A stretch of DNA of 64,000 nucleotides from an uncultured Ruminococcus sp. (GTDB lineage Bacteria; Bacillota; Clostridia; Oscillospirales; Acutalibacteraceae). This document shows, piece after piece, positions 1 to 64,000 of this stretch; within the stretch, counting starts at the first letter, position 1; each line of letters begins with the position of its first letter. The stretch covers positions 80,320 to 144,319 of the forward strand of contig CACYTI010000016.1 in the NCBI GenBank assembly GCA_902777275.1, given 5' to 3'. A program made the position numbers and the translations under genes. The notes below the pieces were generated by a model that had not been told where the DNA came from, made no database searches, and saw nothing but the letters and a program-made list of their open reading frames with translations.

Positions 1-2190
1 ATCTATCGCGGCAACCGCATGGTAAACTGGTGCCCGCACTGCAACACCTCAATTTCCGACGCTGAGGTCGAGTACGAGGAGCAGCAGGGTCATTTCTGGC
101 ATATTTTATATCAGGTAAAGGAAACGGGCGAAATGCTCGAAATAGCCACGACCCGCCCCGAAACGATGCTCGGCGACACCGCCGTAGCGATAAACAAGGA
201 CGATGAAAGGTACAAGCACCTGCACGGCTGCCATGTTATTCTTCCGCTTTTAAATAAAGAGATCCCCATTGTTCTCGACGACCACGCCGATATGGAAAAG
301 GGCACGGGCGTTGTTAAGATCACTCCTGCCCACGACCCCAACGACTACGAGGTCGGTCAGCGCTGCGATCTTCCGATAGTCCGCGTGTTCACCTATGACG
401 GCTTTATGACAGGCAAGGACGACGTTGCTGCTTATGAGGAGCTTAAAGCAAAGGGCAACCTTGCCGAAAACGAGCCCGAGGTGCTCGACTGCGGCAAGTA
501 CGCGGGAATGGACACAATGACCGCCCGAAAAGCTATTGTCGAGGATTTAGAGGCTCTCGGTCAGCTCAAACAAGTCAAGCCCCACGTCCACGACGTCGGA
601 ACCTGCTACCGCTGCCATACCACGATAGAGCCGATGGTTTCAAAGCAGTGGTTCGTCCGCATGGAGCCGCTTGCCAAGCCCGCTATCGAGGCGGTTCGCA
701 GCGGCGACACAAAATTCATTCCGCGCCGTTTTGAAAAAATCTACTTCAACTGGATGGAAAATATCAAGGACTGGTGCATTTCGCGCCGTCTGTGGTGGGG
801 TCACAGGATCCCCGCCTACTACTGCGACGAATGCGGCGAGGTGACCGTAGCCAAGCAGCGTCCCGAAAAGTGCTGCCGCTGCGGCTGCACCGAGCTTCAT
901 CAGGACGAGGACACGCTCGACACCTGGTTCTCCTCGGCTCTATGGCCGTTCTCGACCCTGGGCTGGCCTGAAAATACCGACGATTTAAAATACTTCTATC
1001 CCACCGCCACACTGGTCACGGGTTATGATATCATCTTCTTCTGGGTCGCGAGAATGATCTTCTCGGCGCTTGAGCACACTGGACAGGTTCCCTTCGACAC
1101 TGTTTTCATTCACGGGATCGTACGCGACGAGCAGGGCAGAAAGATGTCAAAGTCGCTCGGTAACGGCGTAGATCCGCTTCAGGTTATTGAGAAATACGGC
1201 GCCGACGCTCTGCGCTTCCTGCTTGTGACAGGCAACTCCCCGGGAAACGATATCCGATATTCCGAAAAGCGCATTGAGGCTTGCTCGGGCTTTGCGAACA
1301 AGCTGTGGAACGCCTCGCGCTTTGTTCACATGAACATCGACGACCACGAAGTAAAGAACGAGCTTCCCAAGGAGCTTAAAACCGAGGACAAGTGGATCCT
1401 CTCTACTTTCAACACGGTTGCCAAGGAGGTAAACGAAAACCTCGAAAAATTCGAGCTCGGCATCGCGGTTCAGAAGGTTTACGAGTTCATTTGGGACTGC
1501 TACTGCGACTGGTACATCGAGCTTGTAAAGGCGCGCTTGTTCGACCCGAGCGATGATTCTTATGAGGCTGCCGAGCAGGTACTGACTTATGTTCTTGACC
1601 AAATCCTGAGACTTCTGCACCCGTTCATGCCGTACATCACCGAGGAGATCTGGCAGACTATCCCGCACGAGGGTGAGACAGTCATGCTTGAAAAATATCC
1701 GCAGTATGATCCGTCGCTTGAATATCCCGAGGCTGAGGCGGAAATGCGCAGGATAATGGAAGCTATCCGCGCGATACGCAACCGCAGAAGCGAAATGAAC
1801 GTTCCGCCCTCTCGCAAGGCGAAGGTTTATGTGGCGACGAAATACCCGCAGACCTTTGAGAACGGCAAATCGTTTTTGATGAAGCTTGCCGGAGCGAGCG
1901 AGGTCGAGGTAGCCGAGAGCTTTGAGATAGACGGAGCGGTGACGGTCGTAACTGCCGACGCGAAGCTTTACATTCCGCTCGACGAGTTAGTTGACAAAAA
2001 AGCCGAGCTTGAAAGACTCAACAAGGAGCTTGCGCAGGTCAAAAAGTTCCTCGCGCAGTCCGAGGGCAAGCTCAAAAATCAAAACTTCGTTTCAAAGGCT
2101 CCCGCCGCAGTAGTTGATAAGGTTCGCGATCAGGCGGAAAAGGAACGCGAAAAAATTGCGATGATAGAAGCCGCAATAGCCGCGCTGTGA
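1..2190 (+). CDS. valS: Valyl-tRNA synthetase, 3' part
   Basis: Charges tRNA-Val with valine in the cytoplasm. The reading frame is open from base 1, so the gene starts upstream of the window; about 729 residues are present of a family length near 880, and the HIGH region is outside. The visible part begins in the CP1 editing insertion (NWCPHC near residue 10, TTRPET near 55), continues through the class I core with KMSKS at 1141-1155, then an anticodon-binding helical domain, and ends in the Lys/Glu-rich C-terminal coiled coil typical of ValS. The first ATG in the window (19) is internal and not a start. A terminator follows 26 bases after the stop. Identification rests on directly read family motifs. 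Confidence 0.97.
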   Translation: MYRGNRMVNWCPHCNTSISDAEVEYEEQQGHFWHILYQVKETGEMLEIATTRPETMLGDTAVAINKDDERYKHLHGCHVILPLLNKEIPIVLDDHADMEKGTGVVKITPAHDPNDYEVGQRCDLPIVRVFTYDGFMTGKDDVAAYEELKAKGNLAENEPEVLDCGKYAGMDTMTARKAIVEDLEALGQLKQVKPHVHDVGTCYRCHTTIEPMVSKQWFVRMEPLAKPAIEAVRSGDTKFIPRRFEKIYFNWMENIKDWCISRRLWWGHRIPAYYCDECGEVTVAKQRPEKCCRCGCTELHQDEDTLDTWFSSALWPFSTLGWPENTDDLKYFYPTATLVTGYDIIFFWVARMIFSALEHTGQVPFDTVFIHGIVRDEQGRKMSKSLGNGVDPLQVIEKYGADALRFLLVTGNSPGNDIRYSEKRIEACSGFANKLWNASRFVHMNIDDHEVKNELPKELKTEDKWILSTFNTVAKEVNENLEKFELGIAVQKVYEFIWDCYCDWYIELVKARLFDPSDDSYEAAEQVLTYVLDQILRLLHPFMPYITEEIWQTIPHEGETVMLEKYPQYDPSLEYPEAEAEMRRIMEAIRAIRNRRSEMNVPPSRKAKVYVATKYPQTFENGKSFLMKLAGASEVEVAESFEIDGAVTVVTADAKLYIPLDELVDKKAELERLNKELAQVKKFLAQSEGKLKNQNFVSKAPAAVVDKVRDQAEKEREKIAMIEAAIAAL

Positions 2191-2216
2191 TTGAGATTAA
2201 ATAGAATAAAATAAAA

Positions 2217-2255
2217 AACCCCGCCCGATTTTTAAAAGGTCAGGCGGGGTTTTAT
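2217..2255 (+). terminator. Rho-independent terminator after valS
   Basis: A 9-bp stem AACCCCGCC (2217-2225) pairs with GGCGGGGTT (2243-2251), followed by a T-rich run. It sits directly after valS and would end that transcript. Confidence 0.9.
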
Positions 2256-2358
2256 CACGTTGCGTTTATAAAAAGCATATCGGTGACGCAAACCAAACTT
2301 TACACTAATAATTTGGATATATTGTACATAAAATTTATGTATGAAGTATAATTTATGA

Positions 2359-2387
2359 TTGATAATTGATTGCAGATGTGATATTAT
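2359..2387 (+). promoter_or_regulatory. Sigma-A type promoter upstream of the vWA gene
   Basis: TTGATA (2359-2364), a 17-base spacer, then TATTAT (2382-2387). The start codon lies about 130 bases further on. A small GTCGC/GCGAC hairpin (2421-2435) lies in the leader. Nothing else is apparent between the valS terminator and the vWA gene. Confidence 0.5.
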
Positions 2388-2515
2388 TAGTATATTAAAA
2401 ATATTTTGTAAAAATAAAATGTCGCCTGAGAAGCGACCATTTTTGAGTCGCGCCGCGCTATAATATATCCAAGATGAAAATCTTAAATAAATAATTCTTC
2501 TTGGAGGTAATCAAT

Positions 2516-3181
2516 ATGAAAAACAACATTACGGAACTGGTATTCATTCTTGACAGAAGCGGCTCTATGTCGGGGCTTGAGAGCGACACTATCGGGGGCT
2601 TCAATTCGATGATCGAGAAGCAGCGCAAGCAGGACGGCGAGTGCTATGTTTCCACTGTGCTGTTCGACAACGTAAGCGAGGTTCTTCACGACCGCGTTAA
2701 GCTTTCAGACATCAAAAAAATGACAGAGGACGATTACACGGTCCGCGGCTGTACGGCGCTCATCGACGCGATCGGCTGCGCAATTCATCACATCGGAAAC
2801 GTTCACAAGTACGCGAGAGAGGAGGACGTTCCGGAGCACACGATGTTCGTCATTATGACGGACGGACTCGAAAACGCAAGCCACATCTATTCTTCCTCCA
2901 AGGTCAAGAAGATGATCGAAAAGGAGAAAGAGAAATACGGCTGGGAGTTCCTCTTTATCGGCGCGAATATCGACGCCGTTGAAACCGCAAAGCACTTTGG
3001 TATCGGCGCCGACCGCTCGGTCAATTATCACGCCGACAAGCAGGGTACCGCAGTTGTTTACGACACGGTTGCCGAGACGGTAGCTAATTTCCGCGCAGCG
3101 CAGCCAATGGCTGCAAACTGGAGCGAAAACATCAACAATGACTACAACAGCAGAAAAAAGCGCAGATTCTTTAAAAAATAA
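2516..3181 (+). CDS. von Willebrand factor A (vWA) domain protein
   Basis: A 221-residue single-domain vWA protein. The metal-ion-dependent adhesion site reads DRSGS (D13-x-S15-x-S17), with a later TDG (Asp and Gly of the second loop) near residue 118. There is no signal peptide or membrane segment, so it is probably cytoplasmic. The C-terminus is a basic RKKRR tail. The start ATG at 2516 is chosen because GGAGG lies at 2503-2507; the TTG at 2501 is upstream of that site. It stands alone between two non-coding stretches, so context says nothing about a partner. Similar small vWA proteins occur near tellurite-resistance or phage-type loci, but nothing here supports either role. Confidence 0.85.
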   Translation: MKNNITELVFILDRSGSMSGLESDTIGGFNSMIEKQRKQDGECYVSTVLFDNVSEVLHDRVKLSDIKKMTEDDYTVRGCTALIDAIGCAIHHIGNVHKYAREEDVPEHTMFVIMTDGLENASHIYSSSKVKKMIEKEKEKYGWEFLFIGANIDAVETAKHFGIGADRSVNYHADKQGTAVVYDTVAETVANFRAAQPMAANWSENINNDYNSRKKRRFFKK

Positions 3182-3220
3182 TATAACCCGATCGCGGTTT
3201 TGTTGTTGAGAAAAATTTAA

Positions 3221-3266
3221 GCCTGACAGAATGACTCACGATTTGTGTGCGGTTGTTCTGTCAGGC
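3221..3266 (+). repeat. Long-arm inverted repeat, possible terminator
   Basis: GCCTGACAGAA (3221-3231) pairs with TTCTGTCAGGC (3256-3266) around a 24-base loop, just after the vWA gene. There is no clear T-run after it, so a terminator role is uncertain. Confidence 0.45.
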
Positions 3267-3376
3267 TGCCCCAAAAATCAGACAGCGCAATTTATCGCCC
3301 GGATAAATCAGCGCCGCAAGCTGTACGGAGATAACTATGCGGAGCTGAGATTATAAATATACAAGGAGATAAAAGT

Positions 3377-4177
3377 ATGAAACGTGAATTCACAGTACTT
3401 TTTTCAGTGGCATTGGTGTTGATAACGATTGTTTTGATAACAGCAGGCTGTTCAGGCGGCAGTGTGTCCGGTCAGCCTGCAAGTGAACCGGCAACACAAG
3501 CAGCCTCCACACAGCAGATCGAAACAACTGTCGCTCCCACTACAATGGAAAAAACCACAGTGGTGCCGACTACGCAAAAGCCAACCGAACCGACAACTGA
3601 AAAACCGACCGAGCCGCCTACTGAGGCACCAAAACCCAAGACCTATACAACAGAAGAGCTGTTGGTAAAAAGCGTGCCCGAAATCCTTGAATTATTAGAT
3701 TATGATATTACTGTTGAGAGTAACGATTCTCATTATGGTTTCGGCGGAATAACAGGGGCTATTTGTTTTTATAATTTTGATAAATTGCCGGGCTTTGTGT
3801 TCAGCCCAAATGGTGTTATTTATAATTACAATCAATCGGACTTGAATGAGATCAAGCAAAATATCCTTGACGGCGATTATGAATCGTTATCATTTGTAGC
3901 CGCGATAGAAGGCGCGAAGCTTAGTAACAAAATTTCATCCGATATGTCATACAATGAAATCTCGGGTATTACCGGAAACTATTCAACGACTCCGCCGGCG
4001 GGGCAGGGTTTGATTATGCAGAGTTTGTCTGATTATTGCAGTAATTGTAAATTTGCTTCCGTGACCTATGAAACAAGCAAGGAAGCCATGCAGCATATGA
4101 GCAGCAGCGGTTATGACGAGGAATTTCTAAAGCAAGAGAATCCAAAGGCAATGTATATAGTTGCTTATCCGCAATAA
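3377..4177 (+). CDS. Secreted lipoprotein with Pro/Thr-rich linker
   Basis: A 266-residue protein with a lipoprotein signal: basic start, hydrophobic stretch to residue 21, then TAGC with the lipid-attachment Cys near residue 25. Residues about 35-90 are a low-complexity Thr/Pro/Glu linker (repeats of the type TEKPTEP), as found in cell-surface proteins that must span the wall. The remaining 175 residues form a folded domain I do not recognise. RBS AAGGAG is 8 bases before the ATG. It lies ahead of the HD and ADP-ribosylglycohydrolase genes on the same strand, but the 60-base gap and different gene style do not prove an operon. Function unknown. Confidence 0.75.
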   Translation: MKREFTVLFSVALVLITIVLITAGCSGGSVSGQPASEPATQAASTQQIETTVAPTTMEKTTVVPTTQKPTEPTTEKPTEPPTEAPKPKTYTTEELLVKSVPEILELLDYDITVESNDSHYGFGGITGAICFYNFDKLPGFVFSPNGVIYNYNQSDLNEIKQNILDGDYESLSFVAAIEGAKLSNKISSDMSYNEISGITGNYSTTPPAGQGLIMQSLSDYCSNCKFASVTYETSKEAMQHMSSSGYDEEFLKQENPKAMYIVAYPQ

Positions 4178-4237
4178 TACAATGCATACCGATTAAATTA
4201 CATAAGCATTAATATAACACCGAGGGAAGGCGATAAG

Positions 4238-4675
4238 TTGATTTACACCGAACTTACGAAGAAGGCGATGAAGATCTCCTTTGAGGCACACAAGGATCAG
4301 GTTGATAAAAGCGGTATTCCGTATGTTTATCACCCGTTCCATGTAGCCGAGCAGATGGACGACGAAATAACTACCTGTGTGGCTTTGCTGCACGACGTTG
4401 CAGAGGATTCCGACATTACGTTGGATGATTTGACAGAGCAGGGCTTTCCCTGTGAGGTGACAGACCCCTTGGCACTGCTTACGCATGACGACAACGTGCC
4501 GTACATGGAGTATATTAAGCGTATAAAAACAAATCCTGTCGCTGTAAAGGTGAAAATCGCGGATTTGGAGCATAACAGCGATTTGACGCGTTTGGATTCT
4601 GTGGATGACGTAGCGTTGATACGAGCGGATAAATACAGGAAAGCTATCTTTATGCTGCGCTCCCCTAAAAAGTGA
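4238..4675 (+). CDS. HD-domain hydrolase, SpoT/MESH1-like
   Basis: A 145-residue protein made only of an HD phosphohydrolase fold. The metal-binding series is visible: H32 in YVYHPF, H52-D53 in LLHDVAED, and a later Asp in ADLEHN near residue 108. The layout matches the small stand-alone RelA/SpoT hydrolase type (MESH1-like, often annotated as guanosine polyphosphate pyrophosphohydrolase), which removes pyrophosphate from ppGpp or related nucleotides. There is no synthetase or TGS domain. The start is a TTG at 4238 with GGGAAGG upstream; no ATG is available near it. The substrate is an inference from family resemblance. Confidence 0.8.
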   Translation: MIYTELTKKAMKISFEAHKDQVDKSGIPYVYHPFHVAEQMDDEITTCVALLHDVAEDSDITLDDLTEQGFPCEVTDPLALLTHDDNVPYMEYIKRIKTNPVAVKVKIADLEHNSDLTRLDSVDDVALIRADKYRKAIFMLRSPKK

Positions 4676-4795
4676 AATAAAACTGTGACGACGATTCTCG
4701 CGTGGAATTTGTCTTGCTGTAATAATGATGTGCCGTTTTTTTACCGCTACTGCACTGTTTGCGGTACACAAAGTAGATTTTGGAGATGATAAAAA

Positions 4796-5884
4796 ATGAG
4801 GGACAAAATAAGAGGCTCACTTATCGGAGGAGCGGCGGGTGACGCTCTTGGTTATACAATTGAGTTTATAGGTGAGTACGGTATTTTTTCGAGGTACGGA
4901 AAGGACGGCATACAAAGCTACGAACTTGATCCGTACAGCGGAAAGGCGGTCATTTCCGATGATACGCAGATGACCCTGTTTACGGCGTTTGCCGTTATCG
5001 CGGAGCGCTGCTGCGCCGGCAGCGGCGGAAGGTACGATGATCTGCGCTCATACCTGAGCTTAGCATATCAGGATTGGTATGACACGCAGGAGCTTAGCTT
5101 TAAAGAGGTTAGAAGAAGCGGAATTTACTCTGAAAAATTCATAAAATATCCCGACAGTATGCTTCCGGTAATGCTGAAAAATAATCCCGAGTTGTTTTGC
5201 AGACGCGCGCCGGGAATAACCTGCCTTTCCGCCTTATATCAACGCCGTAATGACACGAATAGCAGTGAGGAAGTAAAAAGCTTTATCGCTTCTAAAATCA
5301 ACAACAGCAAGGGCTGTGGCGGTGTAATGCGCGTCGCTCCGATCGGAATGATTAAGGGACGAACTATCGAGGAGATAAATATTGAGGGAGCTGAGGCGGC
5401 TGCCGTTACGCACAATCATTCTCTCGGTTATATTTCCGCAGCTGTGTTCAGCCATATAATCAACAGAATAATTTTTCCCGTCGGCTCAATGACCTTAAAA
5501 GAAATCGTTGAAGAAGCGCGCGATACGGCGGCAAGGCTGTTCGCTGACGACGAGAACATTGAAGAAATGGTTAATGTCATCGACAAAGCGATCGAGCTTT
5601 CCGAAAACTCTGAACCGGATTTGGATAATATTCATCTTCTCGGCGAAGGCTGGGTAGGCGAGGAAGCGCTTGCAATCGCGTTGTATTGCAGCCTGAAATA
5701 TGAGAATGATTTTTCTAAGGCATTGATCGTTTCGGTCAACCACAAGGGCGACAGCGACTCTACAGGAGCAATTACGGGAAATATAGTCGGCGCCATTTGC
5801 GGCTACGAGGCAATGGAGCAAAAGTGGAAGGATAATCTTGAATTATCCGACTTGATAATAAACATAGCGGATATGCTGTGCTGA
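4796..5884 (+). CDS. ADP-ribosylglycohydrolase family protein
   Basis: A 362-residue protein of the DraG/ARH family, which cleaves ADP-ribose from proteins or small molecules using two magnesium ions. Visible landmarks are GGAAGDALG near residue 12, DDTQMT near 60 (first metal-binding acidic group), HNHSLGY in the middle, and the C-terminal HKGDSDSTGAITG segment that supplies the second metal site. Length fits the family. RBS GGAGAT lies 6 bases before the ATG. It follows the HD hydrolase by 120 bases, and both act on nucleotide-derived groups. No ADP-ribosyltransferase partner is visible nearby, so the target is unknown. Confidence 0.9.
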   Translation: MRDKIRGSLIGGAAGDALGYTIEFIGEYGIFSRYGKDGIQSYELDPYSGKAVISDDTQMTLFTAFAVIAERCCAGSGGRYDDLRSYLSLAYQDWYDTQELSFKEVRRSGIYSEKFIKYPDSMLPVMLKNNPELFCRRAPGITCLSALYQRRNDTNSSEEVKSFIASKINNSKGCGGVMRVAPIGMIKGRTIEEINIEGAEAAAVTHNHSLGYISAAVFSHIINRIIFPVGSMTLKEIVEEARDTAARLFADDENIEEMVNVIDKAIELSENSEPDLDNIHLLGEGWVGEEALAIALYCSLKYENDFSKALIVSVNHKGDSDSTGAITGNIVGAICGYEAMEQKWKDNLELSDLIINIADMLC

Positions 5885-5942
5885 GTTATTATTTGTGGTC
5901 GGCTGTTTTCCCTACCGACAGCCCAATTTTCAAATAAAATAG

Positions 5943-5976
5943 CAGGACGTGTCAATTGGCACGTCCTGTTGTATTT
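5943..5976. terminator. Bidirectional terminator between convergent genes
   Basis: A perfect 9-bp stem, CAGGACGTG (5943-5951) and CACGTCCTG (5960-5968), with A-rich sequence on the left and T-rich on the right. It serves the ADP-ribosylglycohydrolase gene (plus) and the C39-like gene (minus). Confidence 0.8.
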
Positions 5977-5987
5977 TGCGTTTGTGA

Positions 5988-6968
5988 TTATTGTTGAGTT
6001 CCTGAACGCTGTGTTCGTGAATGCTGAGTCTGCGGCTGCTGAGTCTGCGGCTGCTGAGTCTGCGGCTGCTGAATCAGGGATTGCTGAGGCTGCGTATTAA
6101 GCATTTGCTTTTTCTTTGTTACGGGAGCAGTTGTCGGGAGATCCTCAGTGTTTTCCATGATAGTCATTGAAAGCCTGTCGATATCGTCGTATACGCATTT
6201 CATTTGCTCCAAATCAATTGTGATAATGCCCTCCAGAGGGTCGTTGATCGTGACTGTCTCCTCGTCAAGGTCATAACCGCAAAGCATTACACAGTGCTCA
6301 AGCTCATACCAATAGAAGTATTTGCCGTTGTAATCGAAAGCCACGTCGCTTAAAATGGGTTCCTCATAATCCATTGTAGTCCAGATAAGTACGGGACAGC
6401 CGTTTTCAATCAGCTTGAACAAGTCCTCAAAATTAGTGCCCATCGTGTTGTAGGCGGCGTATTTAGACTTTTTTGCCTTTAGATAGTCGTTCGCGCAGTT
6501 TGTGAGCCCGGGAGGGTAGATACCTGCACCGTCAATTTCCTCGGGATCGCCCACATAAGACCACATCATGTCCTCTCCGTAGGTGAGGTATTCGTCTGCG
6601 ATTTCGGTTTTTTCGATCTCAAAGCCGAGACTTCTAAAAGCCGATGTCAGCGCAACCGACTCACAGCCTGTGGGAAGCTCGGGGTTCTGCATAAGCTCCT
6701 CGGTGTCGATTTGAGCCGAGCGGTTACGCAGCGGTGTTAAAAAGTATTTTTTGTCAATCTTCTTTTCGGGTTTGTGCTTATTTGCCTGTGCGCTGTCCTT
6801 GGAGGAGCCGAGCGCCTGATCGGGAGATGCCTGGTTCATTGTTGAGTCCAAGGATGCGGGGTGCAGCGCGCTGTCAGGCGACGCTTTTCTGGCTGCCGGT
6901 TTTTTCTCCCCGCACGCCGCAAAAAGCAGCGGAATTACGGCAAGCAGTAATGCGGCAATTCTTTTCAT
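5988..6968 (-). CDS. C39-like peptidase lipoprotein
   Basis: A 326-residue exported lipoprotein. The signal peptide ends in FAAC (lipid Cys at residue 19). After a 55-residue Ser/Ala/Lys linker comes a papain-fold domain of the Peptidase_C39_2 type: a candidate nucleophile Cys102 in PTGCES, and a candidate His near residue 228 in LEHCVM followed by GYD and a conserved ITINDP-like strand. This fold covers bacteriocin-leader-type proteases and secreted cysteine peptidases; the substrate is unknown. The C-terminus is a Gln/Thr/Pro repeat tail encoded by 15-bp tandem units. RBS GGAGG lies just before the ATG. It is a single gene with its own terminator downstream. Confidence 0.85.
   Translation of the reverse strand: MKRIAALLLAVIPLLFAACGEKKPAARKASPDSALHPASLDSTMNQASPDQALGSSKDSAQANKHKPEKKIDKKYFLTPLRNRSAQIDTEELMQNPELPTGCESVALTSAFRSLGFEIEKTEIADEYLTYGEDMMWSYVGDPEEIDGAGIYPPGLTNCANDYLKAKKSKYAAYNTMGTNFEDLFKLIENGCPVLIWTTMDYEEPILSDVAFDYNGKYFYWYELEHCVMLCGYDLDEETVTINDPLEGIITIDLEQMKCVYDDIDRLSMTIMENTEDLPTTAPVTKKKQMLNTQPQQSLIQQPQTQQPQTQQPQTQHSRTQRSGTQQ
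6026..6070 (-). repeat. 15-bp tandem repeat inside the C39-like gene
   Basis: Three identical 15-base units (6026-6040, 6041-6055, 6056-6070) encode a pentapeptide repeat (Gln, Gln, Pro, Gln, Thr) in the C-terminal tail. Copy number could change by slippage without shifting the frame. Confidence 0.85.
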
Positions 6969-7062
6969 ATTTACCTCCGTTTCACGGTATTGAGTAATAT
7001 TCTATCATATTCTTACGGGAAATTCAATGCCTAAGCCGCATTTTAATTTGCTAATTTGTCCC

Positions 7063-7099
7063 AAAAAATACAGCCTGTTCCAAAAAGAACAAGCTGTAT
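7063..7099 (-). terminator. Terminator of the SleB-like gene
   Basis: Arms ATACAGCCTGTTC (7068-7080) and GAACAAGCTGTAT (7087-7099) pair with one mismatch, and AAAAAA precedes on the plus strand (a T-run in the direction of the minus-strand gene). Confidence 0.75.
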
Positions 7100-7126
7100 A
7101 GGTTGAATTATGTTGATATTGAACGA

Positions 7127-7960
7127 TTACGCCCAGCTGTCAAAAAACCGCACGCCGCCGTAAGCCAAAATAAAATTCTGACTTTCGTGGAACGAACTCT
7201 GCACCATGTAGGGGTTGTACATATACATAATGCGGTGCTGAACTGCGTCGTGGTTCTCGTCGAATATGTAGCGCACTGCCTGGCGGCAGTCATCGTTCGT
7301 GCCGATTTCGGTGCTGCCGTCGTAGCGGCACTCACGGATAACTTCCTCAACAGAGCCGTAGCCCTCAAAGCACATGGCGTCCTTTACGGACTGTGCAATA
7401 AGGCTTGCGCCTATAAAACCGCCGGAACCGAACTCGCCCATGCAGAGACGCTCAAGCAAATCGCGGTCTTCGTCAGTCAGTGTGATTTTGGCGCAGGCGT
7501 AGGAAGAATCGGGATTGTCGATCGCGATAAGATAGCCCAAATCCCACTGAGAGTTATAGTCTGCTGGAGTGTCGGGCTTTACCGCAGTGGCAAACTGAAT
7601 CGGCGTTTGTGTGCCGTTCGTGACCGAAGAGGGGCTGACTGTTGTCGCCGCAGAGGTTGACGCGGGAGCTGTGGTCGAAGCCTTTGTTGCGGGCGTCGAT
7701 GACGATACCGTATTTTCGGTCAAGCCGCTCGTATCCTGTGTAAGAGCCTGAGAACCTATTTGTTTAATTTCATCTGATTTGGGATTTATGTTTTTGTCGA
7801 TGCTAACAGTTGTCGGAACAAGTTCTACTTGTTTGGTGCCGTCCGTAGACATAACATTTGTCGCTATTACGGTGTGAACCGCAAGAAGCGTCGCAACCAG
7901 CGCAACACAAACCATCATAACTCCCTGTCTGTGTTTTTTCAAAAAGTTATTAATTTTCAT
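7127..7960 (-). CDS. SleB-like cell wall hydrolase, membrane-anchored
   Basis: About 277 residues. A basic start (KKHRQG) is followed by one hydrophobic segment (residues 13-33), which may anchor the protein or be a signal peptide. A Ser/Thr/Ala-rich linker of about 90 residues leads to a C-terminal domain resembling the SleB/hydrolase-2 family of peptidoglycan lytic enzymes. The domain shows a Glu in MGEFGS near the expected catalytic place, ASLIAQSVKDAM like the family helix, and the closing HESQNF...RFFDSW strand. Family members cut cortex or vegetative peptidoglycan. ATG at 7960 and GTG at 7966 are both possible; AGGTGG is very close to either, so the start is uncertain. Confidence 0.75.
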   Translation of the reverse strand: MKINNFLKKHRQGVMMVCVALVATLLAVHTVIATNVMSTDGTKQVELVPTTVSIDKNINPKSDEIKQIGSQALTQDTSGLTENTVSSSTPATKASTTAPASTSAATTVSPSSVTNGTQTPIQFATAVKPDTPADYNSQWDLGYLIAIDNPDSSYACAKITLTDEDRDLLERLCMGEFGSGGFIGASLIAQSVKDAMCFEGYGSVEEVIRECRYDGSTEIGTNDDCRQAVRYIFDENHDAVQHRIMYMYNPYMVQSSFHESQNFILAYGGVRFFDSWA

Positions 7961-8042
7961 ATCCACCTGTTGCTGCCGAATGATTCGGTCTTAAAAGTAA
8001 TTTCTTCTTCTAAATCCTTTATCTTGTCCTTAATTATGTACT

Positions 8043-8071
8043 ATTATACCACATATTGATTCGTCAATCAA
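8043..8071 (-). promoter_or_regulatory. Promoter of the SleB-like gene
   Basis: On the minus strand: TTGATT (8071-8066), 17 bases, TATAAT (8048-8043). The leader to the start codon is about 75 bases. The rest of the 460-base gap up to 8380 is AT-rich and I see no gene in it. Confidence 0.65.
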
Positions 8072-8380
8072 GTTATCTACAGATACAAAATAAATACAAT
8101 ATTGTAAAGTTCTTGAAATATTCTCGTTCGGCGCAACTGACAAATATCATTATTTTATCTAAAAATCCACCTGCAAATACCATGTTTTTGCGCGATAAAA
8201 CGGCATTATTTGCGCGTTGCTGTTCAAATAGCATAATATTACCGATGTCAGTGAAACGGCTGCCGTAAAATCGCTTAACAATCGTAAAAATTGTAATAAA
8301 TTTGTAACCTTTGTGTTCGGCGTATCATTTCTGTTTTTCCTTTTTTATCGCGCAATTAAAATTCTTCTTCAAACTGAAGT

Positions 8381-8413
8381 AAAAAAAAATAGAGGCGGAA
8401 AAATCCGCCTCTA
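8381..8413 (-). terminator. Terminator of the X25/dockerin gene
   Basis: A perfect 9-bp stem AGAGGCGGA (8391-8399) and TCCGCCTCT (8405-8413), preceded on the plus strand by a run of A, which is the T-run for the minus-strand gene. Confidence 0.9.
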
Positions 8414-8427
8414 AGATTATTAGATTT

Positions 8428-8958
8428 TTACGCTTGAACGGGAAGCTCTGCGATAAACTCGGCAAGGTATTCCTGAATGAGGGTCACGTCCTCAACAGTG
8501 ATTCTGCCGTCCATGTTTACGTCTGCCGCTCTGAACGCGTCGGTGCCTTCTTCAAGAATGAAGCCTTCGCGCTCTGCGATGCTGCGCTGAACCGCTGTAG
8601 CGTCGTCAATCTTAACGAATCCGTCGCCGTCTACATCGCCGTAGATGAAATCTCCGGGCTCGTCGGAAACGATTGTTAAGGTGAACTTTGCGCCTTCCTT
8701 GGAAGCAAAGTCAAACTCGCTGAGGTCAAGCTGGAGCTTGATCGTCTGGGAATCATCCTCGGTGTCGAAGGTGATGTTATCGCCGTTGTAAACAGCGTCG
8801 CTCTGAACGCCGCTCTCCTCGAACACGCCGCCGAAGTTGTGTGTCCAAGCGCCGTCGATAGCGAATTTAACCTGACGCTCAAAGCCGTCGGGAACGTCGG
8901 GATACTCGATTTCCGAGCCAGTAGCCTTCGCCGTTACCGACAGCGAATACGGTGTCAT
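8428..8958 (-). CDS. C-terminal fragment of X25/dockerin protein, out of frame with its front part
   Basis: An open frame of 176 residues continuing the next feature after a frameshift at 8914/8915. The first ~17 residues are read in the wrong frame; from DVPDGFER onward it is the last copy of the CBM-like module, then a type I dockerin: two calcium loops beginning DVDGDG and DVNMDG, each followed by a helix ending in a YLAEF-type motif. A dockerin docks the protein to a cohesin on a scaffoldin or cell-surface protein. There is no signal peptide or RBS of its own, so it is not expected to be made as an independent exported protein. Most likely one original gene covered 8428-10717. Confidence 0.8.
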   Translation of the reverse strand: MTPYSLSVTAKATGSEIEYPDVPDGFERQVKFAIDGAWTHNFGGVFEESGVQSDAVYNGDNITFDTEDDSQTIKLQLDLSEFDFASKEGAKFTLTIVSDEPGDFIYGDVDGDGFVKIDDATAVQRSIAEREGFILEEGTDAFRAADVNMDGRITVEDVTLIQEYLAEFIAELPVQA

Positions 8959-10610
8959 ACTCGAAATCTGTTACAAACTCTACGATGTCGCCGGTTACGG
9001 TGATCTCGTTTGTTTCGGGATCGATAGCAACTGTGAAGCTGCCCGCGCCTGTGAGGTTGAAGGTAACGTTGTTGCCTGTAGCGTCGCCGATCCACTCAGC
9101 GCCGTTCTTAACAACCTTGAGCTGTACGTCTGTGTAAGCCTTGTCAACAGTGTAGGTCTTTTCAAACTTGTCGCCGTTCTTAACCATGAGGTTGTCTTCG
9201 TTTGCGGCATCCCAAGCTGTGCCAAAGATCTCAGCCTCGGAGCCTGCTACTACGAATGTAGCGTCTTCAACGGGAGGCTCTTCTTCTGTCTCGATGGTGA
9301 GTGTGAACTTTGCGCCTTCCTTTGTGGAGAAGTCAAACTCGCTGAGGTCAAGCTGGAGCTTGATCGTCTGAGAATCTTCCTCAGTGTCGAAGGTGATGTT
9401 GTCGCCGTTGTAAACAGCGTCGCTTTCAACGCCGCTTTCCTCGAACACGCCGCCGAAGTTGTGTGTCCAAGCGCCGTCGATAGCGAATTTAACCTGACGC
9501 TCAAAGCCGTCGGGAACGTCGGGATACTCGATTTCCTCCCAAGCTGCGCCGTTGAGCCAGAAGCCTTCGCCGTTGCCGACTGCGAATACGGTGTCATAAT
9601 CGAAGGTCGTAACAAACTCAACAACATCGCCTGTTACGGTGATCTCGTTGGTCTCGGGGTCGATAGCAACTGTGAAGCTGCCTGCGCCTGTGATATTGAA
9701 TGTAACGTTGTTGCCAGTTGAATCGCCGATCCACTCAGCGCCGTTTTTAACGACCTTGAGCTGAACATCGGTGTAAGCCTTTGCTGTGGTGTAAGTCTTT
9801 TCAAACTTGCCGCCGTTCTTAACCATGAGGTTGTCTTCGTTTGCAGCATCCCAAGCTGTGCCAAAGATCTCAGCTTCAGAGCCTGCTACTACGAATGTAG
9901 CGTCTTCTTCCTCAGGGGGAGCGGTGGTTTCTTCTTCCTCATCAGAGGTAATGGTGATTGTGAACTTTGCGCCTTCCTTTGTGGAGAAGTCAAAGTTGCT
10001 CAGGTCAAGGCGAGCCTTAACGGTCTGGGAATCATCCTCGGTGTCGAAGGTGACGTTGTCGCCGTTGTAAACTGCGTCGCTCTCAACGCCGCTTTCCTCG
10101 AACACGCCGCCGAAGTTGTGTGTCCAAGCGCCGTCGATAGCGAATTTTATCTGACGCTCAAAGCCGTCGGGTACGTTTTTGTACTCGATTTCCCAAACGT
10201 CGGGTTCTACCTCGGTCATCTCGTTAGCCGCATAAGCGGGATCCCAAGCTGCGCCGTTGAGCCAGAAGCCTTCGCCGTTGCCAACCGCGAATACGGTGTC
10301 GTACTCGAAATCGGTAACAAACTCAACAATTTCGCCTGTTACGGTGATCTCGTTGGTTTCGGGATCGATCGCAACTGTGAAATCGCCGGCGCCTGTGATG
10401 TTGAAGGTCACGTTGTTACCTGTGGAATCGCCGATCCACTCAGCGCCGTTCTTAACAACCTTAAGCTGAACGTCGGTGTAAGCCTTTGTTGCGGTGTAAG
10501 TCTTTTCAAACTTGTCGCCGTTCTTGACCATAAGGTTGTCATTGTTTGCAGCATCCCAAGCTGTGCCGAAAAGCTCAGCCTCAGAGCCTGCTACCACATA
10601 AGTGGTTTCC
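8690..10610 (-). repeat. Tandem coding repeat, ~640-700 bp units
   Basis: The A+B module pair recurs three times: landmarks near 10590, 9890 and 9250 give unit lengths near 700 and 641 bases. The difference comes from deletions at one hinge in module B (full in copy 1, 48 bases shorter in copy 2, a further 17 shorter in copy 3). Unit ends are approximate. Confidence 0.8.
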
Positions 10611-10717
10611 TCTTCGCCGTCAGCAGCGAAAGCCGTTACTGTTGCCAAGCACGTGAAGCACGAGAAGACAAGCAGGAATGACAAAAGCAAGCTGACAGCT
10701 TTTTTTGTTCTTTGCAT
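8879..10717 (-). CDS. Secreted multi-module X25 (starch-binding-like) protein, N-terminal part before frameshift
   Basis: 612 residues in this frame. A signal peptide (to about residue 32, ending AFAAD) is followed by alternating copies of two modules. Module A starts VVAGSEAE...GTAWDAAN and ends in DPETNEITVTG; module B starts FAVGNGEGFW and includes KFAIDGAWTHNFGG. Both resemble X25/CBM-type domains found next to amylases and pullulanases in Ruminococcus-like bacteria; this is recognition by pattern, not a search. Copies are nearly identical in DNA. The last ~10 residues are frameshift product: a 17-base segment present in copy 2 (9537-9553) is missing at 8914/8915. GGAGG precedes the ATG. 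It likely belongs to a dockerin-based starch-binding complex with the adjacent GH31 enzyme. Confidence 0.8.
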   Translation of the reverse strand: MQRTKKAVSLLLSFLLVFSCFTCLATVTAFAADGEEETTYVVAGSEAELFGTAWDAANNDNLMVKNGDKFEKTYTATKAYTDVQLKVVKNGAEWIGDSTGNNVTFNITGAGDFTVAIDPETNEITVTGEIVEFVTDFEYDTVFAVGNGEGFWLNGAAWDPAYAANEMTEVEPDVWEIEYKNVPDGFERQIKFAIDGAWTHNFGGVFEESGVESDAVYNGDNVTFDTEDDSQTVKARLDLSNFDFSTKEGAKFTITITSDEEEETTAPPEEEDATFVVAGSEAEIFGTAWDAANEDNLMVKNGGKFEKTYTTAKAYTDVQLKVVKNGAEWIGDSTGNNVTFNITGAGSFTVAIDPETNEITVTGDVVEFVTTFDYDTVFAVGNGEGFWLNGAAWEEIEYPDVPDGFERQVKFAIDGAWTHNFGGVFEESGVESDAVYNGDNITFDTEEDSQTIKLQLDLSEFDFSTKEGAKFTLTIETEEEPPVEDATFVVAGSEAEIFGTAWDAANEDNLMVKNGDKFEKTYTVDKAYTDVQLKVVKNGAEWIGDATGNNVTFNLTGAGSFTVAIDPETNEITVTGDIVEFVTDFEYDTVFAVGNGEGYWLGNRVSRRSRRL

Positions 10718-10762
10718 AAAATGTTCCTCCTTTTTTATTTGAACATATAAATGAACACCTTA

Positions 10763-10791
10763 ATTATAGCAAACTGAATTGTATTTTGCAA
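10763..10791 (-). promoter_or_regulatory. Promoter of the X25/dockerin gene
   Basis: Minus strand: TTGCAA (10791-10786), 17 bases, TATAAT (10768-10763), about 45 bases before the ATG. This shows the gene had a strong sigma-A promoter of its own. Confidence 0.75.
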
Positions 10792-10945
10792 TATATTTTG
10801 AAATTGTTTTTATAAATATTTTGTTACTCTTTTTGGTCAGCGAAAAGCAACATTAGGGAATTTTAATAAAATGACGATTAAAATACGGTTTTTTATGTCA
10901 ATTTGATACTGTTTTTGCTTCTGTGCGGGAATAATGATTTTTTAC

Positions 10946-10980
10946 TGAAAAAACACGGTCGGGAACGAATCCTGACCGTG
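10946..10980 (-). terminator. Terminator of the GH31 operon
   Basis: CACGGTC (10954-10960) pairs with GACCGTG (10974-10980), preceded on the plus strand by A-rich sequence. It lies just downstream of the GH31 stop. Confidence 0.7.
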
Positions 10981-11021
10981 CCGTAAATAATTAATAAATG
11001 ATATGTTAAAACGGTGAATAT

Positions 11022-12926
11022 TTAGATATACTCGACCTCGTCAAATTTCAGATCCTCCGTGCGCATGGCGGGCTTGCACAGGGGGATGGTTTTGCCTTTT
11101 TTGATGAACAGCGGAACCTCGTTGAGCGCGGCGCTGATATAATGGAGTCCCTTGGAGAGCGGCTGACTTTCAATTCTTTCGCCGCTCAGCTTTACAAAGG
11201 TCATGTCCTCGGGCAGATAAACGGTTCTGCCCGACACATTCTGCTCGTAAACGGGAGCTATCATACATTCATCGCCGAGCATGAGCTGAGTCTCACATTC
11301 GCGTGCTATTGGGTCGGCGGGATAATCGAGCGAGAGCGGACGGAAAATCAAATCGTCGTTTTCGCGCGCCTTTACGAATGTGTCGTACAGATAGGGGATA
11401 AGACGGTAGCGCACCTGAATGATATCTCTGAAATCCTCGCTGTTTTCAAAGCTGTAGCCCTCCTGGTCGCGGGTGCCGAGAGCGGAGTGGTTGCGCATAA
11501 GCGGAGTGAACACGCCCAGCGCCAAAAAGCGCAGAACCAAATCGCGGGTCGCGTTTTCGTTGAAGCCGCCTAAATCCGCGCCGCAGTAAAGGAAGCCGCA
11601 CATATTCGCGGCGGGCAGCATTTTGAGATCAAGCAGAATGTGCGACCACCACGAATGATTGTCGCCGAACCAAATGCCGCTCGAACGGTGAGCGCCGATA
11701 TAAGAGGCGCGCGAGAACATGAGAAGCTTGCCTTCGCCGAAGGTTTTTTCAAAATACTCTCCGGCGGCTTTTGTCATGTTGGCTCCGTAGATGTTGTGGA
11801 CGCGCTGATGGTTGACAAGCTTGCCGTCGATAGTGTGATATATCGCCGAGTAATCGTCTTGAGAGTTGGAAAGACCTGCGAAGGTGTCTTTGAGATTGAA
11901 GAATTTGCCCAGATCAAGGTTTTCGCCTTTGAGTGAAGCCGCCTTGTCAAGAGCCTTTTCAATACCCTCGACCGAGTAAAATATAGCCGGCTCGTTCATG
12001 TCGTTCCAGAATCCGTCAATACCCGCGTCGATAAGCCCTTGGTATTTTGCGCCGAACCAGTTGCGGACCCCGGGATCGAGAAAATCGGGAAAAGCGCAGA
12101 TCCCCGGCCACACGCCGCCCTCAAAGCAGCTTCCGTCGGCGCGCCTGCAAAAATACCCGTGCTCCATGCCCTCCTCATAAACGGAATAGCCTTTTTCTTT
12201 CTTTACGCCCGCGTCGATGATCGGGATAAGGTGGATGCCCTGCTCGCGCTTGGCGCGGACATAATTCGCAAAATCGGGGAACGCTTCTTCGTTGACTGTG
12301 AAATCCTTGTAGCGTTCCATGTAGTCGATATCGAGATAAACGCAGTCGAGCGGGATACCCGCTGCATCGTGACGGTCGATGACCCTGTCGACCGCTTCGG
12401 CGTTGTGGTAGCTCCAGCGGCTCTGCTGAAAACCGAACGCCCACTTCGGGGGCAGATAGCTTTTGCCGATAGCCCGTCTGAACTCGCGGACGATATCGCG
12501 CGGAAGCTTGCCCGTGATTATGTAAATATCAAAATCGACGCCCTCAACGGTGATTTCGGTCGTGTCCTGTAAGGTGTAGCCGATATCCCATTTGATACGC
12601 GCGGGGAAGTCAACAAAAATCCCGAAGCATCTGTCGGTGCCGCTCAGCATGATAAAGTTGTGCGCGGCGTACAGCGAGCGCTTTGTTTCGGTGTGGAAGG
12701 GGTCGTCGCTGCAATAGCTTTCGTAAATCCAGCCGCGCTTATTTATTCCGCGCGGAGCCTCTCCGAGACCGTAGACGATGTCGTCCGGCTCCATTTTGAA
12801 GCTGAAACGGAAGGAGTCGTTTTCAAGCGTGTGTGAAAAGGGGAAGGACGCAAGCTTGTTAGGGCTGAAGGGAACGACAACAGCCTCGGTGTTTATAGGT
12901 TTGCCGTGGGTGTACTTTGTAATCAT
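11022..12926 (-). CDS. GH31 family alpha-glucosidase
   Basis: A 634-residue retaining alpha-glycosidase. The catalytic nucleophile motif WNDMNEP is clear (about 11990-12010), and the acid/base region appears as WFGDNHSWW. Other GH31 landmarks are GFQQSRW and YLDIDYM. There is no signal peptide, so it acts in the cytoplasm on imported oligosaccharides, releasing glucose from alpha-linked (starch- or isomaltose-type) chains. The start at 12926 is chosen for the upstream AAGGGAGA; an open frame extends to 13064 inside the neighbouring gene but has no RBS. It lies 19 bases after the dockerin gene, suggesting co-transcription from the promoter at 13928-13956. Confidence 0.93.
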   Translation of the reverse strand: MITKYTHGKPINTEAVVVPFSPNKLASFPFSHTLENDSFRFSFKMEPDDIVYGLGEAPRGINKRGWIYESYCSDDPFHTETKRSLYAAHNFIMLSGTDRCFGIFVDFPARIKWDIGYTLQDTTEITVEGVDFDIYIITGKLPRDIVREFRRAIGKSYLPPKWAFGFQQSRWSYHNAEAVDRVIDRHDAAGIPLDCVYLDIDYMERYKDFTVNEEAFPDFANYVRAKREQGIHLIPIIDAGVKKEKGYSVYEEGMEHGYFCRRADGSCFEGGVWPGICAFPDFLDPGVRNWFGAKYQGLIDAGIDGFWNDMNEPAIFYSVEGIEKALDKAASLKGENLDLGKFFNLKDTFAGLSNSQDDYSAIYHTIDGKLVNHQRVHNIYGANMTKAAGEYFEKTFGEGKLLMFSRASYIGAHRSSGIWFGDNHSWWSHILLDLKMLPAANMCGFLYCGADLGGFNENATRDLVLRFLALGVFTPLMRNHSALGTRDQEGYSFENSEDFRDIIQVRYRLIPYLYDTFVKARENDDLIFRPLSLDYPADPIARECETQLMLGDECMIAPVYEQNVSGRTVYLPEDMTFVKLSGERIESQPLSKGLHYISAALNEVPLFIKKGKTIPLCKPAMRTEDLKFDEVEYI

Positions 12927-12945
12927 TTGAGCTTCTCCCTTATTC

Positions 12946-13875
12946 TTAGCCTTCGTTATCTCCGCCGCCAAAGAATTCGCCGATGATCCTTTGAATCGCC
13001 GTGACGTCCCTAACATCAACAGCACCGTCGGCGTTTGCGTCGGTGCGGACGAACACTTCGTCATCTGTCAGGTCAATAAGCGGGCTGCCGTCCTTGTTGG
13101 TGTACTCGGCAAGATAGCGCTGAAGAAGCGTCGCGTCGTTAACGGTTACCTCGCCGTCGCCGTTAACATCTCCGATAAGGGGCTGAGGAGGCTCCTGTTC
13201 GTGAGGTGCAATAACCGTGGTGAGAGTTTCTCCGAGCTGTACGTCGGGATTGACCTCGCGGTTCGCTACGACCTGATGCTGAACAAAGGGAGAAGCGGCG
13301 CAGCTTGTGTCGCAGAGAGCCAAAAAATCAACAACGCAGTTTACGGTTGTTTCGCGCGCGGTTCTGTCGAGAAGCTTGAACACGGATTTAACAACGGTGA
13401 TCGGAGTTCCGTCGTCGTTGTATGCCGTTGCAGGAGGATTGACGGAGGCAAAGTTGCCGACGATCCTGCCGTCTTCTGTTTGGTGAACGGTTCCGGGACC
13501 AAAGCCGTTTTCTACCGCGAAGCTGAAAAATGTCGGGACTGTGTTTCTGCCGATTTTTACGGAGTTGTATTCCGTGCTCCATTCGAGAACGTTGGGGTCG
13601 TAGGTCAGCTCGTCAATATCGATGTTGATAAGAAACTCCGAGTCTGCGTACATCCTGTATTCAACAGTGAGAAAAATGTCGCCGTTTTCGTCCTCCATAG
13701 AGGACAGGGTGTAGTAATCCGCTGAAGCTGCGGCGAAATAGTTTGAGGTGGCTTTAAGCGTAAAAGCCGGTTCGGGTGAGTCCGCAGAGGCGGAAATTGA
13801 AAATGCGGGAATGGCAGCGAGCGCCGTGAGGAGCGATAAAACTACCGCCAAAGTTTTGCGGGCCTTGAATTTCAT
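12946..13875 (-). CDS. Secreted dockerin protein with cohesin-like N-terminal domain
   Basis: 309 residues. The signal peptide ends near ASADS (residue 30). Residues about 35-215 form a beta-rich domain with YDPNVLEW and a later VFKLLD strand, reminiscent of cohesin or carbohydrate-binding jelly-roll folds; I cannot choose between them. The C-terminus is a type I dockerin with two clear calcium loops (DVNGDGEVTVND and DANADGAVDVRD) separated by a slightly long linker. GGAGGTC precedes the ATG at 13875. It is the first gene of the unit with the GH31 glucosidase. If the first domain is a true cohesin, this would be an adaptor scaffoldin. Confidence 0.8.
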   Translation of the reverse strand: MKFKARKTLAVVLSLLTALAAIPAFSISASADSPEPAFTLKATSNYFAAASADYYTLSSMEDENGDIFLTVEYRMYADSEFLINIDIDELTYDPNVLEWSTEYNSVKIGRNTVPTFFSFAVENGFGPGTVHQTEDGRIVGNFASVNPPATAYNDDGTPITVVKSVFKLLDRTARETTVNCVVDFLALCDTSCAASPFVQHQVVANREVNPDVQLGETLTTVIAPHEQEPPQPLIGDVNGDGEVTVNDATLLQRYLAEYTNKDGSPLIDLTDDEVFVRTDANADGAVDVRDVTAIQRIIGEFFGGGDNEG

Positions 13876-13927
13876 AAACTGACCTCCTGAGTGATAAAAA
13901 ATAATATGAATAAGATTATTAAACAAT

Positions 13928-13956
13928 ATTATATAATAAAAACCGTCTGTTCGCAA
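13928..13956 (-). promoter_or_regulatory. Promoter of dockerin-GH31 operon
   Basis: Minus strand: TTGCGA (13956-13951), a 17-base spacer, TATAAT (13933-13928), about 50 bases before the dockerin ATG. Confidence 0.7.
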
Positions 13957-14003
13957 TCCAAAAATATAAGCCGTTCTTTGTTCATTATGCACATTATTCC
14001 GCT

Positions 14004-14717
14004 TTATTCTGCGTTCAGGCGACCGCTCAGCTCGCGCAGGGTGACCTCGTAGCCCGCTCTTTCGTAAGTCATCCAATCGCTCTCGGGCTTTCTTCCGAGA
14101 ATCGTTTCAGCGAGATAACACAAAAAGTGCGGGTTCTTGATAAGCACGGGACCCGTCACATGGGTGCCGAAGCAGTTGTTCAGCCTTACGCCCTCGCGCT
14201 TGTCGCCGTCTTTGTTGCCGAGCCCCATTCTCACTGAGAAAAGCGTTTTGTCTGCTCCCGTGATCTCGCTGCACTTGTTTACAAAGCCGACAACGGGCTG
14301 AGTCAGAAAATCACAGTCAAAGATAACGTCGGCGGTCAGGCGCGTCTTGTTCTGCTCCGTTACACCGAAATCAAGCAGCCCCAAGCCGTCAAAGCTCTGT
14401 CCGTGAGCGTCGGTGATGGTTTTTCCGAGCATTTCAAACGAGTTGCCCGTCATAAGTATGACTTTTCCGCTGTCGATATAATCCTTTAACGCTTTGCCGT
14501 ATTTTTTGAAATCCTTTAGCGCGACGCGCTGATTCTTTTCGGTGCCCGAGCCGATGAAAATGAAGTCGCAGTTTTTAAAGTCGGCGTTATCGCCGAGGCT
14601 GAGCCTGTCAAGCTCAACGCGTTCTCCGCTTTTTTCAAGAATGCGCTTCATGGCGGAAACATTCGCGTAGTCGCCGTAGAGATTCATAAGGTCGTGGTAC
14701 AAATGCAGGATTTTCAT
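14004..14717 (-). CDS. gatD: GatD-like glutamine amidotransferase subunit, catalytic Cys not seen
   Basis: A 237-residue class I amidotransferase-like protein. With MurT it amidates the D-Glu of lipid II, the GatD part normally freeing ammonia from glutamine. Landmarks are the N-terminal LYHDLMNLYGDYAN, the FIGSGTE segment, and FGTHVTGP, which carries the conserved His. The nucleophile elbow reads MTGNSFEMLG where the family normally has a Cys-Gly-Gly/Ser type motif; I find no Cys at that place. It may therefore use free ammonia or a different donor, or the residue may be replaced functionally. It starts one base after the murT stop, so the pair is translationally coupled. Confidence 0.85.
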   Translation of the reverse strand: MKILHLYHDLMNLYGDYANVSAMKRILEKSGERVELDRLSLGDNADFKNCDFIFIGSGTEKNQRVALKDFKKYGKALKDYIDSGKVILMTGNSFEMLGKTITDAHGQSFDGLGLLDFGVTEQNKTRLTADVIFDCDFLTQPVVGFVNKCSEITGADKTLFSVRMGLGNKDGDKREGVRLNNCFGTHVTGPVLIKNPHFLCYLAETILGRKPESDWMTYERAGYEVTLRELSGRLNAE

Positions 14718-14718
14718 C

Positions 14719-16044
14719 TTATTCCCCCTTTACCTTTGCCAAAAGCTTGCCCTTGTCGGAGAAGCAGGTTATCGCGTATATGTATTCCTTGCGGTCGCTG
14801 TTGAGATGATCCGCCGCCTCGCCGATGTCCTCAAACAGCTTTATTCTGTCGTTCGGGATATCGGTGTAGGAAAAACGAACCGCGAGGTCGTTGACGTATT
14901 TTCCCGCGAGGACGATTTGATGAACGTTTTTGTTGTTAAGCATATCGAAGTCGATGTCGTAAAGCCACGAAACGTCGCTCGTGAAATATTTGCGGCTCAC
15001 CGCGTCAACGATTATCAAAACATCGCAGCCTTGTTTATACGCCGAGGCGACGCGGAGCGACTGGTCGTAGGAAATTGAGTTTTCGTGCTTTGAGGTGAGA
15101 AGCGTTCCCTTGCGGCTGCCGAGCGTGAAGGTGATGACTCTGCCGTTTTTCAGCACATAGTTGTTCATGTCGGCGGCGATTTTCGCGCCGTCAACTCCGA
15201 CGATGGACGCGACCGTGTAGGCGGACAGAATGTTGTAAATGTTGTACAGCGATTTGAGCGCGAGCGTGATCGTGTGCTTTCCGTCGATCGTCATTTCGCC
15301 CTTGTCCAAATCGACCGAGGTGATCGTGTATTGCGTGTCATGGCGGTGATAGCCGCAGGCGGTGCAGCGGTAGTGACCGATATGGTTGTAATGGTGTGTG
15401 GAGTAGGTCATGGGCGCTTTGCATACGGGGCAGTAAGCGCCGTCGTTGTAAACGCTTTCGAGAGTCGGCGTGTCGGAGGAAAGCTTGTCCGCGCCGAACC
15501 AAACCACGTCCTTGCGTCCCTCGGCAAAGGATGAAACAAGCGGATCGTCGGCGTTGAGAATAAGCTGAGTTCCGTCGGTTATGCTGTCGAGCAGCGCCTC
15601 ATACACCCATTCGGGATGACCGTTGCGCGTAAGCTGGTCGCGGTACAAATTGGTGATGACATAGTGAGTCGGCTTGATGTATTTGAATGTATATCGCGCG
15701 AAACGCTCGTCGCTCTCGATAAGCAGTATATCGCTTTTGACCTTGCCGCCGAGTGTGGAGCTGTCAAGAACAAGAGTGGTAACGCCCTCTATCTGGTTGG
15801 AGCCCTCCTTGTTCCACGCCACGCTTTTTCCGTTTTGTGTGAGAATGTGGGCGATCATCTCCACGGTGGAGGTTTTGCCGTTGCTTCCGGTCACGGCGAT
15901 AATATACTTTGGAAGCTGAACGCGGCTGAGAATGTCGGGGCACAGCTTCAGCGCGACCTGACCGGGCTTGCTGCTGCCCTTGCCGATAAGCTTTCCCGCA
16001 AAGCGAAGCAGCTTGCAGATCAAAATTGTAAAAAACTTTTTCAT
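14719..16044 (-). CDS. murT: MurT, lipid II isoglutaminyl synthase ligase subunit
   Basis: A 441-residue Mur-ligase-family protein. With GatD it converts the alpha-carboxyl of D-Glu in lipid II to D-isoglutamine at the inner membrane face. Seen in order: an N-terminal basic/hydrophobic helix, the ATP-binding loop VTGSNGKTST near residue 52, NADDPL in the centre, a MurT-specific zinc-ribbon insertion (CPVC near 208 and CTAC near 232), and the C-terminal DUF1727-like domain. It has its own promoter just upstream (16091-16119) and is followed at once by gatD. Cell-wall amidation is expected to be housekeeping here. Confidence 0.94.
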   Translation of the reverse strand: MKKFFTILICKLLRFAGKLIGKGSSKPGQVALKLCPDILSRVQLPKYIIAVTGSNGKTSTVEMIAHILTQNGKSVAWNKEGSNQIEGVTTLVLDSSTLGGKVKSDILLIESDERFARYTFKYIKPTHYVITNLYRDQLTRNGHPEWVYEALLDSITDGTQLILNADDPLVSSFAEGRKDVVWFGADKLSSDTPTLESVYNDGAYCPVCKAPMTYSTHHYNHIGHYRCTACGYHRHDTQYTITSVDLDKGEMTIDGKHTITLALKSLYNIYNILSAYTVASIVGVDGAKIAADMNNYVLKNGRVITFTLGSRKGTLLTSKHENSISYDQSLRVASAYKQGCDVLIIVDAVSRKYFTSDVSWLYDIDFDMLNNKNVHQIVLAGKYVNDLAVRFSYTDIPNDRIKLFEDIGEAADHLNSDRKEYIYAITCFSDKGKLLAKVKGE

Positions 16045-16090
16045 AAACGTTCTCCGTAATAGGTTTTGATTGTTGTTTCATTATGCTTTC

Positions 16091-16119
16091 ATTATAATAG
16101 GAAACCGTGCAATTTGCAA
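16091..16119 (-). promoter_or_regulatory. Promoter of murT-gatD
   Basis: Minus strand: TTGCAA (16119-16114), 17 bases, TATAAT (16096-16091), about 47 bases before the murT start. Confidence 0.75.
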
Positions 16120-16146
16120 GGCTTTCCGCGACGGTTTATGAGTAAA

Positions 16147-16185
16147 AAAACCGGCTCTGAGCTTTTACGCCTTCGAGTCGGTTTC
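16147..16185 (-). terminator. Terminator overlapping the end of the NTP_transf_5 gene
   Basis: ACCGGCTC and GAGTCGGTT pair around the stop codon at 16165, with a run of A before it on the plus strand. One stem arm is inside the coding sequence. Confidence 0.6.
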
Positions 16186-17337
16186 GGCTGTTTGGTTATG
16201 CGCGCCGAGGTTGTCTTTCTTTTTAAAGTTCTTAACCCTTTTATATTCTCTGATGACCTTTTTCGGCTTGGTGACCATCGCCTTGCCCAGCCGGAATACG
16301 ACCCAGAACGGATACAGGACTTTGTGTTGGTATATAAACGGGTGAGCCTCCTGCATTACGGTGTCGGATTGAAAAATACGGCTCTTGACATAGGAGCGCT
16401 TTGCGCTTCCGCTGTCGTCGTTGTTGAGCTTTTGGGCGAGGACATTTTCATCCGAGCCGAAGCAGTTAGAATCGGAATAAAAATCAAGCTCGCGCTGTTC
16501 TTCCTCGCTGAGCGGCTGTCCCGTGAACGCCTTTTTTGAAAGCTCACGCACGCTTTTCTCGTACTCCGTAAGCTTTTGCTTTTCAAGCTCCGCGCCGAGA
16601 TAATCCCAATTGAGGGAAGCACCCTGCTTTTTGTTGAAAATATAAATATCAAGCAGCGATCTCAAGCCGACTCCGCCCTGCGAATAGTGCTTGTACATAT
16701 GACAGAGCAGATAGGCGTAAAAATCCTCGGGAGTCATGTGATAGCCGTATTTGCGGTTCTCGTCCAAAACAAGCCTGTCCTTTATATCCGCGTAGAGCGC
16801 GTAAAGCTCGGGGCGCTTGTACTGCGAAAAGAGCGAGCGGTGCATTTCGAAAAGGACGTTTTGACTTTTGGAATAAACGTCGTGGTTTGACGCGCCGAAT
16901 TTGGTGCACTTAAAGCCGAGCTCGGTCATAATGCGCTTAACGTCATCCGCTCTTTCGCTGTCGAAAAGAATGTCGTTGTCGGACATCTCGCGCAAGGCGG
17001 GGTTGTCGTACATTTCGCGGATGACCGCGCCCTTCAGCGGAAGGTACCAAATCCCGTTTTCCTCAAGCTTGTTCATCACCTTTTTGCGCTCGATATTAAA
17101 CAGCGAGAGCCTGCGGATTATTTGGTACTTTGACTGAAATAAATACTCGGGCAGCTTGACCGACTGTTCAAGCGCGTTGCACGCCGCGATAGTCAGCCCG
17201 TGGTACAGTGCGAGCTTATATATGTGTTTTAAGTTCATTGCGGCACATTTTTCCGGATCGGCTTTTTCGCCGTTCACCGCGCAGGATACAAGGTAAATCA
17301 AATCAGCCGCCGCTTTTTTTGCTTCGTTATTATCCAT
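16165..17337 (-). CDS. NTP_transf_5 nucleotidyltransferase-family protein
   Basis: A 390-residue cytoplasmic protein of the uncharacterised nucleotidyltransferase family (NTP_transf_5). The characteristic core LPLKGA, then REMYDNPALREMSDNDIL is visible near residues 97-125, with the Asp pair in SDNDIL as likely metal ligands. Family members often occur beside HPr-kinase-like and PqqD-like genes in peptide-modification or capsule loci, and an HPr-kinase-like gene is indeed present 1.6 kb upstream on the same strand. The substrate is unknown. A repeat block (17435-17658) separates it from that operon, so it is probably transcribed on its own. Confidence 0.8.
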   Translation of the reverse strand: MDNNEAKKAAADLIYLVSCAVNGEKADPEKCAAMNLKHIYKLALYHGLTIAACNALEQSVKLPEYLFQSKYQIIRRLSLFNIERKKVMNKLEENGIWYLPLKGAVIREMYDNPALREMSDNDILFDSERADDVKRIMTELGFKCTKFGASNHDVYSKSQNVLFEMHRSLFSQYKRPELYALYADIKDRLVLDENRKYGYHMTPEDFYAYLLCHMYKHYSQGGVGLRSLLDIYIFNKKQGASLNWDYLGAELEKQKLTEYEKSVRELSKKAFTGQPLSEEEQRELDFYSDSNCFGSDENVLAQKLNNDDSGSAKRSYVKSRIFQSDTVMQEAHPFIYQHKVLYPFWVVFRLGKAMVTKPKKVIREYKRVKNFKKKDNLGAHNQTAETDSKA

Positions 17338-17434
17338 AATAAACCGTTCTCTTCATATAATATTCCGCTTAATTATATCCGTTAAGCGTGCTTTCAGTAT
17401 TTTACTTTAAATTAAGGCTTTTGTCAATACAAGC

Positions 17435-17658
17435 GTGCCCGTTGCCACGGGAGGGCAGTCCGCGATTCAAACGTTTGACATAAACTTTACCGTTATTCCC
17501 GCGTTTAAATGCGCCGTTGAAGGAAAGCTTTTCTATTCTATAATGTTTTAATAGGCGCCGAAAGCGCCCACCGGCGCCCGCGTTTAAACGCGGCGTTAAT
17601 GGAAGTGTGCCTTTGAATGACGCTGTCCAAAGCCGCCCTGCCCCGTCGTGGCAACGAC
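17435..17658. repeat. Mosaic palindromic repeat block 1
   Basis: Non-coding block between two minus-strand genes. It holds CCCGTTGCCACGGG (17438-17451), an ACGTTTGA segment shared with the 47-kb block, half of the TTGAAGGAA terminator repeat (17516-17525), a CCGCGTTTAAACGCGG palindrome (about 17577-17592), a CTGTCCAAAGCCGCC segment shared with the 29.3- and 47-kb blocks, and GTCGTGGCAACGAC (17645-17658), which abuts the stop codon of the next gene. Confidence 0.85.
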
Positions 17659-18072
17659 CTATATTTTGACCTTGAATTCGCTGCGGCATTTGGGGCAGCG
17701 CACGCCGTGCTCTCCTTTTTGGTTGCGGACGCGGAGCTGCGCCTTGCAGTGCGGGCATTTGAGGTATTTATATTCCTTGCGCTCCCTGAATTTTTTGATT
17801 TGGAACATGAACCAATTCTTCACGGGATCCCAAATTTTCTTGAACCGTCTGTTTTCAAGGCTGCGCATATTTATATTCTTTGACAGGGCGCGGAAAATGA
17901 CCAGTCCCAGCAGAGCCATTTCTACGCACCAAATCACTATCCGCGCTATATAATTCCATACAAAAATATGCGCGAACCACAGTGTGAGCTGAACGACGAG
18001 CAAAAAGATGTTAAGGCTGTCCATTCCGTATCTGCCCTGCATAAAAGCGGATATTTTTTCAAAAAATCGCAT
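17659..18072 (-). CDS. Small membrane protein with C-terminal zinc ribbon
   Basis: 137 residues: an N-terminal amphipathic start, two hydrophobic segments (about 18-45 and 47-63), a basic stretch, then a zinc ribbon CPHC...CPKC (near 105 and 126). Probably an inner-membrane protein with the ribbon in the cytoplasm. Small proteins of this style are common in Clostridia, without a known role. It is the last gene of the unit HprK-like, nnrE, this gene (12-base gap), so it may be co-expressed with NAD(P)HX repair by chance or by function. The stop codon touches a GTCGT-TGCC-ACGAC hairpin. Confidence 0.75.
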   Translation of the reverse strand: MRFFEKISAFMQGRYGMDSLNIFLLVVQLTLWFAHIFVWNYIARIVIWCVEMALLGLVIFRALSKNINMRSLENRRFKKIWDPVKNWFMFQIKKFRERKEYKYLKCPHCKAQLRVRNQKGEHGVRCPKCRSEFKVKI

Positions 18073-18084
18073 ATTAACGGCTCC

Positions 18085-18936
18085 TTAAATCAAATAATCA
18101 GCGGCAAAATACAAAAACTGACGGTCTGCCGCCACCGCCGAGTGTTCGGTTTTGATTACGATTATCTTTCCAGTTTCCAGACTCAGGCGAGAAGCGCGGT
18201 CGGGAATGTCAAAGTCTTCCTCCGCTCCGAAGCGTTCGCAGAACTCCTCCATGCTCATAACGACCGAATTATAGCCCTCAAACAGATAAAGCTGCTCCAT
18301 ATCAATCAGATAATACTCCTGCCGCAAAAGGGTGATGCCGATGTCGGCGTTTCTCAGCCCTCCGATATAGTAGGGCGCGTCGCCCAAAAACATTCCCGTT
18401 TTGTAAAAGCCAATCGAAACCGTCAGGTCGGAATTTACGGCTATCGCCGCCTCTCCGGTGTCGCCGTTTATGCCGCTGTTGATGTCGGCGCTTATAATGT
18501 AGGCGGGGCAGGCGTTGATAAGCTCTACGGCTTCGCGCATTTCGCCCTTGACCTCTCCCTTGAAGCCCGTTCCCAAAAGGCAGTCAACAACTATGTCATA
18601 ACCCGTAAAGGGGGAGGGGACGCGCAGATTTCCTTCCTCCGCGCCCATCGACACGGCTTTTTGATAGTAGTATAGCCCGTCCTTGGAGAACTTTTCATTC
18701 AGACGGAAAATCGTCGGCGTAATGCCGTTTTCAAGCAGAATGCAGGCGAGAGCGTAGCCGTCGCCGCCGTTGTTGCCCGAGCCGCACACGATAGCGACCT
18801 TTCCCGTGAAGCGGACGGCGTTGAAGATCCCGAGCGCGGCGCGGTACATCAGCTCGGCGGAGGGAACTCCTCCCTCGATAGTCGCCGAATCGCTTTCGCG
18901 CATATTCTGAACCGTGATAACATTTGGAAGTGTCAT
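18085..18936 (-). CDS. nnrE: NAD(P)H-hydrate epimerase (YjeF N-terminal type)
   Basis: 283 residues. It interconverts R and S forms of hydrated NAD(P)H so that the partner dehydratase can repair them. The family core is plain: CGSGNNGGDGYALA near residue 52, VDCLLGTGF near 113, and the DINSGINGDTG loop near 150. Only the epimerase domain is present; the C-terminal dehydratase half of YjeF/Nnr is missing and no NnrD is seen in the window. The start ATG at 18936 has GAGG upstream and follows the HprK-like stop by 4 bases. An extension to 18993 would overlap that gene and lacks an RBS. Confidence 0.9.
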   Translation of the reverse strand: MTLPNVITVQNMRESDSATIEGGVPSAELMYRAALGIFNAVRFTGKVAIVCGSGNNGGDGYALACILLENGITPTIFRLNEKFSKDGLYYYQKAVSMGAEEGNLRVPSPFTGYDIVVDCLLGTGFKGEVKGEMREAVELINACPAYIISADINSGINGDTGEAAIAVNSDLTVSIGFYKTGMFLGDAPYYIGGLRNADIGITLLRQEYYLIDMEQLYLFEGYNSVVMSMEEFCERFGAEEDFDIPDRASRLSLETGKIIVIKTEHSAVAADRQFLYFAADYLI

Positions 18937-18940
18937 AAAA

Positions 18941-19657
18941 TCAATCCTCACACTTTTTCTGAGCTGCCTCGTAAGCGACCCTCGCCGAGTCAACGTCCTT
19001 GTTGCAGGTCAGCAGGAACAGTTCAGCCTGACTGAAAAGCTCGTTGAACATTTCGAGCAGCTTTGTCATGTTCTCTCTCGTTTTCGGGATCAGCGTCGCC
19101 TCTAACAAATGGTTGAACACAACGCCGGGGCTGATTTTCTCGGCGCGGTTTTCCTCTCCGCGGCGCAAAACGTAAACAGCTTTAATCGGAGCGGACATAT
19201 TGCAGCCGATGTTGCTTTTGCCCATCCACGGAGTGCCGCAGACGTAATATTTTCCGTCTATTTTTCTTATAAGCGGCTTGTCGTCATTTATCATCGTTAC
19301 CCTGTCGCCGAAAAGCTTGCGCCAGTTGCGGGTGTGGGTGGATTTTCCTGTGCCGCTCACGGCGGTGAAAAGATATCCCTCGCCGTCGATCGCAAGGCTT
19401 GACGAGTGAAAGAAAAAGCCGTTGTGATCGCTCAGAACCTTTTTGCAGATTTGGGTGTATAGATATGGTCCCTCGTTGACGTCGGGATTATTCGGAAAAA
19501 AAGACGCCTTGCAAAAGCCTTCAAAGCCTTCCTCGCGGGCTGAAACCTCAAAATCGTAAGCCTCACCGTCGGTGAGATAAGGCTCAAGCGCTGTTTTTGT
19601 CATTTCGTAGATCGGGTCAATTTTAATATCAAGAGCGGCAATTCTGTAAACCGGCAT
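18941..19657 (-). CDS. HPr kinase/PEPCK-like P-loop protein
   Basis: 238 residues. The P-loop AVSGTGKSTHT (near residue 107) lies in a fold like the C-terminal half of HPr kinase, with NDDKPLIR as a likely Walker B-type region and GTPWMGKSN after it. It lacks the HprK N-terminal domain and the exact HprK signature, so it is not the catabolite-control enzyme itself. Related proteins are found in peptide-natural-product and PqqD-linked loci as kinases of unknown target. The start at 19657 has GGAGG nearby. It heads a three-gene unit with nnrE and the zinc-ribbon protein. Confidence 0.78.
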   Translation of the reverse strand: MPVYRIAALDIKIDPIYEMTKTALEPYLTDGEAYDFEVSAREEGFEGFCKASFFPNNPDVNEGPYLYTQICKKVLSDHNGFFFHSSSLAIDGEGYLFTAVSGTGKSTHTRNWRKLFGDRVTMINDDKPLIRKIDGKYYVCGTPWMGKSNIGCNMSAPIKAVYVLRRGEENRAEKISPGVVFNHLLEATLIPKTRENMTKLLEMFNELFSQAELFLLTCNKDVDSARVAYEAAQKKCED

Positions 19658-19739
19658 ACTAACCTCCGTGATTTGAAATAATTCAGTGACTATTATAGCA
19701 CGCAGCCGCGTCCGGCGCAAGTGTAAATTAAACGTTAGA

Positions 19740-20321
19740 AAGCGCCGATGAGCACTTTTGGCATCTGTTGAACGATTTATAAAAATAAACCTTCCTTCAA
19801 CTGCGCGGTTTGACGCGGGAATTGAAGGAAGGATTTTACTTAGTGTGGAATGGGAATGTGGAAAGTGGAATGTGGAATGTGAAATTTGGAATTTCGGTTG
19901 TCGCTCCGCTCCGATTTGTAATGCTGTGGGATATTACGGCTGCCTTTGTGCGCCTGTAAAAAATGGATATAGAGGTCACCTTGTGATTGTAGGGGCGACC
20001 ATTGTGTCGCCCGGGGCGTTGAACAAAACGTTTTGTGTTCGTAACAACCGGCGGACGTAAAAACAACGTCGGTGCAAGGGAGCCCGCAAGGGGTCCCCTA
20101 CGGTGTCAAGGTAATGTTTACTGTCATTTTTACCTTTACTGCCGTAGTGACAGGGCTTGCCCCTGTGAAAACATTTCCGTAAAATCTGTATTATAACGCG
20201 GGAATAATGGTAAGGTTAAAATAAAACCGTTTGAAGCGCGGATTGGGTCAAGCGTCACGCTTGCGCGGATTGGGTCAAGCATCACGCTTGCACGGATTGC
20301 CATCCATCCCGTGGCAACGGG
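19740..20321. repeat. Mosaic repeat block 2 (no gene)
   Basis: About 580 bases without a credible gene. It holds the terminator-like hairpin CCTTCCTTCAA/TTGAAGGAAGG (19790-19832), a GTGGAATGTGGAA-type simple repeat (19840-19890), family-2 segments (AACAACGTCGGTGCA at 20062-20076, a shared 18-mer at 20104-20121, the ACAGGG-CTTGC-CCCTGT hairpin at 20150-20166), a 27-bp tandem (20236-20298) with CAAGCGTCACGCTTG palindromes, and CCCGTGGCAACGGG (20308-20321) touching the next stop codon. Confidence 0.85.
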
Positions 20322-21020
20322 TTATTCTTTCAGCTTGTTGAGCTTTTCTATGTGCTTGGCGCGCTTGTAGCGGTATAGGATATTTTCCGCCCATTCGCCG
20401 TCGATTTTAACAAAGCCCTTGAGCTTTTTATCCTTGACAGCGAATTTTTCGATTATGTCCTTTGACTTCGCGTAAATCTCAAGCCGCGCCGTCTGCACAT
20501 ATGGCTTGAGGTCATCTCCCGTGAAGTAGGTGAAGCCCATTGTGTTGCTCTCGCGGTCATACATCGACAGATATCCCTCGGCGATCTTTACGCCGCCCAG
20601 CTTGTTTGACACTGTCTGGCGTATTGCCGCTTTGGTAAGCTCGACCGCCATGTCGTCAAGGCGCGACTCAAAAATGAAAATCTTTTCCTTGAACGCATTG
20701 AAGTCGGGCACGATGCGTTTGTTGATATTGCGCAGATTGCTGAATTTTTTCTCTAAATCCCTGTCGCAGAGCTGAAAGCGTTCTATTTTAGGGATCAGGT
20801 AGACCATGAAGCTGTTATTCATGTCGTTATATAAAATCGGGTAGTTAAGACGTGCCTGATGACCGCAGTTATCGCACACCCACTCGAAAACAGAGCCGTC
20901 GAGCACGGCTTTTCGCAATTCGGGGTTCAGGGTAACGTTGATGCTTGTGAATATTTCAGCTCTTCCAAGCTCGCTGCACATGGGACATACCACGGCTTTT
21001 TTTGTTTTGCCCTCGGACAC
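20322..21020 (-). CDS. CpXC-domain protein
   Basis: 232 residues. The N-terminal CpXC domain shows VVCPMCSE (Cys pair near 12-15) and WVCDNCGH (near 48-51), forming a zinc-ribbon-like fold, then a long alpha-helical region with no recognised motif. CpXC proteins are conserved in Clostridia; the function is not known. There is no signal peptide, so it is cytoplasmic. The downstream hairpin CCCGT-TGCC-ACGGG begins at the base after its TAA. The promoter is at 21062-21090. Confidence 0.85.
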   Translation of the reverse strand: MSEGKTKKAVVCPMCSELGRAEIFTSINVTLNPELRKAVLDGSVFEWVCDNCGHQARLNYPILYNDMNNSFMVYLIPKIERFQLCDRDLEKKFSNLRNINKRIVPDFNAFKEKIFIFESRLDDMAVELTKAAIRQTVSNKLGGVKIAEGYLSMYDRESNTMGFTYFTGDDLKPYVQTARLEIYAKSKDIIEKFAVKDKKLKGFVKIDGEWAENILYRYKRAKHIEKLNKLKE

Positions 21021-21061
21021 GGTGCACCATCTCCTTTTTGGTTTATCACTTATAATTTTTA

Positions 21062-21090
21062 ATTATACCAATCATCGGCGGTTTTAACAA
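21062..21090 (-). promoter_or_regulatory. Promoter of the CpXC gene
   Basis: Minus strand: TTGTTA (21090-21085), 17 bases, TATAAT (21067-21062). It is back-to-back with the plus-strand promoter at 21109. Confidence 0.65.
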
Positions 21091-21108
21091 GTAAATTTTA
21101 AAAAAATG

Positions 21109-21137
21109 TTGATTTTATAAAAAAAATCTGTCATAAT
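21109..21137 (+). promoter_or_regulatory. Promoter of the coiled-coil protein gene
   Basis: TTGATT (21109-21114), 17 bases, CATAAT (21132-21137), about 64 bases before the start. Divergent from the CpXC promoter with only 18 bases between the -35 boxes. Confidence 0.55.
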
Positions 21138-21200
21138 AATACCGTATCAATATTATCGGCGCCGCAATTTTAACGGTAATGCCGCAAAGGGAGAATGAAA

Positions 21201-21713
21201 ATGTCGTTTATAAACACACTGATGGGCAGCCTTGCCGCGGCTGTGGACGCAATAGGCACCGCTGCGCAGAATATTGTTGAGAAAAAACGCACTGATGTGA
21301 AGCTCGACCGTATCAGAGAATTTATGAAGAGCGAAAGCGAGCTGATGAACCGCGCCTACATCGCGCTGGGCAAGGGATATTATGAGCAGATAAAAAAAGG
21401 CGCAAAGCCCAACACCGAACGCGAGGAAAAGTTAGTTAAGCTTATCGACAACTGCAAGGCGAGAATAGCAAAAGCCCGCGACTGCTACAGAAAAATTTTA
21501 GAGAGCCGCGCGGAGGCTTTGTTTGTCTCAGACACGGATAAGCAGGAGGAGCATTTTGAGAAAAAGGACGTTGTTGATATCACCGTAGCCTGTTCCAACG
21601 AAAACGAGTACGATTCAAGCCCGTTTGAAAAGAACGAAGAAAAAAAGGATTTGGTTGAGGAAATCGCGGACGAGATTATAGACGATGAATCGCCGATTGA
21701 TGAACTCTTTTAA
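21201..21713 (+). CDS. Coiled-coil hypothetical protein, acidic tail
   Basis: 170 residues, not recognised. The first ~25 residues are mildly hydrophobic (MSFINTLMGSLAAAVDAIG); residues about 30-110 are charged and helical (EKKRTDVKLDRIREFM...), likely a coiled coil; the C-terminal 50 residues are rich in Glu and Asp. The layout resembles small proteins sometimes linked to zinc-ribbon or secretion components, but no motif decides this. ATG 21201 is preferred over 21195 because the GGGAG is only one base from the latter. A terminator of the CTTCCTTCA family follows. Confidence 0.6.
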   Translation: MSFINTLMGSLAAAVDAIGTAAQNIVEKKRTDVKLDRIREFMKSESELMNRAYIALGKGYYEQIKKGAKPNTEREEKLVKLIDNCKARIAKARDCYRKILESRAEALFVSDTDKQEEHFEKKDVVDITVACSNENEYDSSPFEKNEEKKDLVEEIADEIIDDESPIDELF

Positions 21714-21757
21714 AAAAACCGGAATTAGAATCGCGGGATAATAAACCAAACTCCGCA

Positions 21758-21816
21758 CAAAAAATTCTTCCTTCAGCACCGCGTTTCGGCGCGAAAAATG
21801 AAGGAAGAATTTTTTA
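21758..21816 (+). terminator. Terminator of the recurring CTTCCTTCA family
   Basis: AAAATTCTTCCTTCA (21761-21775) and TGAAGGAAGAATTTTT (21799-21814) form a long stem with an inner GCGC-rich loop and a T-run. Confidence 0.85.
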
Positions 21817-21935
21817 TTGCCTGCCCGGTTGCACACTGCATGAGCACGAGCGAAGGTTAAAAAAGCGCACGCACAGGGTGCGCACGCTTTCTGTGAAATT
21901 GTGTCGATTGTAAAATAATTGGTTAACTTATTTGA

Positions 21936-22328
21936 TTAGCAGAAGAAAACGTCCATTTCGCCCTCTGTGCCGTCGGCTACGAAATAAGCCTTGCTTTCAT
22001 TGGGCTTGAGGTAAACTGCGATTTCCTTAGCGTCCTTGCCATAGGTAGCCTTAACATTGGCGACAACATCGTCAACGGAAACCTGTACTCCGCCGTACTC
22101 TACGAAGAAGTTGACCTTGGTGGGTTCGGGCTTCTTGGGAGCAACCTTCTTGGGGGCAGCCTTCTTGGGAGCGGCTTTCTTTGCGGCAGCCTTCTCAACG
22201 GTGGTCTCAACGGTGGTCTCAACGGCAGCCTTTACCTCTGCTGCTTTCTCGGCGGCTTTGGTAACCTTTTTCTCTGCGGGCTTTGTTTCTTTCTCTGCTG
22301 CGGCAGCAGCTTTTTTTGTTCTTGACAT
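21936..22328 (-). CDS. Lys/Ala-rich protein with small C-terminal domain (DUF6465-like)
   Basis: 130 residues. Residues 1-70 are almost only Lys, Ala, Glu, Pro and Thr (AAPKKAAPKK-type repeats), resembling histone H1-like or nucleic-acid-binding tails. Residues 72-130 form a compact domain (VNFFVEYGGVQVSV, then TYGKDAKEIAVYLKP, then DGTEGEMDVFF) found in Clostridia proteins of unknown role. A DNA- or RNA-binding role is an inference from charge. ATG 22328 with GAGGGA upstream is the start; the in-frame TTG before it is ignored. The promoter at 22396-22424 is strong, suggesting high expression. Confidence 0.75.
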   Translation of the reverse strand: MSRTKKAAAAAEKETKPAEKKVTKAAEKAAEVKAAVETTVETTVEKAAAKKAAPKKAAPKKVAPKKPEPTKVNFFVEYGGVQVSVDDVVANVKATYGKDAKEIAVYLKPNESKAYFVADGTEGEMDVFFC

Positions 22329-22395
22329 CAAAAATCCCTCTTTTCAGTCGTTGTTGATTTGTTGTTATTTTGTGCATTTTTTGCCTGCAAGAGTT

Positions 22396-22424
22396 ATTAT
22401 ACATAGACTCAAAATAATTGTCAA
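22396..22424 (-). promoter_or_regulatory. Promoter of the Lys/Ala-rich protein gene
   Basis: Minus strand: TTGACA (22424-22419), 17 bases, TATAAT (22401-22396): a consensus promoter. Confidence 0.85.
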
Positions 22425-22556
22425 TAATCACAAATTATTTTTGTCGGTTAATACAGATTTAAAAAAATAATCATTTTGACTTGGTTAATTTTCACAATAA
22501 ACAAACTCGCTTTTTGTAGATAATACAGTATTGACAGGCTGCTGCGGTTTTCGTAA

Positions 22557-22585
22557 TTGAAATTAAGCGCGCGTTATGATAGAAT
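22557..22585 (+). promoter_or_regulatory. Promoter of the AEC transporter gene
   Basis: TTGAAA (22557-22562), 17 bases, TAGAAT (22580-22585), leaving a very short leader before AAAGGAG. A TTGACA at 22531 lacks a good -10. Confidence 0.55.
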
Positions 22586-22609
22586 GATTTTGTAAAGGAG
22601 ATGATTGGC

Positions 22610-23545
22610 TTGTTTGTTGAAAACCTGTTGCTTATCGGCGGTCAGGTGCTTGTGCTGTTTGTGCTGATCGGCGTGGGCTTTGCCTGCGGCAAGGCGGGCG
22701 CTATCACCGAGCACGCCGCTAAAAAAATGACGGATATCGTGCTGTATGTCGTCACGCCCTGCGTAATGATAAACGCCTTTCAGCGTGAATTTACATTTGA
22801 GCTGTTGGGCAAGGTGTTTTTGTCGGCGGGCATCTCGCTTGCCATTCTTGTGTGTTCAATTTTGCTCGTAAAGCTGATTTTTCACGACAGGGATATCGCG
22901 CGGCGCAAGGTGCTGCAATTCTCCGTCGTTTTCTCGAACTGCGGCTTTATGTCGCTTCCGCTTCAAAAGGCGCTGCTCGGCGACGAGGGAATGTTCTTCG
23001 GCTCGGTGTTCGTGGCGATTTTCAACGTGGTCGTGTGGACCTACGGCTTGGTTGACATGAGCGGCAGCAGAAAGGCGCTCTCAATAAAAAAGATAGCGCT
23101 CAACCCGGGAATAATCGGCTTTGTTTTGGGGCTTATCGTGTTTGTAACGGGCGTAAAGCTACCGGTGTTCATATCACAGCCGATAATGCACCTTGCGAAC
23201 CTCAACACGCCGCTCCCCATGCTTATTATCGGATATTATCTAACGACCGCAAAGCTGAAGCAGGCGTTCACCGACGCGGCGGGATACTTAGCTATGTTTT
23301 TACGGCTCGCCGTTATACCCGTTGCCGCGCTGTTCGCCATGGCTCCGTTCGGGCTTGACCGCAGCATGGTAATAGCGTTCGTCATAGCCTGCTCGGCGCC
23401 CACGGCGGCGACTACTACAATGTTCGCGGCAAAGTTCGACCGCGACGTTAAGCTTTCCGTCGGCGTTGTTGCCGCGTCAACGCTGTTGTCGATAGTCACA
23501 ATGCCGCTTGCGGTTTCGCTGGCGTTCACTGTTTGTCCCGCGTAA
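22610..23545 (+). CDS. AEC family membrane transporter
   Basis: About 311 residues with roughly ten hydrophobic segments. The fold is that of the auxin efflux carrier (AEC) family, which in bacteria exports or imports organic acids such as malate. Seen: GKAGAI after the first helix, VVFSNCGFMSLPL near the centre (the conserved N-x-G/F-M-x-x-P region), and IACSAPTAATTTMFA in the second half, both typical of the crossover helices. AAAGGAG (22594-22600) fits the TTG at 22610; ATG 22601 lies directly on the RBS and is less likely. The WYL regulator follows 12 bases later and may control it. Confidence 0.87.
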   Translation: MFVENLLLIGGQVLVLFVLIGVGFACGKAGAITEHAAKKMTDIVLYVVTPCVMINAFQREFTFELLGKVFLSAGISLAILVCSILLVKLIFHDRDIARRKVLQFSVVFSNCGFMSLPLQKALLGDEGMFFGSVFVAIFNVVVWTYGLVDMSGSRKALSIKKIALNPGIIGFVLGLIVFVTGVKLPVFISQPIMHLANLNTPLPMLIIGYYLTTAKLKQAFTDAAGYLAMFLRLAVIPVAALFAMAPFGLDRSMVIAFVIACSAPTAATTTMFAAKFDRDVKLSVGVVAASTLLSIVTMPLAVSLAFTVCPA

Positions 23546-23557
23546 AAGGAGGTTGTT

Positions 23558-24559
23558 ATGGCAAGAAGCTCAAGACAAAAGGAAAAACTGCTTTATCTTC
23601 AAAAAATCATGCTTGAAAAGACCGACGAGAACCACGCGCTCACCGTCGGCGAAATCAAGGATGCGCTCGCGGCATACGGAATACAAACCGAGCGCAAGGC
23701 GCTGTATGACGACCTGCAAATTCTGGAAAGGTTCGGGCTGGACATCTGCCGCACGCGAACCTCAACGGTGAAATATTTTGTCGGCAGCCGTGATTTTGAG
23801 GTTGCCGAGCTAAAGCTGCTTGTGGACGCGATACAAAGTTCAAAGTTCATCACCCGCAGTAAAAGCCTCAGGCTTATAAAAAAGCTTGAAGGGCTTGTGA
23901 GCGAGAACGACGGCAGGCTTTTGCAGCGCGAGGTTTATGTTACAAACCGCGTAAAAACCCCGAACGAGCAAATATATTACAACGTGGACGTTATCCACAG
24001 CGCGATATCGCAAAACAACAGGATTTCATTCAAATATATGAAATGGGAGGTCGATTTCACGGGCAGGCAAAAAATCATTAAAACCGAGCGCCACCCGGGA
24101 AAGATCTACGTCGTTTCGCCCTTTGCGCTGTGCTGGGATGATGAAAATTACTATCTTGTGGCTTACGATTCGGATGTTGAAAAAATTAAACATTTTCGGG
24201 TTGACAAGATGGAAAAAATCAGTATAATTGATATGGAACGCGATGGCTCGGACAGGTTTGAAAAATTTAATCTTGCCCATTATGCCAAAAGCGTTTTTTC
24301 TATGTTCGGCGGCGAGGAATGCAACGTAAAGCTCAGCGTTGACAACGACCTTGTCGGCGTGATAGTCGATCGCTTCGGCTCCGATGTTTACATCATCAGG
24401 GAGTCGGAAACGAGCTTTTTCGTCACCGTCAGCGTGGTGCTCAGCCCGCAGTTTTACGCGTGGCTTTTCGGCTTGGGAACCAAAGTGAGAATAGTATCAC
24501 CTGAAAAGGCTGTTTATGAGTATAAAACAAAAATTCAGGAATTAAGCGCGGCTTTTTAG
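23558..24559 (+). CDS. YafY-type transcriptional regulator with WYL domain
   Basis: 333 residues. An N-terminal winged helix (residues 1-65: EIKDALAAYGIQTERKALYDDLQILERFG) is followed by a linker and a WYL domain (residues ~140-230) with FKYM, then YVVSPFALCWDDENYYLVAYD, and a C-terminal WCX-like extension. WYL domains sense nucleic acid or nucleotide ligands. It is placed 12 bases after the AEC transporter with AAAGGAGG before the ATG, so the two are probably one operon and the regulator may act on it. The ligand cannot be read from sequence. Confidence 0.9.
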   Translation: MARSSRQKEKLLYLQKIMLEKTDENHALTVGEIKDALAAYGIQTERKALYDDLQILERFGLDICRTRTSTVKYFVGSRDFEVAELKLLVDAIQSSKFITRSKSLRLIKKLEGLVSENDGRLLQREVYVTNRVKTPNEQIYYNVDVIHSAISQNNRISFKYMKWEVDFTGRQKIIKTERHPGKIYVVSPFALCWDDENYYLVAYDSDVEKIKHFRVDKMEKISIIDMERDGSDRFEKFNLAHYAKSVFSMFGGEECNVKLSVDNDLVGVIVDRFGSDVYIIRESETSFFVTVSVVLSPQFYAWLFGLGTKVRIVSPEKAVYEYKTKIQELSAAF

Positions 24560-24622
24560 TGCTGATTTTTGGCGTTTGTTGTGATTTTTTTGTTGATTTG
24601 GTAAAAAATCAGCAAAAAAATA

Positions 24623-24685
24623 TTGACAAAATGTTATTATTATAGTAATATTCTAAAGTAAGATAGGATAATTGTACTTATCTTA
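24623..24685 (+). promoter_or_regulatory. Promoter with downstream inverted repeat, AraC-type gene
   Basis: TTGACA (24623-24628), 17 bases, TAATAT (24646-24651). Just after the expected transcription start lies TAAGATA (24659-24665) and its inverse TATCTTA (24679-24685), a possible operator or 5' hairpin. Confidence 0.7.
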
Positions 24686-24734
24686 GGTTTTGGGGTAACT
24701 TTGGTTATAGTTTTTTACGAAAAGGGGTGTAAAA

Positions 24735-25577
24735 ATGGGCTTGGAATTAAGCAATTCTACTTCTGCGTCAAACTCGGTTTTCCGCGTTGTCTGCGGCGAA
24801 ATGGTTATAAACGGTAATCAGAATCTCCACAACGAAGCGGTGTTTGGGTATGTGCGCGCAGGCAGTCTCGGCATCAACATTGACGACCAGTCTGAGGTTC
24901 TCAGCGAAAACGATATTTACTTTATATCCCCAAACCGCCGCTATCGTTTTACGGAAAACCGTGACGCGTCGGTTGATATCATCAGTCTCAACTTTTCAAA
25001 CGCTTCGGCGGTAAGTCAGGACTACATTCCGCAAAGCATCATTCGCGCACTTGTGAACGGTAACTGTTCGTCGTTTGCAATAGTATCCCCCGGCGAGAGC
25101 AGCTATTCGTTTATGCAGAGCGCATTTGCGGATATTAAAAGAGCTGAAACCGAAAAGCAGGATTTCTTCCAGCTTCAGGTCTACAGCAAAATGTACGGAT
25201 TGTTCTACGAGCTTTTCGCGAACAAGCACATTAGGATCCTTGATGTTGAGATGAGGAGCAAAAAGTATCGGGCACTTTTAAGAGTGACAAACTACATCGA
25301 CAAGCATTACTGCGACGGTGTTTCTCTTGAAGAGGTTGCCGAGGCGACCGGAATAAGCCGCTATTATGTTTCTCATCTGTTCAAGGAGCTTATGAACAAC
25401 ACATTTGTCGGCTATGTCAACGAGCTTAGGCTGAACCACGCCGCGCTTCTGTTGGTGACGACCGACAGCCCGATCATTGAGATCGCTTCCAAGTCGGGCT
25501 TCAATAATCTCTCTAACTTTAACAGGGCATTTAAAATGCACTTCGGCAAAACCCCTTCCGCCTACAGAAAGGGCTGA
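24735..25577 (+). CDS. AraC family transcriptional regulator with cupin-like sensor
   Basis: 280 residues. Residues 1-150 look like a cupin sensor domain (FRVVCGEMVINGNQN, SENDIYFISPNRRYRF). Residues ~180-278 carry the two AraC helix-turn-helix units: VSLEEVAEATGISRYYVSHLFK and IIEIASKSGFNNLSNFNRAFK, closing with HFGKTPSAYRKG. Such proteins usually sense a sugar or small metabolite and activate a neighbouring operon; no sugar operon is directly adjacent, although a Cof phosphatase follows. GGGGTG lies before the ATG. The inverted repeat at its promoter suggests self-regulation. Confidence 0.9.
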   Translation: MGLELSNSTSASNSVFRVVCGEMVINGNQNLHNEAVFGYVRAGSLGINIDDQSEVLSENDIYFISPNRRYRFTENRDASVDIISLNFSNASAVSQDYIPQSIIRALVNGNCSSFAIVSPGESSYSFMQSAFADIKRAETEKQDFFQLQVYSKMYGLFYELFANKHIRILDVEMRSKKYRALLRVTNYIDKHYCDGVSLEEVAEATGISRYYVSHLFKELMNNTFVGYVNELRLNHAALLLVTTDSPIIEIASKSGFNNLSNFNRAFKMHFGKTPSAYRKG

Positions 25578-25616
25578 AGCGAAGTTCCCGATTTTCTTAG
25601 CCTTTTAAAACAGCAA

Positions 25617-25666
25617 AAATTAGCCTTTCTTCAAATGGTATGATTTGGAGGAAGGCTATTTTTATT
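25617..25666 (+). terminator. Terminator after the AraC gene
   Basis: TAGCCTTTCTTCAAAT pairs with ATTTGGAGGAAGGCTA with a 6-base loop, followed by a T-run. The arms are a diverged version of the CCTTCCTTCAA family. Confidence 0.85.
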
Positions 25667-25716
25667 TAGAACAAAATCGTTGAAAAAGTATTATTAATTG
25701 GCAAAATTCTACAAAT

Positions 25717-25745
25717 TTGCATTTTTTGAAAAGATGTGTTATAAT
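25717..25745 (+). promoter_or_regulatory. Promoter of the Cof-type phosphatase gene
   Basis: TTGCAT (25717-25722), 17 bases, TATAAT (25740-25745), about 40 bases before the ATG. Confidence 0.7.
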
Positions 25746-25785
25746 ATATGTGATTGATGTGTAAATACTATTTCGGAGAGATAAT

Positions 25786-26601
25786 ATGGATTACAAATTG
25801 ATCGCACTTGACATTGACGGCACACTCACCAATTCACGCAAGGAAATGACGCCTCGCACGCGTTACGCGCTTTTGGAGGCGCAGGCGCAGGGCAAAAAGA
25901 TCGTTTTGGCTTCGGGCAGACATCCGCTCGGGGTATACCCCATAGCGGCGGATCTGCAGCTTGAACGCTACGGCGGCTACATCATGTCTTTTAACGGGGG
26001 AAAAATAATTGACTGCTCTACCGACCGCACGATCGTCAGCAAGTTTTTCCCGCGCGAATATCTGCCCGACATCGTCAGCGTGCTGAAGGATTCAAACATC
26101 ACAATGATAACCTTTGACGACAGGCGTATTTACGCCGACAGCAAGGTGAACGACTACACCTACATCGAAAAAGAAGTGCTTAAAACCGAAATGGTCACTG
26201 TGTCGGATTTTGTGGCTGAAACAAAATTCCCGATAAACAAAATAGTGCTGACGGGCGAACCGTATGAGCTTGAAGAGTACCGGAAAGCTCTTGTTGAGCG
26301 CTATGACGGTCTGCTTTCGATTTACAACAGCGCACCGTATTTTCTTGAGCTTATGCCGTTCGGCATATCAAAAGGCTCAATGCTTCCTCTCCTGCTCGAA
26401 AAGTTAGGGATAAGCCGCGAGGAGCTGATCGCCTTCGGCGACAACTACAACGACATGACAATGATAGGCTACGCCGGAATGGGCGTTGCCATGGGCAACG
26501 GCGAGCCCGAGATCCGCAAAATAGCAAACTATGTCTGCGCTTCAAATGACGAGGACGGCATAGCCGACACGCTATATAAATTTGTTCTGCGCAACCATTG
26601 A
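25786..26601 (+). CDS. Cof-type HAD phosphatase
   Basis: A 271-residue cytoplasmic HAD-superfamily hydrolase of the Cof/YidA type, which dephosphorylates sugar phosphates and related metabolites. Motif I is DIDGTLT (residues 8-14), motif II is ASGRHP, the C2 cap occupies about 85-190, motif III Lys is in SKGSMLPLLL, and motif IV is GDNYNDMTM. RBS GGAGAG. The gene is monocistronic between its own promoter and repeat block 3. The substrate cannot be fixed from the sequence. Confidence 0.92.
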   Translation: MDYKLIALDIDGTLTNSRKEMTPRTRYALLEAQAQGKKIVLASGRHPLGVYPIAADLQLERYGGYIMSFNGGKIIDCSTDRTIVSKFFPREYLPDIVSVLKDSNITMITFDDRRIYADSKVNDYTYIEKEVLKTEMVTVSDFVAETKFPINKIVLTGEPYELEEYRKALVERYDGLLSIYNSAPYFLELMPFGISKGSMLPLLLEKLGISREELIAFGDNYNDMTMIGYAGMGVAMGNGEPEIRKIANYVCASNDEDGIADTLYKFVLRNH

Positions 26602-26604
26602 GCA

Positions 26605-26950
26605 GCAGCGTGACGCTGCATCCATGACGCCTGTTAAACAAATGATATAATAAACACCTTCCTTCAACGGCGCGGTTTAACGCGTGAATTGAAGGAAGGT
26701 TTTTTTAGTGTGGAATGTGGAGTAAATGGGCGCTTCGCGCCGAATTTATTATGCTGTGGGATATGAACGCGCCCTTGTGCGCCTGTCGGATAAATATGGT
26801 GTTGTCCTTAACGTTGTTGGAACAGGGCTTGCCCCTGTCCTTGTGCGCTTAATCAAACGTTTTGTTTCCTATCAACAATCAGACTTGGAAACAACGTCGG
26901 TACAGAGGAAACTGATCATATTGATAAAAATGCCGAACAAAACGTCTGTG
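26605..26950. repeat. Mosaic repeat block 3
   Basis: Begins 3 bases after the Cof stop codon with GCAGCGTGACGCTGC (26605-26619). Then comes the terminator hairpin CCTTCCTTCAA/TTGAAGGAAGG plus T-run (26657-26706), a GTGTGGAATGTGGA simple repeat, a GGCGC-TTC-GCGCC hairpin (about 26729-26741), and family-2 segments: ACAGGGCTTGCCCCTGT (26822-26838) and AACAACGTCGGTACA (26889-26903). No gene is credible here. Confidence 0.85.
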
Positions 26951-26952
26951 CA

Positions 26953-27909
26953 TTAACTGATTGCAATCGACCTAAAGCTTTCGTCTAAAATCTCGTATGA
27001 GCTGCGGAGCTTGTCCAACTCCTCTTCGGAGAGCTTCAACTCAAGAATACGGTTCGCGCCGCCGCTGTTGATTATGCACGGATTGCCGATGAACACTTCG
27101 CCGCGCAGCCCGTACTGACCGCGAAGTCTGACCGAGGTGGTGAACACGCTGTTCTCGTTGTGGAAAATCGCGCGGACAATGCGGCAAATCGCCATTCCTA
27201 TGCCGTAATAGGTGCTGCCCTTTGCCTTGATTATCTCATAGGCTGCGGTGCGCACTTCGTTCTCGATTTTTTTCAAATCTTCCTTGTTGTAGCGGTCGGG
27301 ATACTTGTCAATCATATCGTAAACGGGCTTGACCGCCATTATCGCCTGACTCCACGCCACAAACTCGCTGTCGCCGTGCTCGCCGATAACATAGGCGTGC
27401 ATATGGCGGGGATCGACCTCAAAGTAATTTCCCAAAAGATAGCGCAGTCGGGCTGTGTCGAGTGTGGTGCCCGAGCCTATTACCTTTGAGGCGTTAAAGC
27501 CGCTCAGCTCATATGTTATGCGCGTCATAATATCAACGGGGTTGGTGGCGACAAGGAAGATGCCGTCAAAGCCCGACGACACCACTCTGGGCACAATCGA
27601 CTCGAATACCTTGTAGTTGCGCTGCAAAAGCTGCAAACGGGTCTCGCCCTCCTTCTGGTTAACTCCCGCGCAGATGACCGCGACGTCTGCGTCGGAGCAG
27701 TCAGAGTAATTACCGAAGTAAATCTGCATACTGGAGTTTGAGAACGCGAGTCCGTGGTTGAGGTCCATTGCCTCGCCGCGTGCGCGCACCTCGTTAAGAT
27801 CAATAAGCACCAGCTCGTCGCATATGCTCTGGTTCAGCGCGGCGTAAGCAAAGCTCATTCCCACCATTCCCGTGCCGATAAGCACGACTTTTCTTTTTAA
27901 ATTTGCCAT
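26953..27909 (-). CDS. ldh: L-lactate dehydrogenase
   Basis: 318 residues. Reduces pyruvate to L-lactate with NADH at the end of glycolysis. Seen: the nucleotide loop GTGMVGMS (12-19), the NAD-selecting Asp in LVLIDLNE, NPVDIMT, the LDH-type GSGTTLDTARLR, and the catalytic His in VIGEHGDSE. The substrate-specificity loop (GVNQKEGETR) has Gln-Lys-Glu-Gly, matching lactate rather than malate dehydrogenases. RBS AAAGGACAG is upstream. It is a single gene, opposite to the ROK kinase gene, in a divergent pair with it. Confidence 0.94.
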   Translation of the reverse strand: MANLKRKVVLIGTGMVGMSFAYAALNQSICDELVLIDLNEVRARGEAMDLNHGLAFSNSSMQIYFGNYSDCSDADVAVICAGVNQKEGETRLQLLQRNYKVFESIVPRVVSSGFDGIFLVATNPVDIMTRITYELSGFNASKVIGSGTTLDTARLRYLLGNYFEVDPRHMHAYVIGEHGDSEFVAWSQAIMAVKPVYDMIDKYPDRYNKEDLKKIENEVRTAAYEIIKAKGSTYYGIGMAICRIVRAIFHNENSVFTTSVRLRGQYGLRGEVFIGNPCIINSGGANRILELKLSEEELDKLRSSYEILDESFRSIAIS

Positions 27910-28022
27910 AATATCACTGTCCTTTCTGTCAGGTTATTATTGTTGGTTTTATTGTATCAAATAATTCCGCGCAAGTAAATACCAAATGGTTAATTTTATA
28001 TAAAATTTCAATCACAATTATA

Positions 28023-28051
28023 TTGCAATCTGGCAAAGTTTATGGTATTAT
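28023..28051 (+). promoter_or_regulatory. Promoter of the ROK glucokinase gene
   Basis: TTGCAA (28023-28028), 17 bases, TATTAT (28046-28051), about 47 bases before the ATG. Confidence 0.65.
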
Positions 28052-28098
28052 TAAGTTGAATATAAACGTCATCGACGTGAAGTAAGGAGTTTTTTACT

Positions 28099-29049
28099 AT
28101 GTTCAGACTTGGAATTGACTTGGGCGGCACCAACATCGTTGCGGGCGTTGTTGACGAAAAATATAAAATTGTCGCGCGCGCGTCCTGCAAAACTGCGGTA
28201 CCCCGTCCCGAAAGCGAAATTTGCGACAGCATGGCGGAGGTTGCGCTTAAGGCTGTTGAAAAGGCGAAAATCACAATGGATGATGTTGAGAGCATCGGCA
28301 TCGGCGTTCCCGGTGCTGTTAACCCCAAAACAGGCGTTATTGAGTATTCAGCCAACCTGTTTTTCCACAACTGGGAGGTCGTCAAGATGATGCAGGAACG
28401 CCTTGACAAAAAGGTTATCATCGAAAACGACGCCAACGCTGCGGCTTTGGGCGAGTACTTGGCGGGCAGCGCAAAGGGCTCAAAGAACGCGGTCGCCATT
28501 ACGCTCGGAACAGGCGTAGGCGGCGGAATCATCATCAACGGAAAGATTTACAGCGGCTCTAACTATGCGGGAGCCGAGCTCGGCCACATGGTTATCGTCA
28601 AGGACGGCAAGGAGTGCGCCTGCGGCAGAAAAGGCTGCTGGGAAACCTACGCTTCCGCCACCGGACTTATCAACATGACAAGGCAGAAGATACTCTCCGA
28701 AAAGCTCGATTTCAGCTATATGCTCAAGCTGTGCGACGGCGACATCAGAAAGGTCAACGGCAAAACCGCGTTCGACGCGATGGCTGACGGCGATCCCGCC
28801 GCTAAAGAGGTCGTTGACGAGTATGTAAGCTACCTCGCGACCGGCTTGGTAAACATCATCAACATCTTCCAGCCCGACGTTCTCTGCGTTGGCGGCGGCG
28901 TGTCAAATCAGGGCGAGAACCTTCTCGGTCCCGTTCGCGCTATCGTTGAGGCTGAGCGCTACACAAAGCACAACGACAAGCAGACGGTCATTTGCAAAGC
29001 GACCCTCGGCAACGACGCGGGAATCATCGGCGCAGCATACCTCGACTGA
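28099..29049 (+). CDS. ROK family glucokinase
   Basis: 316 residues. Phosphorylates glucose (likely) with ATP to feed glycolysis. The ROK fold is clear: phosphate-1 motif DLGGTN (7-12), IENDANAAALGE near 113, GTGVGGGI near 140, the ROK zinc motif with His in ELGHMV and Cys residues in CACGRKGCWE, and VGGGVSNQGE near the end. Length fits glucokinase GlcK. RBS AAGGAG. Placed beside lactate dehydrogenase and near the phosphohexomutase, it fits a sugar-catabolism neighbourhood with the GH31 enzyme that releases glucose. Substrate assignment is by family only. Confidence 0.92.
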   Translation: MFRLGIDLGGTNIVAGVVDEKYKIVARASCKTAVPRPESEICDSMAEVALKAVEKAKITMDDVESIGIGVPGAVNPKTGVIEYSANLFFHNWEVVKMMQERLDKKVIIENDANAAALGEYLAGSAKGSKNAVAITLGTGVGGGIIINGKIYSGSNYAGAELGHMVIVKDGKECACGRKGCWETYASATGLINMTRQKILSEKLDFSYMLKLCDGDIRKVNGKTAFDAMADGDPAAKEVVDEYVSYLATGLVNIINIFQPDVLCVGGGVSNQGENLLGPVRAIVEAERYTKHNDKQTVICKATLGNDAGIIGAAYLD

Positions 29050-29052
29050 CAG

Positions 29053-29352
29053 TGCGCCCGTTACCGCGACCGGGCATAAACAATTGATATAATTTATGAT
29101 ATAATTTAAACCTTCCTTCAACGGCGCGGTCTGACGCGTGCGAAGAAGGAAGGTTTTTTCAATGAAAAATTGACAATTGACAATGGACAATTAATGTAAA
29201 ATTAGGCGTTTCAAAACACCATTTAGCAACTCTCAATTTATACACACGGTTTGCTGCGGCGTTAACGGAAGGGTGCCTTTAAATGGTGCTGTCCAAAGCC
29301 GCCAAAAGCGTCCACTGACGCCGAAAAGGAGCCGCGGTTTGGCGGCTCCTTC
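29053..29352. repeat. Mosaic repeat block 4 with terminator
   Basis: After the kinase stop: a GCCCG...CGGGC imperfect palindrome (29055-29075), the terminator hairpin CCTTCCTTCAA...GAAGGAAGG and T-run (29109-29159), an ATTGACAATTGACAATGGACAATT simple repeat region (29166-29195, written here only in outline), a CTGTCCAAAGCCGCC segment (29289-29303) shared with blocks at 17.6 and 47 kb, and a GGAGCCGC/GCGGCTCC hairpin (29328-29349). No gene in the 400-base gap. Confidence 0.8.
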
Positions 29353-29451
29353 CGGGATTTAGATGTTTTGAAATTGTACGTATAAACGTGATAAGTGTAA
29401 TTAATTAATTGACAAAATCTTTTTCAATATACTTTCCAAAAATCGCGTTCC

Positions 29452-29718
29452 TTATCCAACCTTCGCGTCAGCAGTGTCGCCGAAGAAGTTGAATCTGAAA
29501 AGCTTGCTCTCGTCATTCTTGTTGTCGCAGTAAATGCTCGCCTCGGCGATCTTGCCGCCTTCGATAAGCTTGGTCAAGCCTACAAGCTGGCAAAGCTTTG
29601 ATCTGAGGTTGAGTTTGTCGCCTTCGTCGGAAACAAGATACACGTTGCCCTCGCAGGTATCAAGCACGGCGAGGAACTCTGTCACATCAATGTTGTGTAA
29701 ATCCATGATGGGTTTCAT
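29452..29718 (-). CDS. Small conserved-looking protein, unknown
   Basis: 88 residues. No signal peptide or membrane segment. It begins MKPIMDLHNIDVTEFL, then has LDTCEGNVYLVSDEGDKLNL and a Cys-containing centre, and ends acidic. I do not recognise the family. The start at 29718 is set by a perfect AAAGGAGGA 9 bases upstream; an open frame to 29814 has no RBS. The leader is about 190 bases long and contains a GGCTGCGGAT/ATCC-type hairpin (29747-29769), so control at the RNA level is possible. A good promoter is present at 29909-29936. Confidence 0.75.
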   Translation of the reverse strand: MKPIMDLHNIDVTEFLAVLDTCEGNVYLVSDEGDKLNLRSKLCQLVGLTKLIEGGKIAEASIYCDNKNDESKLFRFNFFGDTADAKVG

Positions 29719-29908
29719 AATAGTGTCCTCCTTTAATTCATTTGACAGGCTGCGGATATCCTCCGGAGCCTGCCGATAAATATTGCGTGCGCCATTTACC
29801 ATTTGGCAAATCATGATTTAATATCGACTCTTTTGTTATTCAATTGTAACTGCAGTTGCTTTTTTGAATAAGCCGATCGTCAAGCGGACTAATGACTTGA
29901 CACTCAAT

Positions 29909-29936
29909 ATTATACTCAGCTTTTCGGAAAAGTCAA
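29909..29936 (-). promoter_or_regulatory. Promoter of the small unknown gene
   Basis: Minus strand: TTGACT (29936-29931), 16 bases, TATAAT (29914-29909). It gives a leader near 190 bases. Confidence 0.65.
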
Positions 29937-30189
29937 CAATTCTTTAAAGGAATATTTGTGCATAGTGTCATTTGAACATCAATATTTGCCAACACTCAGG
30001 GGTACTCATTGTATAAATTGCACAGGTTATTGCTTTAAAGGAATTTAGATAGTTAATTTTTTAACAATCTTTTTGTAAGGTTCGCCCAATTTCATTCCTT
30101 TTAAGAAAAAAACTGCGTGCCCTTTTGACGAATTTGACAAACGCCCTGACGCCGAAAACGGCAGATCCGGGCATTCGGGGACGGGTCTA

Positions 30190-30218
30190 TTGACGATTTT
30201 GGGGTTTGGGGCTATAAT
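30190..30218 (+). promoter_or_regulatory. Promoter of the phosphohexomutase gene
   Basis: TTGACG (30190-30195), a G/T-rich 17-base spacer, TATAAT (30213-30218), about 35 bases before the ATG. Nothing else recognisable lies in the gap 29940-30189. Confidence 0.8.
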
Positions 30219-30258
30219 AAAAGGGACGGACCACAATATATGGAAAAGGGGTTTTTTT

Positions 30259-31761
30259 ATGCTGAACGAGAAATATAAGCAGTTCAAAAGCGGTACCGAT
30301 ATCCGCGGAGTCGCCGTGGAGGGCGTTGAGGGTCAAAGCGTCAACCTGACCGACGAGGTAATACAAAAAATGGCTGACGGTTTTGTTCTATGGCTGAGTA
30401 AAAAGCTCGGCAAGGCTCCCGACAAGCTGAAAATTTCGGTGGGACGAGACAGCCGCATTTCGGGACCGCATATCATGGAGCTTACGACGGAGCGCTTTAA
30501 GGCGGCGGGCGCCGAGGTCATTTGCTGCGGACTCGCTTCTACTCCGTCTATGTTTATGACTACGGTGGAGCTCGGCTGCGACGGCGCGCTGCAAATCACC
30601 GCGAGCCATCATCCTTTCAACAGAAACGGGCTGAAATTCTTCACACGCGGCGGCGGGCTTGAGGGCAGCGATATCGAGGCTATCCTCGAATACGCCCAAA
30701 ACGGCGAGGCTCCCGAGCCGAAGGACGGCGGCAGCATCACCGACATCGATTATATGAGCGACTACGCGAAGGGGCTTTGCGAAAAGATAAAAAAAGAAGT
30801 CAACGCCGACGACTATGATCACCCGCTCAAGGGCTTTCATATCGTTGTTGACGCCGGCAACGGCGCGGGCGGCTTTTACGCCGACAAGGTGCTGTCCGTT
30901 TTGGGCGCGGACACAAGCGGCAGCCGTTATCTTGAACCCGACGGAATGTTCCCGAATCACGTGCCGAATCCCGAGGACGCCGTGGCTATGGCATCCGTCT
31001 GCGAAGCGGTGCGCGAGAACAACGCCGATTTGGGCGTGATTTTTGACACCGACGTTGACCGCGGCGGCGCGGTTGACAGCAAGGGCAACGAGATAAACCG
31101 CAACCGCCTTGTGGCTGTGGCGGCGGCTATCGCTCTGGAGGGCAACGACGGCGGAACGATCGTCACCGACTCGATCACTTCGAGCGGCTTGAAGGAGTTT
31201 ATTGAAAACAAGCTCGGCGGCAAGCATTACCGCTACCGCAGAGGCTACAAAAATGTTATTGACAAGGCGGTCGAGCTGAACGCCGCGGGAATCAACTGCC
31301 CGCTCGCGATCGAAACCTCGGGTCACGCCGCAATGCGCGAGAACTATTTCCTCGACGACGGAGCTTACCTCTGCACCAAAATCATAATCAAAGCGGCACA
31401 GCTCAGGACGCAGGGACGCGATTTAAGCGACCTAACGGCTGACCTGAAGGAGCCGCTTGAGAGCGTTGAGGTGCGATTTAAAATAACCGAAAAGGATTTC
31501 CGCGCCTGCGGAGAGCGGATAATCGCTGATTTGACAAAGTATGCCGAGGCTCGACCCGGCTGGAAGCTTGCCGACGACAACCGCGAGGGCGTGCGCGTTT
31601 CGTTTGACAAGGAAAACGGCGACGGCTGGTTTCTGCTCCGCCTATCGGTTCACGACCCGATAATGCCGCTCAATATAGAAAGCGACAGCAAGGGCGGCAC
31701 TGATGTTATTTACGCTAAATTGACGGAGTTCCTGAAAACAACCGAGGGACTGGATATATAA
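30259..31761 (+). CDS. Phosphoglucomutase/phosphomannomutase family enzyme
   Basis: 500 residues. Moves phosphate between C1 and C6 of a hexose phosphate, linking glycolysis to wall or glycogen precursors. The family sites are all present: the phosphoserine loop ITASHHPFNRNG (Ser near 115), the metal loop DTDVDRGG near 255, the sugar-binding ETSGHAAMRENY near 352, and the C-terminal phosphate-binding domain. It is longer than the 450-residue GlmM type and best fits phosphomanno/glucomutases. ATG 30259 has AAAAGGGG upstream; the frame is open back to 30190 but that lies in the promoter. The antiporter gene follows after 49 bases. Confidence 0.92.
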   Translation: MLNEKYKQFKSGTDIRGVAVEGVEGQSVNLTDEVIQKMADGFVLWLSKKLGKAPDKLKISVGRDSRISGPHIMELTTERFKAAGAEVICCGLASTPSMFMTTVELGCDGALQITASHHPFNRNGLKFFTRGGGLEGSDIEAILEYAQNGEAPEPKDGGSITDIDYMSDYAKGLCEKIKKEVNADDYDHPLKGFHIVVDAGNGAGGFYADKVLSVLGADTSGSRYLEPDGMFPNHVPNPEDAVAMASVCEAVRENNADLGVIFDTDVDRGGAVDSKGNEINRNRLVAVAAAIALEGNDGGTIVTDSITSSGLKEFIENKLGGKHYRYRRGYKNVIDKAVELNAAGINCPLAIETSGHAAMRENYFLDDGAYLCTKIIIKAAQLRTQGRDLSDLTADLKEPLESVEVRFKITEKDFRACGERIIADLTKYAEARPGWKLADDNREGVRVSFDKENGDGWFLLRLSVHDPIMPLNIESDSKGGTDVIYAKLTEFLKTTEGLDI

Positions 31762-31810
31762 TTGGCACCGGTGGGCGCTGTCGCGCTCATTTTCAAGGAG
31801 TATGATAAAA

Positions 31811-32989
31811 TTGGATATTTTGTCTGTATTAAAGGATTTGGCGATAATTGTTGTATTCGCCAAGGCTTTCGGTCTGCTTGCTCGAAAGCTCAAGGCTCCG
31901 CAGGTCGTCGGTGAGATCGTGGCGGGGCTGGTCGTCGGTCCCAGCGTGCTGGGCATTGTTAAGCTGAACGACTTTCTTGAAATCTGCGCGGGCATAGGCG
32001 TTGTGCTTCTTATGTTCTCTGCGGGGATAGGCACCAACCTAAAGCAGCTCATGCACACGGGCGTCAAGGCGTTGGTCATCGCCTGCTCGGGAGTTTTTGT
32101 TCCGCTTGTCGGGGGCACTCTGCTTTATATGGGCTTTTACGGCTTTTCGGAAATTGGCACGCCCAAGTTTTTCACTGCGGTGTTTATCGGTGTGATCATG
32201 ACCGCGACGAGCGTTTCGATCACCGTTGAGACTCTGCGCGAGATGGGCAAGCTTAAAACAGAGCTGGGCACGACTATTTTGAGCGCGGCGATCATCGACG
32301 ATGTTATCGGAATTTTAGTGCTTACGTTTGTGATCGGCTTTAAGGATCCCGACAGCAGTCCCGGGTGGATGGCGCTGCGCGCTCTCGCGTTCTTCGCTCT
32401 CTCGATCGTGCTCGGCTTTGTCACCTACAAAATTTTCAAGGTGATAGACAAGCGCTGGCCGCACACGCGCAGGATCCCGATTTTGGCGCTGGCGCTCTGC
32501 TTCGGGCTGAGCTACGTCGCCGAAAAATACTTCGGCATAGCGGATATAACGGGCGCTTACGTTGCGGGAATAATACTCTCCAAGCTGCATGATTCAACTT
32601 ATATTGAGCAAAAGTTAGATATCAATTCCTATATGATTTTCGGTCCCATATTTTTTGCGAGTATCGGCTTAAAGACGCAAATCAACGGCATTTCGTGGGA
32701 GCTTGTGCTGTTCTCGGCGGCGTTTGTCGCCGTGGCTTTAGGAACAAAAGTCATCGGCTGCGGCGCTGCGGCGCGCCTGTGCGGATTCAGGGGAACGGAC
32801 ACGCTCAAGGTGGGCGTTGGCATGATGACGCGCGGCGAGGTCGCGCTTATAGTGGCGCAGAGAGGTCTTGCCGAGGGTATGATAAGCTCGGAATATTTTA
32901 CCTCGGTAATTTTGCTTATCATAATTTCAAGTATTCTGACCCCGATCATCTTAAAGCTGCTATACTCGTCGGCTGAGCCGGCAGCTTGA
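31811..32989 (+). CDS. CPA2-type cation:proton antiporter
   Basis: About 392 residues with 12-13 hydrophobic segments. Family: Na+/H+ exchanger (CPA2, KefB/GerN-like), exchanging Na+ or K+ for H+ at the membrane. Seen: APQVVGEIVAGLVVGPSVLG near the start, SAGIGTNL, the paired-Asp helix IIDDVIGILVL near 160, and a C-terminal GMMTRGEVALIVA. There is no TrkA-N/C domain. AAGGAG (31795-31800) is one base from ATG 31802 but 10 from TTG 31811, so TTG is preferred. The last codons and the stop lie inside two palindromes of the repeat family, so the C-terminal SAEPAA may be repeat-derived. Confidence 0.88.
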   Translation: MDILSVLKDLAIIVVFAKAFGLLARKLKAPQVVGEIVAGLVVGPSVLGIVKLNDFLEICAGIGVVLLMFSAGIGTNLKQLMHTGVKALVIACSGVFVPLVGGTLLYMGFYGFSEIGTPKFFTAVFIGVIMTATSVSITVETLREMGKLKTELGTTILSAAIIDDVIGILVLTFVIGFKDPDSSPGWMALRALAFFALSIVLGFVTYKIFKVIDKRWPHTRRIPILALALCFGLSYVAEKYFGIADITGAYVAGIILSKLHDSTYIEQKLDINSYMIFGPIFFASIGLKTQINGISWELVLFSAAFVAVALGTKVIGCGAAARLCGFRGTDTLKVGVGMMTRGEVALIVAQRGLAEGMISSEYFTSVILLIIISSILTPIILKLLYSSAEPAA

Positions 32990-33118
32990 AGCTGCAATCA
33001 ATCTGCGGTCGGCTGAGCCGGCAGCTTGAAGCTGCACCCGATCCGCGCTTCTCAAAATCATAAAAAACCTTCCTCCAATTCCCGCGTCAGACCGCGCCGT
33101 TGAAGGAAGGCTGTTTTT
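32968..33118. repeat. Repeat block 5: 40-bp tandem palindromes plus terminator
   Basis: GTCGGCTGAGCCGGC (32968-32982) overlaps GCAGCTTGAAGCTGC (32981-32995), and the pair is repeated exactly 40 bases later (33008-33035). The antiporter stop TGA is the centre of the first GCAGCTT-G-AAGCTGC. A terminator follows: CCTTCCTCCAA (33068-33078) with TTGAAGGAAGG (33100-33110) and a T-run. Confidence 0.88.
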
Positions 33119-33136
33119 ATAATATATTTAAATATA

Positions 33137-33172
33137 TTTAAAAGGCTGCCCAAATCAATCGGACAGCCCTTT
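33137..33172 (-). terminator. Terminator of the first LRR-dockerin gene
   Basis: AAAAGGCTGCCC and GGACAGCCCTTT pair (one bulge) just downstream of the minus-strand stop at 33186, with A-rich flanks. Confidence 0.65.
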
Positions 33173-33185
33173 GAATTATATTTTA

Positions 33186-34901
33186 TTATCCCAGCTCAAC
33201 ATCAAACTCCGCCAAATACATTTGAAGTCTTGTCGCGTCGGCTACGGTCACCTCTCCGTTGCCGTCAACGTCAGCGGTAGCAATCTGTTTGTCGGTCAGG
33301 GCTTTGAACTCCGCGAGGCTTTGCTGAATGATCGTCACATCGGAAACGGTTATCGCTCCGTCCATGCTTACATCTCCCACGGAAGGATTATCAATGTAAG
33401 CTCTGAACGGCAAACCGCTTTTGCGGGCAAATTCTTCCGCGCAGGAACCGGCAGGGGCGAGGATCGTTACTTTATCGCAGCCTGCAAAGGCGTTATTCTG
33501 AATAAAAGTAACCGAATCAGGAATTATTATTTCTTCAAGACTCTTGCAGTTCTCAAACATTCCGAAGCCGTAGCTGCTTTCGCCGCCGAGTGTCTGCACA
33601 CCGTTGGGGATAACAAGGCTTTGCAGGCTGCGGCAGTTGGTGAAGGCTTCCTCACCGATGTGAGTGACTGTGGCAGGAATTTCGAGAGTTTTAAGTCTGC
33701 GGCAGTCATAAAAAGCCTCGTCGCCTATCGTTTCAAGGCTTGTGCTGAGGTTTATGCTTTCAAGGAACAGGCATTTTTCAAATGCGCTTTCGCTGATTTC
33801 CGTCACATTGTTGCCCATTGAGACGGTTTTTATTTCGGTGCACCCGAAAAACACACCTCTGCCAATAACTGTGACTGATTCGGGAATAGAAACGCTCTGA
33901 ATGTCGGTATTGTACGCAAACAGCCAATTGCCGAGCTGTGTTACGGCTTTTCCGCCGATAGCATGCGGAATGACAAGCTGATTATCAACCAAATTACATT
34001 TTATCAGCTTTATCGAATCATCGGAAAGTATCGTGTACTCATATATAGCACGAAACCTCACTCCGTCTCTCGTGCAATAAGCTTCCGCTTCCGAACCAGT
34101 GTTGCCGTAAATCGTAAGATCGGTACTGCATCTGTAAAACGCGCTACCGCTGATACTTGTCACGCTGTCGGGAATCGTTACGCTTGTTAAGCCGGTGCAG
34201 CAGTAAAATGCATCATATCCGATTTCTGTCACACTGTTGCCAAGGAAAACGCATGTCAGGCTCCTGCAGTTGTAAAACGCAGAGCTTTCTATACTTGTAA
34301 CGCTATCGGGAATGATTATGCTTTTTAGGCTTGTACAGCTGTAAAACGCAGAATTGCCTATAATTGTCACACCTTCGGGAACGCTTACGCTTATCAGGCT
34401 CGTACAGTTGTAAAACGCTTTATAAGCAATACTCGTCACGCTGTCGGGAATAGTTATGCTTGTCAGGCCTGCGCCTTCAAACGCACTCTCACCTATGCTC
34501 GTTACACTGTTGGGTATAATTATGCTTGTCAGGCTATTGCAGTATTCAAACGCAGAAGCGCCTATACTCGTAACGCTGTCAGAAATTGTAACGCTTGTTA
34601 GACTTGAGTAGGCGTAAAAAGCAGAATCGCCGATATTTGTGACGCCGTTTTCAATAATAACTTTGCTAATACTTGTGTTCCACCACGGTGATGAGAGTGG
34701 GTTATAATCCCCCATCGCCCCGTTTCCGCTGATCGTCAGTGTGCCGTCATCGTCGAGCGTCCATGTACAGTCGCCCGTTGTGCCGCTTGAAGCGCCTACG
34801 TTTTGCTCTGTCTCCGCCGCCGAAGCCGTGAACGGTAAAGCCGAAAGCAGCACGACAGCCGCAAGCAGAACGGCTATTGATTTCATAAATTTTTTCGTCA
34901 T
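33186..34901 (-). CDS. Secreted leucine-rich-repeat (BspA-type) protein with dockerin
   Basis: 571 residues. The signal peptide (to about residue 28, ASAAE) is followed by a short TTGDCTWTLDDDGTLTISGNG segment and then about 15 BspA/LRR_5 repeats of the pattern SVTSIGxxAFxxCxSLTSxxIPD (residues ~80-490). The C-terminus is a type I dockerin: loops DVSMDGAITVSD and DVDGNGEVTVAD with paired helices ending YLAEF. LRR_5 surface proteins mediate adhesion or protein contacts; the dockerin would place this one on a cohesin-bearing scaffold. GGAGGAG is 8 bases before the ATG. A tandem paralogue lies upstream. Confidence 0.92.
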   Translation of the reverse strand: MTKKFMKSIAVLLAAVVLLSALPFTASAAETEQNVGASSGTTGDCTWTLDDDGTLTISGNGAMGDYNPLSSPWWNTSISKVIIENGVTNIGDSAFYAYSSLTSVTISDSVTSIGASAFEYCNSLTSIIIPNSVTSIGESAFEGAGLTSITIPDSVTSIAYKAFYNCTSLISVSVPEGVTIIGNSAFYSCTSLKSIIIPDSVTSIESSAFYNCRSLTCVFLGNSVTEIGYDAFYCCTGLTSVTIPDSVTSISGSAFYRCSTDLTIYGNTGSEAEAYCTRDGVRFRAIYEYTILSDDSIKLIKCNLVDNQLVIPHAIGGKAVTQLGNWLFAYNTDIQSVSIPESVTVIGRGVFFGCTEIKTVSMGNNVTEISESAFEKCLFLESINLSTSLETIGDEAFYDCRRLKTLEIPATVTHIGEEAFTNCRSLQSLVIPNGVQTLGGESSYGFGMFENCKSLEEIIIPDSVTFIQNNAFAGCDKVTILAPAGSCAEEFARKSGLPFRAYIDNPSVGDVSMDGAITVSDVTIIQQSLAEFKALTDKQIATADVDGNGEVTVADATRLQMYLAEFDVELG

Positions 34902-34947
34902 AAATACTCCTCCTCGTTCTAAAAAGATATTTATTATGATTTGTCCG

Positions 34948-36255
34948 TCACCCTAACACAACATCAAACTCCGCCAAATACATTTGCAGTAGAGTCGCGT
35001 CGGTTATTGATACGTCTCCGCTGCCGTTTATGTCTGCGGCGGTGCGCTGTTCGGCGGTCAGGCTTATGAAATCCGCGAGGGCGCTTTGTATCTCGGTCAC
35101 GTCTTTAATGTCAACGCTGCCGTCGAGGTTCACGTCGCCCGTTTTTATGGCGGGTTCTTCTCCGACAACGAATTTGAATCCGTTCTCGTTTGCGTATCTC
35201 TCGGCATCGGTGCCCGCTTTACCGTAAATAGTGAAGTCTTCAATTTTTTCATACCGGTTCAAATATCCGAACGCGAACGCGCCTATCTCCGTTACACTCT
35301 CGGGTATCGTGACGCTTTTCATGCTTTCGCAGCCGTAAAACGCGTATGCTTCTATACTCGTTACGCTGTCGGCAATGCCGGCGTTTTTCAGCCTGCCGCA
35401 GCAGAAAAATGCGGCGGCGTTGATTTTTGTCACGCTGTCGGGAATGGTAACACTTGTCAGCTTTCTGTATCCGCAAAAAGCTGCTTTCCCGATGCTTTCC
35501 ACGCCGTCGGGAATTACCATATCGGTGACAAGCTCGTTGTTAACGTAAAAATTATGTGTGTAGAAAACGGGATTGCTGCTGCCGTAAATATTCAGGTAAA
35601 CCATAAAAGAAAGCCTGCACCAGGCGGTCAGATCGTATATATAAACGCTTGTCAGCCCAAAGCAGTTGTAAAACGCCTCGTCGCCGATACTCGTCACGCC
35701 GGCGGGAATTGTTATGCTTGTCAGCTTTTCACAGCCGCGAAACGCCTCGACGCCGATAGTGGTCAAGCTTTCGGGAGTTTTTACGCTTATCAGGCGCGAG
35801 CAGTCGCGAAACGCGCCGTCGCCGATAACAGTCACACTGTCGGGAATGTCTATGGCGGTCAGTCTGATGCAGTCCTCAAACGCGGACGGATCGATAACGG
35901 TAACGCTGTCGGAAATGGTGACGTCGGTCAGTCCGTAGCAATCGTAAAACGCGAAAGCGCCTATATTTGTCACTCCGCTTTCTATTGTCACGCTTGTAAT
36001 GTCGTTTCCCCACGGATAATTAACATATTCTTCGCCGGAATCATCATAATAAAGCCAATAATCAGCCATCTGTCCGTTGCCGCTTATAGTCAGAGCTCCG
36101 CTGCCGTCAAGAGTCCATGTGCAATCGCCCGTTGTGCCGCTCGAAGCGCCTACGTTTTGCTCTGTTTTCGCCGCCGAGGCCGCAAACGGTATTACAGAAA
36201 AAAACATAACCGCCGAAAGCAGAACAGCAATTGAATTTAAAAATTTTTTAGTCAT
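34948..36255 (-). CDS. Secreted leucine-rich-repeat protein with dockerin (paralogue)
   Basis: 435 residues, the paralogue of the next gene downstream. The signal peptide and the following QNVGASSGTTGDCTWTLD segment are almost identical; the LRR_5 array is shorter (about 10 repeats, with a long insertion SVYIYDLTAWCRL). The dockerin loops are DVNLDGSVDIKD and DINGSGDVSITD. A pair of near-identical starts with divergent repeat arrays points to gene duplication followed by repeat turnover. The gap between the two is 46 bases, with an own RBS each. A promoter-like TATAAT lies upstream near 36340, without a clear -35. Confidence 0.92.
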   Translation of the reverse strand: MTKKFLNSIAVLLSAVMFFSVIPFAASAAKTEQNVGASSGTTGDCTWTLDGSGALTISGNGQMADYWLYYDDSGEEYVNYPWGNDITSVTIESGVTNIGAFAFYDCYGLTDVTISDSVTVIDPSAFEDCIRLTAIDIPDSVTVIGDGAFRDCSRLISVKTPESLTTIGVEAFRGCEKLTSITIPAGVTSIGDEAFYNCFGLTSVYIYDLTAWCRLSFMVYLNIYGSSNPVFYTHNFYVNNELVTDMVIPDGVESIGKAAFCGYRKLTSVTIPDSVTKINAAAFFCCGRLKNAGIADSVTSIEAYAFYGCESMKSVTIPESVTEIGAFAFGYLNRYEKIEDFTIYGKAGTDAERYANENGFKFVVGEEPAIKTGDVNLDGSVDIKDVTEIQSALADFISLTAEQRTAADINGSGDVSITDATLLQMYLAEFDVVLG

Positions 36256-36481
36256 AAATACTCCTCCGCAAATATTATATTTTGAATAAATTTTTTGAAC
36301 ATTTATATTTGAGAATATAAAACCTGCCTATTTATATAATTATATCACGGTTCCGATTTAAATACTACCTCATTTTAAAACTTTTGTCCTTTTTATAATC
36401 ACGATATAGTATTATTTGCGATCCGGCATTTTCAACTTCCCTGAAAATCACAAAAACATAGAAAAACAGGCTTAAATTATA

Positions 36482-36510
36482 TTGACTATTTGTAAAAAAA
36501 AGCGTACAAT
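36482..36510 (+). promoter_or_regulatory. Promoter of the DUF815 ATPase gene
   Basis: TTGACT (36482-36487), 17 bases, TACAAT (36505-36510), 14-22 bases before the candidate ATGs: a nearly leaderless transcript. Confidence 0.65.
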
Positions 36511-36523
36511 ATTATAGATTGGA

Positions 36524-37768
36524 ATGATTATGATGAATGAAGTTACCGCATTAAAATTTAAACTTTCCGCGCTGAGCGTTTTCAGGGGCGTTCTCGGCAG
36601 AAGCGTGCCCCGCGCCTTTTACCGTCTGCTGTGCGCGTCGGACGAAAAGCCCGAAACCTTTCTGCGCTGCTACGGGGAATTCTTCTCGCTTATAAGCGAA
36701 CGCGGCTGCGCCGACAGCGTGGCGGAGGCGTTTACCGAGGCTGCGCTTTTTGACGATAATGTCTTTACCCGCGCCGCAGCGGGCGGCACGCTCAGTCAGC
36801 TCTCCGACGAGGTGATAAATGCCGCGCTCGGCGACTGCAACACGGTCATCGAGGCTTCCTCGCTCGACAGCGAGGCGGTTCTGCGCTCTTATCCGCGTTA
36901 TGACGAAATTTCGGAAGTGGTTCCGTTTTTGCCGCGCTGGAAAACGGGTGAGCCTGCTTTGGGCTTTAGGACATACGACGGCTCCGCCGAGAGTCTCAAG
37001 CGCTGGTACAGCGAAAACGGCTGCGGGATTTTTGCGCAGTACAACGCGTTTATCTGGCGCGGCGGCGGTATTCAGCCCGTTCTGAACAGCGACAGCGTAG
37101 ATTTGGATGATTTCACGGGCTACGAGCGTCAGCGCAGGCTTGTCACGGAAAACACCCTTGCTTTTCTCGACGGCAAATCCTGCAACAACTGCCTTCTCTA
37201 CGGCGATATGGGCACGGGAAAAAGCTCTACAGTCAAGGCTATGGCGAACGCCTTCCGCAATCGCGGTCTTCGCATTGTGGAGATGCCGAAGGAGCAGCTC
37301 AGGGAATTTCCGCAGCTTGTCGATAAAATAGCGCGGCTGCCCATGAAGTTCATCATTTTTATAGACGACCTCTCTTTTCAGCATCAGGACCCGAGCTACA
37401 CGGCGCTGAAGGCTGTGCTGGAGGGCGGTTTGGCGGCTCGGCCGTCAAACGCGATTATCTACGCCACCTCTAACAGGCGCCACATTGTAAAGGAAAGGCT
37501 TTCCGACCGCGCAATGGAGGTTGACGATATAAACACACGCGACAATATGCAGGAAACCCTGTCGCTTTCGGACCGCTTCGGGCTTGCCGTGTGCTTTACG
37601 GCTCCCGGCAAAAAGGAGTTTTTGCGCATTGTTATCTCTATGGCGCGTCAGCGTGGGGTAGACCTGTCCGACGAGGAGCTGTGCGCCGGAGCCGAGCGTT
37701 TTGCGCTTGCGAGGGGCGGTCGCTCGCCGCGCTGCGCCAAGCAGTATGTTGAGTCGCTGTTTTGCTGA
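36524..37768 (+). CDS. DUF815-type AAA+ ATPase
   Basis: 414 residues. The N-terminal ~190 residues are helical and not recognised. The AAA core has Walker A LYGDMGTGKSSTVKA near 227, Walker B FIIFIDDLSF near 280, and an arginine-rich sensor region YATSNRRHIVKERLSDR. This is the DUF815 family, AAA+ proteins of unknown substrate found in many bacteria. Three ATGs (36524, 36530, 36533) are possible and only a weak GGA precedes them, so the exact start is uncertain. The next gene (binding lipoprotein) starts 29 bases after the stop with its own strong RBS. Confidence 0.88.
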   Translation: MIMMNEVTALKFKLSALSVFRGVLGRSVPRAFYRLLCASDEKPETFLRCYGEFFSLISERGCADSVAEAFTEAALFDDNVFTRAAAGGTLSQLSDEVINAALGDCNTVIEASSLDSEAVLRSYPRYDEISEVVPFLPRWKTGEPALGFRTYDGSAESLKRWYSENGCGIFAQYNAFIWRGGGIQPVLNSDSVDLDDFTGYERQRRLVTENTLAFLDGKSCNNCLLYGDMGTGKSSTVKAMANAFRNRGLRIVEMPKEQLREFPQLVDKIARLPMKFIIFIDDLSFQHQDPSYTALKAVLEGGLAARPSNAIIYATSNRRHIVKERLSDRAMEVDDINTRDNMQETLSLSDRFGLAVCFTAPGKKEFLRIVISMARQRGVDLSDEELCAGAERFALARGGRSPRCAKQYVESLFC

Positions 37769-37797
37769 ATGCTTCAATTAATTTAAGGAGGATATCA

Positions 37798-38808
37798 ATG
37801 AAAAAGTTTGTTTCCGTCATTTTGGCGGCGGCAATGATGTTTTCTCTTGCCGCGTTGTTCACCGGCTGCGGTGACAGCGAATACCCCGTAAAAATCGCCA
37901 ACATTAAAATCGAAAAAGAGCCCGAGCGCATCGTTGTGCTCGACGCCGCGACAGCCGATATCATAAATTATATGGGCTATGCAGGAAAAATCGCGGGCAG
38001 AAGCGAGTCTGTGGATCAGCCCGAGCTTGCGGCGGCTCCCAGCGTCGGCGGCAAGGTCACGCCAAATATCGACAATATAATAAAGCTCAATGCCGATTTG
38101 GTGTTATGTGATCCCACCCTGAGCGATGGTTCAAAAGAGAACCTTATTCAAAAGGGAATTCAGGTGGTTTCACTGCAGGAGCCAAACACCGAAACCGAGA
38201 TCAAGACCAACTATATAACCATCGGAAAGATACTCAAAGGCAACAACACCGGCAAGAGCGAGGGCATTGGCGCCTATGACAGGCTTGTAAGCGAGCTTGA
38301 AGAGCTTAAAAACAGTGTTGCGGGTCAGAGCGGAAACGGCGCGATGAAAACGGTCTGCTATCTGAATCTCAAAAATAACAAGCTCAGCAGGCTTTCCGGA
38401 GACAGCTACGGAAATGTTCTGCTCGGTTATACCAACTGCGTCAACATCTTCTCGGCGGGCGGCACCGAATTGACCGATATCTCCAAGGTCGTGGCAGGCG
38501 CAAATCCGTCGTTTGTTTTCTACAACGACGAACCGACGCTCAGAATGATCAAGAAGGACGCGGCGCTTTCAAAAATCGACGCGGTCAAAGGCAACAAGAT
38601 AATGCGTGTTCCGCTTTCATGCTTCTCACGCCCGGGCGAGACCGCAAAGAAAACCGTTGCCGCAATGAATGATTTCATCTATAAGGGAAAGGTAACGAAC
38701 CTCAAGGAGTCCGCTTCCGAAGCGGCTCGGGAGACTACTCAGGCTGCGACGCAGGCTGCAAGCCAAGAGACTTCTCAGCCCGAAGAGGAAGGCGATTCGG
38801 AGGAATAA
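37798..38808 (+). CDS. ABC transporter substrate-binding lipoprotein (BtuF/FepB-like)
   Basis: 336 residues. A lipoprotein signal ends TGCGD (lipid Cys near 23). The rest is a helical-backbone metal receptor: KEPERIVVLDAATADIINYMGY, then NIDNIIKLNADLVLCDP, then a long connecting helix and second lobe. Such proteins bind siderophores, heme or cobalamin for a FecCD-type importer, but no permease or ATPase is adjacent, so the partner is elsewhere. The C-terminus has a Thr/Gln/Ala-rich tail not typical of the family. AAGGAGG lies 7 bases before the ATG. Confidence 0.85.
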   Translation: MKKFVSVILAAAMMFSLAALFTGCGDSEYPVKIANIKIEKEPERIVVLDAATADIINYMGYAGKIAGRSESVDQPELAAAPSVGGKVTPNIDNIIKLNADLVLCDPTLSDGSKENLIQKGIQVVSLQEPNTETEIKTNYITIGKILKGNNTGKSEGIGAYDRLVSELEELKNSVAGQSGNGAMKTVCYLNLKNNKLSRLSGDSYGNVLLGYTNCVNIFSAGGTELTDISKVVAGANPSFVFYNDEPTLRMIKKDAALSKIDAVKGNKIMRVPLSCFSRPGETAKKTVAAMNDFIYKGKVTNLKESASEAARETTQAATQAASQETSQPEEEGDSEE

Positions 38809-38847
38809 AAAATACACGGAAAAACTCACAGATGAATTACATAAAAA

Positions 38848-38892
38848 CCGGACGGAAAGGCTTGCGCAAGCTTTTCCGTCCGGAGTTGTTTT
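38848..38892. terminator. Strong terminator between convergent genes
   Basis: CCGGACGGAAAGGCTTG (38848-38864) and its inverse (to 38883) form a near-perfect 17-bp stem, with A-run and T-run on the two sides, so it can serve both strands. Confidence 0.92.
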
Positions 38893-38953
38893 TATCCTGT
38901 TTTTTCGGTTTTGGCGTTGGTGAACATTTTAAGGCGGAACGCCCGCCGGCTCA

Positions 38954-39865
38954 TCACCACGGCTTTACCGTGCCCGTAAGCTCGGTCACGCTTTTAATGC
39001 CGTTGTCATCTAGGAACCTGTTTATGCCCTCGTTGATTTTAACGGGCGCGTAGGGGTCGGAGAACAGAACCGTGCCGATTTGCAGGGCTGTCGCTCCGGC
39101 TATGAGCATTTCGACCGCGTCCTCCCATGTTGAAATGCCGCCCATTCCAATAACGGGGATCTTTACGGCGTTGGATACCTGCCAAACCATTCTGACCGCT
39201 ACGGGGAACACCGCCGCTCCGCTTAGTCCGCCCGTGTTGTTGCGGATTATCGGACGGCGCGAGTTGATGTCTATCCTCATGCCGGTCAGCGTGTTGATAA
39301 GCGATACCGCGTCGGCTCCCGCCGCTTCGGCGGACTGAGCTATCGAGGCTATGTCGGTCACGTTGGGGCTGAGCTTTACGATGAGAGGCTTTTTGCAGAA
39401 GCGGCGAACCTCGCCCGTAATATTGCCCACCGACTCGCAGCTTGTACCGAACTGCACGCCGCCGCTTTTTACGTTGGGGCAGGAGATGTTAAGCTCTATC
39501 ATATCGACGTCGGTCTCGCTGAGCTTCTCGGCCATTTGGCAGTATTCCTCAACGGTGTTGCCCGCGATATTCGCGATAATAACGGTGTTCTGCTGCTTTA
39601 GCCACGGCAAATCGTCGCTTATGAAAGCGTCAACTCCGGGGTTTTGCAGACCGACCGCGTTTAAAATGCCCGAGGGCGTTTCGGCGATCCTCGGCGGCGG
39701 GTTGCCGTCGCGTCTTTTCAGGGTGATTCCCTTGCAGGATATTCCGCCGAGCGCGGAGAGCGGGTAGAATTCTCCGTACTCCCTTCCGAAGCCGAAGGTG
39801 CCCGAAGCGGCTATGAGCGGATTCGCGAAATCAACGCCCGCGACTCTTACAGATAGATCAGACAT
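38954..39865 (-). CDS. pyrD: Dihydroorotate dehydrogenase, class 1B catalytic subunit
   Basis: 303 residues. Oxidises dihydroorotate to orotate in pyrimidine synthesis, passing electrons through PyrK to NAD+. Seen: NPLIAASGTFGFG near 14, KGITLKRRDGNPPPR near 45, the catalytic-base segment NISCPNVKSGG near 126, IVKLSPNVTD, and GMGGISTWEDA near 237. Family: PyrDB. Its ATG overlaps the pyrK TGA by one base (39865), giving tight coupling. Other pyr genes are not in the window. Confidence 0.95.
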   Translation of the reverse strand: MSDLSVRVAGVDFANPLIAASGTFGFGREYGEFYPLSALGGISCKGITLKRRDGNPPPRIAETPSGILNAVGLQNPGVDAFISDDLPWLKQQNTVIIANIAGNTVEEYCQMAEKLSETDVDMIELNISCPNVKSGGVQFGTSCESVGNITGEVRRFCKKPLIVKLSPNVTDIASIAQSAEAAGADAVSLINTLTGMRIDINSRRPIIRNNTGGLSGAAVFPVAVRMVWQVSNAVKIPVIGMGGISTWEDAVEMLIAGATALQIGTVLFSDPYAPVKINEGINRFLDDNGIKSVTELTGTVKPW

Positions 39866-40620
39866 CAGAAGAACACCTCCTCAGCATTGAATACGGGACC
39901 GTTTTTGCATACGTGCTGCATTATTTCCTCCCCGTTTTTGCGCACCTTTACCGCGCACACTAAACACGCTCCGACGCCGCAGCCCATCCGCTCTTCGAGC
40001 GACACCTGACAGGGCTTGCTGAACTCACTGCAAACTGCGGCGACCGCTTTCAGCATGGGAGTCGGACCGCAGGCGCATACCTCGTCCGTATCCGCGATTT
40101 TCTCGCGCAGAAGGTCGGTAACAAAGCCTTTTCTGCCTGCGCTTCCGTCGTCGGTGCAAAGCAGGGTCTCGCCCTCGGCGGCAAGCTCCTCCTGTAAAAT
40201 AACAAGCGATTTGTCGCGGAAGCCCGTGATGATTACGGGCTTATCGCACTGCTTGGCGGTGTAAAGCATGGGGGGCACGCCTATTCCGCCGCCGACAAGA
40301 CAGTAGCGCCTGTCTTTTTTTATTTCAAAGCCGTGTCCGAGAGGAACGAGCACGTCCACGGTGCCGCCCGCTTTCATTTCGGACATCAGCTTTGTGCCTC
40401 CGCCCTTTACCTGATATACGAGCCGCAGCACGCCGTCCGACGCGTCGCACACCGATATCGGACGGCGAAGCGTCTTGCCCGGCACATAAACATGGGCAAA
40501 CTGACCGCACTCCGCGGGCAGATCGTCCTGTTCGTATCTGAGCCGCATATCAAAGATCCCGCGCGCGATCTCCTCATTGGAAATCAGCGGAAGCTGTCTT
40601 ACGTCATACTTCATTGTCAT
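39865..40620 (-). CDS. pyrK: Dihydroorotate dehydrogenase electron-transfer subunit
   Basis: 251 residues. It carries FAD and a 2Fe-2S cluster and connects PyrD with NAD+. The ferredoxin-reductase fold shows RRPISVCD (FAD), GGGIGVPPM (NAD), and a C-terminal cluster-binding series CGVGACLVC then HVCKNGPVF with Cys residues near 213, 218, 221 and 237. Two starts are possible: ATG 40620 lies 3 bases after AAGGAG, ATG 40614 lies 9 bases after it and is better placed. It lies 44 bases downstream of the transglutaminase gene and may share its transcript. Confidence 0.94.
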   Translation of the reverse strand: MTMKYDVRQLPLISNEEIARGIFDMRLRYEQDDLPAECGQFAHVYVPGKTLRRPISVCDASDGVLRLVYQVKGGGTKLMSEMKAGGTVDVLVPLGHGFEIKKDRRYCLVGGGIGVPPMLYTAKQCDKPVIITGFRDKSLVILQEELAAEGETLLCTDDGSAGRKGFVTDLLREKIADTDEVCACGPTPMLKAVAAVCSEFSKPCQVSLEERMGCGVGACLVCAVKVRKNGEEIMQHVCKNGPVFNAEEVFF

Positions 40621-40658
40621 ACACTCCTTAGGGCAACACCGTAATTATGCGGTATAGC

Positions 40659-41921
40659 CTACTCATAATCGAGAATCAAAGTAACAAGTCTGCGGTCGGC
40701 TACAGACGAGAGCTTGCAGTTGTTGCTTATTTCAGGCTGATCCGAGTTGATCCTGTTTGCCGCCGACACCCAGTCGAACGCGCGTCGCTTGACCATCTCG
40801 CCGAAGGCTTCCTCAAAATCAAGCTTTTCGTCGAGAATGAAGCTGCAGCAGGACGCGTTGTTTTTTGCGTGCTCAGCCACATACTTTCCGCAGGCGTCGT
40901 CGTACAGATCGGAAATATACAGCGAATTCAGCGTGAGATAGCAGTAATCAGTGCCGTCGCATTCGGGAACGAACCCGTTGTACCACACGTCGGAATCAGA
41001 GTAATCGCTGTACAGAGGCGATATCCTGTGATCCTTTTTTATCTCCTCTGTCGTCAGATTAAAGTACAGATAGCGGTTCACGTCAGCCGGTACAAGGTCG
41101 TCGTAGTCGTCCCAGGTAACGTCAACGTGGTACCAATCGTTGTCAAGCTTGACGCAGTTCCAGATGTGGTTCGTTATTTCCTGATTGTCAAAGCCCTCTG
41201 CCTGCCCTTGTATCACCCAACAGGGAACGTTCAGCCTGTTGCAGAGTATCTGGAACGCCCTTGTGTAGCCCTCGCAGACCGCCCTTCCCTCGGCGAGCGC
41301 GCCGAAGGCGTTTTGCTCGTTGGCGCGCACCTCGTTTTCGCTTTTGTGATAATCAACCGCCTCGGTGTCATAGGCGCAGTGGTCGATCAGATAATTGTGG
41401 ATATAAAGCTCTTTTTCGTAATCGGAGCCGTGAACCGGGGCGTTTGCAAGCGCCGAAGCGATCGCTTTGTCCAGCTTGGTTTTGACCTCGTTTAGCAGGT
41501 CGCCCTCGTACTTGAAGTTGAGCTCAAGCGTCAGCCCGTCTATCTCGTTGGCGTAGTAGTAGGGCTTGGCTTCGTCGATCCAGAACACCTCGGGGTGGTC
41601 GTCCTTGTAGAACTCTATCACGTCGCTGATCCTCTTTGGATCCTCAAACCGCTCGGTGTAGATCTCGCGGCTCTCGGGCTCGTTTATCGTTTCGTCAATG
41701 CAGGCGTACAGCTTTTGCTCGGCGGAGTTTTGCAGAGCCTTGAAGCCGTAGCCGTTGTATTTTTTGCTGAGCTCGTCAGCGGTTTGCTGAGAAGCGGGAA
41801 GCTCGCGCGTGTCCGACGGGCTCCTTTTTCCGCTTTCGTTTATAAAAGCCGAACAGCCCGACGCCGTGAGCGATAAAGCAAGCAGCCCCGCCGCGCAGGT
41901 TAAAACGGTTTTAAATTTCAT
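40659..41921 (-). CDS. Transglutaminase-like lipoprotein
   Basis: 420 residues. The lipoprotein signal ends ASGC (lipid Cys 23). The C-terminal half holds a transglutaminase-like/cysteine-protease core: Cys in GRAVCEGYTRAF near 210, His in NHIWNCVKLD near 249, Asp in HVDVTWDDYD near 264, the usual Cys-His-Asp triad. Such exported domains cut or crosslink surface proteins or peptidoglycan peptides. It starts one base after the DUF4340 stop and so belongs to the Gld-like ABC operon, which is not a textbook member; surface delivery by that exporter or joint regulation are both possible. Confidence 0.88.
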   Translation of the reverse strand: MKFKTVLTCAAGLLALSLTASGCSAFINESGKRSPSDTRELPASQQTADELSKKYNGYGFKALQNSAEQKLYACIDETINEPESREIYTERFEDPKRISDVIEFYKDDHPEVFWIDEAKPYYYANEIDGLTLELNFKYEGDLLNEVKTKLDKAIASALANAPVHGSDYEKELYIHNYLIDHCAYDTEAVDYHKSENEVRANEQNAFGALAEGRAVCEGYTRAFQILCNRLNVPCWVIQGQAEGFDNQEITNHIWNCVKLDNDWYHVDVTWDDYDDLVPADVNRYLYFNLTTEEIKKDHRISPLYSDYSDSDVWYNGFVPECDGTDYCYLTLNSLYISDLYDDACGKYVAEHAKNNASCCSFILDEKLDFEEAFGEMVKRRAFDWVSAANRINSDQPEISNNCKLSSVADRRLVTLILDYE

Positions 41922-41922
41922 A

Positions 41923-43422
41923 TTATTTCGTTACCTCGGCAACTCCTTTTACAGCGCGGGTGACGTCGCCCTTGGTGCTGTGTCCCGCGTATTTTCCGTT
42001 AAGCTTAGCAATGTATTTGTCGCCCGACGCGTAGAACTGAGCAGTGTCGGAGCTTTCGTCGGTGAAGGTGTAGGTCACGGAAAGCGCCTCGCTGCCGCTT
42101 CCGCTGTCGTCTTTTACGTCAGCCAAACCAATCAGCGAAATATCGTTGTAGAAGGTCGTGAAATCGCCGATCGGGATCTCCTTGCCGCCGTATTTCACCG
42201 TGGTGACGGTCGAGGTGGATTCAACGCCGCTTTCGTCGGTTGTAACCGATTCGCGCGAGCTCAATTCAAAGTCATATGTCTTGCCGTTTGCCTTTACGCT
42301 CATCTTGGTGAGCTTTGTCATTTTGGGGTAGCAGACATACTCGGAGCAGAGCTTGGCGTAATCGGTCTGCGTCCACGGAACCTTATCTGCGCTTATGCTG
42401 TAAACGACGGGTCTGCCGCTTACCATGATGTTCACATTTCCGTCGCTGTCGGGCTTGGCGGCGATAAGCTCAACGGTTTCGTCGGGATATACCGCCTTCA
42501 GCGCAGCGTAGGGCTTTGAGAGCCCCAGCTCCTTGAGCTGCGCATCTGAGGGCTTGACCATTGTCACAGCGTTTGCGAGAAGGCCTCTTATTCCGCCCGC
42601 CACAAGACTGCTCTCGTTTTCGTTGGCGTATCTGTTCACGGGAGCCGTCATTTTGTAGGAAGCCGAGTAGTTTTCGTTGTCGTTCGGTTCGAGAACGATG
42701 TCCTTTTCAAACGCGCTTCCCGAAATGGTTATCGAGCTTGCGGTGTTGTTGTCGGTGTTTTCGGCGGCGTCGTTAATCGTAATGCTTATCAGGTCGGTCA
42801 CGCCGTAGTCAAACGCCGAAACGGTTTCGGTGTCGGCGACGTAAACCGCGTCGCCCGTGCCGAATTTAATGTAGGTTCCCGCCTGCTGCGGAGCGTCGTC
42901 GCCCACCGTGATGACCGCCTTTGTGCCGTCGTCAAAGGTGACCGTCACAACCGAGCGGGGCTTGTCAAAGCCGAAATCACCCTCCTTGCTCTTGTCGAGC
43001 GTGGCGATTTTTGTGAATTTAAGCTCGGCGGCGGCTGAGGCTATGAGGTCGGGGTTGCCGCCCTGCAAATCAAAGTCCTCGTAGCCCTTGAGCGTGTATA
43101 CCGTGGCCTCGCCCTCGGGCGTCTCAGAGGTGACGTCTATAGTGCCTTTGCTGTTTTCGATGTGAATTGCTTTGATGTCGGCGGGATAATACTCCAGAAG
43201 CGTGCCGTAGCCGTTGGCGGTTATTTTGCCGTCCTTGTCGGTCTGCACGTTTGCTTGGTGGAGTCCGTCTTTGTCGGTCGAGACCGAAAGCTTTGCCGGC
43301 TCGTCAATGCTTGCGCTGTCTTCGTCGGAGCCGCCCTTCGGAACGAAAATCAGAATCAGCAGCACCGCGACAAGCACAACAGCAGCGGCGGCGCCTATAA
43401 TAATACCCTTTTTCTTATTCAT
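41923..43422 (-). CDS. DUF4340 membrane-anchored protein
   Basis: 499 residues. One N-terminal membrane helix (KKKGIIIGAAAAVVLVAVLL), then a large extracytoplasmic region with two repeats of the DUF4340 fold (LKGYEDFDLQGGNP..., FGFDKPRSVVTVTFDDG; later LGLSKPYAALKAVYPD). DUF4340 proteins accompany GldG-like components in ABC systems whose cargo is not known in Firmicutes. The start codon overlaps the end of the GldG-like gene (43422), showing translational coupling in the five-gene operon. Confidence 0.88.
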   Translation of the reverse strand: MNKKKGIIIGAAAAVVLVAVLLILIFVPKGGSDEDSASIDEPAKLSVSTDKDGLHQANVQTDKDGKITANGYGTLLEYYPADIKAIHIENSKGTIDVTSETPEGEATVYTLKGYEDFDLQGGNPDLIASAAAELKFTKIATLDKSKEGDFGFDKPRSVVTVTFDDGTKAVITVGDDAPQQAGTYIKFGTGDAVYVADTETVSAFDYGVTDLISITINDAAENTDNNTASSITISGSAFEKDIVLEPNDNENYSASYKMTAPVNRYANENESSLVAGGIRGLLANAVTMVKPSDAQLKELGLSKPYAALKAVYPDETVELIAAKPDSDGNVNIMVSGRPVVYSISADKVPWTQTDYAKLCSEYVCYPKMTKLTKMSVKANGKTYDFELSSRESVTTDESGVESTSTVTTVKYGGKEIPIGDFTTFYNDISLIGLADVKDDSGSGSEALSVTYTFTDESSDTAQFYASGDKYIAKLNGKYAGHSTKGDVTRAVKGVAEVTK

Positions 43423-45083
43423 CAGCGATTCCTCCTGCGGACCCAGAGCACGATACCCGTAATCAAAATGGCTGCGGGGATAATAAACACAAAGATAACG
43501 AGTATGGCGTTGGAGGTCGTCTCGACCGGCTCGCCCAAGGTTGAATCCTCCATTGTCTTTGCCTCGATAACAACGGTGTCGTCCTCTTTTTCGGTTATGG
43601 TATTCATAATATTCATAAAGTACGCGGCGTTGTTAAAGCTGGGATACGACATATCCGACGCGCTCAGCATTGCCTTTGAGCTGAACACGATGACGTTTGA
43701 ATACTCTTCCGTTCCCGCTTTTTTGCCCTCGGCGGCGATCGCTATCGGCTCGCCGGTTATGCCCGCCTCGGGGTCAAAGCTTTCGTCGGCGTCTATCGGA
43801 TAAACTCCCGACTTGTCAGAGGATTGCAGCAGAGCGTGAGCGGTGCTTTCGTCCTTTATCGTAATGCCGTTGGCGTACTCTGTAACGACAGGCAGGTTGG
43901 AATTTTTGAGGTTTTCCATATAATTTTCGGTGTAGTCGGTGATAAACGCGAACATCGGGGAACCGTTCAGCCTGTGGTTGACGTCGGTTTCATATACAAA
44001 TCCCTTGTTTAGCTCCATGCCCCATTTCGAGATCAGGTCGTCGATATTCGGCGTTTTCAGCTCGGTAACGCGCGGGTCGGCGTTCGGAACGTAAATAAGC
44101 GTTTTGCCGTACTTTCCGCCGTTTTCAAGCCATTTGCTCAGAGTTTCGGCTGACTTGTCGCTGAGGTCAGCCTGCGGAGCGTATATGATGACCACGCGCG
44201 CGTCCTTGTCAAGCTCGCCCGTGAGCAGCGAAACCTCGTTAACCTGATAGGCGTTGTCGGTGAGCAGAGAGCTTATGCCGTCATAGTCGCTCTCGCCCTC
44301 GCCCGTCAGAACGTCCACTACTACCTTATCCTTGGTTGTCACGTTGAGCGCGCCCTTTACAGTAGCCTGCTCAATGGTGGTGCCTGTCCACTCGTACGTT
44401 CCGTAATAGTTGTAATAGTCCTCGTCATAGGTGAAGCAGTCCTCAACGGTCAGACCCTTGTACTGGTCGCCGCACACGATAACGCCGACGTTCGCCTTTG
44501 TTTTCCAGTCAATATTCGGATATTTCTGGGTGAAGTTGGGGTTCTCGGTTGTGTCCACAAACTCCACCTTGAATTTGCCGTTCGATTTTGAGACCATCTT
44601 GTCAAGCAGGTTCTTAGCCTGAACAAAATACTTTCCGGTCGCCTCAAACTCTTTTTCGTTCGCCACGATATAAAGCGTAACGTCCTCGTCAAGGTGGCTC
44701 ATATATTCCTCGGTGTCAGCCGACAGCGCGTAGGCGTTGTTGGCGGTGAAGTCAACCTTCAACTCGGGGAAACGGTCGATAAGCAGCGCGGTTATAACGT
44801 TTATCAAAATGACAATAGCTATTCCCATCGCCGTAAGGATCACCGAAAGCGAGCCGTGGCGCATTTTGCGGCTTTTGAGCAGCGCCTTCAAGCCGCCGCT
44901 TTTGCTTTTGGAGCCGTCTCCGGAAGCCTTTTCGGTTTTATCCTTTTTATCTTTTTTGTCCTTGCCGGAAGCGCTTTCTGTTGCTTCGGTGCTTTCCTCT
45001 TCCGCCGTGTTTTCAATTGCGGAAGTGTTTTCAAGCTCCGCGTCGTTCTCTTGAACGGAGGTTTTTTCTTTGTTTTCAGCCAT
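43422..45083 (-). CDS. GldG-like component of an ABC export/gliding-type system
   Basis: 553 residues. Residues 1-70 are charged (Glu/Lys/Ser/Thr) and probably cytoplasmic. A membrane helix (VILTAMGIAIVILINVIT, near 88-106) is followed by a long extracytoplasmic region with DVLTGEGESDYDGISS and VVIIYAPQADLSDKSAETL, the ABC-type_uncharacterised (GldG) pattern, and a final membrane helix (VIFVFIIPAAILITGIVL). ATG 45083 follows AAGGAGGGGG; an open frame to 45119 overlaps the next gene and is not used. In Bacteroidetes GldG works with GldA and GldF in gliding; in Clostridia the role is unknown. Confidence 0.87.
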   Translation of the reverse strand: MAENKEKTSVQENDAELENTSAIENTAEEESTEATESASGKDKKDKKDKTEKASGDGSKSKSGGLKALLKSRKMRHGSLSVILTAMGIAIVILINVITALLIDRFPELKVDFTANNAYALSADTEEYMSHLDEDVTLYIVANEKEFEATGKYFVQAKNLLDKMVSKSNGKFKVEFVDTTENPNFTQKYPNIDWKTKANVGVIVCGDQYKGLTVEDCFTYDEDYYNYYGTYEWTGTTIEQATVKGALNVTTKDKVVVDVLTGEGESDYDGISSLLTDNAYQVNEVSLLTGELDKDARVVIIYAPQADLSDKSAETLSKWLENGGKYGKTLIYVPNADPRVTELKTPNIDDLISKWGMELNKGFVYETDVNHRLNGSPMFAFITDYTENYMENLKNSNLPVVTEYANGITIKDESTAHALLQSSDKSGVYPIDADESFDPEAGITGEPIAIAAEGKKAGTEEYSNVIVFSSKAMLSASDMSYPSFNNAAYFMNIMNTITEKEDDTVVIEAKTMEDSTLGEPVETTSNAILVIFVFIIPAAILITGIVLWVRRRNR

Positions 45084-45096
45084 ACTATCCCCCTCC

Positions 45097-45801
45097 TTAG
45101 CTCCAGCGGCGTCTTTCAAGAACGCGGACGGTGAAGAACAGGAACAGCCCCGTCACGCTCAGGTAAAACACTACGTCTGTGGCAGACAAAATGCCGTAGG
45201 TGAAATTCGTGTAATAAGTTGTAAAATCAAGCTTGCTGAGCGCGGTCGAGATCCATTCAACCGAAATAAGGCTGACAAAATAGCCAACGGTTTCAATCAC
45301 CAGACCTGCCGCCATGCCGACTACCGCCGCAACTACCATGCTCTCGGTGAGCGAGGAGATGAAAACGTTGATGGCTATCATCGCGGCTCCAAGCAAAAGA
45401 ATACCGAGCAGCGTGCAAAGCACAACGCTCCACTGCGGCTGCGCGAAGAACGAGATGATCACGGCGTAAACAAGGAAGATACCGCAGCACATGGCAAAAA
45501 CGGTAAACGCTCCGAGAAACTTGCCGAGCACAATTTCGGTCAGGCTCACGGGAGAGGTGAGCAGCGCCTGATCGGTTTTCTGGCGCTTTTCCTCCGAAAA
45601 GGTTTTCATGGTCAGCACCGGGATTATAAACATAATGATGTAGAACATATTGCCGAATACGTATGAAAGGCTGTTTGAGTCCCTCATAAAGCAGTAGTTA
45701 TAGAAGAAAAATCCCGAGAAAAAGAAGAACACTGCCAACACAACATATGCTATTGCCGAGTTGAAATATCCCGACAGCTCGCGTTTGTAAATCGCTCCCA
45801 T
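45097..45801 (-). CDS. GldF-like ABC transporter permease
   Basis: 234 residues, about six membrane segments. The N-terminal GAIYKRELSGYFNSAIAYVV and the loop FSEEKRQKTDQALLTSPVSLTEIVLGKFLG mark an ABC-2 type permease of the GldF/NosY group. The start ATG overlaps the ATPase stop at 45801, and a 13-base gap precedes the GldG-like gene. Confidence 0.9.
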   Translation of the reverse strand: MGAIYKRELSGYFNSAIAYVVLAVFFFFSGFFFYNYCFMRDSNSLSYVFGNMFYIIMFIIPVLTMKTFSEEKRQKTDQALLTSPVSLTEIVLGKFLGAFTVFAMCCGIFLVYAVIISFFAQPQWSVVLCTLLGILLLGAAMIAINVFISSLTESMVVAAVVGMAAGLVIETVGYFVSLISVEWISTALSKLDFTTYYTNFTYGILSATDVVFYLSVTGLFLFFTVRVLERRRWS

Positions 45802-46748
45802 TATTCCTCTCCTCCTTTCGAGTTTTCGGTGAGTCTCAGATACATTTCTTCAAGGCTCTCGCCGCCCGACTTCATTTCAAGGATAGGGCAGCCTATGCGC
45901 GCCATCGCGTTGAACACGTCGCGCCTGATGTCGGCGCCGGGCTTGTATTCAACATCGAACGTGGTCGCCTTGTCGGACGAGGCTCCGTTTCTCTTGACCT
46001 TCAGCACGCCCGGTATTTTTTTGATTTCGGCGGCGATATCCGAGGCTTTGCCCTCGGCAGTGACTACCAGCCTGCGCTCGTTTGACAGAGCGCTCGACAG
46101 TTCGTCGGCTTTGGCGTCGGCTATGATCTTTCCGTCGGCGATAATGATAATGCGGTCGCAGGTGGCGGAAATCTCGCTCAGCACGTGCGATGAAAAAATA
46201 ACCGTGTGCTTTCTGCCGAGGTTCTTAATAAGCTTGCGTATCTCGATTATCTGCTTGGGGTCAAGACCGACGGTCGGCTCGTCAAGAATGATCACGGGCG
46301 GATTGCCGAGCAGCGCCTGAGCAAAGCCGACGCGCTGACGGTAGCCCTTTGACAGGTTCTTGATAATACGCTTTCCGTGATTGTCAAGCCCCACGAGGTG
46401 CATTACCTCGTCGATGTGCTCTTTTTTCGGAAGCTTTACGCGCTTGATGTCGAACATAAACTCAAGATACTTGCGCACTGTCATTTCAACGTAGAGCGGC
46501 GGTATCTCGGGAAGATATCCGATTTTCTGCTTGGTTTTTTTAGGCTCCGCCAAAATCTCGCAACCGTCTACCGTAACGGTTCCGGAGGAGGAAGAAATAT
46601 AGCCGGTGATGATGTTCATGGTGGTGGATTTTCCCGCTCCGTTGGGTCCGAGGAAGCCCAGCACCTCGCCCGTGTCAACCGTAAAGCTGATATCGTCTAC
46701 CGCCTTGATTTTGCCGTAGCGTTTGGTGAGGTTTTTTACCTCTATCAT
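45801..46748 (-). CDS. GldA-like ABC transporter ATP-binding protein
   Basis: 315 residues. It energises the export system with the GldF-like permease. Walker A GFLGPNGAGKSTT near 36, Q-loop IGYLPEIPPLY, signature LSKGYRQRVGFAQ near 137, Walker B PPVIILDEP, H-loop FSSHVLSE; a C-terminal regulatory domain (~225-305) as in GldA/NatA. ATG 46748 has AAGGAG upstream; the open frame to 46964 runs into repeat DNA and is not coding. First gene of the operon GldA-GldF-GldG-DUF4340-transglutaminase. Confidence 0.93.
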   Translation of the reverse strand: MIEVKNLTKRYGKIKAVDDISFTVDTGEVLGFLGPNGAGKSTTMNIITGYISSSSGTVTVDGCEILAEPKKTKQKIGYLPEIPPLYVEMTVRKYLEFMFDIKRVKLPKKEHIDEVMHLVGLDNHGKRIIKNLSKGYRQRVGFAQALLGNPPVIILDEPTVGLDPKQIIEIRKLIKNLGRKHTVIFSSHVLSEISATCDRIIIIADGKIIADAKADELSSALSNERRLVVTAEGKASDIAAEIKKIPGVLKVKRNGASSDKATTFDVEYKPGADIRRDVFNAMARIGCPILEMKSGGESLEEMYLRLTENSKGGEE

Positions 46749-46859
46749 CTGTTTCACTCCTTGGCAGGTAATCCTGCATTTTATTCCAAAATACATTGTA
46801 ACACAAACATTTTGATTTTGGTAGCACTTTTTGTAAAATTTCATTAAATTATCACATTG

Positions 46860-47245
46860 GCAGCGTGACGCTGCACCCATGGCGGCTTTGGACAGCGCCA
46901 TATAGAAATAACCTTCTGTTAACGCCGCGTCATAACGCGTGAATAGCGTTAAAGTTTTTGTCAAACGTTTGAAGCGCGGTCGTTGCCGCGACGGGGCAGG
47001 GCGGCTTTGGACAGCGTCGTTAGAAGATAACCTTTCTTAAACGCCGCGTCATAACGCGGGAGTGACGGTAAAGATTTTGCAAACGTTTGGAGTGCGGTCG
47101 TTGCCACGACGGGGCAGGGCGGCTTTGGACAGCGTCGTTAGAAGAAAACCTTTCTTAAACGCCGCGTCATAACGCGGGAATGACGGTAAAGATTTTGATA
47201 AACGTTTGAAGCGCGGACTGACCGTCGGCTCAGCCGACCGCTCGC
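46860..47245. repeat. Mosaic repeat block 6: three ~118-bp tandem units
   Basis: Opens with GCAGCGTGACGCTGC (46860-46874). Units start at GGCGGCTTTGG: 46881, 47000 and 47118 (periods 119 and 118). Each carries a CCTTTCTTAAACG-like arm, a CCGCGT-CATA-ACGCGG hairpin, an ACGTTTG segment and, between units, GTCGT-TGCC-ACGAC (46979-46992 with one G-U type change, and 47097-47110). It ends with GTCGGCTCAGCCGAC (47224-47238). The block is non-coding. Confidence 0.88.
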
Positions 47246-47280
47246 TACTTTTTTTAACATAAAATGTTAAATGCGATTGA

Positions 47281-47309
47281 TTGAAAACCGCATTACAACG
47301 TGATATAAT
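47281..47309 (+). promoter_or_regulatory. Promoter of the XRE-AbrB / ABC operon
   Basis: TTGAAA (47281-47286), 17 bases, TATAAT (47304-47309). A GTATGAAATGGTATGATTTTTCATAC region (47321-47346, outlined only) just downstream contains inverted GTATGA/TCATAC arms, a possible operator for the regulator. Confidence 0.75.
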
Positions 47310-47380
47310 CAGTTTGAAGGGTATGAAATGGTATGATTTTTCATACTTATTCAAATCAATCCGTAAGGCGGTGTTTAGTT

Positions 47381-47788
47381 GTGATAGCGTCAAATATCAA
47401 ATATCTGAGAAAAAAAGAATCCCTCAGTCAGGAGGAATTTGCCGAGCGCTTCGGCGTATCGCGGCAGAGCGTGGCAAAATGGGAAAACGGCGAAAGCGCT
47501 CCCGATGTTTTCAAGTGCCGCGAAATCGCGGATTACTATGATATCTCGATAGACGAGCTGATGAACGTGCCTGTTGAGGAAGAGGATACAAAAATAGAAA
47601 CCACCGACGGCAAATACATTTTCGGTATGGTAAAGGTGGGCGACAGGGGACAGGTCGTTATCCCCAAGCACGCCCGTGAGGTGTTCGGCATAAAGCCGGG
47701 CGACCGCCTTATGGTGATGGGCGACACAAACAAGGGCGGAATAGCATTTGCAAAGGTGTCGTTCGGCAATATGTTCGGAAAGGACTGA
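47381..47788 (+). CDS. XRE-type repressor with SpoVT/AbrB domain
   Basis: 135 residues. An N-terminal XRE helix-turn-helix (IKYLRKKESLSQEEFAERFGVSRQSVAKWENG, residues 5-37 approximately) is fused to a C-terminal AbrB-like swapped-hairpin domain (GMVKVGDRGQVVIPKHAREVFGIKPGDRLMVMGD). Both are DNA-binding folds, so it can bind as a multimer at repeated or inverted sites. GTG 47381 with AAGGCGG upstream is the likely start. It heads an operon with an ABC exporter (gap 5 bases), a common layout for stress- or peptide-responsive exporters in Clostridia. Self-repression at the inverted repeat near its promoter is an inference. Confidence 0.88.
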   Translation: MIASNIKYLRKKESLSQEEFAERFGVSRQSVAKWENGESAPDVFKCREIADYYDISIDELMNVPVEEEDTKIETTDGKYIFGMVKVGDRGQVVIPKHAREVFGIKPGDRLMVMGDTNKGGIAFAKVSFGNMFGKD

Positions 47789-47793
47789 CAGCT

Positions 47794-48522
47794 ATGGAAG
47801 CAATCAAAACAAATAATCTCACAAAAAAATACAAGGATAAAACCGCTGTTAACAAACTGAACCTCACGGTCCGCAAGGGCGAGCTTTACGCTCTGCTCGG
47901 CGTAAACGGCGCGGGAAAGTCCACAACGATAAAAATGCTGTCCTGTCTTACACGCCCCACCTCGGGTGACGCCGTTCTTATGGGGCACAGTGTCGTTTCG
48001 GATCCCGACAGGGTAAAGGCGATAATAAACGTTTCTCCGCAGGAAACCGCCGTAGCGGCAAAGCTGAGCGTCAGAGAAAACCTTGAATTTATCGCGCGCA
48101 TATACGGCGCCGATAAAAAGCAGGCTAAGGAAAAAGCCGATAAAATGATCGAGGATTTCTCGATGGAGGAAATAGTAAAAAGCAAGGCGTCAACTCTATC
48201 GGGCGGCTGGCAGCGCCGGCTGAGCATAGCCATGGCGCTTATATCCGAACCCGAGATCCTGTTTTTGGACGAGCCTACTCTCGGACTCGACGTGCTGGCA
48301 AGGCGCGAGCTGTGGAGAGTGATCGAAAAGCTCAAGGGTAAAATGACGATTATTTTGACAACTCATTATCTTGAAGAGGCGGAGAGCCTTTCCGACCGCG
48401 TCGGAATAATGTCGCGCGGCGTACTCTGCGCCGAGGGCACCGCTGCGGAGCTTAAAGCCAAGGCGGGCACCGATGATTTTGAGGAAACATTTATAAGACT
48501 GGCAGGGGAGGCTGTAAAATGA
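47794..48522 (+). CDS. ABC transporter ATP-binding protein
   Basis: 242 residues. Walker A LLGVNGAGKSTT near 38, Q-loop VSPQETAV, signature LSGGWQRRLS near 138, Walker B EILFLDEPT, H-loop TTHYLEEAE. The DRA/CcmA-like group drives drug, peptide or lipid exporters. It overlaps the permease gene by four bases (ATGA at 48519-48522), so the two make one exporter. Confidence 0.93.
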   Translation: MEAIKTNNLTKKYKDKTAVNKLNLTVRKGELYALLGVNGAGKSTTIKMLSCLTRPTSGDAVLMGHSVVSDPDRVKAIINVSPQETAVAAKLSVRENLEFIARIYGADKKQAKEKADKMIEDFSMEEIVKSKASTLSGGWQRRLSIAMALISEPEILFLDEPTLGLDVLARRELWRVIEKLKGKMTIILTTHYLEEAESLSDRVGIMSRGVLCAEGTAAELKAKAGTDDFEETFIRLAGEAVK

Positions 48523-49262
48523 GAGCGCTTACATTTGCTTCACGCAACACAAAGGAGCTTACAAGAGATTTACTTACGATGCTGTTCGGCATAGCGTTTC
48601 CGCTGGTGCTTCTGCTGCTTTTGTCGGCGATCAACAACAGCATTCCAAAGGGCGCGGGACCGACAATGTTCAATATAGAAAACCTCGCACCGGGCATCAC
48701 CGTGTTCGGACTCAGCTTTCTGTCGCTGTTTTCTTCCATGATAATAGCCAAGGATCGCACAACAAGCTTTGTGCTCAGACTGTTTACCTCGCCGATAAAG
48801 CCCCGTGAATTCATTTTGGGCTACACCCTTCCGCTGCTGCCTATGGCGATCATTCAAACCGCTATCTGCTACGCGTGCGCCCTGATTTTGGGCTTGAAAT
48901 TCAGCGCAAGCCTGCTTGTCGCGATAGCGGTCAACATTCCCGTGGCAGTCGTGTTCATTGCGCTCGGGCTTCTGTTTGGCTCGGTGCTCAATGAAAAGGC
49001 TGTTGGCGGAGTTTGCGGAGCGCTGCTAACAAACCTGAGCGCGTGGTTCTCAAACATTTGGTTCGACACTTCAATGGTGGGAGGAGCGTTTAAGGCGGTC
49101 GCCGATATCCTCCCTTTCTCGCACGCGGTCAACGCCGCAAGAGCAGCAGCTGCAGGAAACTTCGACGCGATTTTTCCCGACCTGTGGTGGGTCATCGGCT
49201 ACGCCGTTGTTATACTCGCCGCCGCTGTGACGGTGTTCTCGCTTAAGTTGAAAAGGAATTAG
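48519..49262 (+). CDS. ABC-2 type permease
   Basis: 247 residues, six membrane segments. The N-terminal RNTKELTRDLLTMLFGIAFPLVLLLLL and the central loop MIIAKDRTTSFVLRLFTSPIKPREFILGY are the ABC-2 pattern. Partner of the preceding ATPase. The substrate is not known; such XRE-controlled pairs often export antimicrobials, but nothing in the sequence shows that. Confidence 0.9.
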   Translation: MRALTFASRNTKELTRDLLTMLFGIAFPLVLLLLLSAINNSIPKGAGPTMFNIENLAPGITVFGLSFLSLFSSMIIAKDRTTSFVLRLFTSPIKPREFILGYTLPLLPMAIIQTAICYACALILGLKFSASLLVAIAVNIPVAVVFIALGLLFGSVLNEKAVGGVCGALLTNLSAWFSNIWFDTSMVGGAFKAVADILPFSHAVNAARAAAAGNFDAIFPDLWWVIGYAVVILAAAVTVFSLKLKRN

Positions 49263-49408
49263 AAGCCACTTGGGGATATTTTTATTTCGGAGTGCGGGAT
49301 TTCAGTCGCTCCTGTTGCGGATTTCAATAAAAATTTTATTATATGGTAGACATTTTAGTTGAATTGCGTTATACTTGTTTTGTATTATTATTCAAAGGAG
49401 AATGTCAA

Positions 49409-50839
49409 ATGAGTTACTGTGAAAAATGCGGGAGTAAGTGTGACGACGGCGCCGCGTTCTGCAAAAACTGCGGAGCAAGGCTCAGAGCATGTCAACCTCC
49501 GCAGGGCCCGCCCCGGCAAATGCCGCCTCAGCAGCCCCCTGTCACACCGCAGCAGCCCTATGCACCGTCACCTCAGCAGCCGCAGAAGGACTCCCGAAAG
49601 CCCCTGATGATCATGCTGTTTGTTCTGATCGGTGTGATCGTCGCGCTCGGCGTGGTGATCGCGATCATTCTTTTCAGCAAAAACACCGCAGAAGCAAAAA
49701 CCTTCGACTTTACCTGTTCGCAGTATAATGCGGAAATGAACCGCATTATGGGCGATGACAAGCTCAAAGAGGACAAGTGGAATATAACCGAAGCGAACGC
49801 CGTTTACATTGACGACAGCTTTAATATAAATCTTGATCTGGACAAGAAAAGCGAAAAAATAAAGAGCATAAAGGTGGGTCCCTCCGACAGCGAGGACGCT
49901 GCGAAAATTGCGGCGGCAAGCCTGATGATCGTGGAGCCTGCGGCTGATCAGAGATCGGCGCTTATCATGCTTGCCGAGCTTAAGGAAGGCTCGCAGAAGG
50001 AGATCATCAAAGAGAAAACTCTGGTTTACATTGACAAAACCGAAAAGGAATATATAATCGAGCCTAAGCCCGACGACCGCGAGCCTCAGACTGCGCTGAC
50101 TGCGGTGACTGAGGCAACAGACAAAACCAAGACTTCTCAAATCGAAACAACCTTGCCTGCAACAACCGTCGAGCCGACTACCCAAAAGCCCGAATACAAA
50201 GCAGAGGACTATGTCCGCACCGAAAAAGAGTGCGAAGTCAAATACGGCGGATCTTTTCTCATAACGGGCGAGGAAGTCGGCGGAAGCAAAACCGCAAGGT
50301 GCCGTCAGCCTCAGCTCACAATAGACAGCGCCGACGCGAAAGCAGTTAACAGCGAAATCAAAGCAAATACCGACCAATTTTTTGATGGGTACAGCAAAAA
50401 CCCGGATTATCCGATGGGTAGAAACGACTACGTTTGCTATATCAACGGAAATATTCTAAGCCTTGTTAATGAATTTCGCTCGACCGATACACCGAACAGC
50501 TCATTTTTGGTTTACAACTTCAACGTGGAAACCGGTGAGCTGCTGAGCAACTCCGATATAATGAGCGCCGCAGGGGTAAACGAAGCCGAAGCTTATAAAA
50601 TGGTAAAGGGCGATATGCTGCCGCGCTTTAAGGAGCTTGAGGGCAAAGCCTCGAATCCAACGTTGGAATCGCAGATCGAGACTGTACAGAGCAGGACCCT
50701 CGCATCTGAGAACGTTACAAAATCCGATTTCTTCCTCAACGGCGACGGAAAGCTCTGCGCCTGTTACCGCTATTACTGGGTTGCCGGTGCGGAAAATTAC
50801 GGTGCGCTCGCTGTTCTTGACGCGACATATAAAGAATAA
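49409..50839 (+). CDS. Zinc-ribbon, membrane-anchored protein with extracellular C-terminal domain
   Basis: 476 residues. It begins with a zinc ribbon (CEKCGSKCDDGAAFCKNCG, residues 4-22), then a Pro/Gln linker, a membrane helix (LMIMLFVLIGVIVALGVVI, about 70-92), and an extracellular part. The second half, after a Thr/Glu linker near 240-270, looks like a DUF3298/DUF4163-type (RsiV-like) domain: YGGSFLITGEEV, NSEIKANTDQFF, FLVYNFNVETGELL. RsiV-like domains sense lysozyme in anti-sigma factors, but no sigma factor gene is adjacent. The start has AAAGGAG 8 bases before ATG 49409. Confidence 0.75.
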   Translation: MSYCEKCGSKCDDGAAFCKNCGARLRACQPPQGPPRQMPPQQPPVTPQQPYAPSPQQPQKDSRKPLMIMLFVLIGVIVALGVVIAIILFSKNTAEAKTFDFTCSQYNAEMNRIMGDDKLKEDKWNITEANAVYIDDSFNINLDLDKKSEKIKSIKVGPSDSEDAAKIAAASLMIVEPAADQRSALIMLAELKEGSQKEIIKEKTLVYIDKTEKEYIIEPKPDDREPQTALTAVTEATDKTKTSQIETTLPATTVEPTTQKPEYKAEDYVRTEKECEVKYGGSFLITGEEVGGSKTARCRQPQLTIDSADAKAVNSEIKANTDQFFDGYSKNPDYPMGRNDYVCYINGNILSLVNEFRSTDTPNSSFLVYNFNVETGELLSNSDIMSAAGVNEAEAYKMVKGDMLPRFKELEGKASNPTLESQIETVQSRTLASENVTKSDFFLNGDGKLCACYRYYWVAGAENYGALAVLDATYKE

Positions 50840-50853
50840 AACAATATAAAAGA

Positions 50854-51128
50854 CCTTCCTTCTTTGCACGCGTTTGAACGCGCCGGTCGGCTGAGCCGAC
50901 AATCAATCCGCGCTTCGTAACAACATAAAAAGCCCTTCCTTCTCTGCACGCGTTAAAACGCGCCGGTCGGCTGAGCCGACAATCAGTCCGCGCTTCGTAA
51001 CAACATAAAAAGCCCTTCCTTCTCTGCACGCGTTAAAACGCGCCTTTGAAGGAAGGCTTGTTTTTTATATTTTTAATAGTCGCACTGCATGCGACTCAGT
51101 CGCCGCCCTGCCCCGTCGTGGCAACGAC
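50854..51128. repeat. Mosaic repeat block 7: 80-bp tandem
   Basis: Units start at CCTTCCTTC 50854, 50934 and 51014: an exact 80-base period. Each has an ACGCGT-TAAA-ACGCGC-type hairpin and GTCGGCTGAGCCGAC (50886-50900, 50966-50980). The third copy instead closes into a terminator with TTGAAGGAAGG and T-run (51046-51068). Then come GTCGCA/TGCGAC (51080-51096) and GTCGTGGCAACGAC (51115-51128). Confidence 0.9.
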
Positions 51129-51134
51129 GAATAC

Positions 51135-51163
51135 TTGACTACTTTCCGTCAAAATGCTATAAT
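51135..51163 (+). promoter_or_regulatory. Promoter of the asparagine-synthetase-like gene
   Basis: TTGACT (51135-51140), 17 bases, TATAAT (51158-51163); begins 6 bases after a repeat-family hairpin. Confidence 0.8.
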
Positions 51164-51233
51164 CTTAACGAAATTCGACAAATAATATCTTTTTATGACA
51201 TTTTTTGGCATTATCAGACGGAGGTAATTTTTT

Positions 51234-52772
51234 ATGACAAACAAAACCGAATCTGTTCAGATCCGCTATTTCAGCGGCTATATACGCAATTACAAGGCTC
51301 TTTGCGCCGAGTTGGGCATTGACCCGACTCTCAGCCGCACTGAGCGCGAGGAAGCTATCTTAAAGGCTTCTTATATAGAGTGGGGGCTTGAGATGACCGA
51401 CCATATATATGGTATGTTCGCGATAGGTGTGTGGGACGATGCTTCTCAAAAGCTTTATATTATCCGCGATCAGGTGGGTCAAAAGCAGATGTTCTACGCC
51501 GTCGCGGGCGGCGAGCTGCTTTATTCGGGCGACATAAACGAGATAGCGGCTGACCCGCGCCTTGAAAAGCGCCTTAACAAGCGTATGCTGCAGCAGTATT
51601 TGTTCTACGGCTATCCCATCGGCGAGGAGACCTTTTACGAGGGCGTGTACAAGCTCAGACCCGGTCACTATGCCGAGTGGGACGGAAAGACCGTTTCGGT
51701 TCACCGCTATTTCAAGCCTGTTTTTGAGCCTGATAACAGCAAGACCGTTGACGAGTTTGCCGGGGAGATCAAAGCCGTCGTCGAGGAGATTTTAAGCGAA
51801 GAGCGCGGCGACGCCGAGCTTCCCTACAAGGAGTCGTTTTTGTCGGGCGGCGTCGATTCCTCTTATCTGCTCGCAGCGAGCGACGCTCAGGCGGCGAACA
51901 CCGTGGGCTATGAGGAAGCGGGCTTTGACGAATCCGCTCTTGCAAAGCGCACCGCCGAGATTTTGGGCAGGGGCTTCAACGTTAAGATGATCACTCCCGA
52001 GGAATACTTTGACCGCATACCGACCGTTATCGACAAGCTGGGTCAGCCCTTGGGCGACGCCTCGGCAGTTGCTTTTTCATTGGGCTGCGCCGCTGTGCGC
52101 GAGCACGCCGAAGTGGTGTATTCGGGCGAGGGCATAGACGAGTTTTTCGGCGGCTACAACGCCCACAAGCGCGTTCTGCCGCCCGAGTGGACGTATCTCA
52201 CCTGTTCTCATATCATGTCCGAGGAAGTCGTCAAGTCGCTTATGAAGGATTATGACAGCTCGGTAAAGGCGGTTGACCCCGTTGCTCCGCTGTGGGAGGA
52301 GGTCAAGGGTCAGAACGCTCTTGCGCAGAAGCTCACAATTGACATTTCGCTCTGGCTTGAGGGCGATATCTACCTCAACACCGACCGCACAAGCACCGCC
52401 TGCGGAGTTGAGCTTCACACTCCGTTCAGCGATTTAAGACTGTTCAAAGTGGCGCGCAGGATCCCTGCGGAATATCAGTTTGAGGGCGATCAGAACAAGA
52501 TAGTGTTCCGAACCGCCGCCGAGAGCAAGCTTCCGCATGAGGTCGCGTTCCGCAAAAAGGTCGGCTTCCCCGTGCCCGTTCGCAAGTGGCTTGCCGACGA
52601 ACGCTATAACCGCCCCGTTGAGGAAAAGCTTTTCGGAGAGTCCTCAAGGCTCTTCTTTGATCAGAACGAAATCAAAAAGATGTGGGAGAGCTTTATTAAC
52701 GGAGAAGCTTTGCTCTGGAACAGAGTATACGCCGTTTACGCCTTCCTGCTCTGGTACGATTTGAAATTTTAA
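51234..52772 (+). CDS. Asparagine synthetase homologue without the glutaminase Cys
   Basis: 512 residues. The C-terminal half is the AsnB synthetase domain with the PP-loop FLSGGVDSSYLLA near 203 and GEGIDEFFGGYN near 300, which adenylates the substrate carboxyl. The N-terminal half aligns with the class II glutaminase only from the NGEIYN-equivalent (here FSGYIRNYKALCAEL) onward: the catalytic Cys2 and about 60 following residues are missing. GGAGG lies right before the ATG, so the shortening is real, not a wrong start. Likely reaction: ammonia-dependent asparagine formation, or amide formation on another substrate; lasso-peptide cyclases are also AsnB relatives without Cys2. No precursor gene is seen nearby. 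Confidence 0.88.
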   Translation: MTNKTESVQIRYFSGYIRNYKALCAELGIDPTLSRTEREEAILKASYIEWGLEMTDHIYGMFAIGVWDDASQKLYIIRDQVGQKQMFYAVAGGELLYSGDINEIAADPRLEKRLNKRMLQQYLFYGYPIGEETFYEGVYKLRPGHYAEWDGKTVSVHRYFKPVFEPDNSKTVDEFAGEIKAVVEEILSEERGDAELPYKESFLSGGVDSSYLLAASDAQAANTVGYEEAGFDESALAKRTAEILGRGFNVKMITPEEYFDRIPTVIDKLGQPLGDASAVAFSLGCAAVREHAEVVYSGEGIDEFFGGYNAHKRVLPPEWTYLTCSHIMSEEVVKSLMKDYDSSVKAVDPVAPLWEEVKGQNALAQKLTIDISLWLEGDIYLNTDRTSTACGVELHTPFSDLRLFKVARRIPAEYQFEGDQNKIVFRTAAESKLPHEVAFRKKVGFPVPVRKWLADERYNRPVEEKLFGESSRLFFDQNEIKKMWESFINGEALLWNRVYAVYAFLLWYDLKF

Positions 52773-52941
52773 CCCGTTGCCACGGGAGGGCAGTCCGCGG
52801 TCGGCTGAGCCGACAATCAATCCGCGCTTCGTAACAACATAAAAAACCTTCCTTCTTTGCACGCGTTAAAACGCGCCGTTGAAGGAAGGTTTTCTTTTTA
52901 GCGATTTTTTAATAGGCGCCCTGCCCCGTCGTGGCAACGAC
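52773..52941. repeat. Mosaic repeat block 8
   Basis: Starts on the base after the stop codon with CCCGTTGCCACGGG (52773-52786), then GTCGGCTGAGCCGAC (52800-52814), a terminator CCTTCCTTC/TTGAAGGAAGG with T-run (52847-52899), and GTCGTGGCAACGAC (52928-52941). Confidence 0.9.
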
Positions 52942-52951
52942 CGCGCCGACA

Positions 52952-53000
52952 AAGATATCGCCGCCTGATCCTTTCACGGAGGGATCTGGCGGCGTATCTT
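52952..53000 (+). terminator. Additional hairpin with T-run
   Basis: AAGATATCGCCGCCTGATCC (52952-52971) pairs imperfectly with the segment 52981-53000. No gene precedes it apart from the repeat block. Confidence 0.55.
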
Positions 53001-53123
53001 TCTAATAATTTTAAAGAGAGTATCAAAGAGGAGGAATATTTAAACAGGGGATTACCCCGAAAAAAAGCTAAATCTATGTAAAAGGCATAAAGCCTGAATT
53101 TTTTTATTAAATAAAATATCTTA

Positions 53124-53333
53124 TCAAAGTGAAGCGTGTTTTTTTACATAAGTGTGGTACAGCTCTTCGGCAAACTCGGCAGCAGCTATGATCGCGACCG
53201 GAACAACTATATTCAGCCAGTCAAACTCAAAATCGGAGCAGCTGATGTAAGCACAGTACATCAGGTCATAAACCGCGTAAATCAATATAGCAAAAGAAAG
53301 CTTTACCGATATTTTCGCAATTCTCTTCTTCAT
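53124..53333 (-). CDS. Small membrane protein
   Basis: 69 residues, two hydrophobic segments (about 10-30 and 40-55), basic ends, AAAAGGAGA before the ATG. Not recognised. It lies downstream of the 56-residue protein on the same strand with a 48-base gap and may be co-transcribed. Confidence 0.65.
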   Translation of the reverse strand: MKKRIAKISVKLSFAILIYAVYDLMYCAYISCSDFEFDWLNIVVPVAIIAAAEFAEELYHTYVKKHASL

Positions 53334-53381
53334 AACAAAATCTCCTTTTCTTTATATTGCCGGAGCGAGGCGCTGTTGCTA

Positions 53382-53552
53382 TCAAACGTACATATAATCC
53401 ATGTCGTATTCTTTCGCTGTGGGGTCGTTGAGTGCCGCTTTGTCACGCTGCTCGGTGCGGAGTCTTTTTTCGAGCTTCTTTTCTTCGGTGGAAGCCTTTG
53501 CCGCAGCAAATGCTCCTGCCGCCGCAACGGCTAAAAGTACAAGCTTTATCAT
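53382..53552 (-). CDS. Small protein with N-terminal hydrophobic helix
   Basis: 56 residues: MIKLVLLAVAAAGAFAAAK then a charged helix (STEEKKLEKRLRTEQRDK) and an acidic, Tyr-ending tail. Perhaps a secreted or single-pass membrane peptide. AAAGGAG at good distance from ATG 53552 supports it; the longer open frame to 53627 has no RBS. Function unknown. Confidence 0.6.
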   Translation of the reverse strand: MIKLVLLAVAAAGAFAAAKASTEEKKLEKRLRTEQRDKAALNDPTAKEYDMDYMYV

Positions 53553-53695
53553 TTTCGATTTCTCCTTTGCGTTTTTTCTGAGGCAATTATAACATAACAA
53601 CAGTGACAAGATTGTGACAAATTTCAAAAGATTTTAAAAACTTTTTCGATTTATTCAAAATTTATCGGAAACCTACTAAAATTTTTATTGTGATA

Positions 53696-53724
53696 TTGTA
53701 TTTTAGTATACTTTATGCTATGAT
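53696..53724 (+). promoter_or_regulatory. Promoter of the four-gene membrane operon
   Basis: TTGTAT (53696-53701), 17 bases, TATGAT (53719-53724), 27 bases before the ATG. Confidence 0.6.
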
Positions 53725-53751
53725 ATTATCAAAAAAGAGGCGTGGGTCGAT

Positions 53752-54798
53752 ATGAAGAGAGCAAATACCGTAGGAGGCTTATACTTCCTAATTCATTTTT
53801 TTCTGGAGGTTATTTCTTTTTATGTGCTGACATCCTATACGGACAGCCCGTTTGTCTGGCTTTTGTTTTTAGCTTACGATTTTGCGGCGTTTGTGCCGCA
53901 GGGCTTTTTCGGCTGGCTGCGGGATATCGGCGTGCGGGTCAATTTCGCGCTGGCGGGTTCGGTGCTTACGGCGCTGTCGCTGCTGCTTATGCTGTTTGAC
54001 CTTAACGCGTTTTTGGTTATCGCGGTCCTCTCGCTCGGCAACTGCATGGTGCATATTCACGGAGCCGAGCTTACCCTGCGCGCATCTCCCGGCAGAATAA
54101 CCCCCTGTGCGGTCTTTGTTTCGGGCGGCTCCTTCGGCGTTATCACGGGCAAGCTGATGTCCTCGGGCGGAGTTGCCGTGCCGTGGGTGCTCGCGCTGAA
54201 CGTGCTCTTGTTGGTGCCGGTCATCATAGCCGAGCGGCTCGGAGAATCCGACGGCGACCGTAATCTGAAGCAGTACAATTTTTCAAATCCCCGGCTGCAC
54301 GCAGCGACGATCATTCTGCTTGCGACCGTTGTTGTGACGGTCCGCGCTTACATGGGCTACGGTATCCCGACAACGTGGAACAAAACCGTTTTGCAGACTG
54401 TCGCGCTCTATTTCAGCATGGGGCTGGGCAAGGCTCTCGGCGGCGTGCTGAGCGATACCATCGGTATCCGCAAAACGGCGCTTATAAGTACGCTGGGCGC
54501 TCTGCCGTTTTTGATATTCGGAGCCGAGATTATGTGGGTGTCGCTTATCGGCGTAGCCGTTTTCAGCATGACAATGGCTGTGTCGCTGGCGCTTATCGTG
54601 TCGCGGCTGCAAACCATGCCCGGAGTCGCGTTTGGCTTTACCACGCTGGGGCTGTTTTTGGGAACAGTGCCGCTGTTTTTCCTGCGCATCAGCTCCGTGT
54701 GGATAAATTGCGTTATGATTTCCATTCTGACCGTTTTGTGCGCGTTGGTTTTAACCGTCATCTGCGCAAAACGGGAGAGCAAGACTAAAAAGGAGTGA
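53752..54798 (+). CDS. MFS-like membrane protein
   Basis: 348 residues, about 10-12 membrane segments. The loop SDTIGIRKTALIS between segments in the second half and GGVLSDT resemble the MFS inter-helix motif; the N-terminal half lacks the usual GxLaDrxGrr. It could be a shortened MFS permease or a related family. It begins an operon with three small membrane proteins (gaps of 6, 17 and 0 bases). The substrate is unknown. Confidence 0.7.
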   Translation: MKRANTVGGLYFLIHFFLEVISFYVLTSYTDSPFVWLLFLAYDFAAFVPQGFFGWLRDIGVRVNFALAGSVLTALSLLLMLFDLNAFLVIAVLSLGNCMVHIHGAELTLRASPGRITPCAVFVSGGSFGVITGKLMSSGGVAVPWVLALNVLLLVPVIIAERLGESDGDRNLKQYNFSNPRLHAATIILLATVVVTVRAYMGYGIPTTWNKTVLQTVALYFSMGLGKALGGVLSDTIGIRKTALISTLGALPFLIFGAEIMWVSLIGVAVFSMTMAVSLALIVSRLQTMPGVAFGFTTLGLFLGTVPLFFLRISSVWINCVMISILTVLCALVLTVICAKRESKTKKE

Positions 54799-54804
54799 AA
54801 ATAA

Positions 54805-55440
54805 ATGGATATTCAAATGTTTTTTCCGCAGACGGCGGACGCTATAATTCCGCCCGAAAATCTGAGAAGCAACACCGACCAACAAAGCTACGAAAGCTCG
54901 TATGTTGAGCCGACCGAGGAAACTACCGAAGAGCCGACAGAGGAACCGACTCAGGCTACAACCGCTCAGGCAACAACTCAGGCTCCGACTCAGGCGACAA
55001 CTCAAGCGCCGACTCAGGCTTCGACTCAGGCGACAACTGCTCAGGAAACAACTCAAGCGACGACCGCGGCGGGCACCGTGCAGCCTTTTACAACCCCTTC
55101 TTCGGGCTCGCAGAGCGGCACTGACACACTGCTGACCGTGCTGCTGATCGTTATACCGGTTTTGTTGGCGGCGCTGATCGCGCTTGTGATCGTGCTTATC
55201 GTGCGCAAAAACAAAGCGCCTAAGCTCCCTCCGCAAAATCCGAATAACGGAATGCCGCCGCAATATCCGGGCAACGGAATGCCGCCGCAATATCCGGGCA
55301 ACGGAATGCCGCCGCAGAATCCGGGCAACGGAATGCCCCCGCAGAATCCGGGCAACGGAATGCCCCCGCAGAATCCGGGCAACGGAATGCCCCCGCAGGA
55401 TCCGAACAACGGAACGCCGACGGATTTTAGCGGACGATAA
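54805..55440 (+). CDS. Low-complexity single-pass membrane protein with FFP-TAD N-terminus
   Basis: 211 residues, without a classical signal peptide. It starts MDIQMFFPQTADAIIPPE, then has a Glu/Thr/Gln/Ala-rich repeat (about 30-95; PTEETTEEPT and TQATTQAPT types), a membrane helix (LLTVLLIVIPVLLAALIALVIV, near 112-135), a short basic segment, then six Asn-Gly-Met-Pro-Pro-Gln-x-Pro-Gly repeats encoded by 27-base units. The N-terminus shares FFP-TAD-xxPP with the next small protein. Probably a surface or wall-spanning protein, function unknown. AAGGAG lies 10 bases before the ATG. Confidence 0.7.
   Translation: MDIQMFFPQTADAIIPPENLRSNTDQQSYESSYVEPTEETTEEPTEEPTQATTAQATTQAPTQATTQAPTQASTQATTAQETTQATTAAGTVQPFTTPSSGSQSGTDTLLTVLLIVIPVLLAALIALVIVLIVRKNKAPKLPPQNPNNGMPPQYPGNGMPPQYPGNGMPPQNPGNGMPPQNPGNGMPPQNPGNGMPPQDPNNGTPTDFSGR
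55246..55407 (+). repeat. 27-bp tandem coding repeat, six units
   Basis: Six 27-base units starting at 55246 (AACGGAATGCC...), followed by a partial one, encode the nine-residue Asn-Gly-Met-Pro-Pro-Gln-x-Pro-Gly repeat. Units 1-2 have Tyr and later ones Asn at the x position. Confidence 0.9.
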
Positions 55441-55457
55441 ATTCAGGAGAATAAAAA

Positions 55458-55640
55458 GTGAGTGAAATATTAAGCGGTTTTTTTCCGACGGCAGACGTGG
55501 CGTATCCGCCGCCGACCGAATATATAACGCGGCTTTTGTCTGAGTTTTGGCTTCCCATGCTGCTTATATTCATTGTAATACCTGCCGTAGTTGCAGTTGT
55601 GGTGCTGCTTTTGATAAAAAGAAACATAGGGCGGCGGTAA
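55458..55640 (+). CDS. 60-residue membrane protein with FFP-TAD N-terminus
   Basis: 60 residues: MSEILSGFFPTADVAYPP, then one membrane helix (FWLPMLLIFIVIPAVVAVVVLLL), then KRNIGRR. GTG start with CAGGAGA upstream. Same order of parts as the preceding protein but without the repeats, which suggests that the two come from one ancestor or bind the same partner through the FFP-TAD motif. The stop codon is directly followed by the ATG of the next gene. Confidence 0.65.
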   Translation: MSEILSGFFPTADVAYPPPTEYITRLLSEFWLPMLLIFIVIPAVVAVVVLLLIKRNIGRR

Positions 55641-56003
55641 ATGAGCAGTCTTGTCTGTGCGCTGCTGTCGGCGCTGGCGCTCACTTTGGCGGCGGAGCTT
55701 TCCGTCGCCGCGATACTCGGCGTGCGCGGTTGGGATTTGGTGATTATAGGGCTGGTGAACTGCCTGACAAATCCCCTTGTCAACTACGCTTATTGGTGGG
55801 CGTGGGCGCTTTGGGGCGGAGTCGGTGTCGTTCCCTATCTTGTTTTGGCGGCGCTTGAAATTTCGGTGCTGTTCGGCGAGGCGGTGATGTTCAAAAAGCT
55901 GCTTCTCTACCGTAAAATCAAACCCCTGCTGCTTTCACTTATTCTGAACGCTTCATCCTTTGTGCTCGGAATAATTATCGCGCTGTTAGGGGTAAAATTT
56001 TAA
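55641..56003 (+). CDS. Small polytopic membrane protein
   Basis: 120 residues with three or four hydrophobic segments. The sequence VNCLTNPLVNYAYWW near residue 40 is distinctive (LTNPLxN also occurs in related small membrane proteins). It begins at the base after the upstream stop, so it is translationally coupled. Function unknown; last gene of the operon, followed by a terminator. Confidence 0.7.
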   Translation: MSSLVCALLSALALTLAAELSVAAILGVRGWDLVIIGLVNCLTNPLVNYAYWWAWALWGGVGVVPYLVLAALEISVLFGEAVMFKKLLLYRKIKPLLLSLILNASSFVLGIIIALLGVKF

Positions 56004-56066
56004 GGGAATCTCTAATAATTCTCTACCGCGCATAAGCACGGTAGGGGATTTTTGGAGATTCCTTTA
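56003..56066 (+). terminator. Nested hairpin terminator
   Basis: TAAGGGAATCTC (56002-56013) pairs with GAGATTCCTTTA (56056-56067), enclosing CTACCG...CGGTAG (56023-56044). It ends the membrane-protein operon. Confidence 0.7.
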
Positions 56067-56093
56067 AATAGAAAGTATTGAGAGGAAAGAAAA

Positions 56094-56564
56094 ATGCTTA
56101 TTAGGAGTTTTAGAAATAGTGACGCTGAAACTGTTTCTGCAATGATTATCCGAACCGAAAAAATAACAAACAGTAAGGATTATTCTGAAGAATGGATAAA
56201 CGCTCTCGAAACACGAGCGCAGCCATCGGATATATTAGAGCGTGCCGGTTGGACGCATTTTTATGTTGCTGAGGAGAATGATACGATCGTCGGCTGCGGT
56301 GCGATCGGTCCTTATTGGGGCAGCGAAACCGAGAGCAGTTTGTTTAATATATTTGTTTTACCTGAATATCAAGGCAAAGGTATAGGCAGAAAAATAGTTG
56401 AAACACTTGAACAGGACGAGTATTTCCTCAGAGCAAAACGTGTGGAAGTTCCTGCGTCCATCACGGCTGTTAATTTCTATCGAAAGTTAGGATATGATTA
56501 TAAAAACGGAGTTGACCGTCCCGACGAGGAACAGATATATCGTTTGGAAAAGTTCAGATATTGA
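56094..56564 (+). CDS. GNAT family N-acetyltransferase
   Basis: 156 residues. Starts MLIRSFRNSDAETV; the acetyl-CoA loop is YQGKGIGRKIVE near 100, and the following NFYRKLGYDYKNG is the usual late motif. The acceptor is unknown. First gene of the AT-richer accessory region; AGAGGAAAG before the ATG. It is followed by the broken HAD gene after 48 bases. Confidence 0.9.
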   Translation: MLIRSFRNSDAETVSAMIIRTEKITNSKDYSEEWINALETRAQPSDILERAGWTHFYVAEENDTIVGCGAIGPYWGSETESSLFNIFVLPEYQGKGIGRKIVETLEQDEYFLRAKRVEVPASITAVNFYRKLGYDYKNGVDRPDEEQIYRLEKFRY

Positions 56565-56612
56565 TGATGAAATGCCTATAATAAAACAAATCAGTGGAAT
56601 TACCGGAGAATA

Positions 56613-57328
56613 ATGAATATGACAAAGTACAAAACCTATCTGTTTGATGCGGACGGAACATTGCTCGATTATGACAAGGCTGAATTGCAGGCATTAAAAA
56701 AACCTTTCGATTTTATCATCTTGATTATAATGATCAAATTGAAAAAACATTTGCGGATATTTGCAGCTTGGAATGGAAAAGATTTGGCTTGTCTAATACA
56801 GCAGAAAAAGAAATACAATCACGATTCCACGCGCTTTATTATGACTACTCTGAAAGCCGTTTTTGTGAATTGGTCAAACGCTTTGAGCTTTCGGTTTTGC
56901 CAAAACAATTTGATATATCCTATCGTCAGCATCTCGCACAGCAAACGGATGAGATCCCTTTTGCGAGAGAAGTGTGCATGAAATTGTCCGAGTTTGCAAA
57001 CGTATATGTTGCATCGAATGGCTTATCCGATATTCAAAAATCCAGACTGATCCACTTTCAACCGTACCTAAAGGTTATTATTGTATCGGAAGACTTGAAT
57101 TGCTGCAAACCGTCAGAAGAGTTTTTTGAGAAGGCAATAGCGATTGCGGGTGTTGAAGACAAAAGCACGGTGCTCTTGGTCGGAGATTCACTGACATCTG
57201 ATATTCTCGGAGCAAATCGTTTTGGGGTCGATTCATGTTGGTTTAATAGGAAGAAGAAAAAGAATAACACACAGATAATACCTAACTATGAGATCGATTC
57301 CCTGAATCAGCTTGTTACATATGAATGA
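56613..57328 (+). pseudogene. HAD hydrolase (YjjG-like), frameshifted in an A-run
   Basis: The front part (56613-56702) reads TYLFDADGTLLDYDKAE, HAD motif I. The frame then breaks in the run of seven A at 56696-56702. One more A would give LKKTFRFYHLDYNDQIEK and join directly to the long frame that ends at 57328, which has motif II-type ASNGLSD, Lys in NCCKPSEEFF and motif IV GDSLTSDI. Total length near 238 matches YjjG-type nucleotidases. Either a pseudogene, a sequencing/assembly error, or a slippery A-run used by polymerase or ribosome. The start may be ATG 56613 or 56619 (GGAG at 56605). Confidence 0.85.
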
Positions 57329-57389
57329 TTAAGAAGATGAAATAGAAAAGCACCGGAATGGTGCGCAAAACCCATGAACAAATCGACGT

Positions 57390-57590
57390 TAAGGAGCGCG
57401 GACTGATTGTCGGCTAAGCCGACCGGAAGTGGAAACAACGTCGGTGCACGGGCGACCAATGCGTCCCTACGATGTCAAGGTGATGTTTACGATTAATTTT
57501 TCCTTAACTGTGTAGGGGCGCTGAATCAGGCGTTTTGTTTTCTATCGACAATAGGGACGGGAAACGAACGTCGGTTCATCAAAAGGTTCA
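57390..57590. repeat. Mosaic repeat block 9, family-2 segments
   Basis: GTCGGCTAAGCCGAC (57409-57423), AACAACGTCGGTGCA (57434-57448), an 18-base segment shared with 20104-20121 (57473-57490), and a CGTTTTGTTTTCTATC segment similar to 26.86 kb. The following 57591-57870 is AT-rich with no gene I can support. Confidence 0.8.
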
Positions 57591-57878
57591 TATGTTCCTT
57601 AAGGCACGTGACAATATGAACAACATGAACACTATGTGTTTGACAGAGTCCGCCAAGATGTCTTTTCTTTGCCGTACCGACAAGGACTTTGTTGACAGAT
57701 AAAGCTGTTTGAAATCGGCAAAAAGAAAATGTCGTTGAAAAAGAAACGATTTTGTATTTCGCTTGATACAAGGAAATACTTTCAGCAAATTATGGCTCTT
57801 TGATTTTTGAAAAAATATTGTTCGCATTTTTTGACTATGATTTTTCATGCGTGGGACGTGTAAGCACACAGAAACCTA

Positions 57879-57907
57879 TTGACAAAACAAAAAAGCAATG
57901 ATATAAT
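57879..57907 (+). promoter_or_regulatory. Consensus promoter of the leader/rsgA unit
   Basis: TTGACA (57879-57884), exactly 17 bases, TATAAT (57902-57907): a full-consensus sigma-A promoter, the strongest in the window. Confidence 0.92.
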
Positions 57908-57961
57908 ACCGATAATAATTTGCCAACAAAAAATATAGGCAAATGCGAAAGGAGAACGAAT

Positions 57962-58051
57962 ATGATTGTCAGCGAGGTATATTCCGGAATATTGGCACGC
58001 TTTAAGCTTAGGGACGGAAAGCCCCTGTTTTTGCTGTGCCGCTTAATGTAA
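57962..58051 (+). CDS. 29-residue leader peptide upstream of rsgA-type gene
   Basis: A short ORF with AAAGGAG 7-8 bases before its ATG and a consensus promoter 55 bases upstream. It encodes a 29-residue peptide starting MIVSEVYSGILARF and ending LFLLCRLM. Its last codons (58035-58041) pair with 58076-58082, which would block the terminator hairpin just after. This is the layout of ribosome-controlled attenuators that sit before resistance or translation-factor genes. Not recognised as a known named leader. Confidence 0.6.
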   Translation: MIVSEVYSGILARFKLRDGKPLFLLCRLM

Positions 58052-58106
58052 CCTTTCGTGATTATAGACTGCTTACGGCACACTCGGAAAGGGTGTGTTT
58101 TCTTTT
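58035..58106 (+). promoter_or_regulatory. Attenuator-like alternative hairpins
   Basis: Antiterminator: TGTGCCG (58035-58041) with CGGCACA (58076-58082). Terminator: CACAC (58079-58083) with GTGTG (58093-58097), followed by TTTTCTTTT. The two share 58079-58082 and exclude each other. CCTTTC (58052-58057) with GAAAGG (58087-58092) is another competitor. A ribosome at the leader stop would cover the first arm and favour termination; one stalled earlier would favour readthrough. Confidence 0.55.
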
Positions 58107-58124
58107 GCCTAATTTTTCCGGTAC

Positions 58125-58168
58125 GCCGCAGAAAATTCCCGAACGGGTTGCTTTCTGCGGCTTTTTTA
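58125..58168 (+). terminator. Second terminator in the rsgA leader
   Basis: GCCGCAGAAA (58125-58134) pairs perfectly with TTTCTGCGGC (58152-58161), then a run of T. It would end the short leader transcript unless it too is bypassed. Confidence 0.85.
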
Positions 58169-58181
58169 TTGCACTGTTTGA

Positions 58182-58268
58182 CCTCGCCGTTGAGAATCGT
58201 TTCCGTTAAACAGGAGGGTTACCAAAGGCGAGATTGAGTGCAACGTCACGTTGCTGCGGTTTTTTTGC
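58182..58268 (+). other. Third structured segment before rsgA
   Basis: CTCGCC (58182-58187) can pair with GGCGAG (58227-58232); right after it lies GCAACGTCACGTTGC (58240-58254), a 15-base palindrome of the window-wide TGA-centre family, then CTGCGG and seven T. Possibly a further attenuator or a repeat insertion. Confidence 0.5.
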
Positions 58269-58335
58269 GTCCAAATTCGGTTAGCATATTTTCGTTAAAC
58301 TATAAAACAAATAACTGAATTTGGAGGAATAAACG

Positions 58336-59373
58336 TTGAATATAAAAGATTACGGATTTGATTATGAGATCAACTCAAATGAAACCACCGGTACGCCTGC
58401 GCGTATAACTGCCGTTCACAAGGGGCGGTTTGCCGTTGTGTCTGACTTCGGCGAGGGCTACGCTCAGTTGAAGGGAAAGGAATACTATTACGGGAACGAG
58501 GTTTTCCCAACGGTGGGCGATTTTGTGCTGATCGATCACAACAGCAGCGGCGACAGCCGCATCATCAAAACGCTGGAGCGCAGAACATACTTTTCGCGTC
58601 GTGATCCAGACAAAGGTAAAGGAGAACAGGCTGTTGCTGCCAATTTTGACTATGTCTTTATTATGCAGTCGCTCAACCACGACTTTAACCCCAAGCGGCT
58701 GGAACGCTATCTGACAGCCGCCCGGCAGTCAAAGGCTGAGCCTGTGGTCGCTTTGACAAAGGCGGATCTGACTGACGATTATCTGCCCTACATTATCGAA
58801 ACGAGCCGAGTAGCGGAGAATGTTCCGACCTGTATCGTCAGTTCTAAAACAGGCTATGGGATGGAGGAGCTTTCGCCCTATTTGCAAAAAGGAAAAACGC
58901 TGGTGTTTCTGGGCTCGTCGGGAGTTGGAAAATCAAGCCTTGTCAACGCGCTTGCCGGTGAGAATATCATGGACGTCAACGGTATTCGTGAGGACGACAG
59001 CAAGGGCAGACACACCACCACTCACCGCGAGCTGATCATGCTCCGAAACGGCGTGATGATCATTGACACGCCCGGTATGCGTGAGCTCGGTATGTGGGAC
59101 GTTACCGAGGGCTTAGACGACGCTTTTTCCGACGTGGAAAAGCTTGCCAAAATGTGCAGATTCCGCAATTGCAGGCACGAAAATGAGCCCGGCTGTGCCG
59201 TGCGCCGGGCGATTGAAAACGGCGAGTTGCGTGCAAGCCGCTTTGAAAGCTATCAAAAGATCAAAGCCGAGGCGAAATACAGCGGCAGCACTGCGGATTA
59301 TCGCAGACAGAAGGAACAGTTTTTTAAGAGTATCGCAATCAGCGAAAGAAAAAAGAGAAAGGATGTGTATTGA
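58336..59373 (+). CDS. rsgA: RsgA-type circularly permuted ribosome GTPase
   Basis: 345 residues. RsgA acts in maturation of the small ribosomal subunit and hydrolyses GTP on it. Order of parts: N-terminal OB fold (about 20-85), permuted GTPase with TKAD (G4) before the P-loop GSSGVGKSS (near 197) and DTPGM (G3), then the zinc domain CRFRNCRHENEPGC near 272-285. It carries a longer N-terminus than the housekeeping form and a basic C-terminus. The start is TTG 58336 with TTGGAGG 8 bases upstream. The leader peptide and hairpins before it suggest control by translation stress. It is followed at once by a GNAT gene. Confidence 0.92.
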   Translation: MNIKDYGFDYEINSNETTGTPARITAVHKGRFAVVSDFGEGYAQLKGKEYYYGNEVFPTVGDFVLIDHNSSGDSRIIKTLERRTYFSRRDPDKGKGEQAVAANFDYVFIMQSLNHDFNPKRLERYLTAARQSKAEPVVALTKADLTDDYLPYIIETSRVAENVPTCIVSSKTGYGMEELSPYLQKGKTLVFLGSSGVGKSSLVNALAGENIMDVNGIREDDSKGRHTTTHRELIMLRNGVMIIDTPGMRELGMWDVTEGLDDAFSDVEKLAKMCRFRNCRHENEPGCAVRRAIENGELRASRFESYQKIKAEAKYSGSTADYRRQKEQFFKSIAISERKKRKDVY

Positions 59374-59374
59374 G

Positions 59375-59923
59375 TTGAAAAGAATCATCAAATCAATGGA
59401 AGATAAATATCTGAATCCGTCATTAGATATGGTCAGAAGAACCTTTACCGATTATGAAAACGCAGAGGAAGCGGAGGTGGTCGTCAATCTAATCAAAGAA
59501 ATCAGGGCAATGGACACCTATGTTCCCGAACTGGAGCTGATCATGGTGAATGACGAGGACGAAGTGATCGGATACGCTTTGTTCTCGGGCTTCCACCTCG
59601 GAGGTAAATATAAGGATGAGCTTTTGCTGCTTAGCCCTGTTGCAGTCAAAACCGAATTGCAGCGGCAGCATATCTCGAAGGAAATCATTGAATATGGTTT
59701 TGAAAAAGCAAAGCAGATGGGATTCAGTGCGGTGATCGTCGAGGGCAATCCGCAGAATTACAGAAGCCGCGGCTTTCGGACCTCGGCGGATTTCGGTATC
59801 ATTGCAGGCAAAAGCGTAGGACTTCCTGCGCCGGAGTGCCTGATGGTGAAGGAGCTTGTTGCCGGTGCGCTCGACCGTATTCAGGGGGTTGTGGAATATA
59901 CCGATTATCAATGCTTACGCTGA
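59375..59923 (+). CDS. GNAT family N-acetyltransferase
   Basis: About 182 residues. Central GYALFSGFHLGG strand, acetyl-CoA-binding region QRQHISKEIIEYGFEKAKQ, then VEGNPQNYRSRGF. The best start is TTG 59375 (RBS AAAGGA, 11 bases); ATG 59363 overlaps the RBS and the end of rsgA. It lies one base after the rsgA stop, so the two are one transcript. The acceptor is unknown; a ribosomal protein target is possible from context but unproven. Confidence 0.87.
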   Translation: MKRIIKSMEDKYLNPSLDMVRRTFTDYENAEEAEVVVNLIKEIRAMDTYVPELELIMVNDEDEVIGYALFSGFHLGGKYKDELLLLSPVAVKTELQRQHISKEIIEYGFEKAKQMGFSAVIVEGNPQNYRSRGFRTSADFGIIAGKSVGLPAPECLMVKELVAGALDRIQGVVEYTDYQCLR

Positions 59924-59956
59924 GATAGCAATACGAGTACAGAAGGAGGTATTACA

Positions 59957-60670
59957 GTGAAAAAAGCTGATGCATATAAGATGTATTTTAATAAAGATTA
60001 TTTGATGGGGCCCAACAGCGTGAGGTTGCTTGAAGAAATGCTTGAAAAATATCCGCTTGAGAAGGGTATGCGCGTATTAGACCTCGGCTGCGGAAAAGGA
60101 TTGACAAGTTTGTTTCTTGCAAAAGAGGCTGATGTAAATGTTTTTGCAAACGATTTGTGGATCAGTGCAACGGAGAATCATACTCGATTCAATGAATGGC
60201 AGATTTCGGACAAAGTGATCCCGATCCATGCTGATGCGAATGATTTGCCGTTTGCCGAGAGCTATTTTGATGCTGTAGTGAGCATAGATTCCTTTCATTA
60301 TTTTGCAGAACAACCGCATTTCTTTGAGCAAAAGATTTTACCGTTGTTGAAACCGAAAGGCGTGGCAATAATAGCAATGCCGGGATTAAAAGAAGAGATA
60401 CACGGCAAGGAACCGGAAGTAATACTGGAATGGTTAGACGGTGAGGAAAGCGAATATCATTTATATCACAGCAGGGACTGGTGGCTGAAACAAATAGGTC
60501 AGAGTGGTGACTTTAAGGTTTTGATGGATTTTGAGTTGGACAGCTTTAATAAGGCATGGCAGGATTGGTTTTTGTCCCGACATGAATTGGCACTGCATGA
60601 TGAGGAGTTCTTTAAAAAAGGAATCGGAAAGTATCTGTCAACGGTCGGACTTGTTATTCAAAAAGTGTAA
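59957..60670 (+). CDS. Class I SAM-dependent methyltransferase
   Basis: 237 residues. Motif I VLDLGCGKGLTS near 37-48, then ANDLW (acidic end of strand 2), HADANDLPFAE, and AVVSIDSFHYF (motif IV-like). The pattern is that of small-molecule (YjhP/UbiE-like) methyltransferases rather than rRNA methylases. The start is GTG with AAGGAGG 6 bases before. It lies 33 bases after the GNAT and shares its terminator at 60699. Substrate unknown. Confidence 0.9.
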   Translation: MKKADAYKMYFNKDYLMGPNSVRLLEEMLEKYPLEKGMRVLDLGCGKGLTSLFLAKEADVNVFANDLWISATENHTRFNEWQISDKVIPIHADANDLPFAESYFDAVVSIDSFHYFAEQPHFFEQKILPLLKPKGVAIIAMPGLKEEIHGKEPEVILEWLDGEESEYHLYHSRDWWLKQIGQSGDFKVLMDFELDSFNKAWQDWFLSRHELALHDEEFFKKGIGKYLSTVGLVIQKV

Positions 60671-60698
60671 AGGGTTCCCTTAATACTTGCAAAAATAT

Positions 60699-60746
60699 AT
60701 CGGGCGAAGGTGAATTAAAAAATCCATCTTCGCCCGATGTTTGTTT
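60699..60746. terminator. Terminator between convergent genes
   Basis: ATCGGGCGAAG (60699-60709) pairs perfectly with CTTCGCCCGAT (60728-60738), followed by a T-rich run. It separates the rsgA operon from the APH/GNAT operon. Confidence 0.9.
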
Positions 60747-60818
60747 GTAATGATAAAAAACTAATGAAATACAATTTCAATTTGCGGATCAACAGTTGCT
60801 TCCATTCAAAACATTTTG

Positions 60819-61619
60819 TCAAAACAATTCATCCAGCAAGTAATAATACCGATATTTTTCCTCATTCATTTCCACACCTAAAGCGTCTAAAAACATCTGC
60901 GGTTTGAAATCAAAAATCGGTTCACCGCTAAAATATCTGCCGTCAAAATTATGATCCAGACTTCTGATGGCGATGGCTATATCCTGCCAGCGGTCGGCAG
61001 AACCCGCTTTGCCGAGGTCGATAAAACCGCTTATACGATCTCCATTGGCAAAAATATTAGGCAGGCAGTAATCACCGTGCGTCAGAACGATATCCTCCGG
61101 CGGACGGTTGTTTTTCAGCCAATCAAGAAGCTCAGTGGGATTCTTAAATCCGCCTTTTCCGAAGGTCTCCGGCTCTGTGTTTTCTATATCCACAAGACCG
61201 TGAGCAACATTGTATTCAGCTGCTTTTAGGCGGTTGGAAAGCCTGCTCACGCTGCACGGACAATCGCACACATCCATTTCCCACAGCATTTTCAGTCCCT
61301 GTGCCGCAAGATTGATCACAAGCTCCGGCGTTTGCAGATAATCCATATCGCAAAGCATTTTGCCCTCGGCTTTGGTCATCAGCGTATAGGCAAGCCCGTT
61401 ATGGATCTCATACGCCGGTATGGAAGGAACCGGCAGACGACCGTTAATCCATCTTACAAATTGATATTCATTATCTGTTTCCGGGCTATGGGGTTGTATC
61501 TTCAATACATAATTGGCATATACCCTGACCTCAGAACCAGATTCCCCGATTTTATCTACCGTATATTTTTCTGTTCCGACAGCTTTTTGGATTACTTCGG
61601 GCAAAAAAGGAGTTGTCAT
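60819..61619 (-). CDS. APH(3')-like aminoglycoside phosphotransferase
   Basis: 266 residues. It would inactivate kanamycin/neomycin-type drugs by phosphorylating the 3'-OH with ATP, or acts on a related sugar. Kinase landmarks: VLKIQ (ATP-binding Lys near 40), the catalytic loop VLTHGDYCLPN (Asp183), and the metal loop SGFIDLGKAG (Asp201), followed by DRWQDIAIAIRS. The closing YYLLDELF is the hallmark C-terminus of APH(3') enzymes. The sequence is clearly not identical to the common clinical aph(3')-IIIa by its internal wording, so its activity is untested. It lies 34 bases after a GNAT gene on the same strand. Confidence 0.88.
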   Translation of the reverse strand: MTTPFLPEVIQKAVGTEKYTVDKIGESGSEVRVYANYVLKIQPHSPETDNEYQFVRWINGRLPVPSIPAYEIHNGLAYTLMTKAEGKMLCDMDYLQTPELVINLAAQGLKMLWEMDVCDCPCSVSRLSNRLKAAEYNVAHGLVDIENTEPETFGKGGFKNPTELLDWLKNNRPPEDIVLTHGDYCLPNIFANGDRISGFIDLGKAGSADRWQDIAIAIRSLDHNFDGRYFSGEPIFDFKPQMFLDALGVEMNEEKYRYYYLLDELF

Positions 61620-61653
61620 TTTTTATTCTCCGATCTGTTATACTATTCAATCG

Positions 61654-62124
61654 TTATTCCTTTTCATAAAATACGATCGTCATTTTGTCATTGATTTGCT
61701 CGGTTTTGCCTGTTTGGTGATAGCCGAGCTTTTCATACAGATAGCAGTTGCCTTTTTCCTGCAAGATCGTGTCGAGCTTCCAATTCTGGTTGCCGTGAAT
61801 ACGTTCTGCTTCTTTTATCGCTTGTTGAGCGTAGCCTTGATTTCTGTATTCGGGCATGATGAAAATCGGAGATATTCTTTTTCGAGTAGTGACGTCCTTG
61901 CAATCTACAATACGGATAACGCCGACCTTTACATGGTCTGCCGTTATGAAATAGTATGTCGTTTCGGGTTGGTTGAAGCGGAACAGGATATTCTCATACT
62001 TCTCCGTTGCAGGACTTGTTTCTGAATCCTGATACTTAGCGTACAACTCGGAAAACGCTTCTTTTTGCATTTGCAGGATAATGCCTATATCTTCATGTTT
62101 TGCGTTAATGAGTTTTATGACCAT
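61654..62124 (-). CDS. GNAT family N-acetyltransferase
   Basis: 156 residues. Starts MVIKLINAKHEDIGIILQMQ; acetyl-CoA loop YRNQGYAQQAIKEAER near 97-111, then CYLYEKLGYHQTGKTEQ. GAGGAAC before the ATG. First gene of the unit with the APH(3')-like gene, which makes a drug- or metabolite-modifying role plausible; the acceptor is unknown. Confidence 0.9.
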   Translation of the reverse strand: MVIKLINAKHEDIGIILQMQKEAFSELYAKYQDSETSPATEKYENILFRFNQPETTYYFITADHVKVGVIRIVDCKDVTTRKRISPIFIMPEYRNQGYAQQAIKEAERIHGNQNWKLDTILQEKGNCYLYEKLGYHQTGKTEQINDKMTIVFYEKE

Positions 62125-62213
62125 GTTTGTTCCTCACAACCACTGTATGAACGCTGTTTTATCCGTACGGTTCTGCCGCGGAATAGGTACAGATGTCAAT
62201 TTTCGGAAATCTA

Positions 62214-62264
62214 TTGACTTTTTTAAAATAATTGCTTATACTAGTTTTAGGAGATATTTCTCCT
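62214..62264 (+). promoter_or_regulatory. phd promoter with operator palindrome
   Basis: TTGACT (62214-62219), 17 bases, TATACT (62237-62242). Immediately after it: AGGAGATATTTCTCCT (62249-62264), a 6-bp-arm palindrome at the transcription start, the usual place for autoregulation by a Phd antitoxin. Confidence 0.8.
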
Positions 62265-62291
62265 ATTTCAATGATTGAAGGAGGCTATCCT

Positions 62292-62534
62292 ATGAATGTA
62301 AATACAAAATCTCTCGTATCCATCACAGAAGCCAATCAAAACTTTTCTAAAGTGGCACGGCTTGTTGATGAAAACGGCTGTGCTGTCATCTTAAAAAACA
62401 ATGTTCCGCGCTATTTGATTGTTGAGTTCAGCAAAGCCGAAGAGGAACAGCTCGCCTCTAACGAAGATGTGATGGCAATCTCTAAACGGTTGATTGCCAA
62501 AAACAGAGAAGCTTATGAGGTTCTTGCCAAATGA
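62292..62534 (+). CDS. phd: Phd/YefM-type antitoxin
   Basis: 80 residues. N-terminal DNA-binding fold of the Phd/YefM group (VSITEANQNFSKVARLVDENG...NVPRYLIVEF) and a C-terminal helix that would wrap the toxin (MAISKRLIAKNREAYEVLAK). It represses its own promoter and neutralises a Doc toxin. GAAGGAGG is 8 bases before ATG 62292; an open frame back to 62232 lies in the promoter. The stop overlaps the toxin start (ATGATGA). Confidence 0.9.
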   Translation: MNVNTKSLVSITEANQNFSKVARLVDENGCAVILKNNVPRYLIVEFSKAEEEQLASNEDVMAISKRLIAKNREAYEVLAK

Positions 62535-62908
62535 TGATTATCAGCAAAGAACAAATCATTGATCTCCATAAGCAGCTCATTGAAGAAACAAGCGGTTCAC
62601 ACGGACTTCGCGATGAAGGATTGCTTGATTCCGCATACAACGCGCCGTTTCAGCAATTTGACAATCAAGATTAATTTCCCACCATTCAGCAGAAATCAGC
62701 GCGGCTTGCTTTCGGATTGATAAACAATCACCCTTTTGTAGACGGTAACAAACGAATCGGAACGCACGTCATGCTGATTCTGTTGGCGCTGAATGGAATA
62801 GAGCTCAACTACACGCAAGAAGAATTGTATACGATCATCCTCGATATCGCATCAGGGACTGCTGAACTAAACGATTTAACAGAGTGGATATTAAATCACC
62901 AACTCTAA
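62531..62908 (+). pseudogene. doc: Doc (Fic-fold) toxin interrupted by a stop codon
   Basis: The frame from ATG 62531 reads MMIISKEQIIDLHKQL to FDNQD, then a TAA at 62672-62674, and continues in the same frame as PTIQQKSARLAFG, HPFVDGNKRIGTH, LALNGIELNYTQEE to 62908. The Fic/Doc motif HPFVDGNKR (ATP-binding, normally phosphorylates EF-Tu) is intact but lies after the stop. About 125 residues in total, the family length. Only one base change is needed to repair it. The part after the stop could in principle be made from TTG 62717, but it would lack the N-terminal helices. Confidence 0.88.
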
Positions 62909-62916
62909 TGAAGACT

Positions 62917-62970
62917 AAGACCGAATTTCTCGTCATCTGTTTTTTGACGGGGTTTTCGGTCTGTTTTCTT
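62917..62970. terminator. Terminator between doc and the NUDIX-GNAT gene
   Basis: AAGACCGAA...TTCGGTCT arms with inner CGTCA/TGACG pairing, followed by T-rich sequence. It serves the end of doc and, on the other strand, the NUDIX-GNAT gene. Confidence 0.6.
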
Positions 62971-62986
62971 TTCTGCGGCGTCTGTT

Positions 62987-63967
62987 CTAGCTTTCCGTTT
63001 CACCAATAGAGTGCTTTGACATCAAAATCATGTTTTCGGAAGTGACAAATCCTCTTTTGCTGTAGTAACCCTTCGTTTTTGCGCCCTTTGAAGTAATCAG
63101 ATAAATATTGTCAACTCCGATTTCCGACAACGCTTTTTCCAATGCTTTCAGCAGCGCGCTTCCGAAGCCCTTGTTTTGCTCCGACGTTTTGACGCAGAAC
63201 TCCTCTATATGAAAATGCGTTCCGTTGTAATGCTGCTTTTTCTGTCCCCAGATTAGTCCTTTCAGCTCGTTGCCGGCATAAAGAGCCTTTCCGATGAACG
63301 TGTCTGTTTTCATCATATTTTCAATTCTGATTTGAGCCGTTTCTTTTGTCCATGAATCATTCCACGGCTCCGCATTAAAAACCGAAACAAACAATTCGGC
63401 GTATTCGGCGATATGAGAAAGCTCCATATCGGTTATATTCATACCTATCTGCGCCCTCACCTTGTCGTAAAAAGATTTGTACCGCTCAATGCTCGTTTTG
63501 ATGGCAAGCTCCGAAGTCGCGTATTCTATCAGTCCCGCAGCATCGACCCATTTGTATTCTGTAGTTTCGCCCTCCTGAAGGACTACCGAATTTTTATCAC
63601 AATCCACTCTTGCAACGTAGGAATAGATAAGGCTGGGGCTGCGGTTGCTGAAGGTGATTTTGACAAGCTCAAAGCTGTCGCACAAAATGCCTGTTTCTTC
63701 AAACAGCTCGCGTTTGGCGCACTCTTCGGGGCCTTCGCCGAGCTGCGCGGAGCCGCCCGCGCTCGCCTCCCAATAGCCGGGATATAAGTCTTTGCCTTGG
63801 TGCCGTTTTGTCAAAAGATAGGAGCCGTCACGGTGCTGCACCAAAATATCGCTTACAAGATGATACCGCCCTTCGGGTATTGCAACATAATTTCCGTGAC
63901 GCCGCTCCCAGATCTCGCCTGTGCGGTTGCCGTCTTTATCGTATAAATCCCATAATTCCATATCCAT
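62987..63967 (-). CDS. NUDIX hydrolase fused to GNAT acetyltransferase
   Basis: 326 residues. Residues 1-165: NUDIX domain of the isopentenyl-diphosphate-isomerase-like group (ELWDLYDKDGNRTGE; NUDIX box GSAQLGEGPEECAKRELFEETG near 77-98 with all REx2EE residues). Residues 175-326: GNAT domain (acetyl-CoA loop EQNKGFGSALLKALEKAL, then KGYYSKRGF). The two domains are joined in one frame with no stop between. ATG 63967 with AAGGAAAAG upstream is the start; a frame to 63991 lacks an RBS. Substrate unknown; the fusion suggests successive steps on one molecule. Confidence 0.9.
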   Translation of the reverse strand: MDMELWDLYDKDGNRTGEIWERRHGNYVAIPEGRYHLVSDILVQHRDGSYLLTKRHQGKDLYPGYWEASAGGSAQLGEGPEECAKRELFEETGILCDSFELVKITFSNRSPSLIYSYVARVDCDKNSVVLQEGETTEYKWVDAAGLIEYATSELAIKTSIERYKSFYDKVRAQIGMNITDMELSHIAEYAELFVSVFNAEPWNDSWTKETAQIRIENMMKTDTFIGKALYAGNELKGLIWGQKKQHYNGTHFHIEEFCVKTSEQNKGFGSALLKALEKALSEIGVDNIYLITSKGAKTKGYYSKRGFVTSENMILMSKHSIGETES

Positions 63968-64000
63968 TACACTTTTCCTTTTATTCAGCAATCAGCTTTT

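What the first reader, a model, noticed from the sequence alone, without database searches (positions are those of the whole stretch)
20249..58254. 15-bp palindromes with constant TGA centre and five different arm pairs
The same design N6-T-G-A-N6' occurs with different arms: GCAGCGTGACGCTGC (26605, 46860), GTCGGCTGAGCCGAC (50886, 50966, 52800; inverse at 47224; variants at 32968, 33008 and 57409), GCAGCTTGAAGCTGC (32981, 33021), CAAGCGTGACGCTTG (inverse at 20249; variant 20276) and GCAACGTGACGTTGC (inverse at 58240). All have 7-bp arms around one base and T/A next to the centre. Strong arm covariation with a fixed centre points to a structure-recognised element, for example a REP-type end, a small RNA stem or a protein-binding site family.
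Basis: seen in the sequence. Interest (0 to 1): 0.85.

Follow-up and report, generated by a model that had tools for sequence, protein, structure and literature searches.

The report
Shape-conserved hairpin repeats at gene ends
This gut-type bacterium carries dozens of copies of a 27-letter DNA module whose folded hairpin shape is kept while its letters change, and the module often sits exactly where a gene ends, sometimes supplying the gene's stop signal.

Summary
The palindromes are real: the exact coordinates match, and the window holds 11 TGA-loop palindromes against 0.60 +/- 0.69 in shuffles. They are 6-bp hairpins with a TGA triloop followed by a 12-nt linker (NNNCARTCCGCG): a 27-nt "cap", also found in tandem. 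A model of it hits 57 of 150 genomes of the genus (own included; E <= 0.01) and 11 of 295 of the order (own included; E <= 0.001). Arms covary strongly with almost no G-U pairs. In one sister-species comparison the outer hairpin differs while linker and inner cap are the same; in a second the outermost unit differs at one flank. Of 83 outermost caps facing a gene's 3' end, 27 abut the stop codon or contain it; GTAG-REPs gave 0 of 18 within 10 nt. In other genomes 7 of 20 loci abut tRNA/tmRNA 3' ends. I read this as a new modular interspersed repeat of the BOX/REP kind, kept as a DNA-level hairpin cassette. It is not a canonical REP (no GTAG foot; no Y1 transposase found in three cap-rich genomes). 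A general terminator role is not supported (22 of 205 caps). The mobiliser is unknown.

The parts
17438..17464 (+). cap, TGCC-loop type CCCGTTGCCACGGG + AGGGCAGTCCGCG
17638..17658 (-). cap, TGCC-loop type GTCGTTGCCACGAC + GGGGCAG, directly after the TAG stop of ORF 17659-18072 (-)
20237..20263 (-). cap CAAGCG-TGA-CGCTTG + ACCCAATCCGCG
20264..20290 (-). cap CAAGCG-TGA-TGCTTG + linker, second tandem copy (27-bp period)
20291..20321 (-). TGCC-loop cap with longer linker, directly after the TAA stop of the CpXC-domain gene 20322-21020 (-)
26605..26631 (+). cap GCAGCG-TGA-CGCTGC with linker diverged at its end, 3 nt after the TGA stop of the HAD hydrolase gene 25786-26601
26657..26705 (+). body: long stem CCTTCCTTC..GAAGGAAGG with T-run (terminator-like)
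32968..33007 (+). truncated GTCGGCTGAGCCG joined to cap GCAGCT-TGA-AGCTGC + AATCAATCTGCG; the TGA loop 32987-32989 is the stop codon of the Na+/H+ exchanger gene 31802-32989
33008..33047 (+). second copy of the same 40-nt double unit, with a different linker
46860..46886 (+). cap GCAGCG-TGA-CGCTGC + ACCCATGGCGGC at the left end of a 118-bp-period mosaic
46979..46999 (+). TGCC-loop cap between bodies
47097..47117 (+). TGCC-loop cap between bodies
47212..47238 (-). cap GTCGGC-TGA-GCCGAC + GGTCAGTCCGCG at the right end of the mosaic
50886..50912 (+). cap GTCGGC-TGA-GCCGAC + AATCAATCCGCG, in an 80-bp-period array
50966..50992 (+). cap, next unit of the 80-bp array
51108..51128 (-). TGCC-loop cap at the right end of that element
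52773..52799 (+). TGCC-loop cap directly after the TAA stop of the asparagine synthase gene 51234-52772
52800..52826 (+). cap GTCGGC-TGA-GCCGAC, second tandem unit
52827..52920 (+). body with terminator-like stem (CCTTCCTTC..GAAGGAAGG, T-run)
52921..52941 (-). TGCC-loop cap at the right end, opposite orientation
57397..57423 (-). cap with TTA loop, GTCGGC-TTA-GCCGAC + AATCAGTCCGCG
58228..58254 (-). cap GCAACG-TGA-CGTTGC + diverged linker

Best explanation
The palindromes are the hairpin half of a 27-nt cap module: a 6-bp stem, a TGA (less often TGCC, TGC, TGT) loop, and a linker NNNCARTCCGCG. The cap is the repeated end piece of a non-autonomous, modular interspersed repeat family of Oscillospirales-type bacteria. 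Shown: arm covariation at a fixed loop and linker; tandem and mosaic copies; outer hairpin or unit differing between sister species at the same place (two loci); placement exactly at stop codons or tRNA/tmRNA 3' ends for a large minority. Inferred: the constraint acts on a DNA hairpin (single strand or cruciform) that an unidentified enzyme, or the replication machinery, handles as a cassette; most changes arise by replacing whole hairpins rather than by stepwise compensatory mutation; selection keeps copies at gene ends, where the cap follows the stop codon or supplies one. The mobilising machinery is not identified.
For: Sites chosen by linker only (up to 1 mismatch): of 167 with TGA at the loop position, 139 have all 6 pairs and 13 have 5; of 575 without it, 8 and 4. 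On 69 distinct 27-mers: covariation score 0.802 against 0.180 shuffled and at most 0.148 slid, all 6 pairs changed on both sides, 126 cells changed on both sides and 4 on one side only. Model R1: 59 hits in the own genome, 57 of 150 genomes of the genus and 11 of 295 of the order, own included in both. Sister species: L257/L273 share linker and inner cap but have CCGC-TGCC-GCGG against GACGGC-TGA-GCCGTC as outer hairpin; L252/L274 have different outermost units at the same flank. RUG196 has one more copy of a 68-bp unit than RUG447. Gene ends: of 83 outermost caps facing a gene's 3' end, 11 start at -1..0 from the stop, 16 have the stop inside the cap, 7 lie at 1-10; GTAG-REPs 0 of 18 within 10 nt. 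At two own sites with TA|G, relatives have a native stop after the same codon and no cap there. All nine -1 cases have caps whose first base completes TAG (8) or TAA (1).
Against: No enzyme found: no multi-copy mobile gene near caps; no Y1_Tnp in three cap-rich genomes; no RVT_1 in G126, G153, G166. No clean single-cap insertion with empty site and target duplication was seen. Only one of the two sister-species differences is a plain hairpin-for-hairpin exchange, and it comes with a tandem duplication in L273. A1 was pre-filtered on pairing, so its 96.4% is inflated. Arm types may descend from few founders. ORF calls are crude, some array-internal caps remain among the 'outermost', and at least one insertion (own C1, RUG230 L130) is counted in two species. 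49 of the 83 caps facing a gene's 3' end lie more than 10 nt beyond it, and 24 of 162 outermost caps lie inside an ORF call.
Confidence: 0.55

Rival explanations
1. An RNA-level 3'-end element: the hairpin acts in the transcript just after the stop codon or the tRNA CCA, with a terminator behind it, for 3'-end formation or stability.
For: Placement at stops and tRNA/tmRNA ends. In L234 and L235 the RNA folds as cap hairpin, 4-nt spacer, strong terminator stem, U-run; z -9.2 and -6.8.
Against: Terminator-like stems follow 22 of 205 caps (own genome 10 of 53) against 38 of 323 cap-free gene ends and 102 of 2000 random windows. Only 4 of 399 paired cells are G-U, which an RNA would tolerate. 40 of 162 outermost caps face gene 5' ends.
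Confidence: 0.25
2. A REP-like element moved by a Y1 (TnpA-REP/RAYT or IS200/IS605) transposase that reads hairpin shape.
For: Short dispersed intergenic hairpins in tandem and inverted arrangement; three Y1_Tnp genes in the own genome; Y1_Tnp in 7 of 11 relatives with caps, among them RUG277, RUG196 and RUG447.
Against: 0 Y1_Tnp in RUG13014, RUG230 and CAMJOD, which carry 61, 56 and 53 R1 hits; these MAGs are 94, 85 and 90% complete, so a missed gene is possible. No GTAG foot. No TGA-loop hairpin lies in the 2.6-3.3 kb loci of the three own Y1 genes. No strand bias, 47 against 50.
Confidence: 0.13
3. The covariation is mutational: template switching between the arms keeps them complementary without selection.
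For: Changes on both sides with almost no G-U intermediates. Template switching is proposed to make multibase compensatory changes (PMC8794818, passages). Nested partial hairpins such as those in L265 look like template-switch products.
Against: No inverted loop (TCA beside the linker) is among the non-TGA sites with 5 or more pairs listed. At L257/L273 loop and arms differ together, which arm-to-arm copying does not do. The fixed loop, linker and position are unexplained.
Confidence: 0.22
4. A family of operator sites for a DNA-binding protein.
For: Palindromic dyads of constant size, mostly outside ORFs.
Against: Arms differ at all six positions while the loop is fixed, the reverse of a usual operator; many copies follow stop codons.
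Confidence: 0.04

Closest known systems
BOX elements of pneumococcus
   Same: Modular interspersed repeat with tandem modules and predicted RNA folding; of 58 CDSs overlapping BOX, 36 take their stop codon from BOX at the extreme 3' end (PMC3049150, passages).
   Different: The cap is a 6-bp/TGA hairpin with covarying arms and a GC-rich linker; caps abut stops at -1/0 and tRNA CCA ends. No BOX sequence was compared.
REP/REPIN sequences of TnpA-REP (RAYT)
   Same: Short dispersed extragenic hairpins, often paired.
   Different: No GT[AG]G foot (REP features: PMC6006769, section 12; caps); no Y1 gene found in three cap-rich genomes. A separate GTAG-type repeat exists in the same genome.
MITEs
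   Same: Short, non-coding, dispersed, with outward caps at both ends.
   Different: The terminal hairpins can differ between the two ends of one element; no target-site duplication was seen by eye in the elements inspected.

Membership tests
Canonical REP (TnpA-REP associated) | 5' GT[AG]G at the foot of the hairpin | tested here: not met
   Bases just 5' of 202 outermost caps are mostly CG, CA or a stop codon
Canonical REP (TnpA-REP associated) | Y1 transposase gene in the genome, flanked by the repeat | tested here: not met
   Y1_Tnp found in 7 of 11 relatives but in none of RUG13014, RUG230, CAMJOD; no TGA-loop hairpin in the loci of the own Y1 genes
IS200/IS605-type single-strand transposition | Use of the lagging-strand template, expected to bias orientation | tested here: inconclusive
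   47 G-rich-strand against 50 C-rich-strand orientations; local GC skew on draft contigs is a weak proxy
MITE | Matching terminal inverted repeats and target-site duplication | tested here: inconclusive
   Caps at both ends but with different hairpins; no duplication by eye
BOX-like modular repeat | Defined modules in variable copy number | tested here: met
   27-nt caps in up to 5 tandem copies (L087); an 80-bp unit in tandem and a 68-bp unit varying between relatives
BOX-like modular repeat | Sequence homology to boxA/B/C | not tested
   No BOX sequence was compared
Known RNA family (Rfam 15) | Score above gathering threshold | tested here: not met
   0 matches in the window; only tRNAs in 12 related loci
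Intrinsic terminator | GC-rich stem followed by U-run | tested here: not met
   The linker after the cap is not a U-run; a terminator-like stem follows within 220 nt of 22 of 205 caps

The most novel reading that the evidence does not exclude
A hairpin recognised by shape, not by arm sequence, is inserted or exchanged as a cassette precisely at the ends of gene products (stop codon, tRNA CCA), by machinery that is neither a Y1 transposase nor a reverse transcriptase, and can replace the gene's own stop codon with the TGA of its loop.
Probability: 0.23. Interest if true: 0.8.

Novelty: new variant of a known kind. Interest (0 to 1): 0.55.

Why it matters
It gives a clear natural case in which hairpin shape and loop persist while the arms change on both sides, so selection on structure, template switching and cassette exchange can be told apart. 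If the precise placement at stop codons and CCA ends reflects targeting, it would be a new way for a mobile element to find harmless sites. The closely related genome pairs found here make this testable.

Tried and rejected
Rejected or weakened: chance; Y1/RAYT as the current driver in at least three genomes; reverse transcriptase or group II intron as driver (RVT_1 in 5 of 16 genomes, none in G126, G153 or G166); an autonomous copy with a repeated gene (among 1374 ORFs near caps the within-genome matches listed were ordinary paralogues or ORFs reading through repeats). A loop-linker kissing interaction (TGA with TCA, TGCC with GGCA) was considered by eye and dropped because ACCCA and GGGCAG linkers beside a TGA loop do not fit. 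A general cap-plus-terminator model was my working idea; one search went against it. TA as a DNA target: caps without a nearby ORF have TA just 5' in 3 of 132. A fixed-sequence pattern found the module poorly in relatives: 5 of 39 genomes matched, own included, and by eye only the own genome and G006 with paired arms. Literature: seven searches showed no description of this family in the held library; subscription papers are not covered. Papers: PMC6006769 abstract, outline and section 12; PMC8794818 passages; PMC3049150 passages; all others as search listings.
Full report
OBSERVATION. The window has 11 perfect 6-bp/3-nt palindromes with TGA or TCA loop; 100 dinucleotide shuffles gave 0.60 +/- 0.69, maximum 2. 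In 464 kb of the genome (window plus 400 kb of stretches), 49 of 231 such palindromes have this loop, and the next commonest loop class has 15. With ORFs of at least 120 aa taken as coding (399 kb coding, 65 kb other), 38 of 49 TGA-loop palindromes are not wholly inside an ORF, against 54 of 182 with other loops.

THE UNIT. Read 5' to 3' on the TGA strand, most hairpins are followed by a 12-nt linker of the form NNNCARTCCGCG, giving a 27-nt cap. Tandem copies have a 27-bp period. A second family with TGCC loop (CCCGT/ACGGG, GTCGT/ACGAC arms) has similar length and placement. Caps lie at both ends of some mosaic intergenic elements, pointing outward, with different hairpins at the two ends (for example 46860-47238 and 52773-52941).

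COVARIATION. In the own sequence and the relatives' loci I chose sites by the linker alone, allowing one mismatch: 742 sites. 167 have TGA at the loop place; 139 of these have all six pairs, 13 five, 4 four, 11 three or fewer. Of the 575 others, 8 have six and 4 have five. For alignment A1 I kept sites with at least 4 pairs (TGA loop, G-U counted) or 6 pairs (other loops): 166 sites, 71 distinct 27-mers. I dropped two that looked like chance, leaving 69. Its 96.4% pairing is therefore partly built in. The covariation score is 0.802 against 0.180 (shuffled) and at most 0.148 (slid); all six pairs change on both sides; 126 cells are changed on both sides and 4 on one side. The relatives' loci came from a pattern that fixes the two bases on either side of the loop and most of the linker, so pairs 5 and 6 are partly selected there; pairs 1 to 4 are not. 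The scarcity of G-U pairs suggests pairing at the DNA level or block exchange. Arm types may go back to few founders.

DISTRIBUTION. A pattern scan of named genomes reported 101 stretches, 80 of them listed as loci L066-L145; 8 of those are from unrelated taxa and look like chance, and 72 are from Clostridia, Ruminococcus or Oscillospiraceae records such as RUG13014, RUG230, RUG277 and SRR12081292_bin.9 (here CAMJOD). Covariance model R1 hits 57 of 150 genomes of the genus at E <= 0.01, own included. There are 59 hits in the own genome, 61 in G126, 56 in G153, 53 in G166, 50 in G116. Many genomes have a single weak hit, E-values are rough, and only the best 50 candidate stretches per genome are scored. 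In the order it hits 11 of 295 genomes, own included, at E <= 0.001. Identical loci show that G126 is RUG13014, G153 RUG230, G166 CAMJOD, G116 RUG277 and G095 RUG196.

TURNOVER. CAMJOD and RUG277 contigs align at 89.5-96.7% (excluding one short match). I compared four orthologous cap loci by eye. At L257/L273 the inner cap and the next linker are shared but the outer hairpin is CCGC-TGCC-GCGG in one and GACGGC-TGA-GCCGTC in the other; L273 also has a tandem duplication. At L252/L274 the flank is the same, but L274 has a CAAGCG cap outermost where L252 has a partial TGCC-type unit and one more TGCC-type cap. At L265/L267 a cap follows the same TAA, with extra partial caps in L265. At L254/L270 the same cap is kept. 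RUG196 has one more copy of a 68-bp unit than RUG447.

GENE ENDS. A first scan kept 325 caps, 274 outermost; 78 have a same-strand ORF of at least 100 codons ending within -60 to +20. Distances peak at 0 (10), -1 (9), -9 (19) and -16 (5); -9 and -16 mean that a TGA inside the cap is the stop, which follows trivially for any ORF entering the cap in that frame. At -1 the gene ends in TA and the first base of the cap completes the stop: 8 caps start with G, 1 with A, none with C; at 0, 6 of 10 start with C. Some rows are not family arms; keeping family arms leaves 202 outermost caps: 10 at 0, 9 at -1, 21 with the stop inside, 30 at other distances, 132 without such an ORF. A stricter set (220 caps, 162 outermost; ORFs of at least 120 aa) gives 83 facing a gene's 3' end: 16 with the stop inside the cap, 11 at -1 or 0, 7 at 1-10, 13 at 11-50, 18 at 51-150, 18 beyond; 40 face a 5' end, 24 lie in an ORF call, 15 have no ORF. 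GTAG-type REPs in the same sequence: 43, of which 18 face a 3' end and none lies within 10 nt. At two own sites relatives show the native stop: RUG13014 has TAA where the own genome has TA|G (C3:58056), and CAMJOD has TGA after the same last residue where the own genome has TA|G (C3:56194). Of eleven relatives of the window's asparagine synthase gene, nine end at the same codon and two one or two codons later; none shows a full cap in the 400 nt printed, and L174 has a partial one directly after its TAA. Where a cap supplies the stop, I printed 15 C-termini; they look natural by eye, and one was checked: the Na+/H+ exchanger domain reaches profile position 371 of 375. In the window five genes end at, or within 3 nt of, or in a cap (17659, 20322, 26601, 32989, 52772).

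tRNA ENDS. Of 20 separate loci of other genomes brought by R1 (array copies and one off-centre locus, L231, left out; several are from the same genome), 7 have a cap within 4 nt of the 3' end of a tRNA or tmRNA gene, in L223 sharing its CCA, and 4 have a cap at or containing a stop codon, in L222 a neighbouring cap. In L234 and L235 a strong terminator stem begins in the linker. That does not generalise: terminator-like stems follow 22 of 205 caps within 220 nt (15 of the 220 were too near an end), against 38 of 323 cap-free gene ends and 102 of 2000 random windows.

MOBILISER. Y1_Tnp: 3 in the own genome; present in 7 of 11 relatives, including RUG277 (2), RUG447 (2) and RUG196 (1), but not found in RUG13014, RUG230, CAMJOD or RGIG2444. 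RVT_1: 5 of 16 genomes, none in G126, G153 or G166. No repeated mobile gene near caps. Cap orientation has no bias to the G-rich strand, 47 against 50 in five genomes. So the enzyme, if any, is not identified.

COMPARISON. Canonical REPs have a GT[AG]G foot and TnpA-REP association (PMC6006769, section 12); caps lack the foot, and three cap-rich genomes lack a detected Y1 gene. BOX elements are modular and supply stop codons to 36 of 58 overlapping CDSs (PMC3049150, passages), so a repeat supplying stops is not new. Template switching is proposed to produce compensatory changes in hairpins (PMC8794818, passages). New here, as far as seven library searches show, are the fixed-loop covarying cap, its replacement between sister species, and its exact placement at stop codons and tRNA ends.

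VERDICT. A real modular repeat family for which I found no name; the anatomy is shown, the mechanism is partly inferred, and the mobiliser is unknown.

Noticed in passing
window 19985-20166; C1 49611-49844; L168, L169: A separate GTAG-foot palindromic repeat (GTAGGGGCGCACC.. and variants) is dispersed in the genome; two Y1_Tnp (RAYT-like) genes, L168 and L169, have in-frame stretches that resemble it, as described for REP subclass 2.4.
   Followed up: partly
L275 about 1310-1475 against L261 about 3390-3410: An insertion of about 150 bp flanked by copies resembling TTAATAC is present in CAMJOD and absent in RUG277, apparently just after a stop codon: a MITE-like insertion unrelated to caps.
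   Followed up: no
C1 120231, C2 12627, C2 65385; window 56007-56041: Another repeat family of about 120-160 bp (AACCTCTAA..CGCGCATAAGCACGGAA..) in several copies.
   Followed up: no
L230 (G176:C5 about 34024-34455): A genome of another family has a 101-bp tandem array, each unit with a GCAGGG-TAA-GCCCTGC-like hairpin plus a CACCCAATCCGC linker.
   Followed up: partly
C1 16550-16648: A CTGT tetranucleotide tract of about 100 bp; its gene context was not checked.
   Followed up: no
window 55231-55419: Seven 27-bp repeats (consensus reads as Pro-, Gln-, Asn- and Gly-rich codons) inside an ORF.
   Followed up: no
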